From positions 3,818,328 to 3,882,327 of the forward strand of contig CM037586.1 of NCBI GenBank assembly GCA_021018995.1: a stretch of 64,000 bases of DNA, written 5' to 3'. A program made the translations under genes and the position numbers. Shown in pieces: positions 1 through 64,000 of this stretch (position 1 is its first letter; each line of letters opens with the position of its first letter). The stretch is from Chloranthus sessilifolius. Lineage: Eukaryota; Streptophyta; Magnoliopsida; Chloranthales; Chloranthaceae. The notes beneath the pieces are model-generated. The model saw nothing but the letters and a program-made list of their open reading frames with translations, did no database searches and was not told where the DNA came from.

Positions 1-1975
1 GGATAAAGCTTCGCCCACCATGTTGAATAAGAAAGGTGAGGGCAGATCCCCTTGGCGAATCCCTCTCGAACTTTTGTAATATCCCGCTAGAGTGCCATTG
101 ATCAAAACCGAGAACCATGCTGAAGAATAGCAGCCCCTCATGCAATTCCTCCAGCTCGTGCCAAACCCCAACCTGGCGAGCATATAGTCAAGACAATCCT
201 AACTGATCCAGTCGTAAGCTTTCTCCATATCAACTTTCCACAGGGTAGCCAGCCGGCAATCATGATGCACCGAATGAATGGTTTCCTGGGCCACCGCAAG
301 CAGATCCTCAAGCTGTCTACCCACTACAAAAGCTCCCTGACTGTCCGAAATAATCCGACTCATGACTGGTTTGAGTCTATTGGCTAGGACCTTTGATATA
401 ACCTTGTATAAGCAATTGGTGAGACAAATATGCCGGAAATCCGCAATATCAACTGCTCCCTCCCTCTTAGGAATGAGTGTGATGAAAGTAGAGTTTAGAC
501 TCCTCCCGATGCAGCCGGAAGCGTGAAACTCGTGCATAACTTCCATCAGGTCCGCCTTAATGGTCACCCAAAAAAATCTAAAGAATTCCATGGAAAAGTC
601 GTTGGGACCGGGAGCTTTGTTTTTGGCCCCCACACTAATCACCCTCCTCACCTCTTCTTCACAAAAATGATGCTCCAAGCTCAGCCGTTCCTCCTCATCG
701 ATGGACTTGAACTGAATCCCATCCAATTGAGGTCGCTGCCACCCCTCATCCTATACATCTTCATGTAGAACTCAACAATGTGCTAACGGATCTGTTCCTT
801 CTCCGAGTAGGTCACCCCCTCAACGGCGACCTTGCCCAAGTAATTCATTTTATTCCGTGCATTAGCGATCGCATGAAAATACTTGGTGTTAGCATCACCC
901 TCTTTGAGCCATCGAACCTTAGCCTTCTGTCTCCATTTAATCTCCTCGGCCAAGCATGCAGAGTTAAACTCCATTTTCCTCCTATAACGTTCCTCTCTTT
1001 CCTCCTCTGTCAAATTCCGCGATTCCTCTAAATCGTCTAACTGTTTCAGCCGCAGCAGTAAGGCTTCCTGCTTGTCTTGAACCATCCCAAAAACCTCCCT
1101 GTTCCACTGTTTACAATACTGTTTAACCCGTCTTAACTTTGATATAAATCTGCACTCAGCCGTCCCATGAGATATCGGTTCCATCCACCAAGCCGGTACC
1201 AGCTTCTGAAAATCTGTCCAGCAGCCATATATATTCTCGAAACGGAACGGAGTCGGCCCACTCCCACGCGCCTCACATGTAAGAATCAACGGCCGATGGT
1301 CCGACACAGCCCGAGCCAAACATTCCAACCTTACCCCCAGTAAGATATCCATCCACTCAGTGGTGCATAAAAATCTGTCGAGCCTACTCATCGAGGGTTG
1401 AATTGAAGATTCGACCACGTAAAGAGGGCCCCAGTTAACGGCACATCCATCAGTTCCCACTCGGCAATGAACCTATTGAAATCCCGCATAACACTGAAGT
1501 CCGGCGGTCCCCCTTTTTTCTTGTTACACCATCTGATTGCATTGAAGTCTCCTCCAAGGCAAAAGGGAAAGTCCCATCTGGCCGTAAGAGCCGCTAATTC
1601 CAACCAGAATTCCTCCCGGTCCCTATCAACCGTCGGATAGTATATGCCTGCAAACATCCATGTTTTTCTAGATTCTTTACTCCATAGCACCACGGCTGCC
1701 GAGTAGATACCCCACTCCTCATCCACTTTATCAAATGACCGACTGTTCCAAGCCACCAGTATACCACCTGATGCACCATCAAAGTCCACCCCCAGCCACT
1801 CCCACTGTTTTCCACCAAGCACCGAAGCAACTTTTCTGTCATCACAGCTGCCCCAATTCGTTTCCTGTAAAGTAACGATGGCAGGGTTGATAGAATCGAT
1901 GATCCGTTTAGCCCCGGTCTGTTTGCTCCCATCGCAGATACCCCACACATTCCATGAAAGCATCTTCATAATCAA
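1..1975 (-). pseudogene. LINE ORF2: endonuclease plus reverse transcriptase (partial)
   Basis: Reads leftward from an ATG at 1975. The endonuclease part (1975-1388) begins with LSWNVWGICD and has the family motifs LQETNW, GGDFNAI and, in a shifted frame near 1300, SDHRPLIL. A frameshift separates 1388-1975 from 783-1460, which holds the linker to the RT. The RT part (726-1) shows NKAPGPNDFS, LIPKREG, a NRLKPVMS-type motif and SQGAFVVGRQ, and near position 60 SRGIRQGD; the YADD box lies outside the window. The role of such a protein is nicking of target DNA and target-primed reverse transcription. At least two frameshifts and stops make this copy inactive. Identification of the family is secure; the exact break points are approximate. 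Confidence 0.88.
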
Positions 1976-2717
1976 ACAGTAAACCCTCGCTCAGGTCCGA
2001 TCCAAACAGGAGTTAAACCCCTCTTCGCTCCCTCCCATCCGACATTCCCCACTGCAATCTTGCTAATTCCCGGGCCCTGCCCCTACGCCTCGACTTTGAC
2101 CCGCTGCGGCTGACTAGGACGAATCGTAACACCTTCCGAAGCGCCTCATCGGTACCCCTGAATGACATTCTGAGATTGTGCCCGACTCGAATTAGTCGTT
2201 CGATATCGGAAACCAAACATTGATCCTCCTCAGACCCATCCCTCCTGCTTCTCACCGATATGTCGTCATACAAGAGCTGAGAATCACCCTATGTTTGATG
2301 AATGGTTTCCCCGGCTATACATGGCCCAATAAATACCGGGTCCCATGCATGTCGCTCCAGCCCATCCCCAGACCCTTTCTCAGACATATCCTCCGACACT
2401 CCACAAATCCTTGGCTGCAAGGCCAATGGGTCTGGGCCAAACCACACAAAAGCCCTAGGGCCCGTGGATCCCCCCGCCAAACTCAAGTACAGGCCCCACG
2501 ACTCGAAAAAGTAAGAGGGCCATGCATTGCCATGGGAATGGCACGTGTCTATGCCATCACATGGAACAGCTGATAAATAGGACCCCAACTCTCCCCTTTT
2601 GAGGTGTCGAGAGTCAACTCCCTCATAGACCCCCTCCCTCCTTCCAGAACTCTACTAACAAAGCACGTGTCTAGCCCCAGAGCCTCTTCGAGATCCCCGC
2701 CATTTTCCTTTCCGGAA
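1976..2717 (-). other. LINE ORF1 3' part and ORF1-ORF2 spacer, decayed
   Basis: Lies directly upstream of ORF2 in the LINE orientation. Short minus-strand open stretches (2013-2273, 2289-2588) exist but show no clear domain. By position this should be the variable C-terminal part of ORF1 plus the spacer. I see no zinc knuckle. The call rests on position, not on motif. Confidence 0.45.
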
Positions 2718-3129
2718 TCTATTGATTTCTTGATCCCAAACCCTCACCCTTTTTGGAACCCTAAAGCAAACAGAGCCAAAACCCTTTTCTAAACCATAAA
2801 CCTAAACCAAGTCATAAGCCTATTACAAAATCATAAAGTTATTTCCACAGCCCTAGTTCGAGCCCATGAACCTACATCGGATTGAAGACGAACGCCCAAG
2901 CCTGGAACAGCCAGAGTTCTATCTTTATGCCCAATCTCACCTCAAATTTAATAGTACTCGTGCATCGGACTGGACCCTAACTGGAGTTCGCGTGATTTGC
3001 TCACCTGAATTCTAAAACCCTAAGGTATTTAAGATAATTTTGAGATTAAGTTTGTTTTAATCTTTTTAAATTTCGGCAAATCCGCATAAAATCATCATTC
3101 ACGTATTTTAGGGTTACCGTCTCGCATCA
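2718..3129 (+). repeat. 5' LTR of Chromo-A (3' part only)
   Basis: From 'ctattgatttcttgatcc' on, this matches 9536-9952 base for base apart from scattered substitutions, ending in a CA dinucleotide (tcgcatca). The first ~560 bp of the LTR are missing. The AAACCCTAAA-like runs at 2755-2815 are part of the LTR, not telomeric repeat. Confidence 0.88.
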
Positions 3130-3133
3130 GTTT

Positions 3134-3146
3134 TGATATCAGAGTT
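3134..3146 (+). promoter_or_regulatory. Primer binding site, initiator tRNA-Met type
   Basis: tgatatcagagtt, four bases after the LTR end, is a one- or two-mismatch version of the plant iMet PBS TGGTATCAGAG. The same position in Chromo-D reads tggtatcaaagtc. Confidence 0.8.
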
Positions 3147-3261
3147 AAGTTTTCTAGGTTAGGGCATCTTTGCTTGTCATATTTATTTTATTACATTGTT
3201 TTTCTTTTGTGAGTCGATATTGCATTCCATATTAGAACCCTAATAGGTATTTGTGATCACC

Positions 3262-4297
3262 ATGGCCCGAATGAGATTCTCGATGCCCTTAACGGTATGC
3301 GAGAAGAATTGGGTGCGATTAAGGAGCGTTTAAACACCATAGAGCAAGCCCAAATATCCTTAAGGATTTCTAATGGTCGATTGCGTGATCGAATCAGCCA
3401 ATTAGAAGCGGAAGATGAATTCCAAGATCAACGCCAAGAGCTTGAAGGACCTCACTTTGAACGCGATGGTCACCAAGACAATCGGAACCGGAACCGTAGG
3501 GATCATCATAGAGATGACTATGACCCCGAAGTTCAACTCCTCAAGAATGTCCGAGTTGAGATTCCGACTTTCGACCGAAGAATGGACCCTACAGTCTTCC
3601 TCGATTGGCTTTCCGACATAGACCAACACTTTGATTGGTATGCCATGAATGATGACCGTTGTGTCAGACTCGCTAAAATGAAATTGGTTGGTCAAGCTCG
3701 ACTTTTCTGGCTCAATGTCGAGTGAATCAGGGTTGTCCTCCCATTACCCGTTGGGATGGCATGAAGGAATTACTTACTGAGAAGTATGTTCCTTTATCAT
3801 ACCACCAACGCCTCCTCGACCAGTGGCAAAATTTACGCTACGGTGGTATGCCCGTAACCGAGTATATTGGCAAATTTGAAGAGTTCATGATGAGGGCCAA
3901 AGTATCGGAAGACCCTGAAATCTCTCTCTAGGTTCCATACCGGATTGTGATTTGAATTGCAAAAAGAGTTAATTTCTCACCCCGTGAAAACACTTGAAAA
4001 ATGTTATGCCGTTGTGCAAGATCTTGAACGGTATTTAAAAACATTGACGGCGAAGAGAATCGAACCACAACATAGTGGTCATCGCTCCGGTGAGGGACGA
4101 TTTAATCCTCCTCTCAGACCTACACAACTTGTCCCTACCAACACGAGGTTTGAAAAGGGAAAAGGTGTAGTCAGGGAATCCTCAAGGGGTAGCTCTCAAG
4201 TTAAGTGCTATAAATGTCATGGGATGGGACACTTTGCCGCCCAATGCCCTATAAAAGAATCACCTCATCGAGGGAGAGGAAGATGATGGTGAAGTAG
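3262..4297 (+). pseudogene. gag: Chromo-A gag
   Basis: The gag start ATG is placed at 3262 by comparison with Chromo-D, where the same context begins MDMNEIAEALNGM. A one-base loss just after the start puts the rest in the 3297 frame (GMREELGAIKERLN...). A TGA at 3723-3725 (CGA in the intact family) and stops near 3931 break it further. The capsid-type region includes the RVEIPTFDRRMDP and MNDDRCVRLAKMKL blocks. A CCHC zinc knuckle (CYKCHGMGHFAAQC) lies at 4207-4248. The frame is cut at 4297 by the reversed solo LTR and resumes at 5411, after one copy of the agtag target duplication. Gag packages the element RNA in cytoplasmic particles. Confidence 0.85.
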
Positions 4298-5405
4298 TGA
4301 CACAGGACGATACCCTAAACTACGTGAATGCAATGATTAATTGATTGCCGAAATTGGATTGAATTAAATTAAACAATAAGCCCTAAAATATAGCGAATAC
4401 CTTAGGCTTTCGTAGTATTTCATTGGAGGATCGCGTATGATTCGAGCAGGGTCCAGTCCAGGCGTTAGATCCGTTAGGTTGCAGCGCGAATCGATTCTAG
4501 AGATAGAACTCTAGGTGTCCATATTAGGGCGCTCACAATTCAAGGAAGGAATCACGGGTTTTCTGGGAATTTTGATGCGAGTTGGCTTAATGGCTAACGC
4601 GAGGATAATGATAGTTGATCAATCAATTTTAGGTAAAGGCTGGAATGGATGGTTGTGGGATTTTCAAAAGGAAGATGGTTGAGTTAGGGTTATGGGATCA
4701 ACACAAGCAGAGAAAATAAGAAATAGATAGATAGAAGATAGATTTTGCAGGCTTTGCACCCTTGACTTCACACCAAACCCTTCTCACGAAGAAGATTCAC
4801 TCTCCGTATAGGCTCATCTCAAGCACACAAGCAAAAGCTCTTTTCATTAATTATCAACTAATTACATTGTTTACCATAAGGACTTTATATAGGAGTCCTC
4901 TCAAACGAAAATAAAACCCTAAAACAAATATTAAAAGGCAAGTATGCCCCTAAAAATTAAGTTCGAAATTAGAAAAAAAAAAAAAAAACCCAAAATAGAA
5001 ACTGCACGATTTCAATCGAATGAAAGTGAAACTCGATCGATCGAAATTGAAACGAAATTGAAATTCGATCAATCGAATTTGAAACTCGATCGATCGAAAC
5101 ACATATACCAATATATAGCCGCAGGAATTCGATCGATCGAATTAAGGTCGATTGATCGAAATGGATTTCGATCGATCGAGTATATGATTTGATCGATCGA
5201 AATATGCCACTCCATAACTTAGTGTTTTCCTCTCGCTGCTGTTCGATCGATCGATTATATAATTCGATCGATCGAATTTTGCAGTTCCCTCTAAATCGTA
5301 AATCCTCTTCTTTGTGTCGGGTTCTGATTTCCATTCCGCTTCTTCCGACATCGGTACACGCGAAAAGGTCCATATCCGATGACGACGATGTCGGCGTCCC
5401 CGTCA
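4298..5405 (-). repeat. Solo LTR of a related chromovirus, reversed, TSD agtag
   Basis: Starts (reading minus from 5405) TGACGGGGACGCCGACATCG and ends (at 4298) in GTAGTTTAGGG...TGTCA, matching the ends of the Chromo-D LTR. It is 1108 bp and flanked by an exact 5-bp duplication, agtag at 4293-4297 and 5406-5410. It split gag from protease of Chromo-A and so is younger than that element. It carries its own palindrome array (5033-5276) at the place where the other LTRs carry theirs. Confidence 0.93.
5033..5276. repeat. Palindrome array CG-ATCGAT-CG in the solo LTR
   Basis: Repeated copies of cgatcgatcg and one-base variants (cgatcaatcg, cgattgatcg), separated by about 10-12 bp of AT-rich sequence such as aaattgaaac. 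Spacing between clean neighbouring units is near 21 bp. It sits in the 5' third of the LTR (LTR orientation), downstream of the short segment that resembles the pol C terminus. Confidence 0.9.
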
Positions 5406-5410
5406 AGTAG

Positions 5411-8400
5411 TGGTTGAAGAAGTATTTGAGCCGAACAACACACCGAGTGATGAGGAGGGTGATGCTATTGGTCATGCTTTTGTTGTGAGGTGTGCCCTTG
5501 CACAACCTCAACGGGATGAAAATGATGACTGACGAAGGGAGAAAATCTTCTACACCTTTGCCAAATTTGGTGAAAAGAGTAATAAGGTCATCGTGGACAG
5601 CAGTAGTTACACCAATGTAGTGTCAACTCATGTCGTACGCCACTTGGGGCTTACACCCGAAGCCCACCCGAGTCCTTATAAAATTGCACGGGTCGACTCT
5701 TCATCCATTCCCGTGTCAAAAAGGTGTTGTGTACCGATTCAGTTAGGTTCTTATTCGGACACCTTATGGTGTGATGTGGTGTCGATAGATGTGGGCCATA
5801 TCATTTTGGAAAGGTCGTGGCTCTACGACATGGACATGACTCTTTATGGTCGATCAAACATATGCACGTTCATGCATAAAGGCAAAAATATCACTTTACA
5901 CCCTTTGCCTCCCAAAACATTATCGATCAATAATGTCAAGAAGAAGGGCGAGTCTTCTAAATCCATTAATATTGTGAGCCCTTCTGAATTCGAGAAAGCG
6001 TCGTTAGATGAGAGTGTGGTGTACGTAGTCGTCACCGTTGAGAGTGCTCCCGAGTTAGTGAGCGAGCGTCCCAAGGATGTTGAGTCAATCTTGAAAGAGT
6101 TTAAGGATGTCTTCCCTGAAGACTTACCAAACGAACTCCCTCCCTTGCATGATATCCAACACGCAATAGACTTGGTTCCCGGATCTACCTTACCGAACCT
6201 GCTCCACTATAGGTTGAATCTGGTTAAGCACACCGAGTTGACTCGGCAAGTCAATGAGCTCCTTCAGAAGGGGTTCATCCAAGAGAGTATGAGCCCGTGT
6301 GTCGTACCTGCCCTACTCACTCCTAAGAAAGATGGTACATGGCGCATGTGTGTGGATAGCCGTGCAACCAATAAGATTACGGTTAAGTATCGATTTCTCA
6401 TACCGAGGCTCGATGGCATGCTCGATATGATGGTTGGTGTCACTATGTTTTCAAAGATAGACCTTAAGAGTGGCTACCATCAAGTCCGAATCTACCCCGG
6501 TGATGAGTGGAAAACCGCCTTTAAGACTAAGGATGGTCTTTATGAGTGGACGGTCATGCCATTTGGGCTTTGTAACGCCCTGAGTACTTTCATGAGACTC
6601 ATGACCCAAGTGTTGAGGCCGTTTCTAGGCAAATTTTTTGTTGTGTATTTCGATGACATCTTGATTTAGTCATGACAAGGAACAACACTTGAACCACCTT
6701 AGGTTAGTTTGTGAAACCCTAAAGGGCGAGAAGTTGTTTGCAAATCTCAATAAGTGCACCTTCATGTAACATTCTGTTTTCTTGGGATTCACTATCTTGG
6801 CTGATGGAATGGTGGCGGACTCCGAAAAGGTTAAAGCCATTGTGGAGTGGCCTGAACCTAAGAACATACACGATATCCGCAGCTTTAATGGCTTGGCTAC
6901 TTTTTATCATCGCTTTATCAGAAGTTTTAGCACCATCATGGCCCCAATTACTAATTGCATGAAAAAGGGGGACTTTAAATGGGGCGCAAAGCGACGATGA
7001 AAGCCTTTGCTGAGATCAAACAACGGATGAGTAGTACACCCGTCATGCGATTGCCGGACTTTTTTAAAGTCTTTGAAGTCGCATGCGACACATCAGGTGT
7101 AGGCATAGGAGTGCTTAGCCAAGAGGGTCACCCAGTGGCCTATTTTAGTAAAAAGCTTAATGAGGCAAAGCAAAAATACGCCACCTATGACAAGGAGTTC
7201 TATGCGATCGTTCGGTCTCTTTGGTATTGGAAACATTACCTTAAACCGTAGGAATTTGTGCTATTCTCTAACCATGAAGCCTTACACTTCCTTGCTTCAC
7301 AGAAAAAGTTGAACCCAAGGCACACGAAGTGGGTCGAGTACCTCCAAGGGTTCACATTCGTGTTAAAGCATAAGGCCGGTGCTGAAAACAACGTTGCTGA
7401 TGCGCTTAGTCGTCTGATGATGACTTTGCACTCTATGAGCATCGAGGTCGTCGAGTTCAAATGATTAAAGGAAGAGAACCCCGAGCGCCCAGATTTTGGG
7501 GTTGAGTACACTACTCTCCTTAGTGACTCTACCAGCACACACTCTGTGTACATCATCCACGATGGGTACTTGTTTAAAGGCAATCGCCTTTGCATCCCTC
7601 GCACTTCATTGTGTAGCGTTCTCATTTGGGAGTTACATGCTGGAGGGATGGCCGGACATTTCGGGCGTACTAAAACTATTGCGCTCTTAGAGGATAGGTT
7701 CTTCTGGCCTAGCCTAATGAAGGATGTCGCCCGGGTAGTTAAACATTATCGTACTTGCCAAGTGTCAAAGCAGAGCAAACAAAATACCGTCTTGTACACC
7801 CCCTTACCCATGCCACACACACCGTGGCAAGATATCTACATGGATTTCGTGCTCGGACTTCCCAAAACTCCGAGGAAACACGATTCCATCTTTGTTGTGG
7901 TGGACCAATTTTCCAAAATGGCCCACTTCATACCTTGCTCGAAAACCTCTGATGCATCCCACATTGCTAAATTATTTTTCGCGGAGGTAGTGCGTCTTCA
8001 TGAGTTGCTCAAAACAATCGTGTCTGATATGGATGTTAAAATCACTAGCTATTTTTGGAAGACCCTTTGGCACATGATGGGCACAATACTTCAGTTTTCA
8101 ACGGCTTATCACCCTCAAACGGATGGCCAAACCGAAGCACCAATAGGAGTTTAGGGAATCTCCTTCGTAGTCTAGTCGGTGATCATGTTAGGACTTGGGA
8201 TACCATTTTGCCCACAGCTGAGTTTGCTTATAATAATTATGTCAATAGGTCCATAGGCACGAGTCCTTTTGAGGTAGTACATGGTCATAGGCCTAGGACA
8301 CCAATAGCTTTGATCCCCATGTCTGCATCCCATCGAGTATCAAAGTCTACCGATGCATTTGTACAACACATTCATAACCTGCATGCCGAAATTAGACAAA

Positions 8401-9100
8401 AGATTAATTCAAGCAATAGTCAATAGAAATTGTCTGCATATGCTCACAGGCGTTTTAAAGAATATCACGTGAGTGATTATGTGATGTCCGAGTCAAGCCT
8501 GAGTGGTTCCCATCGGGATTCGCAAAGAAGCTCCAATCCCGAGGCATTGGACCCTTTAGAATTTTGGCTAAGAGTGGTCCTAATGCATACGTACTTGAGC
8601 TTCCTTTAAGTACGAGGGTTAGTTCAATGTTCAATGTGGAGGACTTGGTTCCTTACTTGGGTCTCACCCCACCTCCTGAAAACCCACTCCATCCACCTCA
8701 TAACCCCAATCCCAATCCAACATTGCAGCTTGTACCTCTTCCATCCCCAAGCCGACAAAAAAAAGATGAGATATAGGATATAATAAGTGATCGTGTCGTC
8801 TCCACACATGAAGGGGGATTCCAAAAGTACTTGATTAAATGGGTCGGCAAATCGGAGTCCAAAAACACTTGAATCCACGAGAATGAAGTTTGCCGCTTGA
8901 ACCCCGACTTGATCGACATCTACCACGAGCGTGTTACATTGGTGATGAAATCTTTTCGGTCCAGGGGAATTGACGGGGACACCGAGTACGTGGACATTGG
9001 TTTTGGACCACATCGCTTCTACCGGCGTCAAAAGAAACGAAGAGGGAGCCCGAGTACATCAGCTTCAAGGGAGAAACGAAGGCAAAGGACAACATCAAGC
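5411..9100 (+). pseudogene. pol: Chromo-A pol: protease, RT, RNase H, integrase, chromodomain remnant
   Basis: Protease is near 5593-5900, with VDSSSYTNV at the active site. RT runs 6090-6669: [43 protein letters not shown] and the catalytic YFDDILI followed at once by TAG (6667-6669). RNase H spans 6979-7425 ([24 protein letters not shown]). Integrase has the zinc part near 7640-7770, core with DFVLGLP and SDMDVK, and GQTEAP where the catalytic Glu belongs, ending in a frameshift near 8150. The chromodomain region 8800-8925 is degenerate. The frame passes through the polypurine tract (aggggaat, 8963-8970) into the 3' LTR. Stops at 6667, 7249, 7462 and others make it inactive. Confidence 0.87.
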
Positions 9101-9952
9101 GCATCAGGCGACGGACGGACGTATATTCAACATGAACGTTCAGATTATAGGCCCCTCACTGTTTTAGAGAGGCGGACGTCCGTAGTGCCCTACGGACGTC
9201 CGTGGTTCTGTGTCTGTAGGTCACGGGCGTCTGTGGACGTCGTGTCGCCAGCGACGGAAGTTTCCTGTTTTTGCGAAAATTACTTTTTTTAGTGTTTTAT
9301 TATTATTAGGAATTATTTCAATTTTTAATTATTGGTAGCCTACATAAAAATGCCTGTAAAGACAATTTAATTAGTTATTGAATATTTTGAATGCTTTATG
9401 CTTGAATATTCCTCTTCCTGAGATGGGTTGGTGTGAGACCAAGAGAGTGATTCTCAAAGCTATCTTTTTATCTTTTCTATTATCTATCTCTGTTTTCTTT
9501 TAATCTTTTACCTTATTGATCTAAGATTTCTAAATCTCAATCTATTGATTTCTTGATCCCAAACCCTCACCCTTTCTGGAACCCTAAAGCAAACAGAGCT
9601 AAAACCCTTTTCTAAACCATAAACCTAAACTAAACCATAAGCCTATTACAAAACCATAAAGTTATTTCCACAGCCTTAGGTCGAGCCTGTGAACCTACAT
9701 CGGATCGAAGACGAATGCCCAACCCTGGAAAAGTCAGAGTTCTATCTCTAGGCCCGTTCTCGCCTCAAATCTAATAGTAGTCGCGCATCGGACTGGACCC
9801 TAACTGGAGTTCGCGTGAGCTGCTCACCTAAATTCTAAAACCCTAAGGTATTTAAGATAATTTTAAGATTAAGTTTGCTTTAATCTTTCTAAATTTCGAC
9901 AAATCCGCATAAAATCATCATTCACGCATTTTAGGGTTACCGTCTAGCGTCA
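8971..9952 (+). repeat. 3' LTR of Chromo-A
   Basis: 982 bp, TGACGGGGAC...TAGCGTCA. The start is set by homology to Chromo-D, whose LTR start is proven by a TSD, and by the purine run aggggaat immediately before it. The first ~130 bp continue the pol reading frame. A pair of CGGACGTCCG palindromes 20 bp apart lies at 9172-9201. The following five bases are tccac; the partner copy on the left is lost with the 5' LTR end. Confidence 0.9.
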
Positions 9953-10980
9953 TCCACAACTGCGTCCAATTCCGCAGAGCACCTCATTATTCCAGGCGTG
10001 CAAAGGGAGGCCCAACAGCTTCAACCAGACCCTGTGGCCTTCTTTGTGCAGCCAATACTCTCCTGAAGCAGCTCGTCAGGGAGAGCACACCGACTCCACC
10101 ACAAGGGTTTTGTTGTTACAAGCCTGTGCAGCGTGAACTTCGTTTTGAAATTGGAGAACTTTGTCATTAGTAATAGGTGTACAAATAGGACGGTTGATTC
10201 CCCATCTCTGTAATATCCATTTTTATAAAGCTAATGAATGTAATGCATTCTAAAGAGAGGACCGTTCAATAGTAGGGTAAATTCAGAAGTAAAGACGAAT
10301 AGGAGGCTCCGTTGAATGTGAAAACCTCCTTGTGCCCATAAATTGTGTTAAATCCTATAAGCTTTGATGTTACCTTCCCATCAGCTTCCCTTGGTATCTG
10401 CGCCTTAGAAGCAGCTCCCTCAGGTCCACCAGCCACCACGATAGCGAACGTTACTCCCGGGCGAAAGGAGCCATATCCGACAGGAGCGGACCCCACCTTG
10501 TCGGGCTGAGGTCCCACCTTCAGCGGTGCACAACCTAAAACTCCTTTGAGTTTTTTACTCGTCAGGGTCCACCCAGCTTGCAGATCCCTGTGTTACCCCC
10601 CATTTAAGATTACCTGCCCTCTTCTCGATATCCCCTTCATCACATGTTCTTTTCCTTTTACGAAGATGTCGTCACCTCAACAGGTTGCACATTCATATTG
10701 ATGACAAATAGACCTCTTGAAATTAACATTCCGACATTTCGAACAAATCCAATCTCCAGCACGCAGAACAATGACGATGCTGCTAGGGTTTTCTTTGCCC
10801 ATGAACGATGACGGTGCCGATTTTCTGTTTTTCTCAATGCTCTTTCTCCACAATGAAGATTTGATTCCCGATGAGTTTGGCACCAAAAACAAGTACCCAG
10901 ACCTTTCCGGCGACATATCCGGCAGCTCCGGCGAGGTGTAGATAATGTAGATCTTACGCAGATAGTCGGGGACCACAAAT
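9953..10980 (-). pseudogene. LINE ORF1 with N-terminal RanBP2-like zinc finger
   Basis: Minus-strand remains of an L1 ORF1, in the same orientation as the ORF2 at 1-1975. In the order of translation: a short N-terminal piece (10976-10677) ending in GDWICSKCRNVNF and further cysteines, which fits a RanBP2-type zinc finger (W-x-C-x2-C-x3-N-x-C-x-C) with altered spacing of the last cysteines; a middle part (10517-10266) with FAIVVAGGPEG; and, near 10060-9953, VWLKLLGLPLHAWNN, the end of the DUF4283 RNA-binding domain of plant LINE ORF1. Stops and frameshifts separate the pieces. The protein would bind element RNA. The LINE and DUF4283 assignment is firm; the zinc finger assignment is moderate. 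Confidence 0.7.
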
Positions 10981-11429
10981 TACTTCCGCAAATGCATCGG
11001 AATCAAGTTACAGACGGTTTCCGACAAAAAAACTGTGCATGAAGGTGGTTTCCAGCAACTCAGTGAAGATTTCGACGACGTCAAGGGACTTTCCTGTAGC
11101 TGTGACATTCCCGGCAGCCCAGATCACATATTTACTCACTCTCAATATTGTTGGGGCATCAGAGCCATGTTCTCAATAGGTTTTGATGCTCTACATGCTC
11201 CAAATTTGCAGATCTAGGGCTGCAACAAGTTGCAGACCCACTGGCTCGAGGAAGAAGAAGACCTAGAAGTTAGGTCTCTGACACTTAACGATGAGACTCC
11301 CAGAGGAAAAAATGACCGGCTCGAATTCCGATCAAAACCCTAAAAAATGGGGGGATTCCGGCAGCTCTCATCCCATTGGCCTCTTTCCTGTGTCTCGGGG
11401 ATTCATCATGACTTGGGAAGCTCAGCCAT
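10981..11429 (-). other. Probable LINE 5' region, no domain seen
   Basis: Lies upstream of ORF1 in the LINE direction. It has GC content like the LINE and unlike the copia sequence to the right. No coding motif was recognised on either strand. Probably the LINE 5' UTR and promoter; the left end of the element is not defined. Confidence 0.4.
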
Positions 11430-11610
11430 CGTCTCTATTATTATAGAAAATTCGTCAAAGATTACGGCAAGATTAGTGCTCCATAAAAGCACTATTGAAG
11501 AAAACTTCTTTCAAATGGAACAAAGCGGCAACCCACGCATTTCAAAGACTCAAGCAAGCCATGATCTCCCGAGCTTCACCATACACTTTGTTGTTGAATG
11601 TTCAATCACG
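11430..11610 (+). pseudogene. Short Ty3/gypsy RT-RNase H fragment
   Basis: Translates across frames as YRKFVKDYGKISAP, then KLLSNGTKRQPTHF and PSFTIHFVVEC, which matches the stretch between the RT thumb and RNase H of Ty3/gypsy elements (YRRFVKDYGKIAAPLT... F.W...A..AF..LK). It has no LTR nearby and lies between LINE and copia sequence, so it is a fragment of unknown source. Confidence 0.6.
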
Positions 11611-11649
11611 ATTATTAACTTGCAATTCATGCTAATATATGGAAGCCAA

Positions 11650-12018
11650 GAATTCAAGGACTGAATATAATTCAAAACCAAGTTGTTTTATATGGGTGGA
11701 AAACCTAGACATTTTGTGAGAGATTATAAATTTCGTTAAATGAAGCATGTTCCCTAAACTAACAATGTGGAAGAACCAGTAAAGGCCAGTCAAGATGTCC
11801 ATATAGGTAATTCATCAACCTCTAAAGTTGTTGGCAATGGAGGCATACTATTGAACTTTACTTCATGGAAGTTAGGAACTTTGAAGGATGTGTTACATAT
11901 CCCAGATTTACATAAAAATCTCGCATCAGATTTCCTACTTAATAAGGCTAGTTTCAAACAGGTTAAAAAATCTGATCAATATGCTATTTATAAGAATGCT
12001 AAGTTTATAGGAAAAGGA
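11650..12018 (+). pseudogene. Copia-A: gag zinc knuckle to GAG-pre-integrase region
   Basis: Part of a TNT1/SIRE-like copia polyprotein. Near 11690-11740 lies a degraded zinc knuckle (GKPRHFVRDYKF), then 11767-12010 gives VHIGNSSTSKVVGNGG and LKDVLHIPDLHKNLAS, the region just after the protease, whose usual form is VHMGNSS...LNNVLHVPDIRKNLVS. It stops at a poly(T) tract where a LINE 3' end was inserted. The RT and RNase H of what looks like the same family reappear at 17118-17610 and 23473-24110, so I treat them as one element split by later insertions. Confidence 0.75.
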
Positions 12019-12290
12019 TTTTTTTTTTTTCCTGTGATAAGTAATTGGAGTTTGAGGGTCTCCACCCTTTTATTAAAAGAAAGAGAGATTACAATCGACA
12101 GTAAATAAATAACAGATCTTTCCTCAAGCGAAAGTGCAATTTTGGAGTAATAGTTGCAGGATCACAGTGAATAACTGAAGAGGCATCGAGTCCTATTTTG
12201 GCAAGACAATAAACGCAGGAGTTAACTTCTCTCCAAGAATGGATGAAATTCATAGATGAGAATTTCAAGGATAGAGATCTAATTTTTTAT
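12019..12290 (-). mobile_element. 5'-truncated LINE: RNase H C terminus, 3' UTR and poly(A)
   Basis: On the minus strand the frame reads FIHSWREVNSCVYCLAKIGL, the end of the RNase H domain of plant L1 ORF2, then a stop, a short UTR with aataaaa, and a poly(A) tract (poly-T at 12019-12030 on plus). It interrupts Copia-A. The target duplication was not found. Confidence 0.72.
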
Positions 12291-12313
12291 TTTGTTTTTA
12301 CGTAGGTAAGCTA

Positions 12314-12552
12314 TGTTGGAGATGTTATTTCTATTGTTTGGGTGTGTTTTAAGTAACTTTGGGGGTGTGTGTAGTTAAGTGAAGTTTAAGTTATACAATT
12401 CACTTAACTCGGGAACCATGTAATATGTGAACATGCTAAAATGATATAAATAGTATTTTGCACTGGGATTTGAGGCACATTAACTCAACCCTAATATCTC
12501 CACTTTTTTCTTCCTCCTCCTTCCTATTACTAAACTCTAACCCTAAATTACA
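12314..12552 (+). repeat. 5' LTR of Copia-B
   Basis: 239 bp, tgttggagatgtta to ccctaaattaca, starting TG and ending CA, followed nine bases later by a primer site. No second copy of this LTR was found, so the 3' end of Copia-B is lost. Confidence 0.8.
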
Positions 12553-12561
12553 GTTTTGTCT

Positions 12562-12574
12562 TGGTATCAGAGAC
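12562..12574 (+). promoter_or_regulatory. Copia-B primer binding site
   Basis: tggtatcagagac matches the initiator tRNA-Met primer site of plant LTR retrotransposons. Confidence 0.85.
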
Positions 12575-12612
12575 AACAAAAAACCTAACACTCGAAGTTT
12601 TTACAGCCTATT

Positions 12613-13465
12613 TGATGGGGAACGGCAAGATCGAACAGCAGAGAGAGCGAACACTTAAAGTCGCGCACGCGAGCTACAAAGATGACTTTAAAGTCGCACG
12701 ATCGATCACTTAAGGTCGCGCGAGTGATGATAATTCTCGCTCGAGCGAGCTACGGCACGGCTTCAGACGGAAATTTATGCGAAATTTCCTTTTTTGTGTT
12801 TTATTAGTATTAAAACTCTTTTATTTCGAACTTAATTATTGGTGGCCTATATGTAGAGGCTTGTAAAGACTTTTAGTTAGTTGATTGATTATTTGAATAC
12901 TTTTATGCTTGAGTAATCTTTGTCTGAGATGAGTTTGGTGTGAGGCCAAGGGAGTGATTCCCAAAAGCCATTGCTATCTTCTCTATTTTATTTGCTACTT
13001 TCGATCTGTGTTTGCTTTCTAAACCATAGCCTAATTTCTTCCTTGTGATCCTCAAAACCCTAAGCCTTTTTTGAAACCCTAAATCACACAAAGCCAATAC
13101 CCGTTCCAAACCATAAACCGATCCAAAAACCATAAGCCGATCCGAAAACCATAAGCCTATTGCAAACCGCAAATCCCTTTCACAACCCAACTTGGAATCC
13201 ATGAATCTACATCGAACCGAAGACGAGTGCCTAAGCCTGGAAAAAGCTAGAGTTATATCTCTAGGCCGATCTCGCCTCGACTCGAAAAGTACTTGCGCAT
13301 CTGACTGGACCCTACCTGGATCTCGTGTGATCTACCCATCTGAATTCTGCTAACCCTAAAGGTATCAAAGATAATTTTGTGATTAAACTTCATTTAACTT
13401 ATTTAATTTCGATAAAATCTGCATAAAAATCATATTCTGCATTTTATGGTCATCGTACTGCGTCA
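12613..13465 (+). repeat. Solo LTR of a chromovirus in the Copia-B leader, TSD ctatt
   Basis: 853 bp, tgatggggaacgg to catcgtactgcgtca, flanked by ctatt at 12608-12612 and 13466-13470. The 3' two thirds align with the Chromo-A and Chromo-D LTRs (attattggtggcc, gaggcttgtaaagac, tgtgaggccaag, ggtcatcgtactgcgtca). Left by LTR-LTR recombination. Its variable region (12660-12745) carries a different palindrome set, best seen as ctcgctcgagcgag at 12735-12748. Confidence 0.92.
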
Positions 13466-14141
13466 CTATTGAAGTCATCCACGTCAGTCATCATGCTAAC
13501 GTCAGCAGGGTCAACCTGTTGACCTTTTTTCTTCAAGATTTTTGGGGGGTTTGAATCGGTTTTTTCCCCTCTCCATTTTCTTCTTCTTGCTCAAAGTAAT
13601 TTGAGGTCGGGAACATGGAGTTTCGAAGGTGTTTCTAAAGAAACATGTGTTTTTCGTTTTTTAGATCTCCGAGATCCATGAAGCTTGGGATTAGACCAGG
13701 TTGGACTGGAATCACCATACAAGATTGATGATGTACTCCTTTTTTTGTTTTTGGATCTATTTTGGTGTCGTTTAATCGATTCTCGTGAATCCTTTTTTTA
13801 CCACCCAGCCACATAAATCTCCATCGTTCGATTGTTGATCGCTTTTTCATCTAGCAAGGTACGACTTGTTTAAAAGCTTGTTTCATTTGCAGACTGATGG
13901 TTCAAGTTTCGTTAAATACGGAATTCATTTGAAAGAGTTATAAATGTTTTAGTGGCTGTTATAGGCTATGTTCGACTGTTTTGTCGATATTTTTTTTTTT
14001 TATGATTGTTAAGAACACTGTTGCCCAACGTCTTTGAATGTTGTTTTGAGATTAATCAATGGACTGTGTAGGCATTCTCCCTGTTTGGAAGCTGTAAGCC
14101 TTCTATTTTTTGAATTGTTTTGTTCTCGATATCTCTTAATC
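13466..14141 (+). other. Copia-B untranslated leader
   Basis: Between the solo LTR and the gag start. AT- and T-rich, no coding motif. The ctatt duplication at its start rejoins the Copia-B leader broken at 12612. Confidence 0.6.
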
Positions 14142-14998
14142 ATGGACGAAAATAAATTTGGAATCGTTGGTAGGAGAGATATTTCTCATAACTTACAAAT
14201 TACTACGAAGAAATTGAATGAGGCCAATTATATTTCGTGGTCACGGTCTGCTGCTATGTACTTGGGGATGAAGAAAAAATTGGGTTACATTTACGGGTTT
14301 ATCCCAAAACCCAAAGAAGATGACTCTAAATATGTTGATTGGGAAAGTAACAATCTAACTATCATGACATGGCTGCTACACTCAATGCAATCAGACATTA
14401 GTGATTCTTTTATGTATGCCAGTGATGCTAAACAATTATGGGAGGCTGTGAAGGATGCGTTCTCACAGAAACAAAATCTTGCAAAAATGTTTTAAGTTAG
14501 TGACAAAAATAACACTATGAAGCAAGGTGATAAGACTATTGGGGATTATTATACTCAAATGAGGAGTTTGTGGGATGAACTAGTCCAGTATCAAGAAGAA
14601 CTGTGCAGCTCGTGTGCTAGCAAAACTAGTAAAAATACTGAAAAGAGAAGAGTGTTTGACTTCCTAAACGGGGTTAAACCTGAATATGAGAATGTTAAAT
14701 CAAACATTTTAGGTATAGAGGAGTGTCCTCCACTTGGTACCGTGTATGCCCTCCTTCAGCATGAGAAGAGCAAACAATAGTTTATGCAGATTCCTGGTAG
14801 TGATGTATCTGAGATATCTGCCCTACCATCCTTTAGTTCTTTTAGTTGTGGTGGAGGCAAATCTGGTGTAGATGTGGTAGTCGTGGGGGCCTCCCACGTG
14901 AAAGAGAAAAATTATTGTGTTCTCATTGTGGCAAGAAGGACCATACCAGAGAAAGATGTTGAGAATTATATGAGAAACTGAAATTCCTCTTAGGTCGT
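14142..14998 (+). pseudogene. gag: Copia-B gag
   Basis: The ATG at 14142 opens MDENKFGIVG..., then ITTKKLNEANYISWSR, the N-terminal copia gag block (DUF4219/UBN2 type), and LWEAVKDAFSQKQN. A TAA at 14493-14495 and a TAG near 14778 interrupt it. The middle part has GDKTIGDYYTQMRSLWDEL and NGVKPEYENVKSNIL, conserved in RN-type copia Gag. A zinc knuckle, CSHCGKKDHTRERC, lies near 14915-14960 in a shifted frame. The protein would form the particle and bind RNA. Confidence 0.85.
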
Positions 14999-16308
14999 GC
15001 ATTACAGTCCTCCACTGAGGAAACTTCTAATCCAGTTGGTGGTCAGAGTATCCCTACTGCTTCAGCTTTGTCTGATTTCCAGAGTTTACAGAGAGAGCTT
15101 CGGGATCTCCAGGGCCGCCTTCAGCGCATGATTGTAACACAAGGGCAAGCATCTTCCTCCCACATAGCTGAGTCAGGTACATGTGACCTCATCCTCTCAG
15201 TCCCCATGGATCATCGATTTTGGGGCTACGGATCACATGTCTGGTATGACAGATTTATTTTCATTTGTGTATAATCTTTCTGATTCTATTCATATTTGTA
15301 TTGATGATGGATCCCTTGTTCCTGTAAAGGGCAAAGGGAGTGTTCAATTAAGCAGCTTGTCTCTTGACTCTACTCTTTTGATTCCTAGCATGCCTATAAA
15401 TCTATTATCTGTTAGTAAAATTCCTTGTATTATAATGTGATATTCTTTCCGTCATATTGTGTTTTCCAGGATCTGAAATCGGGGAAGATCCTTGGTTATG
15501 ATACTGAAGAGAAGGGACTCTACCTCTTTCAAGATTTACGAGGTGCATCTCCTCTTGCAGGTATGGTGGTTTCTGTTGTTGAAGCAAGATTGTAGCACTC
15601 CCGTTGTAGCCATCCTCATATTAGTCGTTTGAAACTTTTATTTGCAGAAAAATTTCATGGATTTGATAATAGTTTGTCTAATTGTGAGATTTGTCAGTTA
15701 TCTAAACATATTCGCAATTCTTATCGCTTGAGTGGTAATAAATGTGCTATTCCTTTTGAAGTTATTCACGATGATGTGTGGGGGCTTCCCCTATTACTAC
15801 TTTGAATGGTTATCGTTATTTTGTTACTTTTATTGATGACTGTATTAGACTCACCATACTCTTTCTTATGCGTACTAAAGTTGAAGTTGCCTCTATTTTT
15901 CCTATGTTTCACAGACTAGTTGGCACATAATTTCATGGGCATGTTAAGGTTATTCGATCGGATAAGGGTAGGGAATATTCTTCTCACGTTCTCCAGTCTT
16001 ATCTTTACTCTCCTGGAATTGTGTGGCAAACTACTTGTTCTTATACCCCCCAACAGAATGAGGTTACTGAGAGGAAAAATAGGCATCTTCTTGAGATTGT
16101 TCGATCTCTGTTGTTTGATATGAAGGTTCCTAAACATCTCTGGGGTGAAGCTGTCCTCACCGCTGCCTACCTCATCAATTGAATGCCTACACCCATTCTG
16201 GAAGGACATGCTCCCTTCCAACTTGTGTCTCCTCATCAACCTCTGTTCTTGGTGCCACCACGTATCTTTGGTTCCTTGTGTTTTACACATATCCCCAATA
16301 TTCAGCGA
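14999..16308 (+). pseudogene. pol: Copia-B protease and integrase, broken
   Basis: The protease region is at 15195-15420 (WIIDFGATDHMSG, with Phe where the active site normally has Ser; INLLSVSKI). A degraded GAG-pre-integrase region follows. The integrase core is at 15640-16300: CEICQLSKH, FVTFIDDCIR, VIRSDKGREY, TTCSYTPQQNEVTERKN, KVPKHLWGEAVLTAAYLIN. The catalytic D, D and E positions are visible but the frame is broken at several points. The sequence ends at a (TA)n tract at 16309; the RT and RNase H of this element are absent. Confidence 0.82.
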
Positions 16309-16332
16309 AGTATATATATATATATATATATA
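16309..16332. repeat. (TA)n microsatellite at a break point
   Basis: About ten TA units directly at the end of the Copia-B integrase homology. Confidence 0.95.
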
Positions 16333-17117
16333 ACAATCTATGATCATTTTTTAAATACGAAGTGTCAAAGAAACTCATTCCATCATCTATCACACTAGAA
16401 AGTAAAATTTAAATCAAATAAATTGAACAAAAAAAAACATTTCAATGGATTAACTTATAAATTGCAGATAAAAGTTTAGTGATCTAAAATCATAAACTTT
16501 TCAATTTTTCACTATGTAAAAAGAAACACTATAGCTGCACACAAACAAGTGTGGTGTAAATGTGTATTGTATACTTATATTATATAAGTATATGATATGT
16601 GTCTTTCAAGTCCCAACTTTTACTAAAAAAATTCTATACTTTTTTATTGATATTACGAGATTGTAAACCCAAAAATCTTTTAAAAAAATCCCCAAGTCTT
16701 CATCTCTATCCTCAATATCAACACCATCATCTTCGTTAGCAATTAAATTATCATTTTTTTATTATTTCTCTTCTTCCTCTTCTTTCTATATTCTTGTCAT
16801 TCTTTTTATAATTTTTTTCAGAATAGAGTTGGGATAAATAAGTGATAATTAGTTCAAATAAAAAACTAGTTATAATAGAAATCTCATGTAGCGTATTGTG
16901 TATCGTACAATATGATTAAAAAATGATACACATCATAGATACATACCGTTTTCTATAATATCGTGTACTATATCACGTATCGGAAGATATTGACAACCAT
17001 GGCTAAGAGCTACAAACAGAAGGAATAAACTTTTCAATACATATTCTCCAGTGTCTAGAATTACGTCTATTCGAGTTTTAATTTCCATCACATCCATTCA
17101 TAACCTAGTAACATTTA
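16333..17117. other. AT-rich segment of unknown origin
   Basis: Very AT-rich, no coding motif, several inverted short stretches such as tatacttatattatataagtata at 16569-16592. It separates Copia-B integrase from Copia-A RT. It may be inserted DNA or a deletion scar filler; I cannot assign it. Confidence 0.4.
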
Positions 17118-17610
17118 TATAGATCAACCAGCAGGGTTCATTGTCCCACGACAATGCATAAAGTATCCAAGCTTGTGAAATCATTGTATGGTCTTAAAGA
17201 AACACCTAAACAATGGCATAATAAAATTAATAGTGTAGTAATACCCAATGGATATAACATTAATGAGAGTCATAGATGTATATATTCCAAAGTTAGTGAT
17301 AATTGTGGAGTTATTATATGCTTGTATGTGGATGACCTGCTACTTTTTTGTACAAATATAGAAAGTATAAATGATATGAACAATTCTTGTTATTAAAATT
17401 TGATATGGAAAACCATGGAGAGGCAAATGTTACACTTGGAATGGAATAATCAGAAGAGATGATGATGGGATACCTTTATGTCAATCTCATTAAATTGGAA
17501 ATTTTTAAAGAAATATATAATCACGTTGTGTGTAAAGCTGTATGAATTCCATTTGATCTGTGTATACATTTATTTCCTAACAAATGTGAGTGTAAATTAG
17601 AATCAATATG
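17118..17610 (+). pseudogene. pol: Copia-A reverse transcriptase, first part
   Basis: Copia RT with DQPAGFIVP, then KLVKSLYGLKETPKQWHNKI (17163-17226) and the active site LYVDDLLLF (17323-17349). It breaks down into other frames after 17396 (LEWNNQKR, FDLCIHLFPNK). It stops at 17610 inside the region usually reading HLFPNKGE...EYA, and continues at 23473 after Chromo-D. The target duplication atatg marks the cut. Confidence 0.85.
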
Positions 17611-18585
17611 TGATAGGGACATCGACGTTGTAAATATCGGATATAGACCGTTTCGAGTGTACCGACGTCGGAAGAAGCGGAACGGAAATTAGAACCAGGC
17701 GTAAAGGAAAAAAAATATTGTGAATAGTGCTATAAACAGTGTCATGGACGTTCGTGAACAGTGTCACGAACATCCGTAATGAACAGTGACGGACGTCCGT
17801 GAAAAGTGACGGACGTCCGTGATTTTGAGCCTTCACTCTTTTTTTTGGGACGGACGTCGTGACCGGATTTTCAAATTTTTTTGTTTTTATTGCGAAAAGT
17901 TACCTTTTAGTCTTTTATTTCGTTTAGAACTCTATTATTTCGAATTATTATTGGTGGCCTATATATGTAGAGGCTTGTAAAGACTTTTAATTAGTTTTTG
18001 ATGAATGAAAAGAGCCTTTTGCTTCCTTACTTGACATGAGCATCTTCAAAGAGTGAATCTTCGTTTCCTGAGAAGGGTTTGGTGTGAAGCCAAGGGTTTG
18101 AAGCCCAAAATCTATCCTCTATCTATCTCTTTATTTTTATTTTCTTTCTCTACTTTGTGTGATCCCATAAACCTTAAATTCAGCCGTCACCTTTTCCAAA
18201 TCCCTAAAACCATAAATCCTAACCCCATCGGAACCATTGATTCGAACTCATCTCACAAATCCTTATTTCAACCATTAAATCTCTAAACACCCGATCCCAT
18301 AAACCATAGAAGAACTTGAGATCCCACCATTGAATCACGAGTAAGTGCCCTAATCTGGAAAACCTAGAGTTCTACCTCTAGGACCGATCTGCACCGCAAC
18401 TCTAACAGATCTAGCGCAAAGAGTGGACCCTTTCCTGAACCTGGACGTGATCTTTCATATGGAAAACAATGGAGCCCTAAGGTAACCGCATTATTTTCAG
18501 GTTTATTGTTCAAGTTAATTTAAATCAATTTCGGCAAGTAATTAATTCATTGCATTCACGTAGTTTAGGGTTTTGTCCTGCGTCA
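17611..18585 (+). repeat. 5' LTR of Chromo-D
   Basis: 975 bp, tgatagggacatcg to ttttgtcctgcgtca. Its first ~95 bp are a copy of the pol 3' coding end. A CGGACGTCCG array lies at 17740-17860; it has more units than the 3' LTR but lacks a ~28-bp piece (ccgtagtgcactac...) present at 22717-22744. Confidence 0.95.
17740..17860. repeat. Palindrome array CG-GACGTC-CG, 5' LTR of Chromo-D
   Basis: Perfect cggacgtccg units at about 17791 and 17811, 20 bp apart, with tgaaaagtga between them, plus imperfect units (gacgttcgtg, acgaacatccg). The related array in the 3' LTR is at 22638-22750. Confidence 0.88.
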
Positions 18586-18589
18586 GTTT

Positions 18590-18602
18590 TGGTATCAAAG
18601 TC
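18590..18602 (+). promoter_or_regulatory. Chromo-D primer binding site
   Basis: tggtatcaaagtc, four bases after the 5' LTR, initiator tRNA-Met type with one mismatch in the core. Confidence 0.85.
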
Positions 18603-18780
18603 AAGTTCTAGGTTAGGGCATATTTGTGTGGCATTGAAATTCATTGCACTTTAATTTTTATTGCATCTTATTTCTGTTTTGGCCAAAGTGTGCACATCAC
18701 GTGTTTGTCAAAAGCCCCCCTTCATTGTCAGTTCATTTTGCATGCCATTCTAGAACCCGTCATTAGTGAACTGTATCACC

Positions 18781-19450
18781 ATGGACATGAATGAGATTGC
18801 CGAGGCTCTTAACGGCATGGGCGCTGATCTAAAATCGATCAATGATCAAATGGCTGTCATGGAGACAGCCCAAAGGAACGTCGAAACGTCCAATGAGAGA
18901 TTGTTAGACCGAGTCAATCGGTTAGACGAGGATGATGAGTACCTCGAACCACCCCGTGAGTGTAATGGTTCACATTTCGAACGAAATGGCTACCAACATA
19001 ATCGAAACCGGAATCATAGGATGGATCATCATGAAGATAACTACAACCCGGAAGGGAAATTCCTTAAGAATGTCCGAGTTGAGTTCCCAACTTTCAATGG
19101 AAGACTGGACCCTCAAGTCTTCATCGATTGATTAGCCGATAGCACTTCGAGTGGTTTGGCATGAGCGATGAAAGATGTGTTCGACTTGCTAAAATGAAGC
19201 TCATAGCCCAAGCCTGACTCTTTTGGGTCAGCGTTGAACGCATCAGGACGAATGCGGGTTGTACTCCCATTACCCGTCGGGAGGACATGAAGGAGCGACT
19301 TACAGAGAAGTACGTTCCTTCCTTATACTACCATCGTCTCCTCGGCCAATGGCAAAATCTATGCCAAGGTAGTATGCCCGTAGCGGATTATATTGACAAA
19401 TTTGAAGAATTCATGATGAGAGCCAAAGTGTCTGAAGACCCTCAAGTCAC
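18781..19450 (+). pseudogene. gag: Chromo-D gag, truncated
   Basis: ATG at 18781, MDMNEIAEALNGMGADLKS, with a predicted coiled N-terminal region. A TGA at 19129-19131 stands where Trp is expected (VFID-stop-LAD; Chromo-A has VFLDWLSD). A later block, RREDMKERLTEKYVPSLYY, is in another frame. The sequence jumps at about 19450 from AKVSEDPQVTL into LAPKAPLVNRVEKKG, which in Chromo-A lies after the protease. The zinc knuckle and protease are therefore deleted. Confidence 0.85.
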
Positions 19451-22400
19451 TCTTAACCCTTTGGCTCCCAAAGCACCATTAGTCAACAGAGTTGAAAAAA
19501 AAGGAGGCCAATCCAAGGCCATCAACTTTGTGACCCCTTCAGAGTTCGAGAGGGCATCGAAAGATGAGAGCGTAGTGTATGTCGTCACCGTTGAAAGTAC
19601 TCTTGAGTCAGCACGTGTACCCCAAGGAGGGCGAGCCAATCATGAATGAATTTGCGGATGTCTTTCCCGAAGACTTACCTAATGAGCTCCCTCCCATGCG
19701 TGACATTCAACATGCAATCGACTTGGTTCCCGGATCTACATTACCGAACCTGCCCCACTACAGGTTGAATCCGGTTGAGCACGCCGAGTTGACTCAGCAA
19801 GTCAGTGAACTCTTTTAGAAGGGGTTCATCCAAGAGAGTCCGAGCCCATGTATTGTACCCGCATTACTCACTCCTGAGAAAGATGGTACATAGCGCATGT
19901 GTGTGGATAGCCGTGCAATTAATAAGATCAGATTAAATATCGGTTTCCCATACCGAGACTCAATGACATGCTCGATATGATAGTTGGCGCCACTATCTTT
20001 TCCAAGATGGACCTTAAGAGTGGCTATCATCAAGTTCGTATTCGCCCTAGCGACGAATGAAAAACCACCTTTAAAACCAAAGACGGTCTTTATGAGTGGA
20101 TGGTCATGCCTTTTGGGCTATCCAATGCCCTAAGCACATTCATGAGGCTCATGACCCAAGTGTTGAGGTCATTCCTTGGCAAACTTCTTGTCGTATATTT
20201 TGATGACATCTTAATTTACAATCCAGACAAGGAAAAACACATTATCCACCTAAGGTTGGTTTGTGAAACCTTGAGGGGAGAAAGGTTATATGCGAATCTC
20301 AAGAAGTGCACCTTCATGCAGCAATCTGTTGTATTCTTGGGATTCATTGTCTCGATAGACGGGATAGTTGCAGACCCTGCAAAGGTTAAGGCCATTGTGG
20401 AGTGGCCCAAACCTCAGAATATTCATAAAATCCGTAACTTCCATGGCTTAGCCACATTTTATCATCGTTTCATCCGAAACTTTAACACCATCATGACTCT
20501 TATTACCGATTGCATGAGAAAGGGGGAGTTCCTGTGGAGCAAAGCCGCGACGAGGGCCTTTGCCGAGATAATAGAGAAAATGGTTACTGCACCCGTCATG
20601 CGCCTACCTGACTTTTCTAAAGTCTTTGAAGTAGAATGTGACACGTCGGGTGTAGGCATAGGCGGAGTGTTGAGCCAAGAGGGCCACCCTGTGGCCTATT
20701 TTAGTGAGAAACTTAATGAGACAAAGAAGAAATACTCCACATATGACAAGGAGTTTTATGCGGTCGTCCAATCTCTTTGGTATTGGAAACATTACCTGAA
20801 ACCGCAAGAATTTGTGTTGTTTTCTGACCACGAAGCCTTACGTTTCCTTGCTTCCCAGAAAAAGTTGAACCCGAGGCACGCAAAGTGGGTCAAGTACCTT
20901 CAAGGGTTCACATTCATGTTGAAGCATAAGGCCGATGCCGAGAACAAGGCAGCTGATGCGCTTAGTCGTCGAGTGGCGACTTGGCAGTCATTAAGCATCG
21001 AGGTCATCGGATTTGAGCAGTTGAAACAAGATTATCCTGATTGCCCAGATTTCGGGGCAGAATGCACTGCTATCCTTGAAAATTCGAACAACATTAACTC
21101 TGAGTATACCCTACTGGATGGGTATTTGTTTAAAGAAAATCGTTTGTGTATCCCTCGCACTTCATTGCGTGACTTCCTCATCTAGGAGTTACATGCCGTA
21201 GGGATTGCCGGACATTTTGGGAGCGATAAGGCTAGCCTTATGAGAGATGTCTCTAGGGTCGTGAAACAATGTCGTACATGCCAAGTTGCGAAGCAAATTA
21301 AGCAAAATACCGGCTTGTACACCCCTTTACCCGTACCGCACACCTCGTGGCAAGACATCTCTATGGATTTCGTGCTCGGACTTCCCAAGACTCAATGGAA
21401 ACACGATTCCATTTTTGTGATAGTAGAACGCTTTTCTAAGATGGCCCACTTCATCCCTTGCTCTAAAACCTCCGATGCAGCTCACATAGCCAAATTATTT
21501 TTCAAGGAGGTTGTGCGTTTCCATGGGTTACCCAAAACTATCGTGTTGGATCAGGACGTAAAGTTTACCAGCTATTTTTGGAAAACTTTATGGCACATGA
21601 TGGGTACCATGCTCCAATTTTCGTCGGCCTATCATCCTCAAACTGATGGCCAAACGGAATCCACCAATAGGAGCTTAGGTAATCTCCTTCGTTGTCTTGT
21701 TGGTAATCACCCTAGGACTTGGGATTCTACATTGCCTATAGCCGAGTTTGCATACAACAATTCAGTCAATAGGTCCCTAGGCATGAGTCCTTTTGAGGTT
21801 GTACTTGGTCATAGGCCTAAAACACCCATTGATTTAGTCCCCACGTCTGCATCCCATCGAGTTTCCGAGTCAGCCGATGCATTTGCACAACACATTCATG
21901 AACTGCATGTCGAAATTAGAAAAAAAATTAATACAAGCAATAAATATTACAAGATAACTGCGGATGCGCATAGGCGCTTCAAAGAATTCCAAGTAGGGGA
22001 TTATGTGATGGTACGGGTTAGGCCTGAACGATTCTCATCGGGAGTCACAAAGAAACTCCAAGCTCGCGGCGCTGGGCCTTTTAGAGTTGTGGCAAGGAGC
22101 GAACCTAATGCGTATGTTCTCGAACTTCCACTGGATATCAGGATTAGCTCTACGTTCAATGCGAAGGGCCTAGTTCCTTCTTCGGCCTCAGCCCCACCCC
22201 CACCCCCCACCAACCCCTTCACAGCAACCCCAAGCCCACATTCCAGTCCCACCCTGCAGCCCCTACCCTTCCCTTCCCCACGCAAGCAGAGGAGAGATGA
22301 GATCGAAGGGATACTTGATGACTTTGCAGTATCCATCCATGGTGGAGGATTTCAGAAATACTTGATTAAGTGGTTGGGAAAGCTGGACTCCGAGAATACA

Positions 22401-22595
22401 TGGTTAACTGAAGATGAGGTGCGACGCCTGGACCCCGACATGCTTGATCGCTATCACGACGCCGCTTCATCGGTGATAAAGCCTTTTTGGCCCGGGAGAA
22501 TTGACGGGGACGCCGACATTGTAGACATCGGATACAGACCGTTTCAAGTGTACCGACGTCAGAAGAAGCGGAACGGAAATCAGAATCAGGCGTAA
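19451..22595 (+). pseudogene. pol: Chromo-D pol: RT, RNase H, integrase, chromodomain (protease lost)
   Basis: The RT begins near 19640 ([18 protein letters not shown]), with stops at 19816-19818 (TAG), 19890 (TAG) and 20058 (TGA). The 20100-21182 frame is open: [23 protein letters not shown], then RNase H ([33 protein letters not shown]). A TAG at 21183-21185 precedes the integrase frame 21240-22595 (451 residues): [38 protein letters not shown]. The C-terminal chromodomain is YLIKWLGKLDSENTWL. The last ~30 residues (GDADIVDIGYRPFQVYRR...) are encoded within the 3' LTR, past the purine tract cgggagaat (22493-22501). This is the best preserved integrase in the window. Confidence 0.92.
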
Positions 22596-23472
22596 AAGAG
22601 GAAAAAAAAATTTGTGAAAAGTGATATGAACAGTGTCACGGACATCCATATCCATGATGAACAGTGACGGACGTTCGTGATTTTGAGCCTTCACTGTTTT
22701 TTTTGGGACAGACGTCCGTAGTGCACTACGAACGGCCGTGGACGTCGTGACCGAATTTTCAAATTTTTTTATTTTTGTTGCGAAAAGTTACCTTTTAGTC
22801 TTTTATTTCGTTTAGAACTCTATTATTTCGAATTATTATTGGTGGCCTATATATATAGAGACTTGTAAAGATTTTTAATTAGTTTTTAATGAATGAAATG
22901 AGCCTTTTGCTTCCTTGCTTGAAATGAGCATCTTCGGAGAGTGAATCTTCGTTTCCCGAGAAGGGTTTGGTGTGAAGCCAAGGGTGTGAAGCCCAAAATC
23001 TATCCTCCATCTATCTCTTTATTTTTATTTTCTTTCTCTACTTTGTGTGATCCCATAAACCTTAAATCTAGCCGTCACCTTTTCTAAATCCCTAAAACCA
23101 AAAATCCTAACCCCATCGGAACCATTGATCGAACTCATCTCACAAATCCCTATTTCAACCATTAAATCTCCAAACACCCGATCACATAAACCATAGAAGA
23201 ACTTGAGATCCCACCATTGAATCACGAGTAAGCGCCCTAATCTGGAAAACCTACAGTTCTACCTCTATGACCGATCTGCACCGCAACTCTAACGGATCTA
23301 GTGCAAAGACTGGACCCTTTCCTGAACCCGGACGTGATCTTTCGTATGGAAAACGATGGAGCCCTAAGGTAACCGCATTGTTTTCAGATTTATTGTTCAA
23401 GTTAATTTAAATCAATTTCGGCAAGTAATTAATTCATCGCATTCACGTAGTTTAAGGTTTTGTCCTGCGTCA
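22502..23472 (+). repeat. 3' LTR of Chromo-D
   Basis: 971 bp, tgacggggacgcc to ttttgtcctgcgtca. The pol stop (TAA, 22593-22595) lies 91-94 bp inside it. Palindrome region 22638-22750. Confidence 0.95.
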
Positions 23473-24110
23473 ATATGCTAATGTTATAGGTACCTAATGT
23501 ACACTATGACTGTATAATCATGAAATTGCATATGCAGTCGGGAAACATAGCCAATACACTAATACCTCTAGTGATGAGCATTGGATTGCGATTCCAAAGG
23601 TTCTTAAATACATAAAAAAGGGGCTACGAACTATGGTCTACATTTTGGTAGATACCTTGTTGTTTTAAAAAAGTATAGTGATACTGATTGGAACTCTTAT
23701 ATTTGATGAATCTGAAACTAGAAGTAGCTACATTTACACTAGCGATTGGGGAACAATTTCGTAGGAAACTAAGAAACAAACAATTCTGTCAAACATTACC
23801 ATAGAGTCAAAACTGATTGCTTGAGCCTTGGCAGGAGAAACCGAGTGACCTCAAATTATTGTTTGATTTCCTTTTGGATTAAGCATGTTCCTTTGGTTAA
23901 ACTTAACAGTGATTGCAATACAGCTATTCGTCGAGCAAACAATAATCAGCATAATTGTAAGTTAGACAAATACGTTGTAAACATGTATGTTTGAGAGATC
24001 ACCAGAGAATTTGACTGACCCCTTCGAAGAGTCTTGCAAAAGAAAAAATTTGAAACACATTGAAGGGTTGAGACTTAATCCAATAGAAAATTAACTTACA
24101 AGTAATGTCA
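23473..24110 (+). pseudogene. pol: Copia-A RT end and RNase H
   Basis: Continues Copia-A after Chromo-D. Visible blocks across frames are IAYAVGKHSQYTNTSSDEHW, IPKVLKYIKKG, TNYGLHFGRY and, near 23998-24090, SPENLTDPFEESCKRKNLKH and GLRLNP, the typical copia C terminus (ENLADPLTKGL...GMGLKP). Heavily frameshifted. No copia 3' LTR is recognised after it. Confidence 0.82.
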
Positions 24111-24263
24111 CCCAACTAGAGGACTACAAATCCCAAGAATCAGGTTTAATGAGAAAAGCAAGTTACTGAATAATCTGAGGAGGTCCGAAGAACTATGTAT
24201 GGAAGTGGGGCGCTTCTTATGAGTTTTATAGATCTTTTCCTCTTAATAAGTTTTGATACCATC
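24111..24263. other. Copia-A 3' flank, nothing recognised
   Basis: Short stretch between the copia RNase H end and the foldback element. It may contain the polypurine tract (gaggaggtccgaag) but no LTR is evident. Confidence 0.4.
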
Positions 24264-24776
24264 TGTGAAGACCCAACCCGGTACGATACCTGTCCGGTTT
24301 TGCTAGACTAGGCTCCCTGATTTTAAAAACACATCATAGTTGGTAGGGAAGGGGCTCACTTATAGCCCAGGTTCAGGACGAGTTTGCGACTGATGTGGGA
24401 CTAAAGCATCCCGATAGGTGGGAACAAAGCATCCCATAGAGGGAACAGGTTCAAAACCCAGGACCTTTACCCCTCTTCGGAGCCTCTACTCCTTGGGTCA
24501 AATGGTATTAAGCCAAGAGTGGCTTTGCAATCTAGTGGGGGAGAGGAGTAGAGGCTCCTGTGAGGGGTAAAGGCCCTAGGATTCTGACCTTATTCTCTCG
24601 ATGGGATGCTTTGTTCCCACCTAATGGGATGCTTTCGTCCCACATCGGTTGAAAACTGTCCTAAACCTAGGCTATAATGAGCCCCTTCCCTTCTAAGTAT
24701 GACGCATTTTAAAAACCGAGGAGCCCAGCATAACAAAACCGGGGAGCATCATACTGGGTCAGGTTGGGTCGTCACA
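24264..24776. mobile_element. Foldback element with ~230-bp inverted arms
   Basis: The left arm (24264 to ~24490) starts tgtgaagacccaacccggta; the right arm (~24546 to 24776) ends in the inverse, tactgggtcaggttgggtcg then tcaca. The arms match with scattered changes over their full length, e.g. gatgtgggactaaagcatcc against ggatgctttcgtcccacatc, and ctttacccctcttcggagcc against ggctcctgtgaggggtaaag. The loop is ~55 bp. No coding capacity. RNA from it would form a long hairpin. No certain TSD was found. Confidence 0.85.
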
Positions 24777-24779
24777 AAT

Positions 24780-25429
24780 TTAGTGAACATTGATAGATTG
24801 GAAGAGGATTTAGTTAAAATAGAAAATCATTTAGTGTCACATTGCCATAGATTTGGCTACTTAGGCTCTACTTTATAATCAGATGGTGGATTTGAAGAGG
24901 ACATCTCAAATAGGATTAATGCAAGTTGGACGAAATGGAGGCAAGCTAGTGGAGTAGCAACCCAAGAGTTCCACTTAAATTAAAGGGCTGTTTTTATAAG
25001 ACAATAGTTAAACCGGCCATATTATATGCAGTGGAATGTTGGGCTACAAAAAATGACAAGAAGTTAAAGTACATGTGGTTGAGATGCGTATGTTGAGATG
25101 GATGTGTGACAGAACAAGAAAGGATGAAATAAGTATGTAAGAAAAAATTTGGAGTGGCACCTCTATAAAGGATAAAATTACTGAGTGTCGCTTAAGGTGG
25201 TTTCGACATGTCATCGGAGGCTAGAAGCAAACATTGGACGAAGGGTTGAGACGCTACAATCATAAGGACATAGGAAAAGAGGAAGACTAATGAAGACCAA
25301 GATGAAAGTCGTGAGAAGGGATATGAAGGATTGCAAAGTTATTGAGAGCTTAGTGCTAATAAAAACGAGTGGCGAAATAGGACTTGCAAAGCCAACCCCA
25401 AATAGATGTGATAAGGCTAGGATGATGAT
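24780..25429 (+). pseudogene. RTE-clade LINE, 3' end
   Basis: Translates as FGYLGSTL.SDGGFEEDISNR, INASWTKWRQASGV, KGCFYKTIVKPAILYAVECW, FGVAPL, NEWRNRTCKANPK: the C-terminal region after the RT of plant RTE (BovB-like) elements (KYLGS...RI.AGW.KWR.ASGVLCD...YGTECW). The 3' end is an atgatgatgat run at 25419-25429, as usual for RTE tails. Several stops. 5' part missing. Confidence 0.85.
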
Positions 25430-26018
25430 GATTTAAAAATAGTTGTGATTTCTATTGTCATTTAGCTCCTTTGTCCTTTTTTTAAAGACAAGATTGGAAA
25501 CTTTTCAAATTTTCTGTTCCCTCCTGCTATTCTATAGTGTAAATGTAGCCTACTAAATAATAGTCCCACATTAGAAAGAAGTTTTATTTGAGCTTATTTA
25601 TGGTTCGTCAACCCTTAATCAAGAGAGAGTCTCACGTGTGCAACAAAGAGGACAATCTGGGTAGGCTGGCTCGAAAACCATTTAATCAAGCATGTGTACA
25701 CATGCTTGCCTGAGCGTATTGCACACGCGGGGTGGTGTGTGATCTCCTATTTCTCTAAACCCTGTAGCACGAATACCCTCCAGTATTTTTCTCCTTCTAA
25801 CTCTGTTTTGTGATCTCCTATTTCTATCTGATTTTCTTATCCTGGAGGCGGCGCGCCTCGGTTAATTAAGGGTTAATAACTCAATATTCCCAGATTCTCT
25901 TTGAATTAGTACTTTATTAGTTTCTCCACCATTATTATCTAGTGATTAAAAAACCCATTGAAAGCCCTACTACAAACCCATCAAATTAATATAATGTAAA
26001 CTATACTTAAAATGTGAT
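25430..26018. other. Noncoding; possible solo LTR remnant
   Basis: The stretch from about 25539 (tgtaaatgtagcctactaaa) includes agtcccacattagaaagaag, a phrase common near the start of plant copia LTRs, but I cannot find a matching end or TSD. The sentence-like repeat tgtgatctcctatttct occurs twice (25738 and 25810). No gene seen. Confidence 0.35.
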
Positions 26019-26112
26019 TTAGAAAAGCGAAATTAAGTAATTGCTATAGGAATAACGAATCATCAAATCCACTAAATTTAAGGGCGAAAAAGTAGAGAAG
26101 ACGAATTGAGAC

Positions 26113-26376
26113 CTGGAAGAAAGTGGAGGAAATGGCGACGAGGAAAGTGGCAGCTGCCCATAAGAAAGCGCCGAGTGCGATGACATGGGCTCAGTTCCTG
26201 TGCATAGCCAGGTAGGCGGCCAAGGGGTAACAAGGGGATTGGACAATGGATCTGAAGAGGGTGAGTGAACCAAGAGCGGTGGGAAATGTGTGGAGAGCTA
26301 AGCCTGCTTCTTTGTATACTCCTGGGAGCAGTGCTTCGTCTGCTCTTTCCATGATTCCAGCCAGATTCACTACCAT
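26113..26376 (-). pseudogene. Exon of a plant MFS transporter (At5g10190/At2g18590-like), one stop
   Basis: Reads VNLAGIMERADEALLPGVYK, then LGSLTLFRSIVQSPCYPLAA and, after a TGA, AHVIALGAFLWAA. These are the first membrane segments of a plant-specific major facilitator subgroup. The stop replaces the Arg of NRAHVIA and is a CGA to TGA change. The homology ends at STFFQ followed on the minus strand by gt, which would be a normal donor at 26112-26111. No other exons are found on the left, so this is a stranded exon or a gene broken by insertions. It is the only host-type coding sequence in the window. The Mutator element sits about 350 bp upstream of it. Confidence 0.8.
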
Positions 26377-26386
26377 TAAGGTTAGA

Positions 26387-26518
26387 AACTCTCTCTCTCT
26401 CTCTCTCTCGTCAACTGACTAACCATCCCTCTCCTTTGTCAATCAACAGAGCTGTCTGTCACTCTCTGGTCAACAAGTAAACATTTATCAATCAACAGAT
26501 CTCTCTCTCTCTCTCTAG
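26387..26518. repeat. Two (CT)n microsatellites
   Basis: ctctct runs at about 26387-26410 and 26499-26517, with caatcaacag repeated near both. In the MFS orientation this is a GA-rich 5' leader-type sequence. Confidence 0.9.
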
Positions 26519-26726
26519 TTACACCTCATTGCTCCAAATTCCCTAGCGGTATGGGCCTCCTTGCAGTCCAGGTGTCATTGATATCGTACACGTGGCATGT
26601 ATTCACATATCAGAGGGACTAACCAGCATGCCTGGGGTTTGCTGGGACCCATGTCAAAAATCATGTTCTTTGGGTTATTCGATCCATTTCAACAAAGCGG
26701 TTTTAATTTTTGTGGAAAATTATTAA

Positions 26727-26800
26727 AGGAAATTTACCAGACAGGATACGCCTTTTACGTCAGAAGCCCTATAGTTTCATTTTTACCCAGACAAATTCGT
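26727..26800 (+). repeat. Left terminal inverted repeat of MULE-K
   Basis: Pairs with 36296-36367. The left copy lacks a ~10-bp piece (gaccggccct) found in the right copy, so the pairing is interrupted near the tip. Confidence 0.9.
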
Positions 26801-27082
26801 TGTGCGCCGAGCTGAGGCACGCCTGTAGGAAATGCCCAAAGTACCCCCACAGTAATAAATAGCCGTCCTCTTTTCAAATCATTTACTGTTTTCATTTTAC
26901 TTTTTCGTTCGAAGTCGGTGGAGAGTCGTTGTCGCTTTGTGGACGATCGCGTTCAAATCTATAACCTTCAAGCTACCAAATCTGTAAGTTAGAATTAAAA
27001 TTACCTTCCATCGCTATAGATTTTTTTTTTTCACCTCTCTTTGGTGCACATTTTGGCATAATTTTTTTAGGTTTTCCCATAT

Positions 27083-27275
27083 GTAATCGATATCGATCTT
27101 AGATGTAATCGATATCGATCTTATATGTAATCGTTAACGATTACATATTGAGTCGCTATCGATTATATGTAGAGTCGCTATCGATTACATTTAGAGTCGA
27201 TAACGATTATATATGTATGTAATTCGACTATATAAATTGTGGATGACGACTCTATAACAAATCGATATCGACTCT
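27083..27275. repeat. MULE-K palindrome array 1 (TCG-N4-CGA)
   Basis: Successive units atcgatatcgat, atcgatatcgat, atcgttaacgat, gtcgctatcgat, gtcgctatcgat, gtcgataacgat start exactly 22 bp apart; spacers are AT-rich (tacatttaga-like). It lies between the left TIR and the first ORF, where a promoter is expected. Confidence 0.93.
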
Positions 27276-27548
27276 CTATGAATATAATTAATACCCATCA
27301 TATGAATTAATTTCCCTATAGTTATTACCCTCGATGCCATAATAAATCATACGAGGTTTTATATTTATCTCAGCCGACGTTCAATTTATTGCCAACTACC
27401 CTTTTGTAAAACCATTATGACAAGTTAGGTTGGAAGAATGAGAAAATTTAATACAACGATTCGTATTCCACAATCTAGGAGCTTTAAATACAGGTTTAGT
27501 TCGTCCTTAACAAACCACCTATCATCCCTACCAGCCCATATTTTTTCA

Positions 27549-27851
27549 ATGTCAGACGACGAAGAAAAAACCTTCTATAACCCAATCAAGTTCGAGCCTG
27601 TATGGGAGGACCCACCACCACTACCAGAACCAGATCCTTTGCAGTTCTTGTGGGACGAGTACGATGAAGTAATGGAGATTTTGGCGAAGGAAGAAAAGAA
27701 GAAGAGGAAGGAAGAAAAGAAGAAGAGGAAGGAAGAAAAGAAAAAGAAGAAGGAAGAAAAGAAAAAGAAACTTAAGACGGAACCACCCGCCTCTCCACCC
27801 ATCCACCACCTGCTCTTCATTCATCTTCCTAAATTTTCTTTTCATTTTTAA
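27549..27851 (+). CDS. Lysine-rich N-terminal ORF of the MULE-K accessory gene (probable exon)
   Basis: ATG at 27549 gives MSDDEEKTFYNPIKFEPVWE, a proline-rich patch, then a run of KKRKEE repeats (27690-27775) and PPASPPIHH. 100 residues, no known domain. It may be exon 1 of the DUF1985/Ulp1 gene that begins at 28488, or a separate small protein. The lysine-rich block looks like a nuclear localisation signal or nucleic-acid binding tail. The segment after it is partly duplicated at 28130-28330. Confidence 0.5.
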   Translation: MSDDEEKTFYNPIKFEPVWEDPPPLPEPDPLQFLWDEYDEVMEILAKEEKKKRKEEKKKRKEEKKKKKEEKKKKLKTEPPASPPIHHLLFIHLPKFSFHF

Positions 27852-27929
27852 TTATAAGTGAAAATTTTTGAATGTAATTGAAAAATTTTGCAAGTAAATG
27901 AAACTTTTTGATGCAATGGCGACTTCATG

Positions 27930-28410
27930 AAATTTTTTGAGTCAGTAAATTAAATATTTTCTATATAAATAAGGGAAATTTACCTGACAGGTAAATTAAA
28001 CATTTTGAGATCATTGTAGTCTTATATTGAATTGATGACGATTTCATAAGTAATCGATATCGATTACATTTAGAGTCGGTATCGATTACATATAGGGTCG
28101 ATATCGATTATATATGTAATCGATGTAGGTAAAGAAGAAGGAAGAAAAGAAAAAGAACATAAAAAAGAAAAAGAAACTTAAGAGTCAGTAAATTAAGTAA
28201 TTTCTATATAAATAAATATTTTGAGGTCATTGCGAATTTATATTGAGTCGATGGCGATTTCATAGGTAATCGATATCGATTACATCTAGACTGGATATCG
28301 ATTACATATAGAATCGGTATCGATTATATATAGACTCGATATCGATTATATATAGAGTCGGTATCGATTACATATGTAATCGATAACGACTCTATATGTA
28401 ATCGATACAG
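27930..28410. repeat. Direct duplication with palindrome array 2 and a TIR-like insert
   Basis: The block gaggaagaaaagaaaaag...cttaag / agtcagtaaattaa / tctatataaataa / ttatattga / gatttcat..gtaatcgatatcgat occurs at about 27750-28100 and again at 28135-28300. The first copy contains, at 27971-27995, gggaaatttacctgacagg followed by taaatt, which is the outer TIR sequence of the element joined head to head. Array 2 units (atcgatatcgattacat and variants) fill 28051-28125 and 28266-28410. Confidence 0.8.
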
Positions 28411-29340
28411 GTTTTATATATACATTTCATCAACATTTTTAACTATCCTTGTTAGTATGGGGCTCAGTCCTTTCTTTTTTATTACAGTTTATTTCAAAAG
28501 GCTGTCAAGATGGTTGTACACCGAGCTGTTGCCAAGTGTTCGCCCAGTGCCATTTCGAATCTCTACGAAAATGCTACCCCAGCTCGGAAGAAGTTATCGA
28601 GAGATTCAGTTTTTGGTGAAATATTTCAAATGCCTAAGGGTGTGGGATTTCTTTCCGATGTGGTGAATGCAATGTTGACATTTTGGGTTGAAAAAAATCA
28701 CTTCTGAATTGGGAAGACTGATGTCTATCTTCGAAAGATAGACATTGCATTGATACTGGGCCTTGCCGTAGTTGGCCCAGAAAAGTATACCCCATCCGTT
28801 AAACCATCGGAAGAACAAACCATTCGATACAAATACTTTCGTGGAACGCCTCCTGAAAAAATTCTCCGGTCTCATATAGATGCTGCAATTTTGAGAGCGG
28901 AAAGTGATGAAGACTTCTTAAAGTTGTCCCTTCTGTTTGTGCTGTGCATATTTCTCTTCCCCGGGTCCCATTATCAGATTTCAGAAGACCACATCGACCT
29001 CATCGATGATGTGGAGACCTTTAACCGAACTCTGTGGGGTCTGCACGTCTATCAAGACTTGATCGAGTATATAATTAAGAGCGCGGCGAATAGAAAAACC
29101 GCCGAGATGGATAAAGCCCTGAAGACGTACAACACATATGGATGCATATGTGTACTTCAATGGTGGGCTTATGAGATCCTGCCCGATATATCGCCATCCC
29201 AGCTAGGCCTCAAGGACCCTTTCCCACTGAAATGGTGGACGATGATCAAGGATCAAAGGTTACACTCGCGGGCAGATGTTGGACAGCAAGGTATGAGGTC
29301 TATTGCCAATTCAAAAAAAAGCAACTTACCGATTCATTCT

Positions 29341-29560
29341 AGAATCGATAACGATTCATTACAGAATCGATACCGATTCATTTAAGAATCGATAACGATT
29401 CCTTAACAATCGATAGCGATTCCGTACAGAGTCGATAACGACTTACTAAGTAGTCGATAACGATTCATTAAATAATCGATAGCGATTTTTTAACGAATCG
29501 ATAACGATTTATTAAATAGTTTGCACATTCTTTATATAATCGAGAGTGATTTATTATATA
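29341..29560. repeat. MULE-K palindrome array 3
   Basis: In the intron after the DUF1985 exon. Units atcgataacgatt, atcgataccgatt, atcgatagcgatt at 21-22 bp spacing with spacers like cattacaga and catttaaga. Confidence 0.93.
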
Positions 29561-30234
29561 TAACGATCATTTTATTCTGTTGTTTACATGTTTCATTTTC
29601 TTTCAAAAGGTTCGCGCTCCCCTCGTGCCTCAGGGCTTTGAATTAGAGATACCCGTGTTAAGAGAATATCTACGGGTTCAAAAGGAGGTTGGGGGGAAGA
29701 GGAAAGAACCGGTCAAGAAAGCTGTGGAAGAGATGCGGCCGAAGAAGAAAAGAAATTACATTCCGATCGAGAATATTGGAGAGGAAGAATGGGATGACGC
29801 ATCGACGTCTGAAGAAGAACCCCTCTCAAAAAAGGGCCCCATCCATGTGGGAGAGGGTCGGCCAAGAACTAGGGGGGCCACCAAGGAGAGCCTGACAACG
29901 AAAGATAGCCCAGTTGAACCGTCCACCTCCAATGATTCTTTGTTGAGGAGGGTCGATCATTTGACGCTGGATAACTTGAAGCTCACCCAAAGAGTGAGCG
30001 ATTTGGAGGGAGAGAATAAGGCCCTGACTAAACGTTGCGCTTCTTTAGAGAAACTATACAACTCCTTCAATGAGAGGCTGAATTCAAGGGATGCGGAGTG
30101 GCAGAAGTTAAATCACTACAACTATTTGGTCAGAAAGGGCCAGACGGATATAAAAGAACTCCTTGAAAATTTATTGGAGGCGAGACCTAAGGTATGTGTT
30201 GAAATCTGATTTTAGATGTTCAGTTTTGTTAACA

Positions 30235-30470
30235 TAAATCGATATCGATTATATATACAGCCGATATCGATTATATATGCAATCGTATCGTTATCGACTC
30301 TATATACAGTCGATATCGATTATATTTACAATCGATAACGACTATATATATAATCGATAACGATCATATATAAAATCGATAGCAACTATATATATAACTG
30401 ATAACGATCATATATAAAATCGATAGCGACTATAAGTACAGTCGATAACGATTATATTTAAAATCGATTT
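30235..30470. repeat. MULE-K palindrome array 4
   Basis: In the intron after the coiled-coil exon. Units atcgatatcgatt, gtcgatatcgatt, atcgataacgact and variants. Confidence 0.93.
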
Positions 30471-31185
30471 GGACTTTTTAAAATGTGGACTAAAAATTAA
30501 TTCTTATTTTGCATCATTATTACGATGTACAAGATGTGGCTATGGAGGAGCTGATATCGAAGGTGTGCGACACAGCCTTCGATAAGGAACCATCAGCTCC
30601 TGCGCATCAGGTTCCTCCTCCTCCCGTTGATGAGGTGAAGGCAGCTGCTGACAAGCAGCCTGAGACCCAAACTGATAAGGGTCCTGCTGGTGAAGAGGAA
30701 ACCTCTTCCCAATTGCCTCACCAACAAGCTGAGCTTCGCTTAAGACCTAGGCAAGCGAAAGTCAGCAAAGTAATTGCTGTCAAACCTAAGGTACAGCAAA
30801 GGGTAGCTATGAAAAGAAGCTTGAGAAGGCCAATAAGGACCAATCGAGCTCGGACCGTGGCGATCATTTACCGTCCTGGTCTCTGAAGATGCTCTGCCGA
30901 AATGACAATTTGGAGCAAAAATATATGCTAGACATATGGAACAAGCCTCTGAAGGAGGACGAGTAAGTTATTCTACCCTGAATACTTAACTTTATTATTA
31001 TATATTTATCGTGAAGATTAGTTAAGTTGGCCATTTTTTATGCAGAGAATATGTTAACACTGTCGGCAAGTATAAGCTGGTGGTGCAATCCTTCAGATGT
31101 CTAACGGCAACTCAGTACCTGGATAACTTTATAAGTTTAACATACTATAGGTAAAATCAAGAATGGTTAAAGCTGTCGACAACTC

Positions 31186-31435
31186 GAAAAAGAGTCGATA
31201 TCGATTCCTTATAGAGTCGATAACGATGACTTACATAATCGTTATCGACTCTCAAATTAATCGAGATCGATGGCTTTTAGAGTCGCTAACGATGGCTTAT
31301 GTAATCGTTAGCGACTCTGTACATCATCGATATTGATTCATTAGAGAGTCGATAACGATTTCGATGGCTTAGGTAATCGTTATTGACTCTCAAATTAATC
31401 GATATCGATGACTTATAGAGTCGATAACGATTATA
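31186..31435. repeat. MULE-K palindrome array 5
   Basis: In the intron before the exon at 31482. Units gtcgatatcgatt, gtcgataacgatg, atcgttatcgact, atcgttagcgact. Confidence 0.93.
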
Positions 31436-31481
31436 TATTTAACTCTAACTGCATATTTTAATCTAATTGCATTGGTTTCAG

Positions 31482-32359
31482 GTTATGGGCGCCTACCTGA
31501 GACATTTGGAAGTAATTGATGATAAAATTCATCCTGATAAAGAGGATAAAAACTTCCTTATGGACCCTGCCGCGCTAACGTACATGGGCTATGAACTGAG
31601 AGATTTCAACAAGTTCCCGCTGTTTAAAATTATACATACCGATCGAGGTTCAAATTCAAAGGTGGGCTGCCTATAGACAAAGAGAGACCGGAGGGAAGAA
31701 GCTGATGGAAACTTTCTTCTTCAATGAGCTTCGGAATCTGTGGGCTCACGAATGCAACATAGTATGCTTTTATCCTCTTTATAATTATTTTTTAAAATTT
31801 TTCTATCATACCCTTTGAGATTATATTACTTTTTTGTAGATATTTATTTCAATACATTCAGACCAACCACTACATTGGGCGCTTGTGATCGTAAAGGTAG
31901 TCGAACGATCGATAATGATCGTCGACCCTATATTTAATAGGCCCTCTAAGGAAAGATATGTGTCCCAATTGCAGGCGCTGGTAAGATATTTTGCTTAGCA
32001 TTTCTTTTATCATTGTTAGCTTAACATATCTGACACTCCTCTCTATTATTTTGAAACAGACCCAATACCTTTCCGTGATTTTATATTCGTACGGTGACTC
32101 CGCTGCACTAATCAAGAAGAGCTATCCTTGGTCATCTAGTGACTGCCGGATCAAAGCCGTCCCCCGACAGACCAACTCCTGTGATTGTGGAGTATTTGTT
32201 GTGAAGTATGTCGAATACTTTATGATGGGGAAGAAATTTGACTTTACGCAATCAGATATAGATAGGATAAGGGCAGAAATTGGCCATATACTGGCTACAT
32301 ACAACGGCGATGGCGGAGTACTGGCGAAGCACGACAAAAAGGAGGGGGAGCAGCAGTAG
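31482..32359 (+). other. Ulp1 catalytic domain of the MULE-K gene, full catalytic set visible
   Basis: Exon 31482-31761 carries YLRHLEVIDDKIHP and later RWAAYRQRETGGKKLMETFF in a frame shifted by one, so an indel lies near 31650. Exon 31840-31980 has the catalytic His (DQPLHWALVIVK) and Asp (SIMIVDPIF); boundaries tttttgtag/ata and ctg/gtaagat fit splice consensus and keep phase. Exon 32060-32359 has the Gln (RQTNS) and catalytic Cys (CDCGVFVVKYVEYF), ending ...HDKKEGEQQ and TAG. All four residues of a C48 peptidase are present, which is better conservation than expected for random decay. Confidence 0.85.
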
Positions 32360-32917
32360 TGTGGTTGTATTTGAATATTTTTGTAATTGTAAATGAAATA
32401 TTTTTTCTTAATGAATTATTTTGAATATAATTGCACTATTTTTATGTAGTTGTAGTTAAAAAGTAGAAATAGCATCCATTAGCGACTACATATATAGTCG
32501 TCATCGACTATATAAATAATCGGACGATTTACTGTATGTAATCGCTACCGACTATATAACTAATCGTTACGACTCTTTATGTAATCGCTAACGACTATAT
32601 AACTAATCGTTAACGACTCTTTATGTAATCGATATCGACTCTATATAGAGTCGTCATCGACGGTATCCATAATCGATACCGATTCTTAAATGGATCGATA
32701 TCGACTTTATAAATAGTCGATGGCGACTTTATATAGAGTCGATATCGATTATGGATACAGTCGATGACGACTCTATGATACATCGGTAAAGACTATATTA
32801 CAGTAAAAAAACATGGATTCTAAATTTCTCATTTACATTCAATCTATCATTATTAAAAATATACACTGTCAGCCCATTGGTCCCACTGCCGTGCAGCTCC
32901 TGCGGTTGTGACCATAT
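32360..32917. repeat. Convergent intergenic region with MULE-K palindrome array 6
   Basis: Between the Ulp1 gene end and the mudrA end. The array occupies about 32478-32780 (atcgctaacgact, atcgttaacgact, gtcgatatcgatt and others). The first ~110 bp are AT-rich 3' UTR-type sequence. Confidence 0.9.
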
Positions 32918-35569
32918 TCACGCCCTAACCTCACCCTTAGACCTTATCCTTCTCTTCTTCGGACGGCCGGCTTGCTTTCGGCAATAATAGGGTGGTCTCA
33001 CTTTTATATTTTCAGGGAGTTGCTCTGCTTGGAACTCCCATTGACTTTTATCGAGGGTGGGAACCCATTGCTTGTCATATGTTTGTCTAAAGCAAGCGGT
33101 GAAAAACCAGTTCTCACAAAATTTATGGTAGTCGTAACTTCTTCGATTGATGGTTGCCACGGCATGGGAGCAAGGCAAGCCATGAATGTGCCAACGGCGG
33201 CAACTACAGGTCTTGTATTCCAAGTCGACGTGATGAATGAAATTTTCGGAATTGACTTGGAATTGATCGCACCCGTATGGTTGAGCTCTCTTTCTACCGG
33301 CCCATTGCAACACCTCTTCATGTGAGCGTATGCTTTCGGGCAGAGAAGGATGGTCCATTTCTCAGATATCTCTCTGCATTTTTAAAAATGATCGGCGACT
33401 TTCTCTCTAGTAGTTCTGATTAAGTCGATAATTGGTCTCTCTCGAGCTATCTTTAGCACGCTGTTTAAACTTTCGACAATATTCGTAGTGAATCGATCGC
33501 CTTCCTTCCATATGTGCTGCGCCAATGCTTCGGATCTATTTTCAAAATATATTCTATGGCACGAGAATCAACGGGGTCTTGCTTTATTTCGTTAATTAAA
33601 TAATCAAATTTCTCTTTCGAATATGCACGCGTCGCACCCTTCACATTGTTCCTGGGATACTTGTGCTGCAAATTTTGTGTCATATGCCGCATGCAGTAGT
33701 TGTGATATGCGTTAGGGAAGATACATTTCACCGCATTTATTAAATCCTTTGACCTGTCCGTGATAAATATGAGATCTTCGTTAAACCCACCTATCACGAA
33801 CGCACCTACCCGTTCAAGAAACCACATCCACGTATCCTCTTCTTCTAACTCGACCACGGCAAATGCTAACGGAAATATATGACCATTACCGTCTTACGCA
33901 GAGGCGATAAGTAGGATCTCTTCGAAACGTCCTCGTAGGTGTGTGCCGTCTACAAGCAATATGCGACGAAGTGTATTGCGATAGCTTCCGATGCATGGGC
34001 CAAAACTCCAAAAAAATCTTTGAAACTTACCGTCAAGAGTAAGTTGAAAGGATGTTTGTACATTAGGATCTACCCTCTCCATCTCCTTCACGTAGGCCGG
34101 TAGATCAACAAATTGTCCTTCCCAACTGCCTCTAATATCATTACGGGCAAGCTCTTTTCCCCTCCAAGCTTTTGCATATGAGATTTGCACATTATAAGCT
34201 TTTGTAATATCAAACATTATCGACGTCGGTGTGTAGTCGAATCCTTCCATAAGTTTATCCCGTACATAGTTCGCTACGAAGGAGATTGTTGCATTACGGT
34301 GACCGTGCGGTCCGATCTTAGCGGCTCCGCATGTGTGAGTACTATTGAATGTCTTGATTTGGAAAGAATCGAGCCCAGTCAATTTAGAAGCATGTATTCG
34401 CCACGAACAATCGGGTTCGTAGCATCCGGCTGTCACTCGATAACTAGCGGTCCTCAAAGGCCGAATTTGAAAGTTTTTCTCCACCACGTGTTCTTTCAAT
34501 GCTCTTTGAAATATTTGTTTGTCTCGAAAGATCTCTCCAATTTTAAACGTCCAATTCCGATATTCAGTTTCCACCTCTTCATCGAGAGTCGCATGTCTGA
34601 CATTTCGTAATCTCCGTCTACTAGGGGATTGTCAATGTCTCTCACAAAAATTTTTGGATCCTCTTTGATAAATCCATCCGGTTCACCTTCATATTCTTCT
34701 TCTAAGGTATCTTCATTCATGGCTTGAGGATGACTACGCCATTCATTAGCGGTGTTCTCGGGTGGTTGACTAGATCCTTCACTGAAGGGGTTCTGATGTG
34801 ATTGACCGGATCCTTCACAGAATGGATAATGGCGTGGTTGGCTAGGCCCTTCACCGAAGGGGTGCTCATGTGTATGGGCATGGGGTTGAGTTACTCCGGT
34901 AATTCCCATCGATGGCATGGTAGAACATAAGTCTTGAGTAAACCAAGTTGTCCATCCACCGGGGAAGATATGACTGAAATCATTGGTATCCACCACCCTT
35001 TCTGAAGTATAGTCTAACCATTGACTACATTGTTGTGACCCATGCATGTATTTTACTGGGTCATCATACGACTCAATCGGAGCATCGTTTAAATCAAATG
35101 TTGCTTTCCCTCTGCCATCGTTCGCCGCAATATAACCGTCATCGCCTAACGGGACGGTATCGTATACAATTTCATCCTCAAACTTACATGGCTGAAATGA
35201 ATGAGTCACAAAATCAGTCCCGCCGAGATTTACTTGTTCAGCTTCAACTGGGAAGGATGACGGTTCCTTAATGATGAATACTTTTATGACGTCCACTCCG
35301 AATTTATAAAATATAAATAATGTAGCCAAATCATCAGAGTCCAAAATGTCGACAACCATAGGCGTATTCACTATCTTCATATGAAACTTTGTGGAAACTG
35401 TTTCATCCGCCTTCGCAAAACTGACAACAGACATTCGCCTTATGAATTGTTCATAAGAAATTTCAATTGAAATGTTAATAAGCCTCCACCGACCACCTTG
35501 ATACAAGCCATCATCGTTTACGAGAAGGCCATCATAGTGACAAAGAAGAGGAATCCTCACATCCGTCAT
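32918..35569 (-). pseudogene. mudrA: MURA/FAR1-type transposase of MULE-K
   Basis: ATG at 35569 (MTDVRIPLLCHYDGLLVN). The N-terminal part up to 34500 is followed, after a frameshift near 34550, by the MuDR domain (FRDKQIFQRALKEHVVEKN, ...CSWRIHASKL...HTCG). The DDE core starts RRILLVDGTHLRG (first Asp), with a TAA at 33891-33893 in frame (SA-stop-DGNGHIFPLAFAVVE), then FITDRSKDLI (second Asp). A shift near 33500 precedes RFTTNIVESLNSVLK, and a TAA follows near 33390. The C terminus has a SWIM zinc finger, CSCRRWHIHGLPCSH. The order and length (about 880 residues) match autonomous MULE transposases. Four breaks make it inactive. Confidence 0.92.
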
Positions 35570-35639
35570 CGTCTGTTTAAGAATGAGAAGGAAGGGTCAT
35601 AAGACTGATGAAACAAAAAAGAAAAGACGACTATAAATC

Positions 35640-35915
35640 TTAGTCGATTGCAAATACAATCGTCATCGACTCCATATAGAATCGATGCCGATTGCCAATA
35701 CAATCGGCATCGACTCCATATAGAATCGATATCGATTGTATACACAATCGATATCGATTGCAAATACAATCGTCATCGACTCTATATAGAGTCGATATCG
35801 ATTGTATACACAATTGGCATCGACTCTATATGGAGTCGATGCCGATTGTATTTGCAATCGATATCGACTCTATATGGAGTCGATGACGATTGTATTTGCA
35901 ATCGATATATATTTT
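35640..35915. repeat. MULE-K palindrome array 7
   Basis: Between the mudrA start and the right TIR, i.e. in the transposase promoter. Units alternate among atcgtcatcgact, atcgatgccgatt, atcgatatcgatt, about 22 bp apart. The open reading frames here on both strands are a by-product of the repeat. Confidence 0.93.
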
Positions 35916-36295
35916 TAAAAAACGTATCGAAGGATACAAAGACCTTTCATATACTACACGAATAGGAGATACTGCATCACTAAGAGACACTAATAAACTG
36001 AAAATGGGGTTAAGCAGGATACCTCGCGTCGCAAGGACAAAGTTCAGGGTCTTTTTGCCACAATGAAGAAATGCAGGGCCTTCTTCTCCCAAGCCTTTGT
36101 TTTCTTCTTCGAAATAGCATTTCGGAGCAGATCAGACTAAGTAAGGAGACTTCGTCTAGGGTTTTAACCTCTAACTTTTTTACAGGATAAAATGAGGAAG
36201 AAGAGGATGCTTTGTTGGTTAAAGAAGGTCATAGAAGGGGGTAATTTGGACCTTTTACTCTCCTTAGGGTTGGCTAGGCTTGGAGCTGGTTTGTC

Positions 36296-36367
36296 TGGGT
36301 AAAAGTGAAACTATAGGGCTTCTGACGTAAAAGGCGTACCTGACAGGGCCGGTCAGGTAAATTTCCC
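36296..36367 (-). repeat. Right terminal inverted repeat of MULE-K
   Basis: tttgtctgggtaaaagtgaa ... ggtcaggtaaatttccc, inverse of 26727-26800. Followed by aattattaa, the 9-bp duplication. Confidence 0.92.
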
Positions 36368-36376
36368 AATTATTAA

Positions 36377-37123
36377 TGATAGGCGGTTTTTGATAGAAAA
36401 TATCGCAGCAGCTTATATAGCTTGACATGACTGACTTCATCGCTTGGGACCTACTCCACGCAGATAAGGTCTTTTCTTTTTATCGTAACAAAAGTTTCGT
36501 AATATATACATTACAATAAATTTAATGCTAATTAAATTACCCGTAATATTTTATTGCATGTAATTTTCTTTCATAATATGAACACTTTTTTCGCTATAAT
36601 TTTATCTCATGAAAACATTTTTTTATAACCATTATAGATTATATTGAAAAAAACAACTTACGTAAAAGTAGAAATGAGATAGTTTTATGATGGAGTCGTT
36701 GGGTGAGTTGTTGAAAAATTGCAAATAATTTTCTTGCATTACGAGGCCCTCGACTCGTAAGCCAAAAAAATTACCTACAATGACTACAGTATATTGTATG
36801 GGTGGATGCCCCTAAAAACTACACATTACACGTGATTTCTCTTGATTATGGTGAAACAAACATGCCTTTAATCACGTTGCACCACATAAACTACCTGCAA
36901 TATTGTCTATCCCCAAGCCTGCCTATAATATAACACTATCCTTTTTTTTAGCCCATGCCATAAGGAGAGCCTCCCGAGTTCAGGCTCGCTCCGAGCTTAG
37001 TTATGAGCATATATTTTCATCATCATTTATTAAAGCACTATTCCACTTATTTGCGGTTTGTCTTTGAGTCCTATTTTTCCATTTATTTTTAATTTTTATA
37101 CTATTTTTCCATTTAATTTTGAG
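36377..37123. other. AT-rich intergenic sequence, nothing recognised
   Basis: No ORF with a domain, no paired repeat seen. AT-rich. Confidence 0.5.
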
Positions 37124-37278
37124 GGCAATGGTTAGGTCAAATTGCTTGAATTGGATTTTGGGTTCAATCATATTTGTTGCTCTTGGATAAGAGAAAATTT
37201 TGACTTAATGTCGTCTTATGAAAATAGAAACTATGGAGTTAAGATTTTTAGTTCAATCAATTAGACCTAACCATTGCC
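37124..37278. mobile_element. Small MITE with TIR ggcaatggttaggtc
   Basis: 155 bp; the left end ggcaatggttaggtc is the exact inverse of the right end gacctaaccattgcc. No coding. The TSD is unclear, so the superfamily is open. Confidence 0.75.
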
Positions 37279-37424
37279 ATATTTTTAAATATTAGTACAC
37301 CCTTTCTAAACTGTAATTTTACAGTCTTTCATATCTCTTTTATAATTATATTATTTTTTAAATTAATTTTTTTTATTAAAATATGTCAAATGGTCTTTTA
37401 ATATAAATTGAAAGCTCCATAACT

Positions 37425-38115
37425 AAGGTATCAAAAATCGGCCGTTATCGATATATATAGGTCCCTAATATGTATAATGATAAGTATCGTTGAAAATAAA
37501 TGAGTGCAAACAAAGTTACCTCAATGACATTAGCTCCCTAGGCGTTTTATAAATAGTCTCGGACATTTTGCCGTTTCGTCAAATGCAACAAATGAAATAC
37601 AACAAATGCGTATGTTAGGGCCGCGCCTTATAAATAGTCTGAGGCGGTTTGCCCTTTTGTCCAAAAACAATAAATGCCTCTATCACGATTCTTTCGGTCA
37701 AATAAGAAAGACAAGTCACAAGTCATTACGTATACCAACTACCAAGTAAGGACAAAATTTAACATCAGCTATTGTGCCTTATACCTTTTACATTGCTTCT
37801 ATGTTGGATACTCATGATATCAAAATAAATCAGAAGTATTCAACTAAATGGAATGTCAAAGAGGAGAGAGTCAAAGAGGAGAGAGAGAGAGTCGAGTTAT
37901 TATATGTTTTGGATTGCGCTGCCGATATTGTCATCAGTCATAGACTGCACATGTTCCGTGTGTACGAAGGTAGTAAAGAATTGAGCTACAGTGAAATAAT
38001 TTTTTATATTTAAAAAATTAATGGCGGACTGGTGGTATAAGCCGATACGTATCTGCCGAGTTGTATCAGCTTCCAGCAAACCAATATTCGAGACCGATAC
38101 CGATTTTAATACCTT
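37425..38115. mobile_element. Non-autonomous DNA element, TIR aaggtatcaaaaatcgg
   Basis: The left end aaggtatcaaaaatcgg and the right end accgattttaatacctt are inverse with one or two differences. About 690 bp, no transposase. A second member starts at 48303. Inside, the block aggcgttttataaatagtct / attttgccgtttcgtc is repeated at 37537-37600 and 37622-37680. Confidence 0.65.
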
Positions 38116-38757
38116 GTCCTTAACAATTTATAAACAATTTAATTTCAAGATATTTTCATAAAACATTTTTCAATTATAAATATATATTTATTTTATGTAT
38201 TTTAATATTATATATGTATGTGTAGGGGTGCCAAGTCAAAGCTCAACCAAATTTAATGTGGGCCAAATCATGCTTAGGACAGCTTGGGTTTCGGGCCAAG
38301 CTTACACACCCAAAAAGCCTGCTATTTCTAGGTCGGGTTAAGACCGTAATTCGGGCCAGCTCAATCAATTGAGAGCCCTATCGAACTTGTTTGAGAGCGA
38401 TCCCTCACGCACCTTGTGATTATGTATGGTATTCGCTTTGATCCGAACGAAGAATTAGAATGGGTCATTTTTGTACATAAACCATTTTTCATCTACCGTT
38501 ATGATTGATTTGATGACCATGATTTGAAGATCTCCATTATCACAGATTGGGACGTAGAAACATTTCTATCATGTGATTTAAAGGAGTCTGACACCTTTAA
38601 AATGAACAGTTAAAACTGATTTTAGAGATTTATATGTAGTTGTTCATTTTAAAAGCATTTGATTACTTTGAAAAGCATTTGATCACTTTGAACCACATAT
38701 ATGGGAAATCCGATGCAACCTCGACCCACTAGATCTTTGAATCAGGTTGGGCACCCT
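38116..38757. other. Flank of the hAT-like element, gggc/ggtcggg-rich repeat
   Basis: Contains taggggtgccaagtcaaagc and phrases such as ttgggtttcgggccaagc, typical of small non-autonomous elements, and it continues in kind after 47049 (gggtcgggtcgggtcag). Probably one older repeat into which the hAT-like element inserted. No gene. Confidence 0.45.
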
Positions 38758-38982
38758 TAGGGATGCAAGCTTTGACTCAAATCAAGAAACTAAACCGAAA
38801 ACCGACTCAAACCGATCCGAACTGTATCGATTCTGGTTCGATTCGGTTTAGGGTGGCAAAATCAAGGTGGTAGGATGAGAAAATAAAAAAAATCGAGAAA
38901 ATACATTAAAAAAATAAAATAAATAGTAAAAATACCGAAACTGAATTGAAAAATAAGAAATATTTTGGTTTCGGTTTTAAAA

Positions 38983-41900
38983 ATGGGCTTTTATCCAAAT
39001 GGCGCCCTGTGCCTTTTTTTATTACCAAAAAAACGTATGCCATTGTTTTTACCTCTTCAGCGCCAATGCGTTCTCTGAACACCCCCCCCATGCCCTAGAA
39101 ATCCATGCACCACCCTTTAATTGTTTACAATATTACCCCTTTTATTAAACCCCCTCATAAGCCACTTAAATATCAAATTTTCCATTAATATAAAGCCTAT
39201 AAAGCCTCCATTCGAAGCATATAAGGGTTCAAACTTATCTTCTCGTGTGAAAACGGTAAGTCAAAACCCTAATTTCGAAAAATTGCATTCTCCGCCATTC
39301 GTTGGGTGGCTAGAGCTCGGATCTCGAGATCTCTCAAGACCAGCGCCTTGTATTGACCTAGCTCTTCCAAATTAAAAGGCACCAATTCACTAGCATTCCC
39401 TACTTCAAGACCAAAAGCTTTAAGGTAGTTATTGTTACCTCTACAATTTTTTTTTGTTTCCCGTCATAATCTTCTCATTTATTTGGTTTCTGAGATTTTT
39501 CCCTCCAAAAGTTTTTGTTTCTCATCATTTTGGGGGTCATTGGGGATGGATCCTTGGGATTTATTTTTCTCCAGTGTTCGTGCACACCAGGCGTTTGCGA
39601 AAATGCTTATGAGTGGTTCAGCTGTTTAGCCATTACTCATTGGTGGAGAGTCCATTTGCCTCAGAGGTTGGACATGTAAACCATCTTCCCTGGGTGTTCA
39701 CACTTCAATTTCTAGCTTCTCAAATTTTAATTTGAAGTTGAGAACAGGAGCCATGCGAATTAGAAGAAAGACTTAGACGTTTTTGCAATGACTCTTTTTC
39801 AGCTCCCCGTTAGAGTTGGATACCATTTGATTAATCTGATGATAGAGCATTCATACTGGGGTTTTTTATAGTAACATTTATAAAGTTTTATTGGCCCAGT
39901 AGTTCTTTAAGATGAATATGCTGGCGAAGGTAGATTGACCTTTTTATTAAGAGCATTTCCTTTTTCATTTTTGCCTCTTTCTACATCATATAATATGATC
40001 CATCCCCCACATTTCAATGTTAGACAGTAATGATACTGAAACTGACCTTTTACAATCTTTGTTTGTGGAGGGAACCATAAGTTGGAATATTTGCAATATT
40101 CAAGGATGAAGAAATCTCTGTTTGCCTTTTCTTGAATCCTTTTTCCATTCAAGACTACGGTGCTGTTATGAATGGGTAATTTTTGGTGTTGTGTCTTTTG
40201 GTTGGGTGTTCTGGTTTAGTATCTTGCTTCTTTTGTTGGGTTGGTTGATGATTTGCTTGGTTGTTTTTTATGGTTTCGAGATTGCAGGCTTGTTTGTGTT
40301 CTTGGTCACTTGTTTTGGGGTCCTACTTTAATTGGTGGGCTCATGTGTCCCTTTGTATGGATGAGGTCCCATCAACCTCTTATGTCAATGAGAAGTTGAA
40401 ATAGAGTTATGGGTTTTAGGTTGTGCATATAAATTGTTTGATGAAGTGCTTGAGAGAAGCATGAATAAGTAAAAATAATTTTTATTAAGGTTGTTGGATA
40501 TGAATTCACTAATCCAAATCTCCATAGAGCAGTTAGCACATAATTTTTTGTGACCCCATATTTATTTGACCATGTCTCTTATATATGGATATTGAATAGC
40601 CTTATGAATTGATATGAACAAAGAGTCTTTCAAATCCATTTTGTGGTTATGTTAAAAAGTCTAATTAGGTTTTAGTTATAAGCCTACCAATAAAGTAGTT
40701 TCCTTATATGTTAGGGCTTGGTTGGGTGGAGTGGTTGAAAGGGTTTAGGAGTCAATTGTACCTTTATATGTATGTAACATGGGCAATGACTACTGAGAAC
40801 TAGGAATTAAGAAATAACATATCTACCAGTTTGTTTAAGGGCCTTTTACACAATGGCGCCCTGCACCTTTTTTTATCACCAAAAAAAGGTGAGATGAAAA
40901 CTTTTAACCTTAGTTGAATGTGAAAAAGGTGAACTTTTAAAACAGGTGAACTTGTAAGTTTTAACTAATAGTATGATGGCCTATTTGTTTTTTAGTTAAA
41001 AACATTAGGAAACATCTCAAATACAACTCTCAAGCCTTAAAGGGCAATTTAGTCGTATTCCTACAATGTGAGGGGTAGAAGTTTTTACCAAACAGAAAAC
41101 AACTCTTGCAATTGGTTTTGAAGACCCAAAAGCTCTCAAACAAACCACTTTTCAGCAACAACAATCCTGATAGGAGGTTCTTCTAATATGAGTGCTTTGC
41201 TATATCACTTCTTTAAAGAACATAACTACACCAAACAGGGATTAGTGTTTTAGTGGTGCAAGACGTAGTATTTGTTAACTTTCTGCAAGTATTCAAAGGA
41301 ATACTTTCCTCTAGGTTTTCGAAGGCTGGACTCAAAATTTGGGATCTCTTGAAGCGTCTCACTCTAATCAGCTATGTACCAAATCTACCTGTCCATCTCC
41401 TTCAATATGGTAACAATTGTTAGATAACTCTTTAGGTTGGCTCGGGAAGACTGTGGAAATAGTTTTTAAGTTTATTAATTTTTTGTTGATTATATGTTCA
41501 AATTTGAATTTTTAATTTACTTTGAAATAAATAAATATATTGTTGTTGCGTTCTTAGTGAATACAACATTTACAATGCCTACACAAGTCTTTCCTTTTAA
41601 AAGAGAAGTATTGTTATATAGCGGATTACATTTTGTGCTCAACTTTTAAATAGAAGCTGGGGAGCCAATTAGTGAACTTTTTTTTTTCTGAATGGTGTGG
41701 GATTCATGAACATGTTAAGGTGTAGTTGTATTCATTGAGAATACCCCATTTTACTCTATTATTTTCTAATTGTTAGTTATGTATCAAAGAATTTAGTTAC
41801 TTGGAGTATGGGATAGTCGGACCTAATAAGGTCTATAAAATGTTGCTAATAATTGGGTACCCTCAGAAAATGATTGAATAGAGATTTCAAGGGGCCAGGG

Positions 41901-42400
41901 AAATTGGGCCTAAAATCCTAGCACGATCCCAACCTACATATTAATTTTAAAATCTTGGCACGATCCTAAAATCCTGAATGGAGTAAATGGGATGGGCCTA
42001 ACCAAACAGAGTCGATCTACGTCCTTTTGGATCCCAGGTTAAGGCAATCGACCCTCCTACGTGCAAGGGCAATTGAATAAAATCCGTAGGCACCAAATGT
42101 CACCTTGAGATTTTATCAGATATAAATGATATGTCACTTATGAATGGATTATATAAGGAAGCAAGAGCCTCTGCAACTTACAAAATGCATCATACTCGTA
42201 AATCAATTTTGACTTGTTGATTGACAAGTGGAATACAATTTAACTCAAATTTGATTGAAGAGTATAAATATACTCCTCTAGTAAACCATTGAAAGGTTGA
42301 TTTTGAGGTATATATGCCATGAATTTGGTACACTTAAATAATTGGGCTTTTTACATAATGGCGCCCTGCGCCTTTTTTTATCCCAAAAAAAACTTGTGCT
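38983..42400 (+). repeat. Three dispersed copies of a ~50-bp repeat with atggcgccctg
   Basis: Copies at about 38985-39030, 40846-40890 and 42344-42395: gggc(t/c)tttta..ca.aatggcgccctg.(g/a)cc, then tttttttat and accaaaaaaa. The spacing is ~1.86 and ~1.50 kb. A related inverted form (gggcgccaactggtaata) stands near 46853. The DNA between the copies has no recognised genes. Confidence 0.75.
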
Positions 42401-43090
42401 TATTTTGTTAATATAATAAGAACTAATGAGAACTATGCATTAAGAAAAAAACTCTTCGTGTGAATTGGAAAGTTGATCACCTTGTAACAAATAAAATTTA
42501 TTTTATTATTTAAACATATCAAGCTTTCATTTTTTACCATATGTGTGATATCCTAGCAACCAATACCAGAGTGAGGTTTCAAGAACCCAATGACACGTAC
42601 ATATTAAGATTTCATAGAAGTTTCCTACCATATCAGTCATATTTCATTATGTTATTGGAGCATATATATGTGAAGTTATATACGTGATAAAAAATAAATT
42701 CTACGTTACAAGTGTTTGTGCATAATGATGTGGACTTCCTCAAAAAACTCAATTAGTGAAAAAAACTTCACAAAAAAAAGGACTTTTTTATTTTCGTCAT
42801 TGGTGCTTTTAGTCACTTGATTCTTAATTAATGACTCATATCTTTAGTCCATGTTTAATCTTTTAACACAAGTTGTCAAAGATGATTCCTTAGGAAAACT
42901 ATTGTTTTGAAATTGAATGGTGCTTTTAGTTTTAAAGCATTAGGTAGTAACGATAGAAGCTATAATTGATTGGTACAATACATTGTTTAGATACGACAAA
43001 TGTCAAAGAAAATGGTATGTTATGACCACATCTTATGTTGGTCATTTATTGCGCCTAGTATATTTACTGTAGCAATACTCACATTTATAT

Positions 43091-44221
43091 ATGTCTTTAA
43101 ATGAATGTGTTCAGGAATATAATGCATATAGTCCAAGTAGAGTCAATCATTTTATTTCTTCTCTCCAAAATTTCGAAAAGGACACCCTTATGCCAACATC
43201 CTTTGAACCCCTTCTCGAGCTCGCCAATGTACTCACATGCTGTAGTCTCATTTATTTTTTGATCAAGATGGTTAATTTTGTAAACGAATGATTTGTCACA
43301 GGCGGTAAGCGCATATATTTTCATATCTATGAAATGGCTGTGATTACTGACCTAGATATGGTTGATAGGCAGAGTAAAGTTGATAAGAAAGTCGGCGAAG
43401 ATGAAGTTAAACTATTTTGTTGTAAATATTTTGGTAAGAAGAAAGAAATTGCGAGGAACGAAATTGAGAATATTCTCATGAATTTAAATTTCGTAAAAAA
43501 CCTTGATGACTTCAGAAGACTATCTTTATTGTATTTTCTTGTGACTTTTTTTATACCAAACAAAGAACAAATTATCAACATAGAGTACGTATATATGATT
43601 TACGACATTGGGGAATTCAACAATATTGCATGGGGGAAGATTGTATACGATGAACTATTGAAAGGTTTAAAGATCTGTTCGAAGAAGTTTAAATTATATA
43701 AAAAACACACTCATTTGAATGGTTGTGTACGCCCATTTGGTACTTTTATCCTTTGTAGTTTTAATTGTTGGTTGGGAAAAATCTTTGCATAGTTATTTTT
43801 TGAAGCTCGTACTGTAATTCAGGTATGGGCACTTTTACGTATCCCTATCTTAGCTCCTCATTTCATACAGTCGAGGATTCCAAGGTACCAGAGGTACTCT
43901 ACATTTTTACCGCTCAAACGCGAAATGTACGAATGCGCGTTGAGAAGTACCGATGTAAGATGGCTTATAACCCTAAAACCGAATTCCTGTTGTATTTGTG
44001 TTTTGTTTTATAGTAGTTTATCTCTTTGATGTAATATATATATTTTTTCACAGGCGACAGTTGAGATTAAAGTCTCACCTGAGGAATCAAGGATCACTGT
44101 CATTCGCAAATCCTTAAATGCAAGAAGACTAGAAAAGAATAAAGCCGATTTCTTGGTGAAGCGAGTCAGAAGTTTAGAGAAAGAGGTTCGATTCTTGAAG
44201 AAAGGATATGTCGAGCTGAAG
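43091..44221 (+). pseudogene. DUF1985 plus coiled-coil gene inside the hAT-like element
   Basis: The frame 43091-43792 is open except for a TGA at 43289-43291: NHFISSLQNFEKDTLMPTSF, MAVITDLDMVD, LSLLYFLVTFFIPNKEQ, YDIGEFNNIAWGKIVYDEL, NGCVRPFGTFILC, the DUF1985 layout seen in MULE-K. After TTCAG near 43821 comes VWALLRIPILAPHF and YQRYSTFLPLKREMYEC in a second exon. A third exon, 44053-44221, is bounded by ttttttcacag and gtaagg and gives a coiled coil (RSLEKEVRFLKKGYVELK). No Ulp1 part is seen. It may be captured by the hAT element or part of a nested MULE whose ends are gone. Confidence 0.72.
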
Positions 44222-45956
44222 GTAAGGAAAGGAAAAGGATGCATCCTTTTTGTTCATGCTTTTATTCTCTCTTTCTTTGTTTCCGTCATTCGTCAATTCT
44301 TTAATGATATACCTATGTATCATTGGGCATCCTCAATTTGCAAGAAACATTTGATACACATCTTTATTGTTTTCAATGTCTATAGCCAAAAATTGGCCAC
44401 TCAAGGTACATGAGTATTTGAGAGTGAATTTACACTCCTCGCGTCCCATATTATTATCTCATACATATTTTTCACGAGTGCCTCGTATGTCATGTCGAAC
44501 TGATGCTTTAATTTCTTTTTTCCTCCAACATAGTTTGGTGACAAATCACATTTGTTCAATAATCCATCATAGAAACAAATCAACTAGACCATATCATTCA
44601 TAATTGGTTATATCCTGTTTAGTAAGAGATGACAATATGTTATACTACTTGTGACTTAAATTGGAAGTAAGAATTAATTTCTGATAATGATCATATATAA
44701 TGAATAGTAAAAGTTATGGATCCCAGACATTTCGTGAATTCCTCCACACAATCAATTTCAAAACATATGCCAATGTATTGTGACCCGCACATAATCAAAT
44801 TCAAAACATATGCCATCATGGACCTTCCAGTTGAGCTACAGGCACAACCCAAAGATAAGGATATTCTTTCAATGCCAAAATGAAAAATATTTTATAGAAA
44901 AGGCCGAGCATATGAAAAATATGAACATAAAGCAATAATCTTACTGATCCAACCCCCACTTTTATCTTCTTTTTTTTTGTCTTGCTTTTCCTGATCCATA
45001 GTTTGAAACTTCATAGTACAGAAGGATACAGACAGAAACCTAAGCTCGATTATAGCAACAATCAATGTAATAAAATCAGTTCTAATGGAAAGAGAACTTC
45101 CATGAAATAGGGACATAAATCACATATATCCAAAACAAAAGGAAATCAAATAGGATCTAAAGAGAATGTAGTGAAGGAGAAAGAAGAAGGAAAGATGAGA
45201 AGAATGGAAACGAAGAAGTCCAAGAAGAAGAAATACCTTAAGCCTCAAAAATAGACCCATTATTGGGTTATTGAGGCTTAAAGAAAGTCCATATCAAACA
45301 ATAAAAAAGAAGTTATGTGAGTCCTTAATGGATAACGTGATCACTTAATAAAATAAGAAGTCATGTGACTCACTTAAGTGGCCCATATTTTATTCAAATT
45401 TGATCACTCTCCAATTATAATGGTTTGTTTGGTTGAAAGTAAGCATTTGTTTATATGTTCATATATTTTTCTCTTTGAATTAAGCTTTGGTTTCATCTCT
45501 TTTGGATTCTTCTTCCTCTAATATCACCTCACATAAGAAAACAAAAAAGAAAGAAAAATTATAATCTCCAATGTTGGGATATCAAATGGCTAAGGCACTC
45601 TAAAAGATTAGAACTTCTATGGGCATCTACATTTTGACGTATATATTAAGAGACCTGAGCTTCTCTATATAGCAAGTGGGTACAAAAATGATTTATAGAT
45701 AATGTGTGACTAAACTCACAATTCAAAAAATCCTTAAGATAAACATTAAAAGTCCAAAAATGTTGTATACTAAACAGACCCAAGGTGTCAGCCCCGCTCC
45801 ATCCTATTTCTCATGTTTCATTTTCCAATTCACAAACCTCTTGCCCATACCACCAACTAGACCATGATTCACTAAGACTTCTTTGATGAAAGCATTTGGA
45901 TATTATTTAGTATTTTATTTATAGTTTTTTTTAAATTATTTCTGCAGTATAGATGT
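44222..45956. other. Interior of the hAT-like element, no gene recognised
   Basis: AT-rich. Short ORFs here show no domain and no similarity I recognise. Confidence 0.5.
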
Positions 45957-46098
45957 CACTACAAAAAATAAGTCTCTTAGCGGCAGTTTTTTGCAAACAA
46001 AAACTGTTGCTATCAACAAAAAAGCTATTAAGGCTATTAGCGGCAAGGGTATTAGCGGCAGTTTATGGCTGCCGCTAATAGTCTTATTTTTCGTAGTG
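45957..46098. mobile_element. CACTA-type MITE, TSD tgt
   Basis: 142 bp, begins cactacaaaaaataag and ends cttatttttcgtagtg; inner tagcggcag/ctgccgcta are also inverted. The 3-bp duplication tgt at 45954-45956 and 46099-46101 fits En/Spm (CACTA) elements. Confidence 0.93.
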
Positions 46099-46461
46099 TG
46101 TTCTTAGTTTTAATATATACATACATCAAATAAGCCACATTCTACATTTCTTGAATATAAATAAATCCTAGAAAAAATTGAGCACAAATCCTAGAAAAAA
46201 TTGAGCTAAAAAAAAAAATACCAATCTTTTAGTCAATTCACGGCTCGGATTCTTACCAATGAGAAATTGAGCACAAACCTTAGAAAAATCGAGATAAAAA
46301 ATAAATCCCAATCTTTTCACTCAATGAAAACAATTTGATCTTCACTTTCAATTAATAAATCTGGGTTTCTCAACAAAGATAGATTTAGTTTTATTCACAA
46401 ATAGATGATCTGAATAAATAAATTTAAATTAATAAAGGGGGAAAAAGACAACCTATTGAAG

Positions 46462-46790
46462 AAGACGGCGTCGACGAACGGTGGAGAATGTTGTTTTTGC
46501 GAGATGCAGAGGTCCAATCTCCGGTGACCCAACGATCGGCGTCGACGAACGGCGGAGAATGCTATTTTTACGAGACACCGAGGTCCGAGCTCCGGCTACA
46601 GAAGGAACGACATCGACGTGGCAAAAATCAAAGGAAGAGGGAAGATGAATTTTGGTCGCTTGTGAGGGATCTTTTTCCTTGAGGTCCGATCTCTGGCGAC
46701 CAAAGGAATGGTGTCGATGCGGCAAAAATCGAAGGAAGAGGGATTTTGGTCGCTTGTGGGAGATTTTTTCCTTTCTCTTGCAAGGGCTAA
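46462..46790. repeat. Paired tandem repeats, GC-rich
   Basis: Block ggcgtcgacgaacgg.ggagaatg..tttt..cgaga at 46463-46502 and 46533-46575; block gatgcggcaaaaatc..aggaagagggattttggtcgctt at about 46612-46665 and 46715-46760. GC content is higher than the surroundings. No gene assigned. Confidence 0.75.
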
Positions 46791-47048
46791 AAGGTAATTT
46801 GAGATTTTCATAAAGTACCTACATAGCTCAATGCCGCCCGTATTGAGGGTGTTTGGGCGCCAACTGGTAATAAGAATAAAAAGTCACCGAAATGGTAATA
46901 AAAATTTTTTTGGGGCGGTTTGTGGTACTTTTCTCTTTAAAAAAATACCGAAACAAATTCATTTCAGTTCGGTTTGATGCAGGTGTCTTGGGCGAATCAA
47001 TAAAAAAATCGATGTCGGTTCGATTCGATTACAGAACTTGCATCCCTA

Positions 47049-47906
47049 GGCACCCTATATATGATATGTGTCATGCTATTTGGAGCCCATCAATAGAGGT
47101 CTCAATGGGTCGGAATGGCCTTAAGTGGGCCGAATATAGTTGGTCCATTTGAACTAGCCCATGTCTAGCCCGACTTATTAATTGGGCTAGGTTGGTCCAA
47201 CCCATTTATGATTAGGGCTTACTTACAATAATCCATGATAGACTGCTCGATAATTTTGATATATGAGGGTCGGGTCGGGTCAGACTTGGGCTGGGTTAAA
47301 AAGTCTGATCGTTAAACGGGCTTTTGGAACTAAAATAGGCTCAAGACTTTGTCTCTATGAGTTTTGGTAAGGTCCAATTGGTTGAACTCTAAAAGGGTTT
47401 AACCGATTTTGAAACCATTGGATGCAAGGGAATCTTGGCTTTTAACTTTCATAAGCAGACACCCACCTTTGAATCTCTTGCATCCTATTGTTATAAAATC
47501 AGTTGAATCCCTGACCTAACCAAAACCCTTTCTCCATAAGAGCATCTCCAAGAACAAATTGTACTTTTTACATAAATAAAATTTTTATTAATTCTAAAAG
47601 TATTATCTAAACATAGTTTAAAAGAAATTTTTTTTAATAAATTAAATAAATAAATTATTTATTCAAAAAATAGATATGAATAGCGATATCCCAAATATGA
47701 AATACCATTATTCATTTCCCATTTAAAATGAGATATAGGATACTTGTTGGAGAACTCTATCCTATAACCAGCCGTTGGGATGCCTACATGGCACATTGGC
47801 TACTTTTAGCATACTTACTGGAGATGCTTTAATGAGCTGAATACAACCTTTTAATCGTTTGAATAGATATCCATTCTATTTAAAGTGGATGTCTCAAGTC
47901 CCATGA
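47049..47906. other. Flank sequence right of the hAT-like element
   Basis: Continues the repeat type of 38116-38757. No gene. Confidence 0.45.
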
Positions 47907-48120
47907 CAAATTGACAAGTGCCTAACTCATTGTAGACAAATTCCATGTATTAAAACCTGTTTTTGAAAAAACTTTGGTTGCAGTCTTTTTCTTTTCTTTT
48001 TTTTTTAACTTTTTGAAAACAAATTGACAATTGCCTAACTCATTGTAGACAAATTCTATGTATTAAAACCTGTTTTTGAAAAAAAATTGGTTGGAGCCTT
48101 TTTTTTTTTTTTTTTTTTTA
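47907..48120. repeat. Direct tandem duplication, period 113 bp
   Basis: caaattgacaagtgcctaac ... gtattaaaacctgtttttga at 47907-48019 recurs at 48020-48120 with few changes. Ends in a poly(T) tract of ~22 bases (48098-48119). Confidence 0.9.
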
Positions 48121-48302
48121 AACGGAGGAAAATAAATAAATAAATAAAACCCCTTGGATTGTACAACTTTTATTTAAATTTTTTTAAATCCCATGTGGGC
48201 TAGACTGAGCTTAGGTTTCGCGGGACCATATTCAAGCCCATCCTAACTTTTTTAGCAAACTACCTTTTTTTTAAAAAAATTTTATAAATCAGTAATCTAC
48301 CC

Positions 48303-48569
48303 AAGGTATCAAATATCGGTTTTCTGAAGACCGATAAGTATCGGTATCGCCCGATACGTCGATATGGTGAAAATTTTCTTTTTCTGTTTTTCGAACAAAA
48401 TCTAAAATTTTTTATAGAGTTATAGTGTTAAAAGTATCATAAACGACTTATATTTAAACTATTAAATATTTTTTGTAACAAAAAGGAAGTATATATTTTA
48501 TAGAAAAATTCAAATTTGGTAGGTAGGGTATGGGCCGATACCCGATACCACCCCGATATTATTGGTATC
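48303..48569. mobile_element. Second member of the aaggtatc element, cut by Tekay-E
   Basis: Starts aaggtatcaaatatcgg like 37425 and has ccgataagtatcggtatcgc inside. It stops at attggtatc where the Tekay-E LTR begins, so its right end lies beyond the window. Confidence 0.6.
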
Positions 48570-50942
48570 TGTGACAACCCGGGTTTCGACGCCCCGAAAC
48601 TCACGCCGTCGACACGACCCTCAAGACCATGTCCCGTAAATTCCCGTAGAACACTCGGTACATCCATACACAATGCATAGCAAAGCGTACAAGTCATGAT
48701 ATAAAAAGAGATCACAAAAAGAGATCTCCACAACTATCATATAACCAACTATAAAAATAACTCATTAGATGGTTTTAGTCTCATGCCAATTGTATGAGCA
48801 AAAGAACCGAATCGAACCATCGGTGACATCCAAAGGTCGCCCTCTGATGGTTGGCCAAAAGAATATAACATTTAAATATTACATCACTTTCAAGTTTAAA
48901 TGGCCGAACGTACCAAGCCTTACAAAACAATATCAAAGTGGCGCAACAGAGTTCACTAGAAGAAATCCTCCGGAGGAGGCTCGTTCTCCTTAAGAGGCAC
49001 GTAGTCAGAATCCAATCTATCTTGGTCCTCCGCTACTGAGTCCTCACCTGCACCTGTGACATATAGTGACAAGAGTGAGCTACATCATAGCTCAATAAGG
49101 AAAACAAATATAACATGTGTACTTTCAACATCAACATATCTTTCATGATATTGCACATTTCATATCTTACTGGAAAGAAACACATGATTTAAATACATTT
49201 TTAAATTGACGAAAACTGATAAAAGATGCACATTTCAGAATCGCACTTATCATTATTCAAAAACACTTTTCTTAATTCACACTCTTAAAACATTCACTTA
49301 AATAATTCCTCCATCAGCTATAGTGTCGAGCTTTGATGGAATACCCACCATCGTCGTTCAATTGAATCATTTTCACATAGATACAAGCCATCGGGAATGG
49401 AGTGACTTGTCGGACGAAATATTACTGCACATGGTAATCGATCGAAGACCAGATATCCCGTCGGACCGAAGCACAAGTTGTACTGATATCCCACCATACC
49501 GGTCGCGGATATCCCGCCGCATCGGTCACGATTATACCGCCACGTCGGTCAGGTATTCAAATAAAATCTTAAACCAAAGTGCTAAAACTACATATAATTT
49601 TTCACCGTGAAATTGTGATATATAATAGTTTCAAAGTTCTTGAAGTTTACACCTACACATATGTTCACATCAACTGGATGTCACATTCACATACACATAT
49701 CTGAGTTTCTTGTTGAGAGCACAAGCATACTTATCAAAATTCACAACACCCACATGATTTGTCTTAATGATCACTCACACATGTCGAATTGTACATATTC
49801 AAAAGCATGGTAAATTCATACTAAAATGTATTCGTAAATCACATACACATCACATCACTACCCACATATCTGCTGAAATCAAATACACATGTTAAATAGT
49901 TTTCCTTACCTACACGCTAAGCCCTTAGGCTTTCATAGTTCAAGCTTGCTTCACATCCACTCAAAGCTTGGGTCACACCTAACATACACAATTTCATGAT
50001 CGGAACGTTAGAATTGACGTAAAACAGTGAGATACACCATATTCCCAAAGTCCCCAAAGCCAAAACAGAAGATAGTTTTAACTGTCAGGAATCGACCGGT
50101 CGAATCCCAAATTGACCGGTCGGTTTCCCTCAGGAAACCAGACCCTCCTTTCACACCCAAACCGACCAGTTGATTCCCAAAACTGACCTGTCGGATCTCC
50201 AAAATCGACTGGTCGGTTTTGGTTCGACCGGTTGAGTCCCCAAAACTATAATTTTTAACATTCCTGTTTCGTGGAAATCGACCGGTCGTAATCGCTCTTT
50301 GGTTCTACAATTCCACTCATAATGAAATCGACCGGTCGATTTCCAATTTGACCGGTCGGTTCACGCCAGTTCTCACCCAGCTAGGGTTTTTTATCACAAT
50401 TCTATTTTTTGTCAATTTTCTCTTTTTCCCTCTAATTTTCTTCACTCAACCACACATTTACTCTATAGACACACTTCACAAAATTCACGTAAGATCTTAC
50501 CTTTTATTAAATCGTTTTCTTCGATCTTAGCCTTCACACTCTAGCTAGGGTTTAGCAGCTCGGAGTTTCGGATCACACACAGTTACCGATCCTCGAATGC
50601 CGCACAACTTACGATCTTTCACTCATTCTTGCGCATTCAATTCTATTCTCCTCTCTCTCTTCTAAATTACTTTTCAATAACTCCTCACTCACCAACCTAG
50701 AATAGAAAATTATTTTCTCTTAGGTTTTTCTTTCTTATAACAGTCCTAGTCTTAGGTGTTAAGCACCAACATTCACCCTGGTTATGCCTAACCTACATAA
50801 GACTTGCACATAGCTTTTCTCACACTCAACTCATGACCTATAGGGCTTATCAAACATGTCATAGGGTCAGGCACATGATCTGACGGCATGCACACCGAAG
50901 TCACTGTTTCAAAGGTCAAATTTTTTTTTTCAGGACGTTACA
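48570..50942 (-). repeat. 3' LTR of Tekay-E
   Basis: 2373 bp, minus-strand start tgtaacgtcctg (50942) and end gggttgtcaca (48570). Preceded by a purine tract (gaggggagaa, 50943-50952). It shares with the Tekay-F LTR a GC-rich block with repeated gatatcccgcc/accggt phrases (49440-49555; inverse at 60010-60100). Confidence 0.9.
50091..50361. repeat. Palindrome array CG-ACCGGT-CG in the Tekay-E LTR
   Basis: Units cgaccggtcg and variants (cgaccagttg, gacctgtcgg, cgactggtcg) separated by ~10-12 bp such as aatcccaaatt; neighbouring units are 19-22 bp apart. Confidence 0.92.
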
Positions 50943-51444
50943 TTCTCCCCTCAAGAATTTTCGTCCCTGAAAATTGACTAAGGTTGGACAACGTATAAAG
51001 GTCCCCTCACCAGTCGGTGGGAAGCATACCCCTGTACTCAAAATACCAAAGAAGAGCCAAAGTATCCAGCTTTAGAGAATCCAATCCTTTAGCGAGGACT
51101 GAACAAGTCCTAACTTAAACAAAAACAGCTAGCCAAGGCTAGCCAACACTTAACTAGTCACAACACACACAAGACCTCACCTACTAACGCATGAGGTTAA
51201 ATCGCTCTAATTTAAGCACCTGCATGAAACACATTCACAATTCCATATGCCTACAGTCATGACACACATTGTATAAACAAAGTCAAAGATATTTGCATAC
51301 ACCTCTAAAAAGTTATATACACAACTATCAAGTGACAATCATGTCGCGATAGTTCCAAAATGACCACAGAATCTGTCAAGCGTGGCAACCATGCCACAAT
51401 AGTTTAGTCATCACCACCCCAACCTGTGTTAATTACAAAACACT
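50943..51444 (-). other. Tekay-E 3' untranslated region and polypurine tract
   Basis: Between the extra ORF stop and the LTR. The purine tract touches the LTR. No coding. Confidence 0.7.
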
Positions 51445-52912
51445 TCAACAAAATAACCAAAAGAACATTTTAGCACAAAAACCAACCAAAATCTCATAAT
51501 GTAACCTCCCATCATGCCTCTGCATCCCCCGGTGGTGCGTCAGAAGGTCCCGCCTCATCTGTAAGCACCACACCTGCAAGATCATCTTCGGAACACCGCC
51601 CAACGAAGACGCTCCAGTGGAGTAGTACCACGGATTAGGTACAACTGCACGAGTGTCCGCGAGGCATGTCATGTAATCGTGGGGGTACGTATACTGCATC
51701 CACTGCGTAAAGACACCCTCGTGATGGTCCATCCTACGATGTAGTAGTCGGTTGCTCTCCTCAACTTGAGTCATACGAGCGAGAATATCGTATAAAATTG
51801 TGGAATCCAGCTGTGGTGGGGGAGGCATCTGATAGTGGGCTTGTTGTTGGACTAGAGGTTCAGGTATTGGGGGCATTGGTTGCTCTGGCTGGGGAACTTG
51901 TTCTCCTTGTCCTTGCTTAGCCTCGAGTGGAGGAGGTGGTGCTTGTTCCACAGCTGGAGGTAGGACTTTCTTCAATTGGTTATAGGTTCGGTTCCAATCC
52001 GCAAAGGAATACGACTCGACATGATCATTCAATCTCAGTTCGTCAGAAGAAACTTTATATTCGCCCTTGTTTGCATACTCCTCAAACATAGAGGAGATAA
52101 AACGAGCATAGGGTATACACTCTTTAGGTTTCACTCCCCCTCAGTAACTTCCCATGTATATAGTTTATACCTTCAAACACCATCTTGGGTGCGTTGAACC
52201 AACATCCCCTGAATGCTGCATATAAGGCTTGTTGCACCTCCCCTACCCTCTCAGTATTGTGTCGCATAGGGTAGAGGTTACACTTGATTATGGTGTCCAA
52301 CATCCATAAATGGGGAGGTAAATCAATCCTCCGAATGGCCTTACTAGAACCGTGTCATCCCGGGGTCATCTCGTTCCTAATTTCCAAATAATCCACTTCC
52401 GATGCAAAAGGACGCAAAAGTTCAATGTCGTCTGAATACTCGTCATAACACTCTAGGGCTTTGAATGCGTGATCCCATGTGAATCGATAATCGCGACCAT
52501 CTACTTTGGTCTCAATCACTGAAGATGCACTAGTCGATTTGAGGTTTTGATAGAACAATCGCACCAACCTCGGATAATAATAATCATGTAGCGGGTTTAA
52601 GATATTAGTCAAACCAGCCTTCTAAATATAACCTCGAGCCCATACGGTATTTCCTTGTACATCCGGGTCCTCAAACGAGGCCCGATCAATTCTATACTCG
52701 TCTTTAATCTTTTTGCTTGCCCACCATGCATTGGGCTGGTCTAAAGGTGGTGGTGGTGGTGAAGGCTCACGCGAAGACGATGCAGGCCGTGGGGCTATCT
52801 GTGGTGCCGACATTTGTGATGCTGCAGGTGGTGGTGGTCCTGACGCACTAGGGCGTCGAACAAGTCACTTTGAAGCTGAAGGTTTCGAAGCTTGCCTCAT
52901 CTTGGGTGGCAT
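51445..52912 (-). pseudogene. Extra ORF of Tekay-E, 'putative plant transposon protein' domain
   Basis: ATG at 52912 (MPPKMRQASKPSASK), TGA soon after, then a proline-rich stretch (52813-52622: PSPPPPPLDQPNAWWASKK), NILNPLHDYYYPRLVRLFYQ, ETKVDGRDYRFTWDHAFKAL, and, in another frame, a helical middle part. The end (52134-51445) is KPKECIPYARFISSMFEEYA, a Pro/Gln-rich linker and RMTQVEESNRLLHRRMDHHE, a short coiled coil. This matches the plant domain known as putative plant transposon protein (PF20167 as I recall), found in or beside many LTR elements. Role unknown. It is in sense orientation downstream of pol, with its own upstream palindrome array, which suggests separate expression. Three or more breaks. 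Confidence 0.7.
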
Positions 52913-53166
52913 GGTTAGGGTTTTTGCACAAAATAAAAACTAGGGATCCAAATTGAAGCAAACTCAAAAATCAAAGATTCAAAAACTAGGGTTTACCTTT
53001 TCGATTTGTTTTGGACCCAAGCTTGTGGAAAATCGAAGCTAAATGAACTCCCAAACCCTTCTTCCTTTTCTCCTTCTAAAACCCTAGCAAGGCCCGAATA
53101 AAAACCCCCCAAACTGAAAATATCGAATCAGAAAGAAAAAACCCAATTTAAACCTGTCCGAACAAA

Positions 53167-53343
53167 ATCGACCGGTCGAATTTAAAAATTGGCCAGTCGA
53201 ACTTATAAATTGACTGGTCGATTTTGTTTCGACCAGTCAATTTTTCAAACTATTTTATTTACTTTTTAAGATTGTTCTGTTTGTGAGAATCGATCGGTCG
53301 ATTCCATATTCGACCGGTCAATTTAAATTTTTGACCGGTCGGT
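53167..53343. repeat. Second CG-ACCGGT-CG array, upstream of the extra ORF
   Basis: cgaccggtcg, ggccagtcg, gactggtcg, cgaccagtc, cgatcggtcg, cgaccggtc, gaccggtcgg, at ~20-bp steps, between the pol stop and the extra ORF start. Same motif as in the LTR of this element, and not that of other elements. Confidence 0.92.
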
Positions 53344-53533
53344 TTGTGACAGCAGACTCATTTTCTGTGTCTTTCACTCCAATTCCTATGAACTTCAAAA
53401 TTTTCTATTTTTAGGCATCTACACACCATTTAAGACACTTATTGCACAAAATTTCTTTCCTCCATTACTCAATCATGGATTATTACATTGCTTCTTACAA
53501 ATTAAGGAATAATTACATTAAAAGAGGGTTCTC

Positions 53534-54940
53534 TCAACTCTCTTGGAACAATTGAGGGTATTGAGCTTTAACTTCCGCCTCACGCTTCCAAGTAGCCTCT
53601 TCAACAGGATGATGTCCCCATTTGACAAGTACTAAAGGGATACGTTTAGTACGTAAGACTTGTTCCTTTTTATCGAGAATTTGCACTAGTTCCTCTATCA
53701 TCGTCATATCTTCATACATCTCGATTGGCTGATCCTCCAAGATATGCATAGGATCTTTAACATATTTTCGGAGCATGGATACATGAAATATGTTATGCAC
53801 TCGATCAAATAGAGGAGGTAACCCAATCCTATAGGCAACCTCACCAACTCTATCCAAAACCTCAAAGGGTCCAAAATATTGTGGGTTTAGTTTTCCTCTC
53901 TTTCCAAATCGCATGACGCCCTTCATGGGTGATATTTTTATGAACACATGATCGCCAACCTGAAAATCAACACTTATCCTCTTCATATTAGCGTAGCTCT
54001 TTTGCCTGCTCTCAGCTGACTTGATTCTTTTTCTTATCATACGAACGATATCGGCATTGTCTTCAAGTACTTCTAGACCCAATATGAACTTTTCGCCTGT
54101 CTCTTTCCAATTGACCGGTGATCTACATCGCAGTTCATAAAATGCTTCATACGGTGTCATACCGATACTCGTTTGAAAGCTGTTATTATATGCAAATTCG
54201 ACCACTGGTAGGTGCTGATCCCATGATCCTTGAAAACTGAGCATACATGCTCTGAGCATATATTCTATTACTTGGTTCACCCGTTTTGTTTGTCCGTTCG
54301 TCTACAGGTAGAATGCCGAACTGAATTCTAATCACGTACCCATCCCTTCTTAGAACTTTTGTCAAAATTTTGAAGTGTAAAGAGGGTCACGATCAGAAAT
54401 GATACTAATTGGAATGCCGTGCAGTCGAACAATTTCCTTCATATATAACTCTGTGAGTCTTCTAGCTATATACGTAGTGTTGTATGATAAAAAGTGGGCT
54501 GACTTGGTCAGTCTATCGACAATTACCCAAATGGCATTGTGTCTCTTTGCAGTCCGGGATAACCCCACTATGAAGTCCATTGAAATTGACTCCCACTTCC
54601 ACTCTAGTATAGGTAGAGGTTGCAACAACCCTGCAGAATGTCTATGATCTACTTTTACCTGTTGACACACTAAGCACTTAGAAACATACTTGGCTACATC
54701 CTGTTTCAACCCTCTCCACCAGTAATTCTTTCTCATATCCTGATATATCTTCATGCTACCAGGGTGTATAACATACATCGACCTATGAGCTTCGTCTAGG
54801 ATAGTCTGCCACAGATCAATATCAACTGGTATGCATAGACGTCCCTTGAACAATAAGGAATCATCTTCCCTCACTGAGAAATCAGGTCTAGTGTCGTCAA
54901 TCACACCTTGTTTGATTTTCACTAACTCTGGGTCTTTCAT
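53534..54940 (-). pseudogene. pol: Tekay-E integrase and chromodomain
   Basis: 54940-54362: zinc part (HRSMYVIHPGSMKIYQDMRK...CLVCQQVKV) and core start (WKWESISMDFIVGL, IVDRLTKSAHFL, IISDRDPLYTSKF). A broken stretch 54361-54281 contains the catalytic Glu region. 54280-53534: QSSFQGSWDQHLPVVEFAYN, YEAFYELRCRSPVNW, the GPFEVLDRVGEVAYRIGLP motif, and at the end VPLVLVKWGHHPVEEATWK, the chromodomain. Chromodomains of this group recognise heterochromatin marks and bias insertion. Confidence 0.9.
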
Positions 54941-56909
54941 CTACAACTCTTGAATGTACTCAAAGATTGTCGGTCTAACTATAATGTTGGCCAAAAAGGC
55001 TCCTGAAGCTCGCACCTCGATGTTTGTGTCATACAAAGAAAGATCCTTTGACAATTTCCTTCTGTGAAATCCTGTGATAAGGCTAGAAAATAAAGTTGAA
55101 TTCTTTTTGCTCAAGGCATCTGCTACCAGATTAGCCTTGCCGGGTGGTACTGAATGGAACAATCGTAGTCCTTGAGAAATTTCATCCATTTGCGCTGCCT
55201 CATATTAAGCTCTTTCTGCGTAAACAAATATTTGCGGCTTTTATGATATGTAAATATCTCGAAGGTCTTGCCGTATAAGTAGTGCCTCCATATCTTTAGT
55301 GTGAATATGACTACTGTAAGCTCCAAATCATGGGTTGGATAATTATTCTCGTGATCTTTCAGTTGTCTCGACCCATAAGCAATAATCTTCTTATTCTGGT
55401 TGAGCACACATCCTAACCCATTGTGTGAAGCGTCACTGTAAACAACATATCTTCCACTGCCTGAAGGAATAGCTAATACCGGGGCTGAAGTCAGTCGCTT
55501 CTTGAGTTCTTGAAAACTCCTCTTGCATTCTTCAGTCCATTTAAACCTCACATCCTTCTTGGTAAGCCTCGTGAGTGGTCTAGAGAGCTTCAAAAATCCC
55601 TTTACAACCATCCTATAATACCCAGCCAAACCGAGGAACCTTCGAATCTCTGTTACTATTTTCAGTTGCTCCCATCCCACTACGGCTTCGATCTTCGCTG
55701 GATCCACTGTAACTCCATCCTTTGAAACTACATGTCCAAAAAACTGACCTTCGCTGGTGGTCACGAAAGATTTGTATAACAATCTTCAAATGTTCTTCAT
55801 GCTCTTTCTTGGTCTTAGAGTAGATGAGAATGTCATCTATGAACACTACTACACACGTATCAAGGTATCTTTTAAACACTCGATTCATTAAATCCATAAA
55901 TGACGTTGGGGCATTGGTCAATCCGAACGGCATCACTAAAAACTCATAGTGTCCATATCTCATTTTGAACGCCGTCTTTGATATATCCTCTACCTTAATT
56001 CTCAACTGAGGATATCCTGATCTTAGATCGATCTTGGAGAAGAATCTAGCACCTTATAAATGACCGAACAGATCATCAATCCTTGGCAAAGGGTATCAAT
56101 TCTTAATAGTCACCTTGTTCAGCTGACGATAGTCAATACACAATCTCATCGACTTGTCCTTCTTCTTCACAAACAAGACTGGTGCTCCCCAAGGAGACAC
56201 ACTAGGTCTTACAAAACCATTATCTAGGAGTTCTTGTAATTTCTCTTTCAATTCTTTCAACTCAGCAGGAGCCATTCGATAAGGCGCTTTAGACACAAGC
56301 TCCGTACCCGGTGCTAAGTCAATGGCGAACTCCACTTCTCGTTTCGGTGGTAAACTTGGCAACTCATATGGAAAAACGTCCTCGAATTCACATGCAACCG
56401 GAATCTTCGCTAGAACGTTCCTCTCTTCCTTGTCTTCCTTTAGAAACGCTAGGTATCCATGACAACCTTTCTTTATTAAACATCGGCTCTGATTGCGGAG
56501 ATCAGCAGTACAACGATCGATCGCTTTCAAGAAAATTGAAATGATCTCCTCGTATTTGGCCTGAAGGTAATCATCTTTCTCTGACAATCAACACTGACAT
56601 GGTGCTTAGATAACCAATCCATACCAAGGATTATGCCAAATCCTTGCATGTCTAATAGGATTAACTCTGCCACTAATTCATGAACATCATAATCCCTTAC
56701 GACGACAATGACTGACCGACAGACCATATCAATGCTAATTGAATTCCCCGTCTAAACTGACACTGTAAAAATGAAATCCAAGGCCTCGGGAATGACCTTC
56801 ACTTTCTTCGCGAGCTACAAAGTAATAAATGAGTGGGTAAACCCTGGGTCTATCAACACTCTTGCTTCATAACTCAAGTCACTTCCCTTCCCATATATTT
56901 GTAAAGTAC
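54941..56909 (-). pseudogene. pol: Tekay-E protease (end), RT and RNase H
   Basis: The protease region 56909-56530 starts just after the intron-like segment (LQIYGKGSD...EARVLIDPG) and has LLDMQGFGIILGMDWLS. RT 56500-55700: [45 protein letters not shown] then stop, [30 protein letters not shown] frameshift near 55780 leads to [34 protein letters not shown]. RNase H 55450-55123: [35 protein letters not shown]. At least three breaks. Confidence 0.9.
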
Positions 56910-57061
56910 CTATATAGCACATGCCTCTTAGCAATCTACTCGTGCATCAAGTCAAAACATGTAAAGGACTAGATTAAACAATTTCCTATATAGATACACC
57001 TTCTCTATTTAAAATTAAAAAATTCAAATCAATGAATCAATTATTTTAAAGAAAATTTCAC
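56910..57061 (-). other. Candidate intron between gag and protease, Tekay-E
   Basis: 152 bp, AT-rich with stops. Minus-strand donor ataag/gtgaaa at 57061 and acceptor tatatag/gtac at 56910. Removing it joins the gag tail to LQIYGKGSD in the protease frame at the same codon as in Tekay-F. The flanks are conserved between the two elements; the interior is less so. Confidence 0.65.
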
Positions 57062-58353
57062 CTTATATAATGTGATTATTGTTCTGATCATCCTCGGTGG
57101 TTACTGCATAAGCTTGCCCTTGAACAATTGACTTCTTTGTTTGCATTTTTTTGGTCACAAGAGCAGAAGCCGTCCTCCCTTGCCGACTCGTGGGAACTGA
57201 AGTCGTCCCTTCTTTCCACATCTATGGGCAATCTCTTATTATGTGCCTCATTCTCCTACACTTGAAGCACCCTCTCGTGCCTCGCCTACAGTCCAACGTC
57301 TTGTGAGACTTGCCACACCAGGCACAAGTCTCAACCGGTGTAGAAGATGCAACCCTAGAAAAACCCTGGATAACTGATGCTCCAGTGGTGGTCATAGGGT
57401 TCTCATAGCAAATCGACCTCACCGTAATAGGCATAGGTGGTCTAGTGACATTTGTCTGCACCGGCCTAGGGAAACTGCTCGGAGTCGGTTGCTTCGGAGT
57501 AAGTGCTATGAATCTCGACTTTTTTTTTCACCAGTTTGTAGTTGCTTCCCTTTCCTTGCTGTTGTCTTTTGCGGTACATCTCTTCTACATCTTCCTCTAT
57601 ACTGAGGGCCTTGCTCATGACTGTCCCGTAAGTTTCCAATTCTCTAACCGTCATCTTCCCTTGCACCAGTTGAAGGAATTGAACCTCCATTTGATTCCGC
57701 ACTACTTTAGGGAAGTATTGCTTGTTAAACTCCTCTATAAACTCATCCCAGGTCCATAAAACTCCTAGCGTCTCTTGTGCCCTAGTCCTTGAAACTAATT
57801 TCCACCACGGGCTCGCCTCGCCGTCCAACATGAAAGCAGCCCATCGGACTCTCTCATCCTCAGTGCATGTAAGCACACTGAATATTTTCTCCATCTCATT
57901 AAGCCAATTTTTTGCTTCCATTGGCTCAGCTTGCCCTAAAAAAGTTGGAGGACGCATCCTCCGAAACTCCGTAAAAACTGAGGGCGTCGGTGGTGGTGGT
58001 GGTGTAGGAGTATGCACTTGTTGTTTATGGTTGGCATTAGTGGTCATCAACACCGTTTGTAAGGCTGTTTGTTGGGCCATAGTGGCTGCCATGGCCTCCA
58101 ACATTTGCATCATTCTCCGTCTCTCTTCTCTTTCCTTGTTCCTTTTCGAGTTCCCTTCTGCATTTCTTTCCGTGTTCCTCATTTTAGGACCACTTGTCTC
58201 CGGAATAATGGGGTTTCTCAACTCCGGATTACTTGTCTCCGGAATGACCCTATCTCTTAACAGAGTTCGATTTGTACCGGTGGGAATCTCATCTAGACTT
58301 CTTAAATTTCTTCTATGGCCGCCTCTTGGTCGACACCTTCCCCTAGTAGACAT
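57062..58353 (-). pseudogene. gag: Tekay-E gag
   Basis: Start ATG 58353 (MSTRGRCRPRGGHRRN). MLEAMAATMAQQTAL and FRRMRPPTFLGQAEPMEAKN, then LTCTEDERVRWAAFMLDGEA and WDEFIEEFNKQYFPKVVRNQ are the Tekay capsid block. A frameshift near 57460 precedes two zinc knuckles, CAWCGKSHKTLDC and CFKCRRMRHIIRDC (57222-57345). Stops occur near 57221 and 57064, the last a CAA to TAA change relative to Tekay-F. Confidence 0.9.
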
Positions 58354-58420
58354 TGACGCTCTGCAACATGAAACCAAAGTCTCATTAGCAGAAGGTTCTT
58401 ATATTCTGACGAAATCAAAA

Positions 58421-61000
58421 TGTAATATCCCGAAAAATTGACCATTTGACTTTGACCTCGAGATCCGTGCCCGATTGGTCATAGGTTTGACCAAGTGATG
58501 GTCAAACATTGAGTTCATGAAGTTATGTACTAATGTGAGATTAGGGTAGCCTAAGTGTAGAGTACTGTGTTAAGTTGCAGTCACATACACCTATCTCTGG
58601 TGTATGTGTTTAACACACAAGGCCAAGAGAGGATATAAGGGTTCTAATAACCCTAGTTTCTTTTGCTTTGGTTGTCGAAGAGAGAGTTAAGAGGAGACAG
58701 AGAGGAGTAAAGAGGAGTTATTGAGGAAGAAGTGAATGCAAATTAAAGGACTAATTAGAGTATTCATTGACGGATTCAAAGCGATTGGGATCGTGAAGCA
58801 AATGATGGAACCCTAGCCATCAAACCCAACAAATCAATCCCTTAAGGGGATTATTGAGGTGAGTTTTAATTAAAGTGAATGCATATATGTAGAAAAGTTT
58901 AATTCAATCAAGTAGGGTTACATGGGTAGATTAAAGGCATAGAAAAGAAAGGAGAAAGAATTGGAAGAACAACCCGAAAGGGGGCTGAATCTGGCCAAAT
59001 CGATTAATCGAAATTGGGATTCGATTAATCAATTTTGGTCTGGAAGTTGAAAAGTCATGAAAGCCCGATTTTGATTAATCGAATTGTATTTCGATTAATC
59101 GATTTGGATTTCGATTAGTCGATTTGGAAATTGACTAATCGACTGGGTACCTCCAGTGGCTGGAGAAAAGAGACCTGGAGAAATCGACAAATCAAGTTGG
59201 GAAATTGATTAATCGATTTTGGATTTCGATTAATTGATTTAGGATCGACTAATCGATTTCAAACTTTCGACCACTCGATTTGAGAATCGACTGCTTTATG
59301 ATAGGGACTTCGATTAATCGATTTAGGATCGATTAATCGAATTTGAATCTCGATTAATCGATTTTGAGAATCGATTAATCGATTTGGGTTTCGATTAATC
59401 AATTTTGGGAATCGATTAATCGAATTGTATTTCGATTAATCGATTTTGAGAATCGATTAATCGACTTGGACAATTTTGCTTAACTTTATAATTTTTCTTT
59501 GAGATTCATGGAGGGTCTAAGACCTTCTTCATTACATCTTTAGTGATGTATTGCGTGTGTTATGATGTACCATAGGTGGTACGTGTGAAAGCGAGCACAA
59601 GGAGTCGCGTGGGACTTTGATGCTTGGACCTTCAGAGAATTGAGGTAGGGAACACCTTGAACATGTACTTTAATTTCAAGAGCATGTATATAGTGATATA
59701 ATTATCAGATTTGAAGTTGTTTTAATTATGAAAAGCTTTGTGAAAATGGGTGTGTGTGTAACACCAAGAATGTGAAAAAGGTATCAGTGTGATGCAAGTG
59801 ATTAAGATCAAGTAATCTAATAAGAATGAGACATCCCTAGGGGATGAAAAAGTAATAAAGGCATCAAGTGTGATGCGAGTATATATACATCCCAAGGATG
59901 TATATATATATGATTGAATAATTACTGTTGAGGCCTAACTGATATAAGATAGCACACTTACACGGTGAACAATTATATGTAAAGCACATGTTATTTTTGT
60001 TATTTGAGGTTTGATGGATACCCCACCGACGTGGCGGGATACCCACGACTGACGCGACAGGATATCCGTGACCGGTACGGCGGCCAATCTGTACATCAGT
60101 GCGGAGGTTTATCCATAACAGTAAGCACATCCCAGGGATGCTGAGATGAGTTTTAACCCCGCCGCCTAGTGAAAAGGGGCTTGGGTCGATTCCCAGGGAA
60201 TACTTTATAACAACTGTCTATTTAGACGACAATGAAGGGTGTCTCATCGGAGCTCGATGCTATATTGCTCGGGGATTACTTAAGTTAAAGATTTAAGTTT
60301 TGCTTTAGGCATGTTCAGTGCCATTCATGATAAATCAACAGTAAAGTAAGACATGATAATTTCCAGTAAACTTGAATGTAATTCATCAGCTTTTAAACCG
60401 TTTTCTAGCAAATGCATAGACACATCATGCTTAGAATATCATGGAATATATGTGAGTCTTAATTTATATGTTCATTGTGTTTGTTTCCTATTGAGCTAGG
60501 ATGTAGCTTACCCCTTTAGACTATACGTCGCAGGTCCATTGTTAGCAGCTGTCGAGGCTTCGGGAGACGTAGATTCGGGTGATTCGGATTACGTACCTGG
60601 AGACGAGTTGGAGCCTCCACCCGAGGACTTCTTCTAAGAGACTCTGCTGTGTACTTTGACAGAGAGTAGTTTTGAGAGCAGAATTGTACGGCTTGGTATG
60701 TCAAGCCTTTATTTTTGATAAACATGTAATTAGACTGGATAATTCTTTTGGTGAATCATCTGGGGTGATCTGTTTATCATTGATGGTTCAGGTCGGTTCT
60801 CTGTTCATGCAGTGGCATGAAAGTAGAACTGTCTTTTGCATATGCCAGTTGGGCATATTAACTATTTCCGCTTTATGAGATTTACTTTATTTATTTAATT
60901 GTGCTTGTTATACCAATGTTCCGTGCACAGTTTTGGGGCACGGTCTGGAGGATCGTGCTGATGGCACGGGTTTTGGAGTGCTGAAATTCGAGCTGTCACA
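58421..61000 (+). repeat. 5' LTR of Tekay-F
   Basis: 2580 bp, tgtaatatcccgaaaa to attcgagctgtcaca. The start abuts Tekay-E leader sequence and the end is followed by the primer site after two bases. It contains the CGATTAATCG array and a GC-rich block at 60010-60115. Confidence 0.9.
58997..59466. repeat. Palindrome array CG-ATTAAT-CG in the Tekay-F LTR
   Basis: About twenty or more units of cgattaatcg and one-base variants (cgattagtcg, cgactaatcg), with linkers such as atttggattt and aattgtattt; steps mostly 20-21 bp. The densest array in the window. Confidence 0.93.
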
Positions 61001-61002
61001 GT

Positions 61003-61015
61003 TGGTATCAGAGTC
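61003..61015 (+). promoter_or_regulatory. Tekay-F primer binding site
   Basis: tggtatcagagtc, initiator tRNA-Met type. Confidence 0.88.
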
Positions 61016-61104
61016 TTTTTCTTTTAGAAATTCTGACAATTATTCTTTTGTCAGAACATAGGGACTTCTGCTAATGAAAACCTTATTTTCACGTGCAGAC
61101 CGTT

Positions 61105-62497
61105 ATGTCTTATAGAGGAAGGGGCCGACTCAGGGGCGGCTATAGTAGAAGTTTGCGTAGTCGAGATGATTTTATCTCGAATACTAATAGAGTACTCATA
61201 GGAGATGGAGGGGCTTCTGGCAGTGGTGGCCAAGGGAGCCAAGATCAGGGAGAGAATCGTGATCGAGATCGTCAGGATCAAGATCAAAGAGAACAAGAGA
61301 GGGTTAGAGAAAGAAATGAGGATAGGGAGTAATGTCAGAGGATGATGCACACCATGGAGACCATGGCAGCTGCTATGGCTCAACAGGCAGCATCCTTGGC
61401 AGCTCACACTGCCCACGAGCAGCATCATCCATCGACACCTCTAGTGGCTCCGACACCGCCATCATGTTCTGCTTTTACTAAGTTTAGGAGGATGAGACCT
61501 CCTAGTTTTTCTGGACAGGGAGAGCCCATAGTGGCAGAGCATTGGCTGAGTGAGATGGAGAAAGTATTCAGTGTACTGACGTGCACGGAGGACGAGAGCG
61601 TCCATTGGGTAGCGTACATGTTAGATGGAGAGGCTGGGCCTTGGTGGAAGTCCGTTTCACGGACTAGGGCTCAGGAGACTCCATATTTGCCCTGGACTTG
61701 GGATGAATTCGTTGAGGAATTCAATAAGCAATACTTCCCCGAGGTTGTGCGAAATCAGATGGAGATTCAATTTTTGCAACTCGTACAGGAGAAGATGACT
61801 GTTAGAGATTATGGAGTGGAGTTTATGTGACTCGCTCGCTTTGCGCCCGACTACGTCATCACCGATATGATGAAAGCAAAGAGATTTTAGCAAGGTTTGA
61901 AGCCGGACGTGAGGGGAGTAGCACCATTCCAACTGAGGACCTATATGGAGGTCATGAGCAAAGCCTTGGTGGTTGAGGAAGAAAATAACAAGTACCGCCA
62001 GAGGGAGCAATAAGGAAGGTGGAACACTAATAAGAGAAGAACGGGGAATTATGAACCGGTGAACAAAAAGCCAAGATTCATACCAAACCATTAGAAACCA
62101 CCGTTTCAAGGAGGTTATGGGAGACCGGCGCAACAGAGCAACCAGCAGAGATTTCTATTGCTCGCGTCGGGGAGACCGATACGCTACGAGAGCCCTGCTA
62201 TCACTACCGGCGCTACAGTCACACAGGGTGCTTCTCGAGCAACGTCTTCCACACCTCGTGAGACTTGTGCCAAGTGTGGCAAACCTCACAAGATAGCGGA
62301 CTGTAGGATAGGCACTCGGGATTGCTTTCGATGTGGCAAGGTGGGCCACTTGATCAAGGAATGCCCTGAGATGAACAAAGGGAAGACGGCTTCAGCTCCT
62401 ATGCCACGACCTATACAAGCAAGGAAGCCGATCGTCTAAGGAAGAGCCTACACAGTCACAGCTTAAGAGGCTCAGAACACAAATGATATAATTCAAG
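61105..62497 (+). pseudogene. gag: Tekay-F gag
   Basis: ATG 61105, MSYRGRGRLRGGYSRS, then an Arg/Glu/Asp-rich charged region. TAA at 61330-61332. The frame goes on MMHTMETMAAAMAQQA, FRRMRPPSFSGQGEPIVAEH, LTCTEDESVHWVAYMLDGEA, WDEFVEEFNKQYFPEVVRNQ. A TGA at 61828 and TAG near 61888 follow. Zinc knuckles CAKCGKPHKIADC and CFRCGKVGHLIKEC are at 62263-62366. TAA codons at 62437 and 62464 stand where Gln is expected. The frame reaches the donor at 62497; unspliced it would end seven codons later. Confidence 0.9.
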
Positions 62498-62645
62498 GTG
62501 AGCTTTCTTTTAAATAAAGAATTTCAATTCTTGAAATTTTTAGATAGAGAGGGTGGATCTATATTTAGAAAATATATGAAGAAACTTGCATGTGACAAAT
62601 TCTAGTGTAATGATAAAAACTATATATATGTGTATGCATGATTAG
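62498..62645 (+). other. Candidate intron between gag and protease, Tekay-F
   Basis: 148 bp, AT-rich. Donor ttcaag/gtgagc, acceptor tgattag/gtac. Removal gives NDIIQ-GTLQIYKKGSN in one frame leading to the protease; the same joint is found in Tekay-E. The unspliced frame reads GELSFK and stops. Confidence 0.68.
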
Positions 62646-64000
62646 GTACGTTACAAATATATAAGAAGGGAAGTAATGTGACATACGAGGCTCGAGTGTT
62701 GATAGACCCGGGGCCTACTCATTTGTTACACCTCGCTTCACTAAGAGGATGAAAGTCGACCCAGAGGAGTTAGACTTCGTTTTAACCGTGACTGTTCCTA
62801 CCGAGAAATCGGTTGATACCGAAAAGAGTTGCAACTCGGTGATCGTGAGGGTTATGGATGGAGATGTCTTTGAGCTATCGGCGAACCTAATCCTTTTGGA
62901 CATGCAAGGATTCGACGTGATCCTTAGCATGGATTGGTTATCGACTCACTATGCGACGGTAAATTGCAAGAACAAAGTTGTCATTTTTAGACCCAACACG
63001 AGGAGATCATTTAGATTTCGAGGAGAGAAGTCGACACACCTACCACATATCTCGGCAGTCAGGGTCGAGCGATTGATCAGAATGTAGTGGGTACTTGGCA
63101 TTTTTGAAGGAGCATAAAGAGGAGAAGAATGTTATCTCTGAGATAGCAATTGTGTGAGACTTCGCCGATGTATTTCCGGAGGAGTTACCCGGATTGCCTC
63201 CAGAGAGAGAAGTAGAATTTGCCATCGACTTAGCACCAGGAACGGAGCCTGTTTCTAAAGCACCATACAGAATGGCTCCAACTGAGTTGAAGGAGTTGAA
63301 AGAGCAGCTACAAGAATTAATGGACAAAGGTTTTGTTAGACCGAGCGTGTCTCCATGGGGAGCACCGGTCTTGTTTATAAAGAAGAAAGATTGGTCAATG
63401 CGTCTGTGCATTGACTATCGACAATTGAACAAACTTACCATCAAGAATCGATACCCTTTGCCTAGAATAGATGACTTATTCGACCAACTGTAAGGAGCGA
63501 GATATTTTTCCAAGATCGATATAAGATCTGGATACCATCAGTTGAGAGTCATGGCAGAGGATATTCAGAAGACTGCATTCAGGACTCGATACAGACACTA
63601 TGAGTTCCTAGTGATGCTGTTTGGGTTGATAAATGCCCCGACGTCATTTATGGATTTGATGAATAGGGTGTTTAAACCACACCTAGACTCTTGTGTCATA
63701 GTGTTTGTTGACGACATCCTGATCTATTCAAAATCAGAGGAAGAGCATGAAAAGCATTTGAGAATAGCCCTACAGACTCTACGTGAACACCAATTATACG
63801 CCAAGCTCAGCAAATGTGAGTTTTGGTTAGAAGAGGTTAGCTTTTTGGGACATGTCGTCTCAAAGCTTGGTGTCACTGTAGATCCAGCAAAGATCGAAGT
63901 AGTAGTAAATTGGGAGCAACCGAAGACCGTGACCGACATCCGTAGTTTCCTTGGATTAGCAGGTTACTATCGGCGCTTCGTTGAGGGTTTTTCAAAGATA
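62646..64000 (+). pseudogene. pol: Tekay-F protease and RT, cut by the window end
   Basis: The protease has EARVLIDPGPTH at 62690-62725, then a frame break, LLDMQGFDVILSMDWLSTHY (62900-62955). TAG at 63085 and TGA near 63160 follow. [56 protein letters not shown] at 63491, then [47 protein letters not shown] (active site near 63700), [35 protein letters not shown] at the edge. Fewer breaks than in Tekay-E, so somewhat younger. Confidence 0.92.

Follow-up and report, generated by a model that had tools for sequence, protein, structure and literature searches.

Transposable elements of Chloranthus sessilifolius carry arrays of short palindromes that follow one another at a step of about two DNA turns, are better conserved than the linkers between them, and lie ahead of TATA-like boxes at most of the sites examined. 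Homologous LTRs differ in the core of the palindrome, and in each of two elements one core is common to the LTR array and to the array that precedes an additional ORF. We propose, with a probability of about 0.45, that the arrays are promoter-proximal predicted binding sites of a dimeric, sequence-specific regulator, probably element-encoded and VANC-like.

The arrays are real and lie far above chance. In the window (the whole stretch of 64,000 nucleotides analysed), 26 CG-bounded 10-bp palindromes were counted, against a mean of 1.35 and a maximum of 5 in 100 dinucleotide shuffles made in 2-kb blocks, and eight pairs lie 18-24 bp apart, against none in all 100 shuffles. Thus, the palindrome density and spacing that the first-pass annotation had proposed to compare with shuffled sequence are both well above it, and its arrays were confirmed on reading, with corrections. 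The two-turn spacing that it had described also holds genome-wide: a count made for the pattern TCGA-N4-TCGA in two step ranges gave 182,953 pairs at 19-22 bp vs 1,332 at 24-27 bp. In unbiased sequence the spacings form a comb with peaks at 19-22, 39-44 and 60-65 bp. Short steps outside the MULE-K element run from 18 to 23 bp, with a mean of 20.5 and an s.d. of 0.97 (81 short steps among the 112 of twelve arrays, some of them homologous; the set excludes the arrays at 9165-9245, at 12690-12790 and in the 3' LTR of element p, and a weak unit of L023 was merged away). Helical phasing of the 30 steps longer than 24 bp gave R 0.46 (p 0.07) at about 10.5 bp in arrays that are not independent, and was therefore dropped as evidence. 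The unit itself had been described as 10 bp long and bounded by CG on both sides. The conserved block is in fact a 12-bp palindrome followed by a poorly conserved linker; in MULE-K the unit is 10 bp long and recurs at 22 bp. Units edged by CG are common but not universal, TTGATCGATCAA and TCAATCGATTGA units having been found at preset-place loci, whereas a CpG within the unit is nearly general: of 1,539 overlapping windows of 500 bp that were scanned, 57 score at least 10 (0 in shuffles), and 51 of these have it.

Family I is represented by a solo LTR and by elements A and B. The solo LTR (4298..5405, minus strand), recognised by alignment, is inserted in element A with the target-site duplication CTACT, its ends counted by hand; it is 72.6-73.3% identical to the LTRs of B over about 4295-4864, and its U3-like part bears a TCGATCGATCGA array with an ATCGAT core (5033..5276, minus strand), with CTATATA 140 bp downstream of it. 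Element A bears a ACGGACGTCCGT array with a GACGTC core (9172..9245, plus strand) in its right-hand LTR region, in which the LTR start is not fixed, and a TCGCTCGAGCGA unit (12737..12748, plus strand) adjoins an LTR-like stretch at 12774-13472 that matches the LTRs of A and B. In B, for which a chromodomain match lies above the cut-off, the 5' LTR (17611..18590, plus strand; target-site duplication ATATG, end approximate) contains a GACGTC-core array (17740..17862, plus strand) 96 bp upstream of CTATATA; the 3' LTR (22502..23477, plus strand; end approximate), 87.5% identical to the 5' LTR, contains a degenerate array of the same core (22638..22750, plus strand), recognised on reading the sequence. 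The GACGTC arrays of the first-pass annotation contain four perfect 10-bp copies, at 9173, 9193, 17790 and 17810, and none at 22638-22750. No additional ORF was found in the family I copies seen; a match between array and own protein is therefore not supported in this family, which we count against the regulator reading.

Family II comprises the sister elements m and p. The LTR of m (48570..50942, minus strand), recognised by its similarity to that of p and with approximate ends set by eye, carries a TCGACCGGTCGA array with an ACCGGT core (50091..50361, minus strand) some 580 bp from the start of the LTR. A further TCGACCGGTCGA array of the same core (53167..53343, minus strand) precedes the degraded additional ORF of m (51448..52912, minus strand), which is homologous to the additional ORF of p; the gag-pol pieces of m (53537..58398, minus strand; Pfam) include a chromodomain match of 20.4 bits, below the cut-off of 25.1. 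The 5' LTR of p (58411..61000, plus strand; ends approximate), 83% identical to L017 and 95-96% to its own 3' LTR, carries a TCGATTAATCGA array with an ATTAAT core (58997..59466, plus strand), at a similar distance (about 580 bp) from the start of its LTR and 18 bp upstream of TTTATAA. The body of p continues in L035 (C3:3882328-3889327), where the partner array (L035:2312-2855), also with an ATTAAT core, lies ahead of the additional ORF. One core thus stands at both promoters, that of the LTR and that of the additional ORF, ATTAAT in p and ACCGGT in m, a rule drawn from these two elements only; the link between arrays and an extra ORF that had been suggested earlier is upheld in both. Between the two arrays of p, linker similarity is 0.78 vs 0.67 when shuffled, so both arrays may stem from one old duplication. 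Arrays exceed shuffles ahead of six of seven additional ORFs (three of four among the preset-place loci); for the additional ORF of L034 the array is not significant, 186 of 200 shuffles reaching its score. All 20 upstream regions of p-type additional ORFs that were fetched, of 104 places listed, have an array.

Ty3-type RT/RNase H, integrase and SH3/chromodomain matches are present in B, m and p. The additional ORF of L035 matches Transposase_32 (PF20167) at 29.7 bits, below the curated cut-off of 45, as do the ORF pieces of L031 (17.1), L034 (37.9) and L002 (17.2). Comparison with Pfam and a sequence search of PDB, the latter without any match, gave no relative of known DNA-binding function for the additional ORF, and a profile comparison with DUF1985, made from shallow alignments, gave no relation (probability 0.2%). 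Neither this ORF nor the PMD/DUF1985 protein of MULE-K had homologs at E 0.001 in a large protein database in which plants are possibly thinly covered, one of the searches scoring only the best 8,000 candidates by word sharing.

MULE-K contains eight clusters of the motif TCGNTANCGA, 49 units in all (27087..35867), with a unit of 10 bp and a step of 22 bp; among the 42 steps between neighbours that do not exceed 230 bp, 36 are an exact multiple of 22. Its recognised coding pieces are a PMD/DUF1985 piece (28708..29382, plus strand; Pfam PMD 37.9 bits, cut-off 34.9, and DUF1985 20.3 bits, cut-off 35.1), an Ulp1-type peptidase piece (Peptidase_C48; 31985..32356, plus strand; Pfam 44.1 bits) and MuDR-type transposase pieces (DBD_Tnp_Mut, MULE and SWIM; 32918..34631, minus strand; Pfam). 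The clusters lie mostly between these pieces, coding extent being taken as the recognised pieces, with exon borders not fixed; one cluster starts inside the open frame that ends at 29385, near the frame end.

In 21 aligned regions upstream of additional ORFs, pairwise identity is 0.91-0.92 in the palindromes, 0.76 in the linkers and 0.65-0.69 downstream. Methylated CpG normally decays fastest; in these regions CpG identity is 0.87 inside palindromes and 0.68 elsewhere. Of 12 array sites, 8 have a TATA-like box no more than 150 bp away, against 206 of 970 background windows, the pattern having been picked after looking and the sites being partly homologous and a subset of the arrays. The LTR cluster is upstream of such a box in B, the solo LTR of family I, L003 and p; no box was found within 150 bp for either array of m (LTR distance 192 bp), L011 or L023.

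Under the regulator reading, each 12-bp palindrome would be one putative dimer site of two 6-bp half-sites, and a spacing of about 20-21 bp (22 bp for MULE-K) would set adjacent dimers on the same helix face, making cooperative binding possible. The dimer-site geometry that the first-pass annotation had put forward is consistent with the one pitch found across arrays; dimer binding, the identity of the reader, and activation or anti-silencing are what we infer. The additional-ORF protein would most likely be this regulator in the long-LTR Ty3/gypsy elements. Because the same core stands at the ORF's own gene and at the LTR promoter, this protein could activate or un-silence both, in a positive loop like that of VANC in VANDAL elements. 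A change in reader specificity might then lead to replacement of both arrays, and regulation would become private to one subfamily. Counting against this reading are the L034 ORF without a significant array, the similar linkers of the two p arrays, the absence from our comparisons of a DUF1985 relation or a known DNA-binding relative for the additional ORF, and the array sites without a TATA-like box. The palindrome, arrayed both in the LTR and before the ORF's own promoter, provides a specific candidate target, directly testable by DNA binding. Should the regulator reading be right, sequence-specific self-activation or anti-silencing would reach beyond VANDAL DNA transposons to LTR elements, which are abundant, and in the arrays one could read how host methylation and element regulators have contended. 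A wider form, which we consider doubtful, is a single regulatory design for class I and class II plant transposons: every subfamily would have a private dimeric DNA-binding protein, encoded by itself or recruited, which reads two-turn arrays of that subfamily's palindrome at its promoters and lifts silencing from no other subfamily. In LTR elements this protein would be the product of the additional ORF and in MULEs one of the PMD/DUF1985 type, with CpG decay and reader evolution repeatedly replacing the core.

The distribution of cores bears on whether the reader belongs to the element or to the host. The first-pass annotation had placed the arrays in five groups of unrelated transposons; by LTR homology these reduce to two LTR families and one MULE, and the clearest core switches are between related LTRs. 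Different cores occur between homologous flanks or LTRs in three lineages: family I (ATCGAT and GACGTC), family II (ACCGGT and ATTAAT) and lineage III. That the core differs by element holds even for sister elements (ACCGGT vs ATTAAT), and simple descent is in general a poor explanation, as had been argued, except that four of the nine cores are connected through CpG transitions. Moreover, a core shared across subfamilies, which had been named as grounds for rejecting element-specific cores, was found in part: TCGATCGATCGA is present not only in family I but also in lineage III and before an additional ORF of L002, which is another element. This recurrence, with the CpG-transition links, fits a shared host reader family. 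The elements would then have acquired, as enhancers, palindromes of the TCG-N6-CGA type bound by a host dimeric transcription-factor family (or silencing reader), and would drift among tolerated sites. The outer TCG...CGA common to the cores ATCGAT, ATTAAT, ACCGGT, CTCGAG and CATATG and to the MULE-K motif is in keeping with such drift, as are the single network of four cores, its hub chosen after the fact, and the family I copies without an additional ORF. We nevertheless regard a host family as rather unlikely, since the sisters m and p differ in core at both promoters together, TTGATCGATCAA is fixed in L023, a preset-place locus (11 of 11 units perfect), and the GACGTC, CTCGCGCGAG and CCTCGCGAGG cores are distant from the others.

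Neutral minisatellites, in which a chance palindrome was tandemly duplicated and spread through element copying, would account for the mostly exact multiples of 22 in MULE-K, for the array layout common to copies of one subfamily and for the many arrays that a tandem-repeat scan (TRF) reports as tandem repeats. They are disfavoured by the 21-region alignment, in which palindromes are conserved and linkers poorly so, by the wobble of 1-2 bp in LTR-array steps, by the dominance of CpG palindromes (51 of 57 windows) and by homologous places bearing arrays with different cores, and we find this origin improbable. There is similarly little likelihood that CpG-rich patches merely exclude nucleosomes or set methylation borders, the other letters being unimportant: nearly all cores contain CpG, and Sirevirus motif clusters define CpG-island borders according to the part of PMC2829016 at hand, but the pitch is exact and the best-conserved positions of the 12-mer across the 21 regions are the non-CpG positions 1, 4, 6, 8 and 9 (0.94-0.98). 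Pairing of neighbouring units into RNA or DNA hairpins, with a structural role or as small-RNA triggers, has been argued for Sirevirus LTR palindromes, which are described as small-RNA hotspots in the available parts of PMC5311732 and PMC10760457, and neighbouring self-complementary 12-mers with loops of 8-10 nt could pair here too; this we judge very unlikely, as none of 431 units has a compensatory change and the variable positions of MULE-K pair in 20 of 49 units, 42% being expected.

The first-pass annotation knew of no LTR elements with such arrays. Sireviruses (Ty1/copia) do have clusters of element-specific palindromes, in 8 to 32 copies, both before the TATA box of the LTR and before the ENV-like gene (Bousios et al., 2010; PMC2829016); in the portion of that paper available, the four motif-bearing Sireviruses without the extra gene lack the second cluster, and the motif is said to be absent from classic Ty1/copia elements. 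The LTR clusters upstream of TATA in B, the family I solo LTR, L003 and p, and the second clusters before the extra ORF in p and m, are alike in position, and the Usier GTCGGACGTCCGAC and Tnd-1 ACAATCGATTGT motifs given there resemble some of ours. In contrast, the carriers here are Ty3/gypsy elements, the additional-ORF element type of L002 and MULEs rather than Ty1/copia elements, the CGG-CCG signature is confined to GACGTC-core arrays, cores are replaced between homologous LTRs, and the step is fixed at two turns, none such having been noticed in the accessible text of PMC2829016. Sirevirus clusters being already known, what is new is the Ty3/gypsy and MULE carriers, the two-turn pitch and the core replacement; in open-licence papers we recognised no report of such arrays in Ty3/gypsy elements in association with an additional ORF. 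Among plant LTR retrotransposons, known additional ORFs include sense ORFs between pol and the 3' LTR, a position shared by the ORF here, and in sunflower an Athila 14 ORF of 487 aa that matches PF20167, as the additional ORF here does weakly, and a 5'-placed, proline-rich Tekay ORF of 402 aa with no known domain match (PMC7264820, PMC11728184). The parts of these two papers at our disposal do not link such ORFs to palindromes, whereas the ORF described here comes with a palindrome array of its own and, in p, also with a TATA-like box.

DUF1985 is present in VANC proteins (figure legend in Hosaka et al., 2017; PMC5735166), and their target motifs are, in the part of that paper available, short, tandem, located in non-coding regions and different between related VANDAL elements. 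The parallel with VANC drawn in the first-pass annotation is plausible for MULE-K, in which short tandem motifs, mostly outside recognised coding pieces, accompany a PMD protein with a weak DUF1985 match and a MuDR-type transposase. The VANC21 motif YAGTATTAY, however, is not palindromic, while the MULE-K motif is TCGNTANCGA, known here from sequence alone, and the LTR elements are not VANDALs. Outside MULE-K, at 43292-43789, the window contains a DUF1985 match of 48.5 bits, above the cut-off.

The first-pass annotation had described arrays of CG-bounded palindromes at a regular step, and comparison with shuffled sequence bears this out: the window holds 26 such palindromes against a mean of 1.35 in dinucleotide shuffles (about 20-fold), and eight pairs at 18–24 bp, a spacing found in no shuffle. 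We also sought the best palindromic 10-mer, with AT-only and simple words excluded, in 1,539 overlapping 500-bp windows of this plant genome (2.17 Gb, 32 contigs), taken across the window (C3:3818328–3882327) and 30 loci whose positions were preset (250 kb). A score of at least 10 was reached in 57 of these and in none of the shuffles; the palindrome contains a CpG in 51 of the 57, the CpG-containing class being 453 of the 1,024 palindromic 10-mers. CpG arrays at this score occur in 7 of the 30 preset loci.

By position scores, the conserved block is 12 bp long (TCGATCGATCGA, TCGATTAATCGA, TCGACCGGTCGA, ACGGACGTCCGT, TTGATCGATCAA or TCAATCGATTGA), the linker positions mostly carrying a few tenths of a bit each. 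Across twelve arrays, 81 of 112 steps measure 18–23 bp (mean 20.5, s.d. 0.97). TCGA-N4-TCGA pairs in the window and the 30 loci number 24 at 19–22 bp, 16 at 39–44 bp and 17 at 60–65 bp, with none at 23–28 bp, and this comb is absent among perfect 12-bp palindromes that lack a CpG. Genome-wide, 182,953 matches fall at 19–22 bp versus 1,332 at 24–27 bp, and pairs of TTGATCGATCAA at 19–22 bp number 25,453; many same-subfamily copies enter these counts, which do not require N4 to be a palindrome. Further candidate cores are TCGCCTAGGCGA, single (L006:3996), and TCGCATATGCGA, present as two units 20 bp apart (L030:4947 and 4967).

The MuDR-type transposon MULE-K (window 27087–35867) carries 49 units of TCGNTANCGA in eight clusters, and 36 of 42 neighbour steps are exact multiples of 22 bp. 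At a locus with a MuDR-like match (L016:470–654), TCAATCGATTGA likewise forms 22-bp pairs, set 53–54 bp from pair to pair. The 22-bp step is not confined to MULEs, however, because such pairs are also found at an LTR-type locus (L010:1965–2214); L010 is an exception among the LTR arrays compared, most of which (L017, L022 and L023 among them) step by 20–21 bp with some wobble.

In the sister Ty3/gypsy elements of family II, m and p, the LTRs are about 2.4–2.6 kb long, each with its array some 580 bp from the LTR start, and the distal LTR parts match at 66–72%. Past the window end, p has a second array after pol (L035:2312–2855) with the ATTAAT core of its LTRs, a CTATATATA box 10 bp further on, an additional ORF of 399 residues (L035:3091–4287) and then the 3' LTR, with ATTAAT once more. 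Element m has the same layout with ACCGGT in both arrays, a degraded ORF and a chromodomain match below cut-off. Pfam PF20167 is a weak match of the p ORF (29.7 bits, cut-off 45), and tblastn over L001–L035 found five further relatives (L002, L011, L014, L031 and L034). The array ahead of the ORF exceeds shuffles in p, m, L002, L031 (score reached by 5 of 200 shuffles), L011 and L014, but not in L034 (186 of 200). L002 is a biased sample, since it was chosen by its array pattern; at preset positions, three of four additional ORFs have arrays. By rank the scores of L031, L011, m and L014 are not extreme, being equalled by 36, 27, 22 and 18 of 250 preset 1-kb windows, partly because such arrays fill the genome. 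At least 104 copies of the p-type ORF, p itself (100%) included, were scored among 53,709 first-look candidates, at 80–87% identity to p, and all 20 copies sampled have an ATTAAT array within 850 bp upstream; among the matches listed for the m-type ORF, identity goes down to about 51%.

Alignment of these 20 upstream regions with that of p (21 rows), evaluated with three reference rows, gives pairwise identities of 0.91–0.92 in palindrome columns, 0.76 in linkers and 0.65–0.69 in the downstream stretch; CpG identity is 0.87 within palindromes versus 0.68 elsewhere, the choice of units by core similarity in the reference row adding a small bias. Perfect units number 286 of 431, and no pair in the 431 shows a compensatory change. 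The changed letters total 174: C-to-T and G-to-A changes at the two outer CpGs account for 85 of them, T-to-C and A-to-G changes at inner positions for 53. We read this pattern as purifying selection during element multiplication, probably followed by the decay expected of methylated DNA.

Different cores occur in sequences that partly align. In family I, the LTRs of element B (about 17611–18590 and 22502–23477; 87.5% identical, duplication ATATG), a minus-strand solo LTR (4298–5405, duplication CTACT) inside element A, an LTR-like stretch (12774–13472) and L003 align partially, yet the cores are GACGTC in B, CTCGAG in the stretch, and ATCGAT in L003 and the solo LTR. This solo LTR separates two regions contiguous in B, and its homology with B flanks the array on both sides. 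LINE-like pieces with reverse transcriptase and endonuclease matches lie left of A (199–1990, minus strand). In lineage III, L004, L010, L023 and L025 share a homologous block (65–74%) lying 5' of the array; it is followed by ATTAAT and ATCGAT, by CTCGAG, by TTGATCGATCAA and by an interrupted TCGC...GCGA palindrome, respectively. A second copy of this block, in L023 and in L025, lacks an array directly behind it, and in L021 the block stands without one. An NB-ARC/LRR (NLR-type) open frame of 734 aa (L023:1783–3984) shares its locus with TCAATCGATTGA and TTGATCGATCAA arrays.

The earlier proposal that each element has its own core holds for m and p, which differ at both arrays, but not throughout: TCGATCGATCGA, TCGATTAATCGA, TTGATCGATCAA and TCAATCGATTGA differ only by CpG transitions, and the hub core recurs in several lineages. 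For a hub chosen afterwards, random draws would place three of the eight other cores in its set of five with a chance of about 5e-8. Methylation-driven decay may thus generate new cores, or a single host reader family may tolerate the CpG-linked ones; both the linkage and the recurrence of the hub count for such a family and against a purely private code. Most likely, in our working model, each palindrome would be read by a dimeric protein, the two-turn spacing would let neighbours co-operate, and the sites would influence promoters close by. A TATA-like box, its pattern chosen after looking, lies within 150 bp of 8 of 12 array sites whose orientation could be told (10 of 14 rows; B and the p LTR contribute one site each) versus 206 of 970 background windows.

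In family II, the product of the additional ORF is the best candidate reader, because the core ahead of its gene is also that of the LTR, and at both places the sister element has another one; the result would be a positive loop resembling that of VANC, the anti-silencing protein of VANDAL elements, but in an LTR element. No additional ORF was seen in the family I copies, which may rely on a host protein or on a reader acting in trans. For MULE-K, a PMD/DUF1985-type protein is a candidate by analogy, because VANC proteins carry DUF1985 (PMC5735166). In a second MULE-K copy, L024, the transposase piece (6749–7435, versus window 33897–34631) is 92% identical and the PMD/DUF1985 piece (1634–2266, versus 28708–29382) 66%, a contrast that recalls fast-evolving VANC versus VANA in VANDAL.

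VANC motifs are described as tandem, element-specific and changing between relatives. Thirteen Sireviruses (Ty1/copia) are reported to carry 8–32 palindromic motifs each, in the LTR upstream of the TATA box and, in the nine carriers of an ENV-like gene, also upstream of that gene (PMC2829016); these palindromes are reported small-RNA hotspots (PMC5311732, PMC10760457). The present elements repeat the Sirevirus anatomy, but in Ty3/gypsy and with mostly other motifs. What is new is therefore limited to a pitch that stays fixed, cores that agree between LTR and additional ORF outside copia, and core replacement. The window also holds a DUF1985 piece outside MULE-K (43292–43789; 48.5 bits, above the Pfam cut-off) and a tandemly duplicated 113-bp unit (47906–48121).
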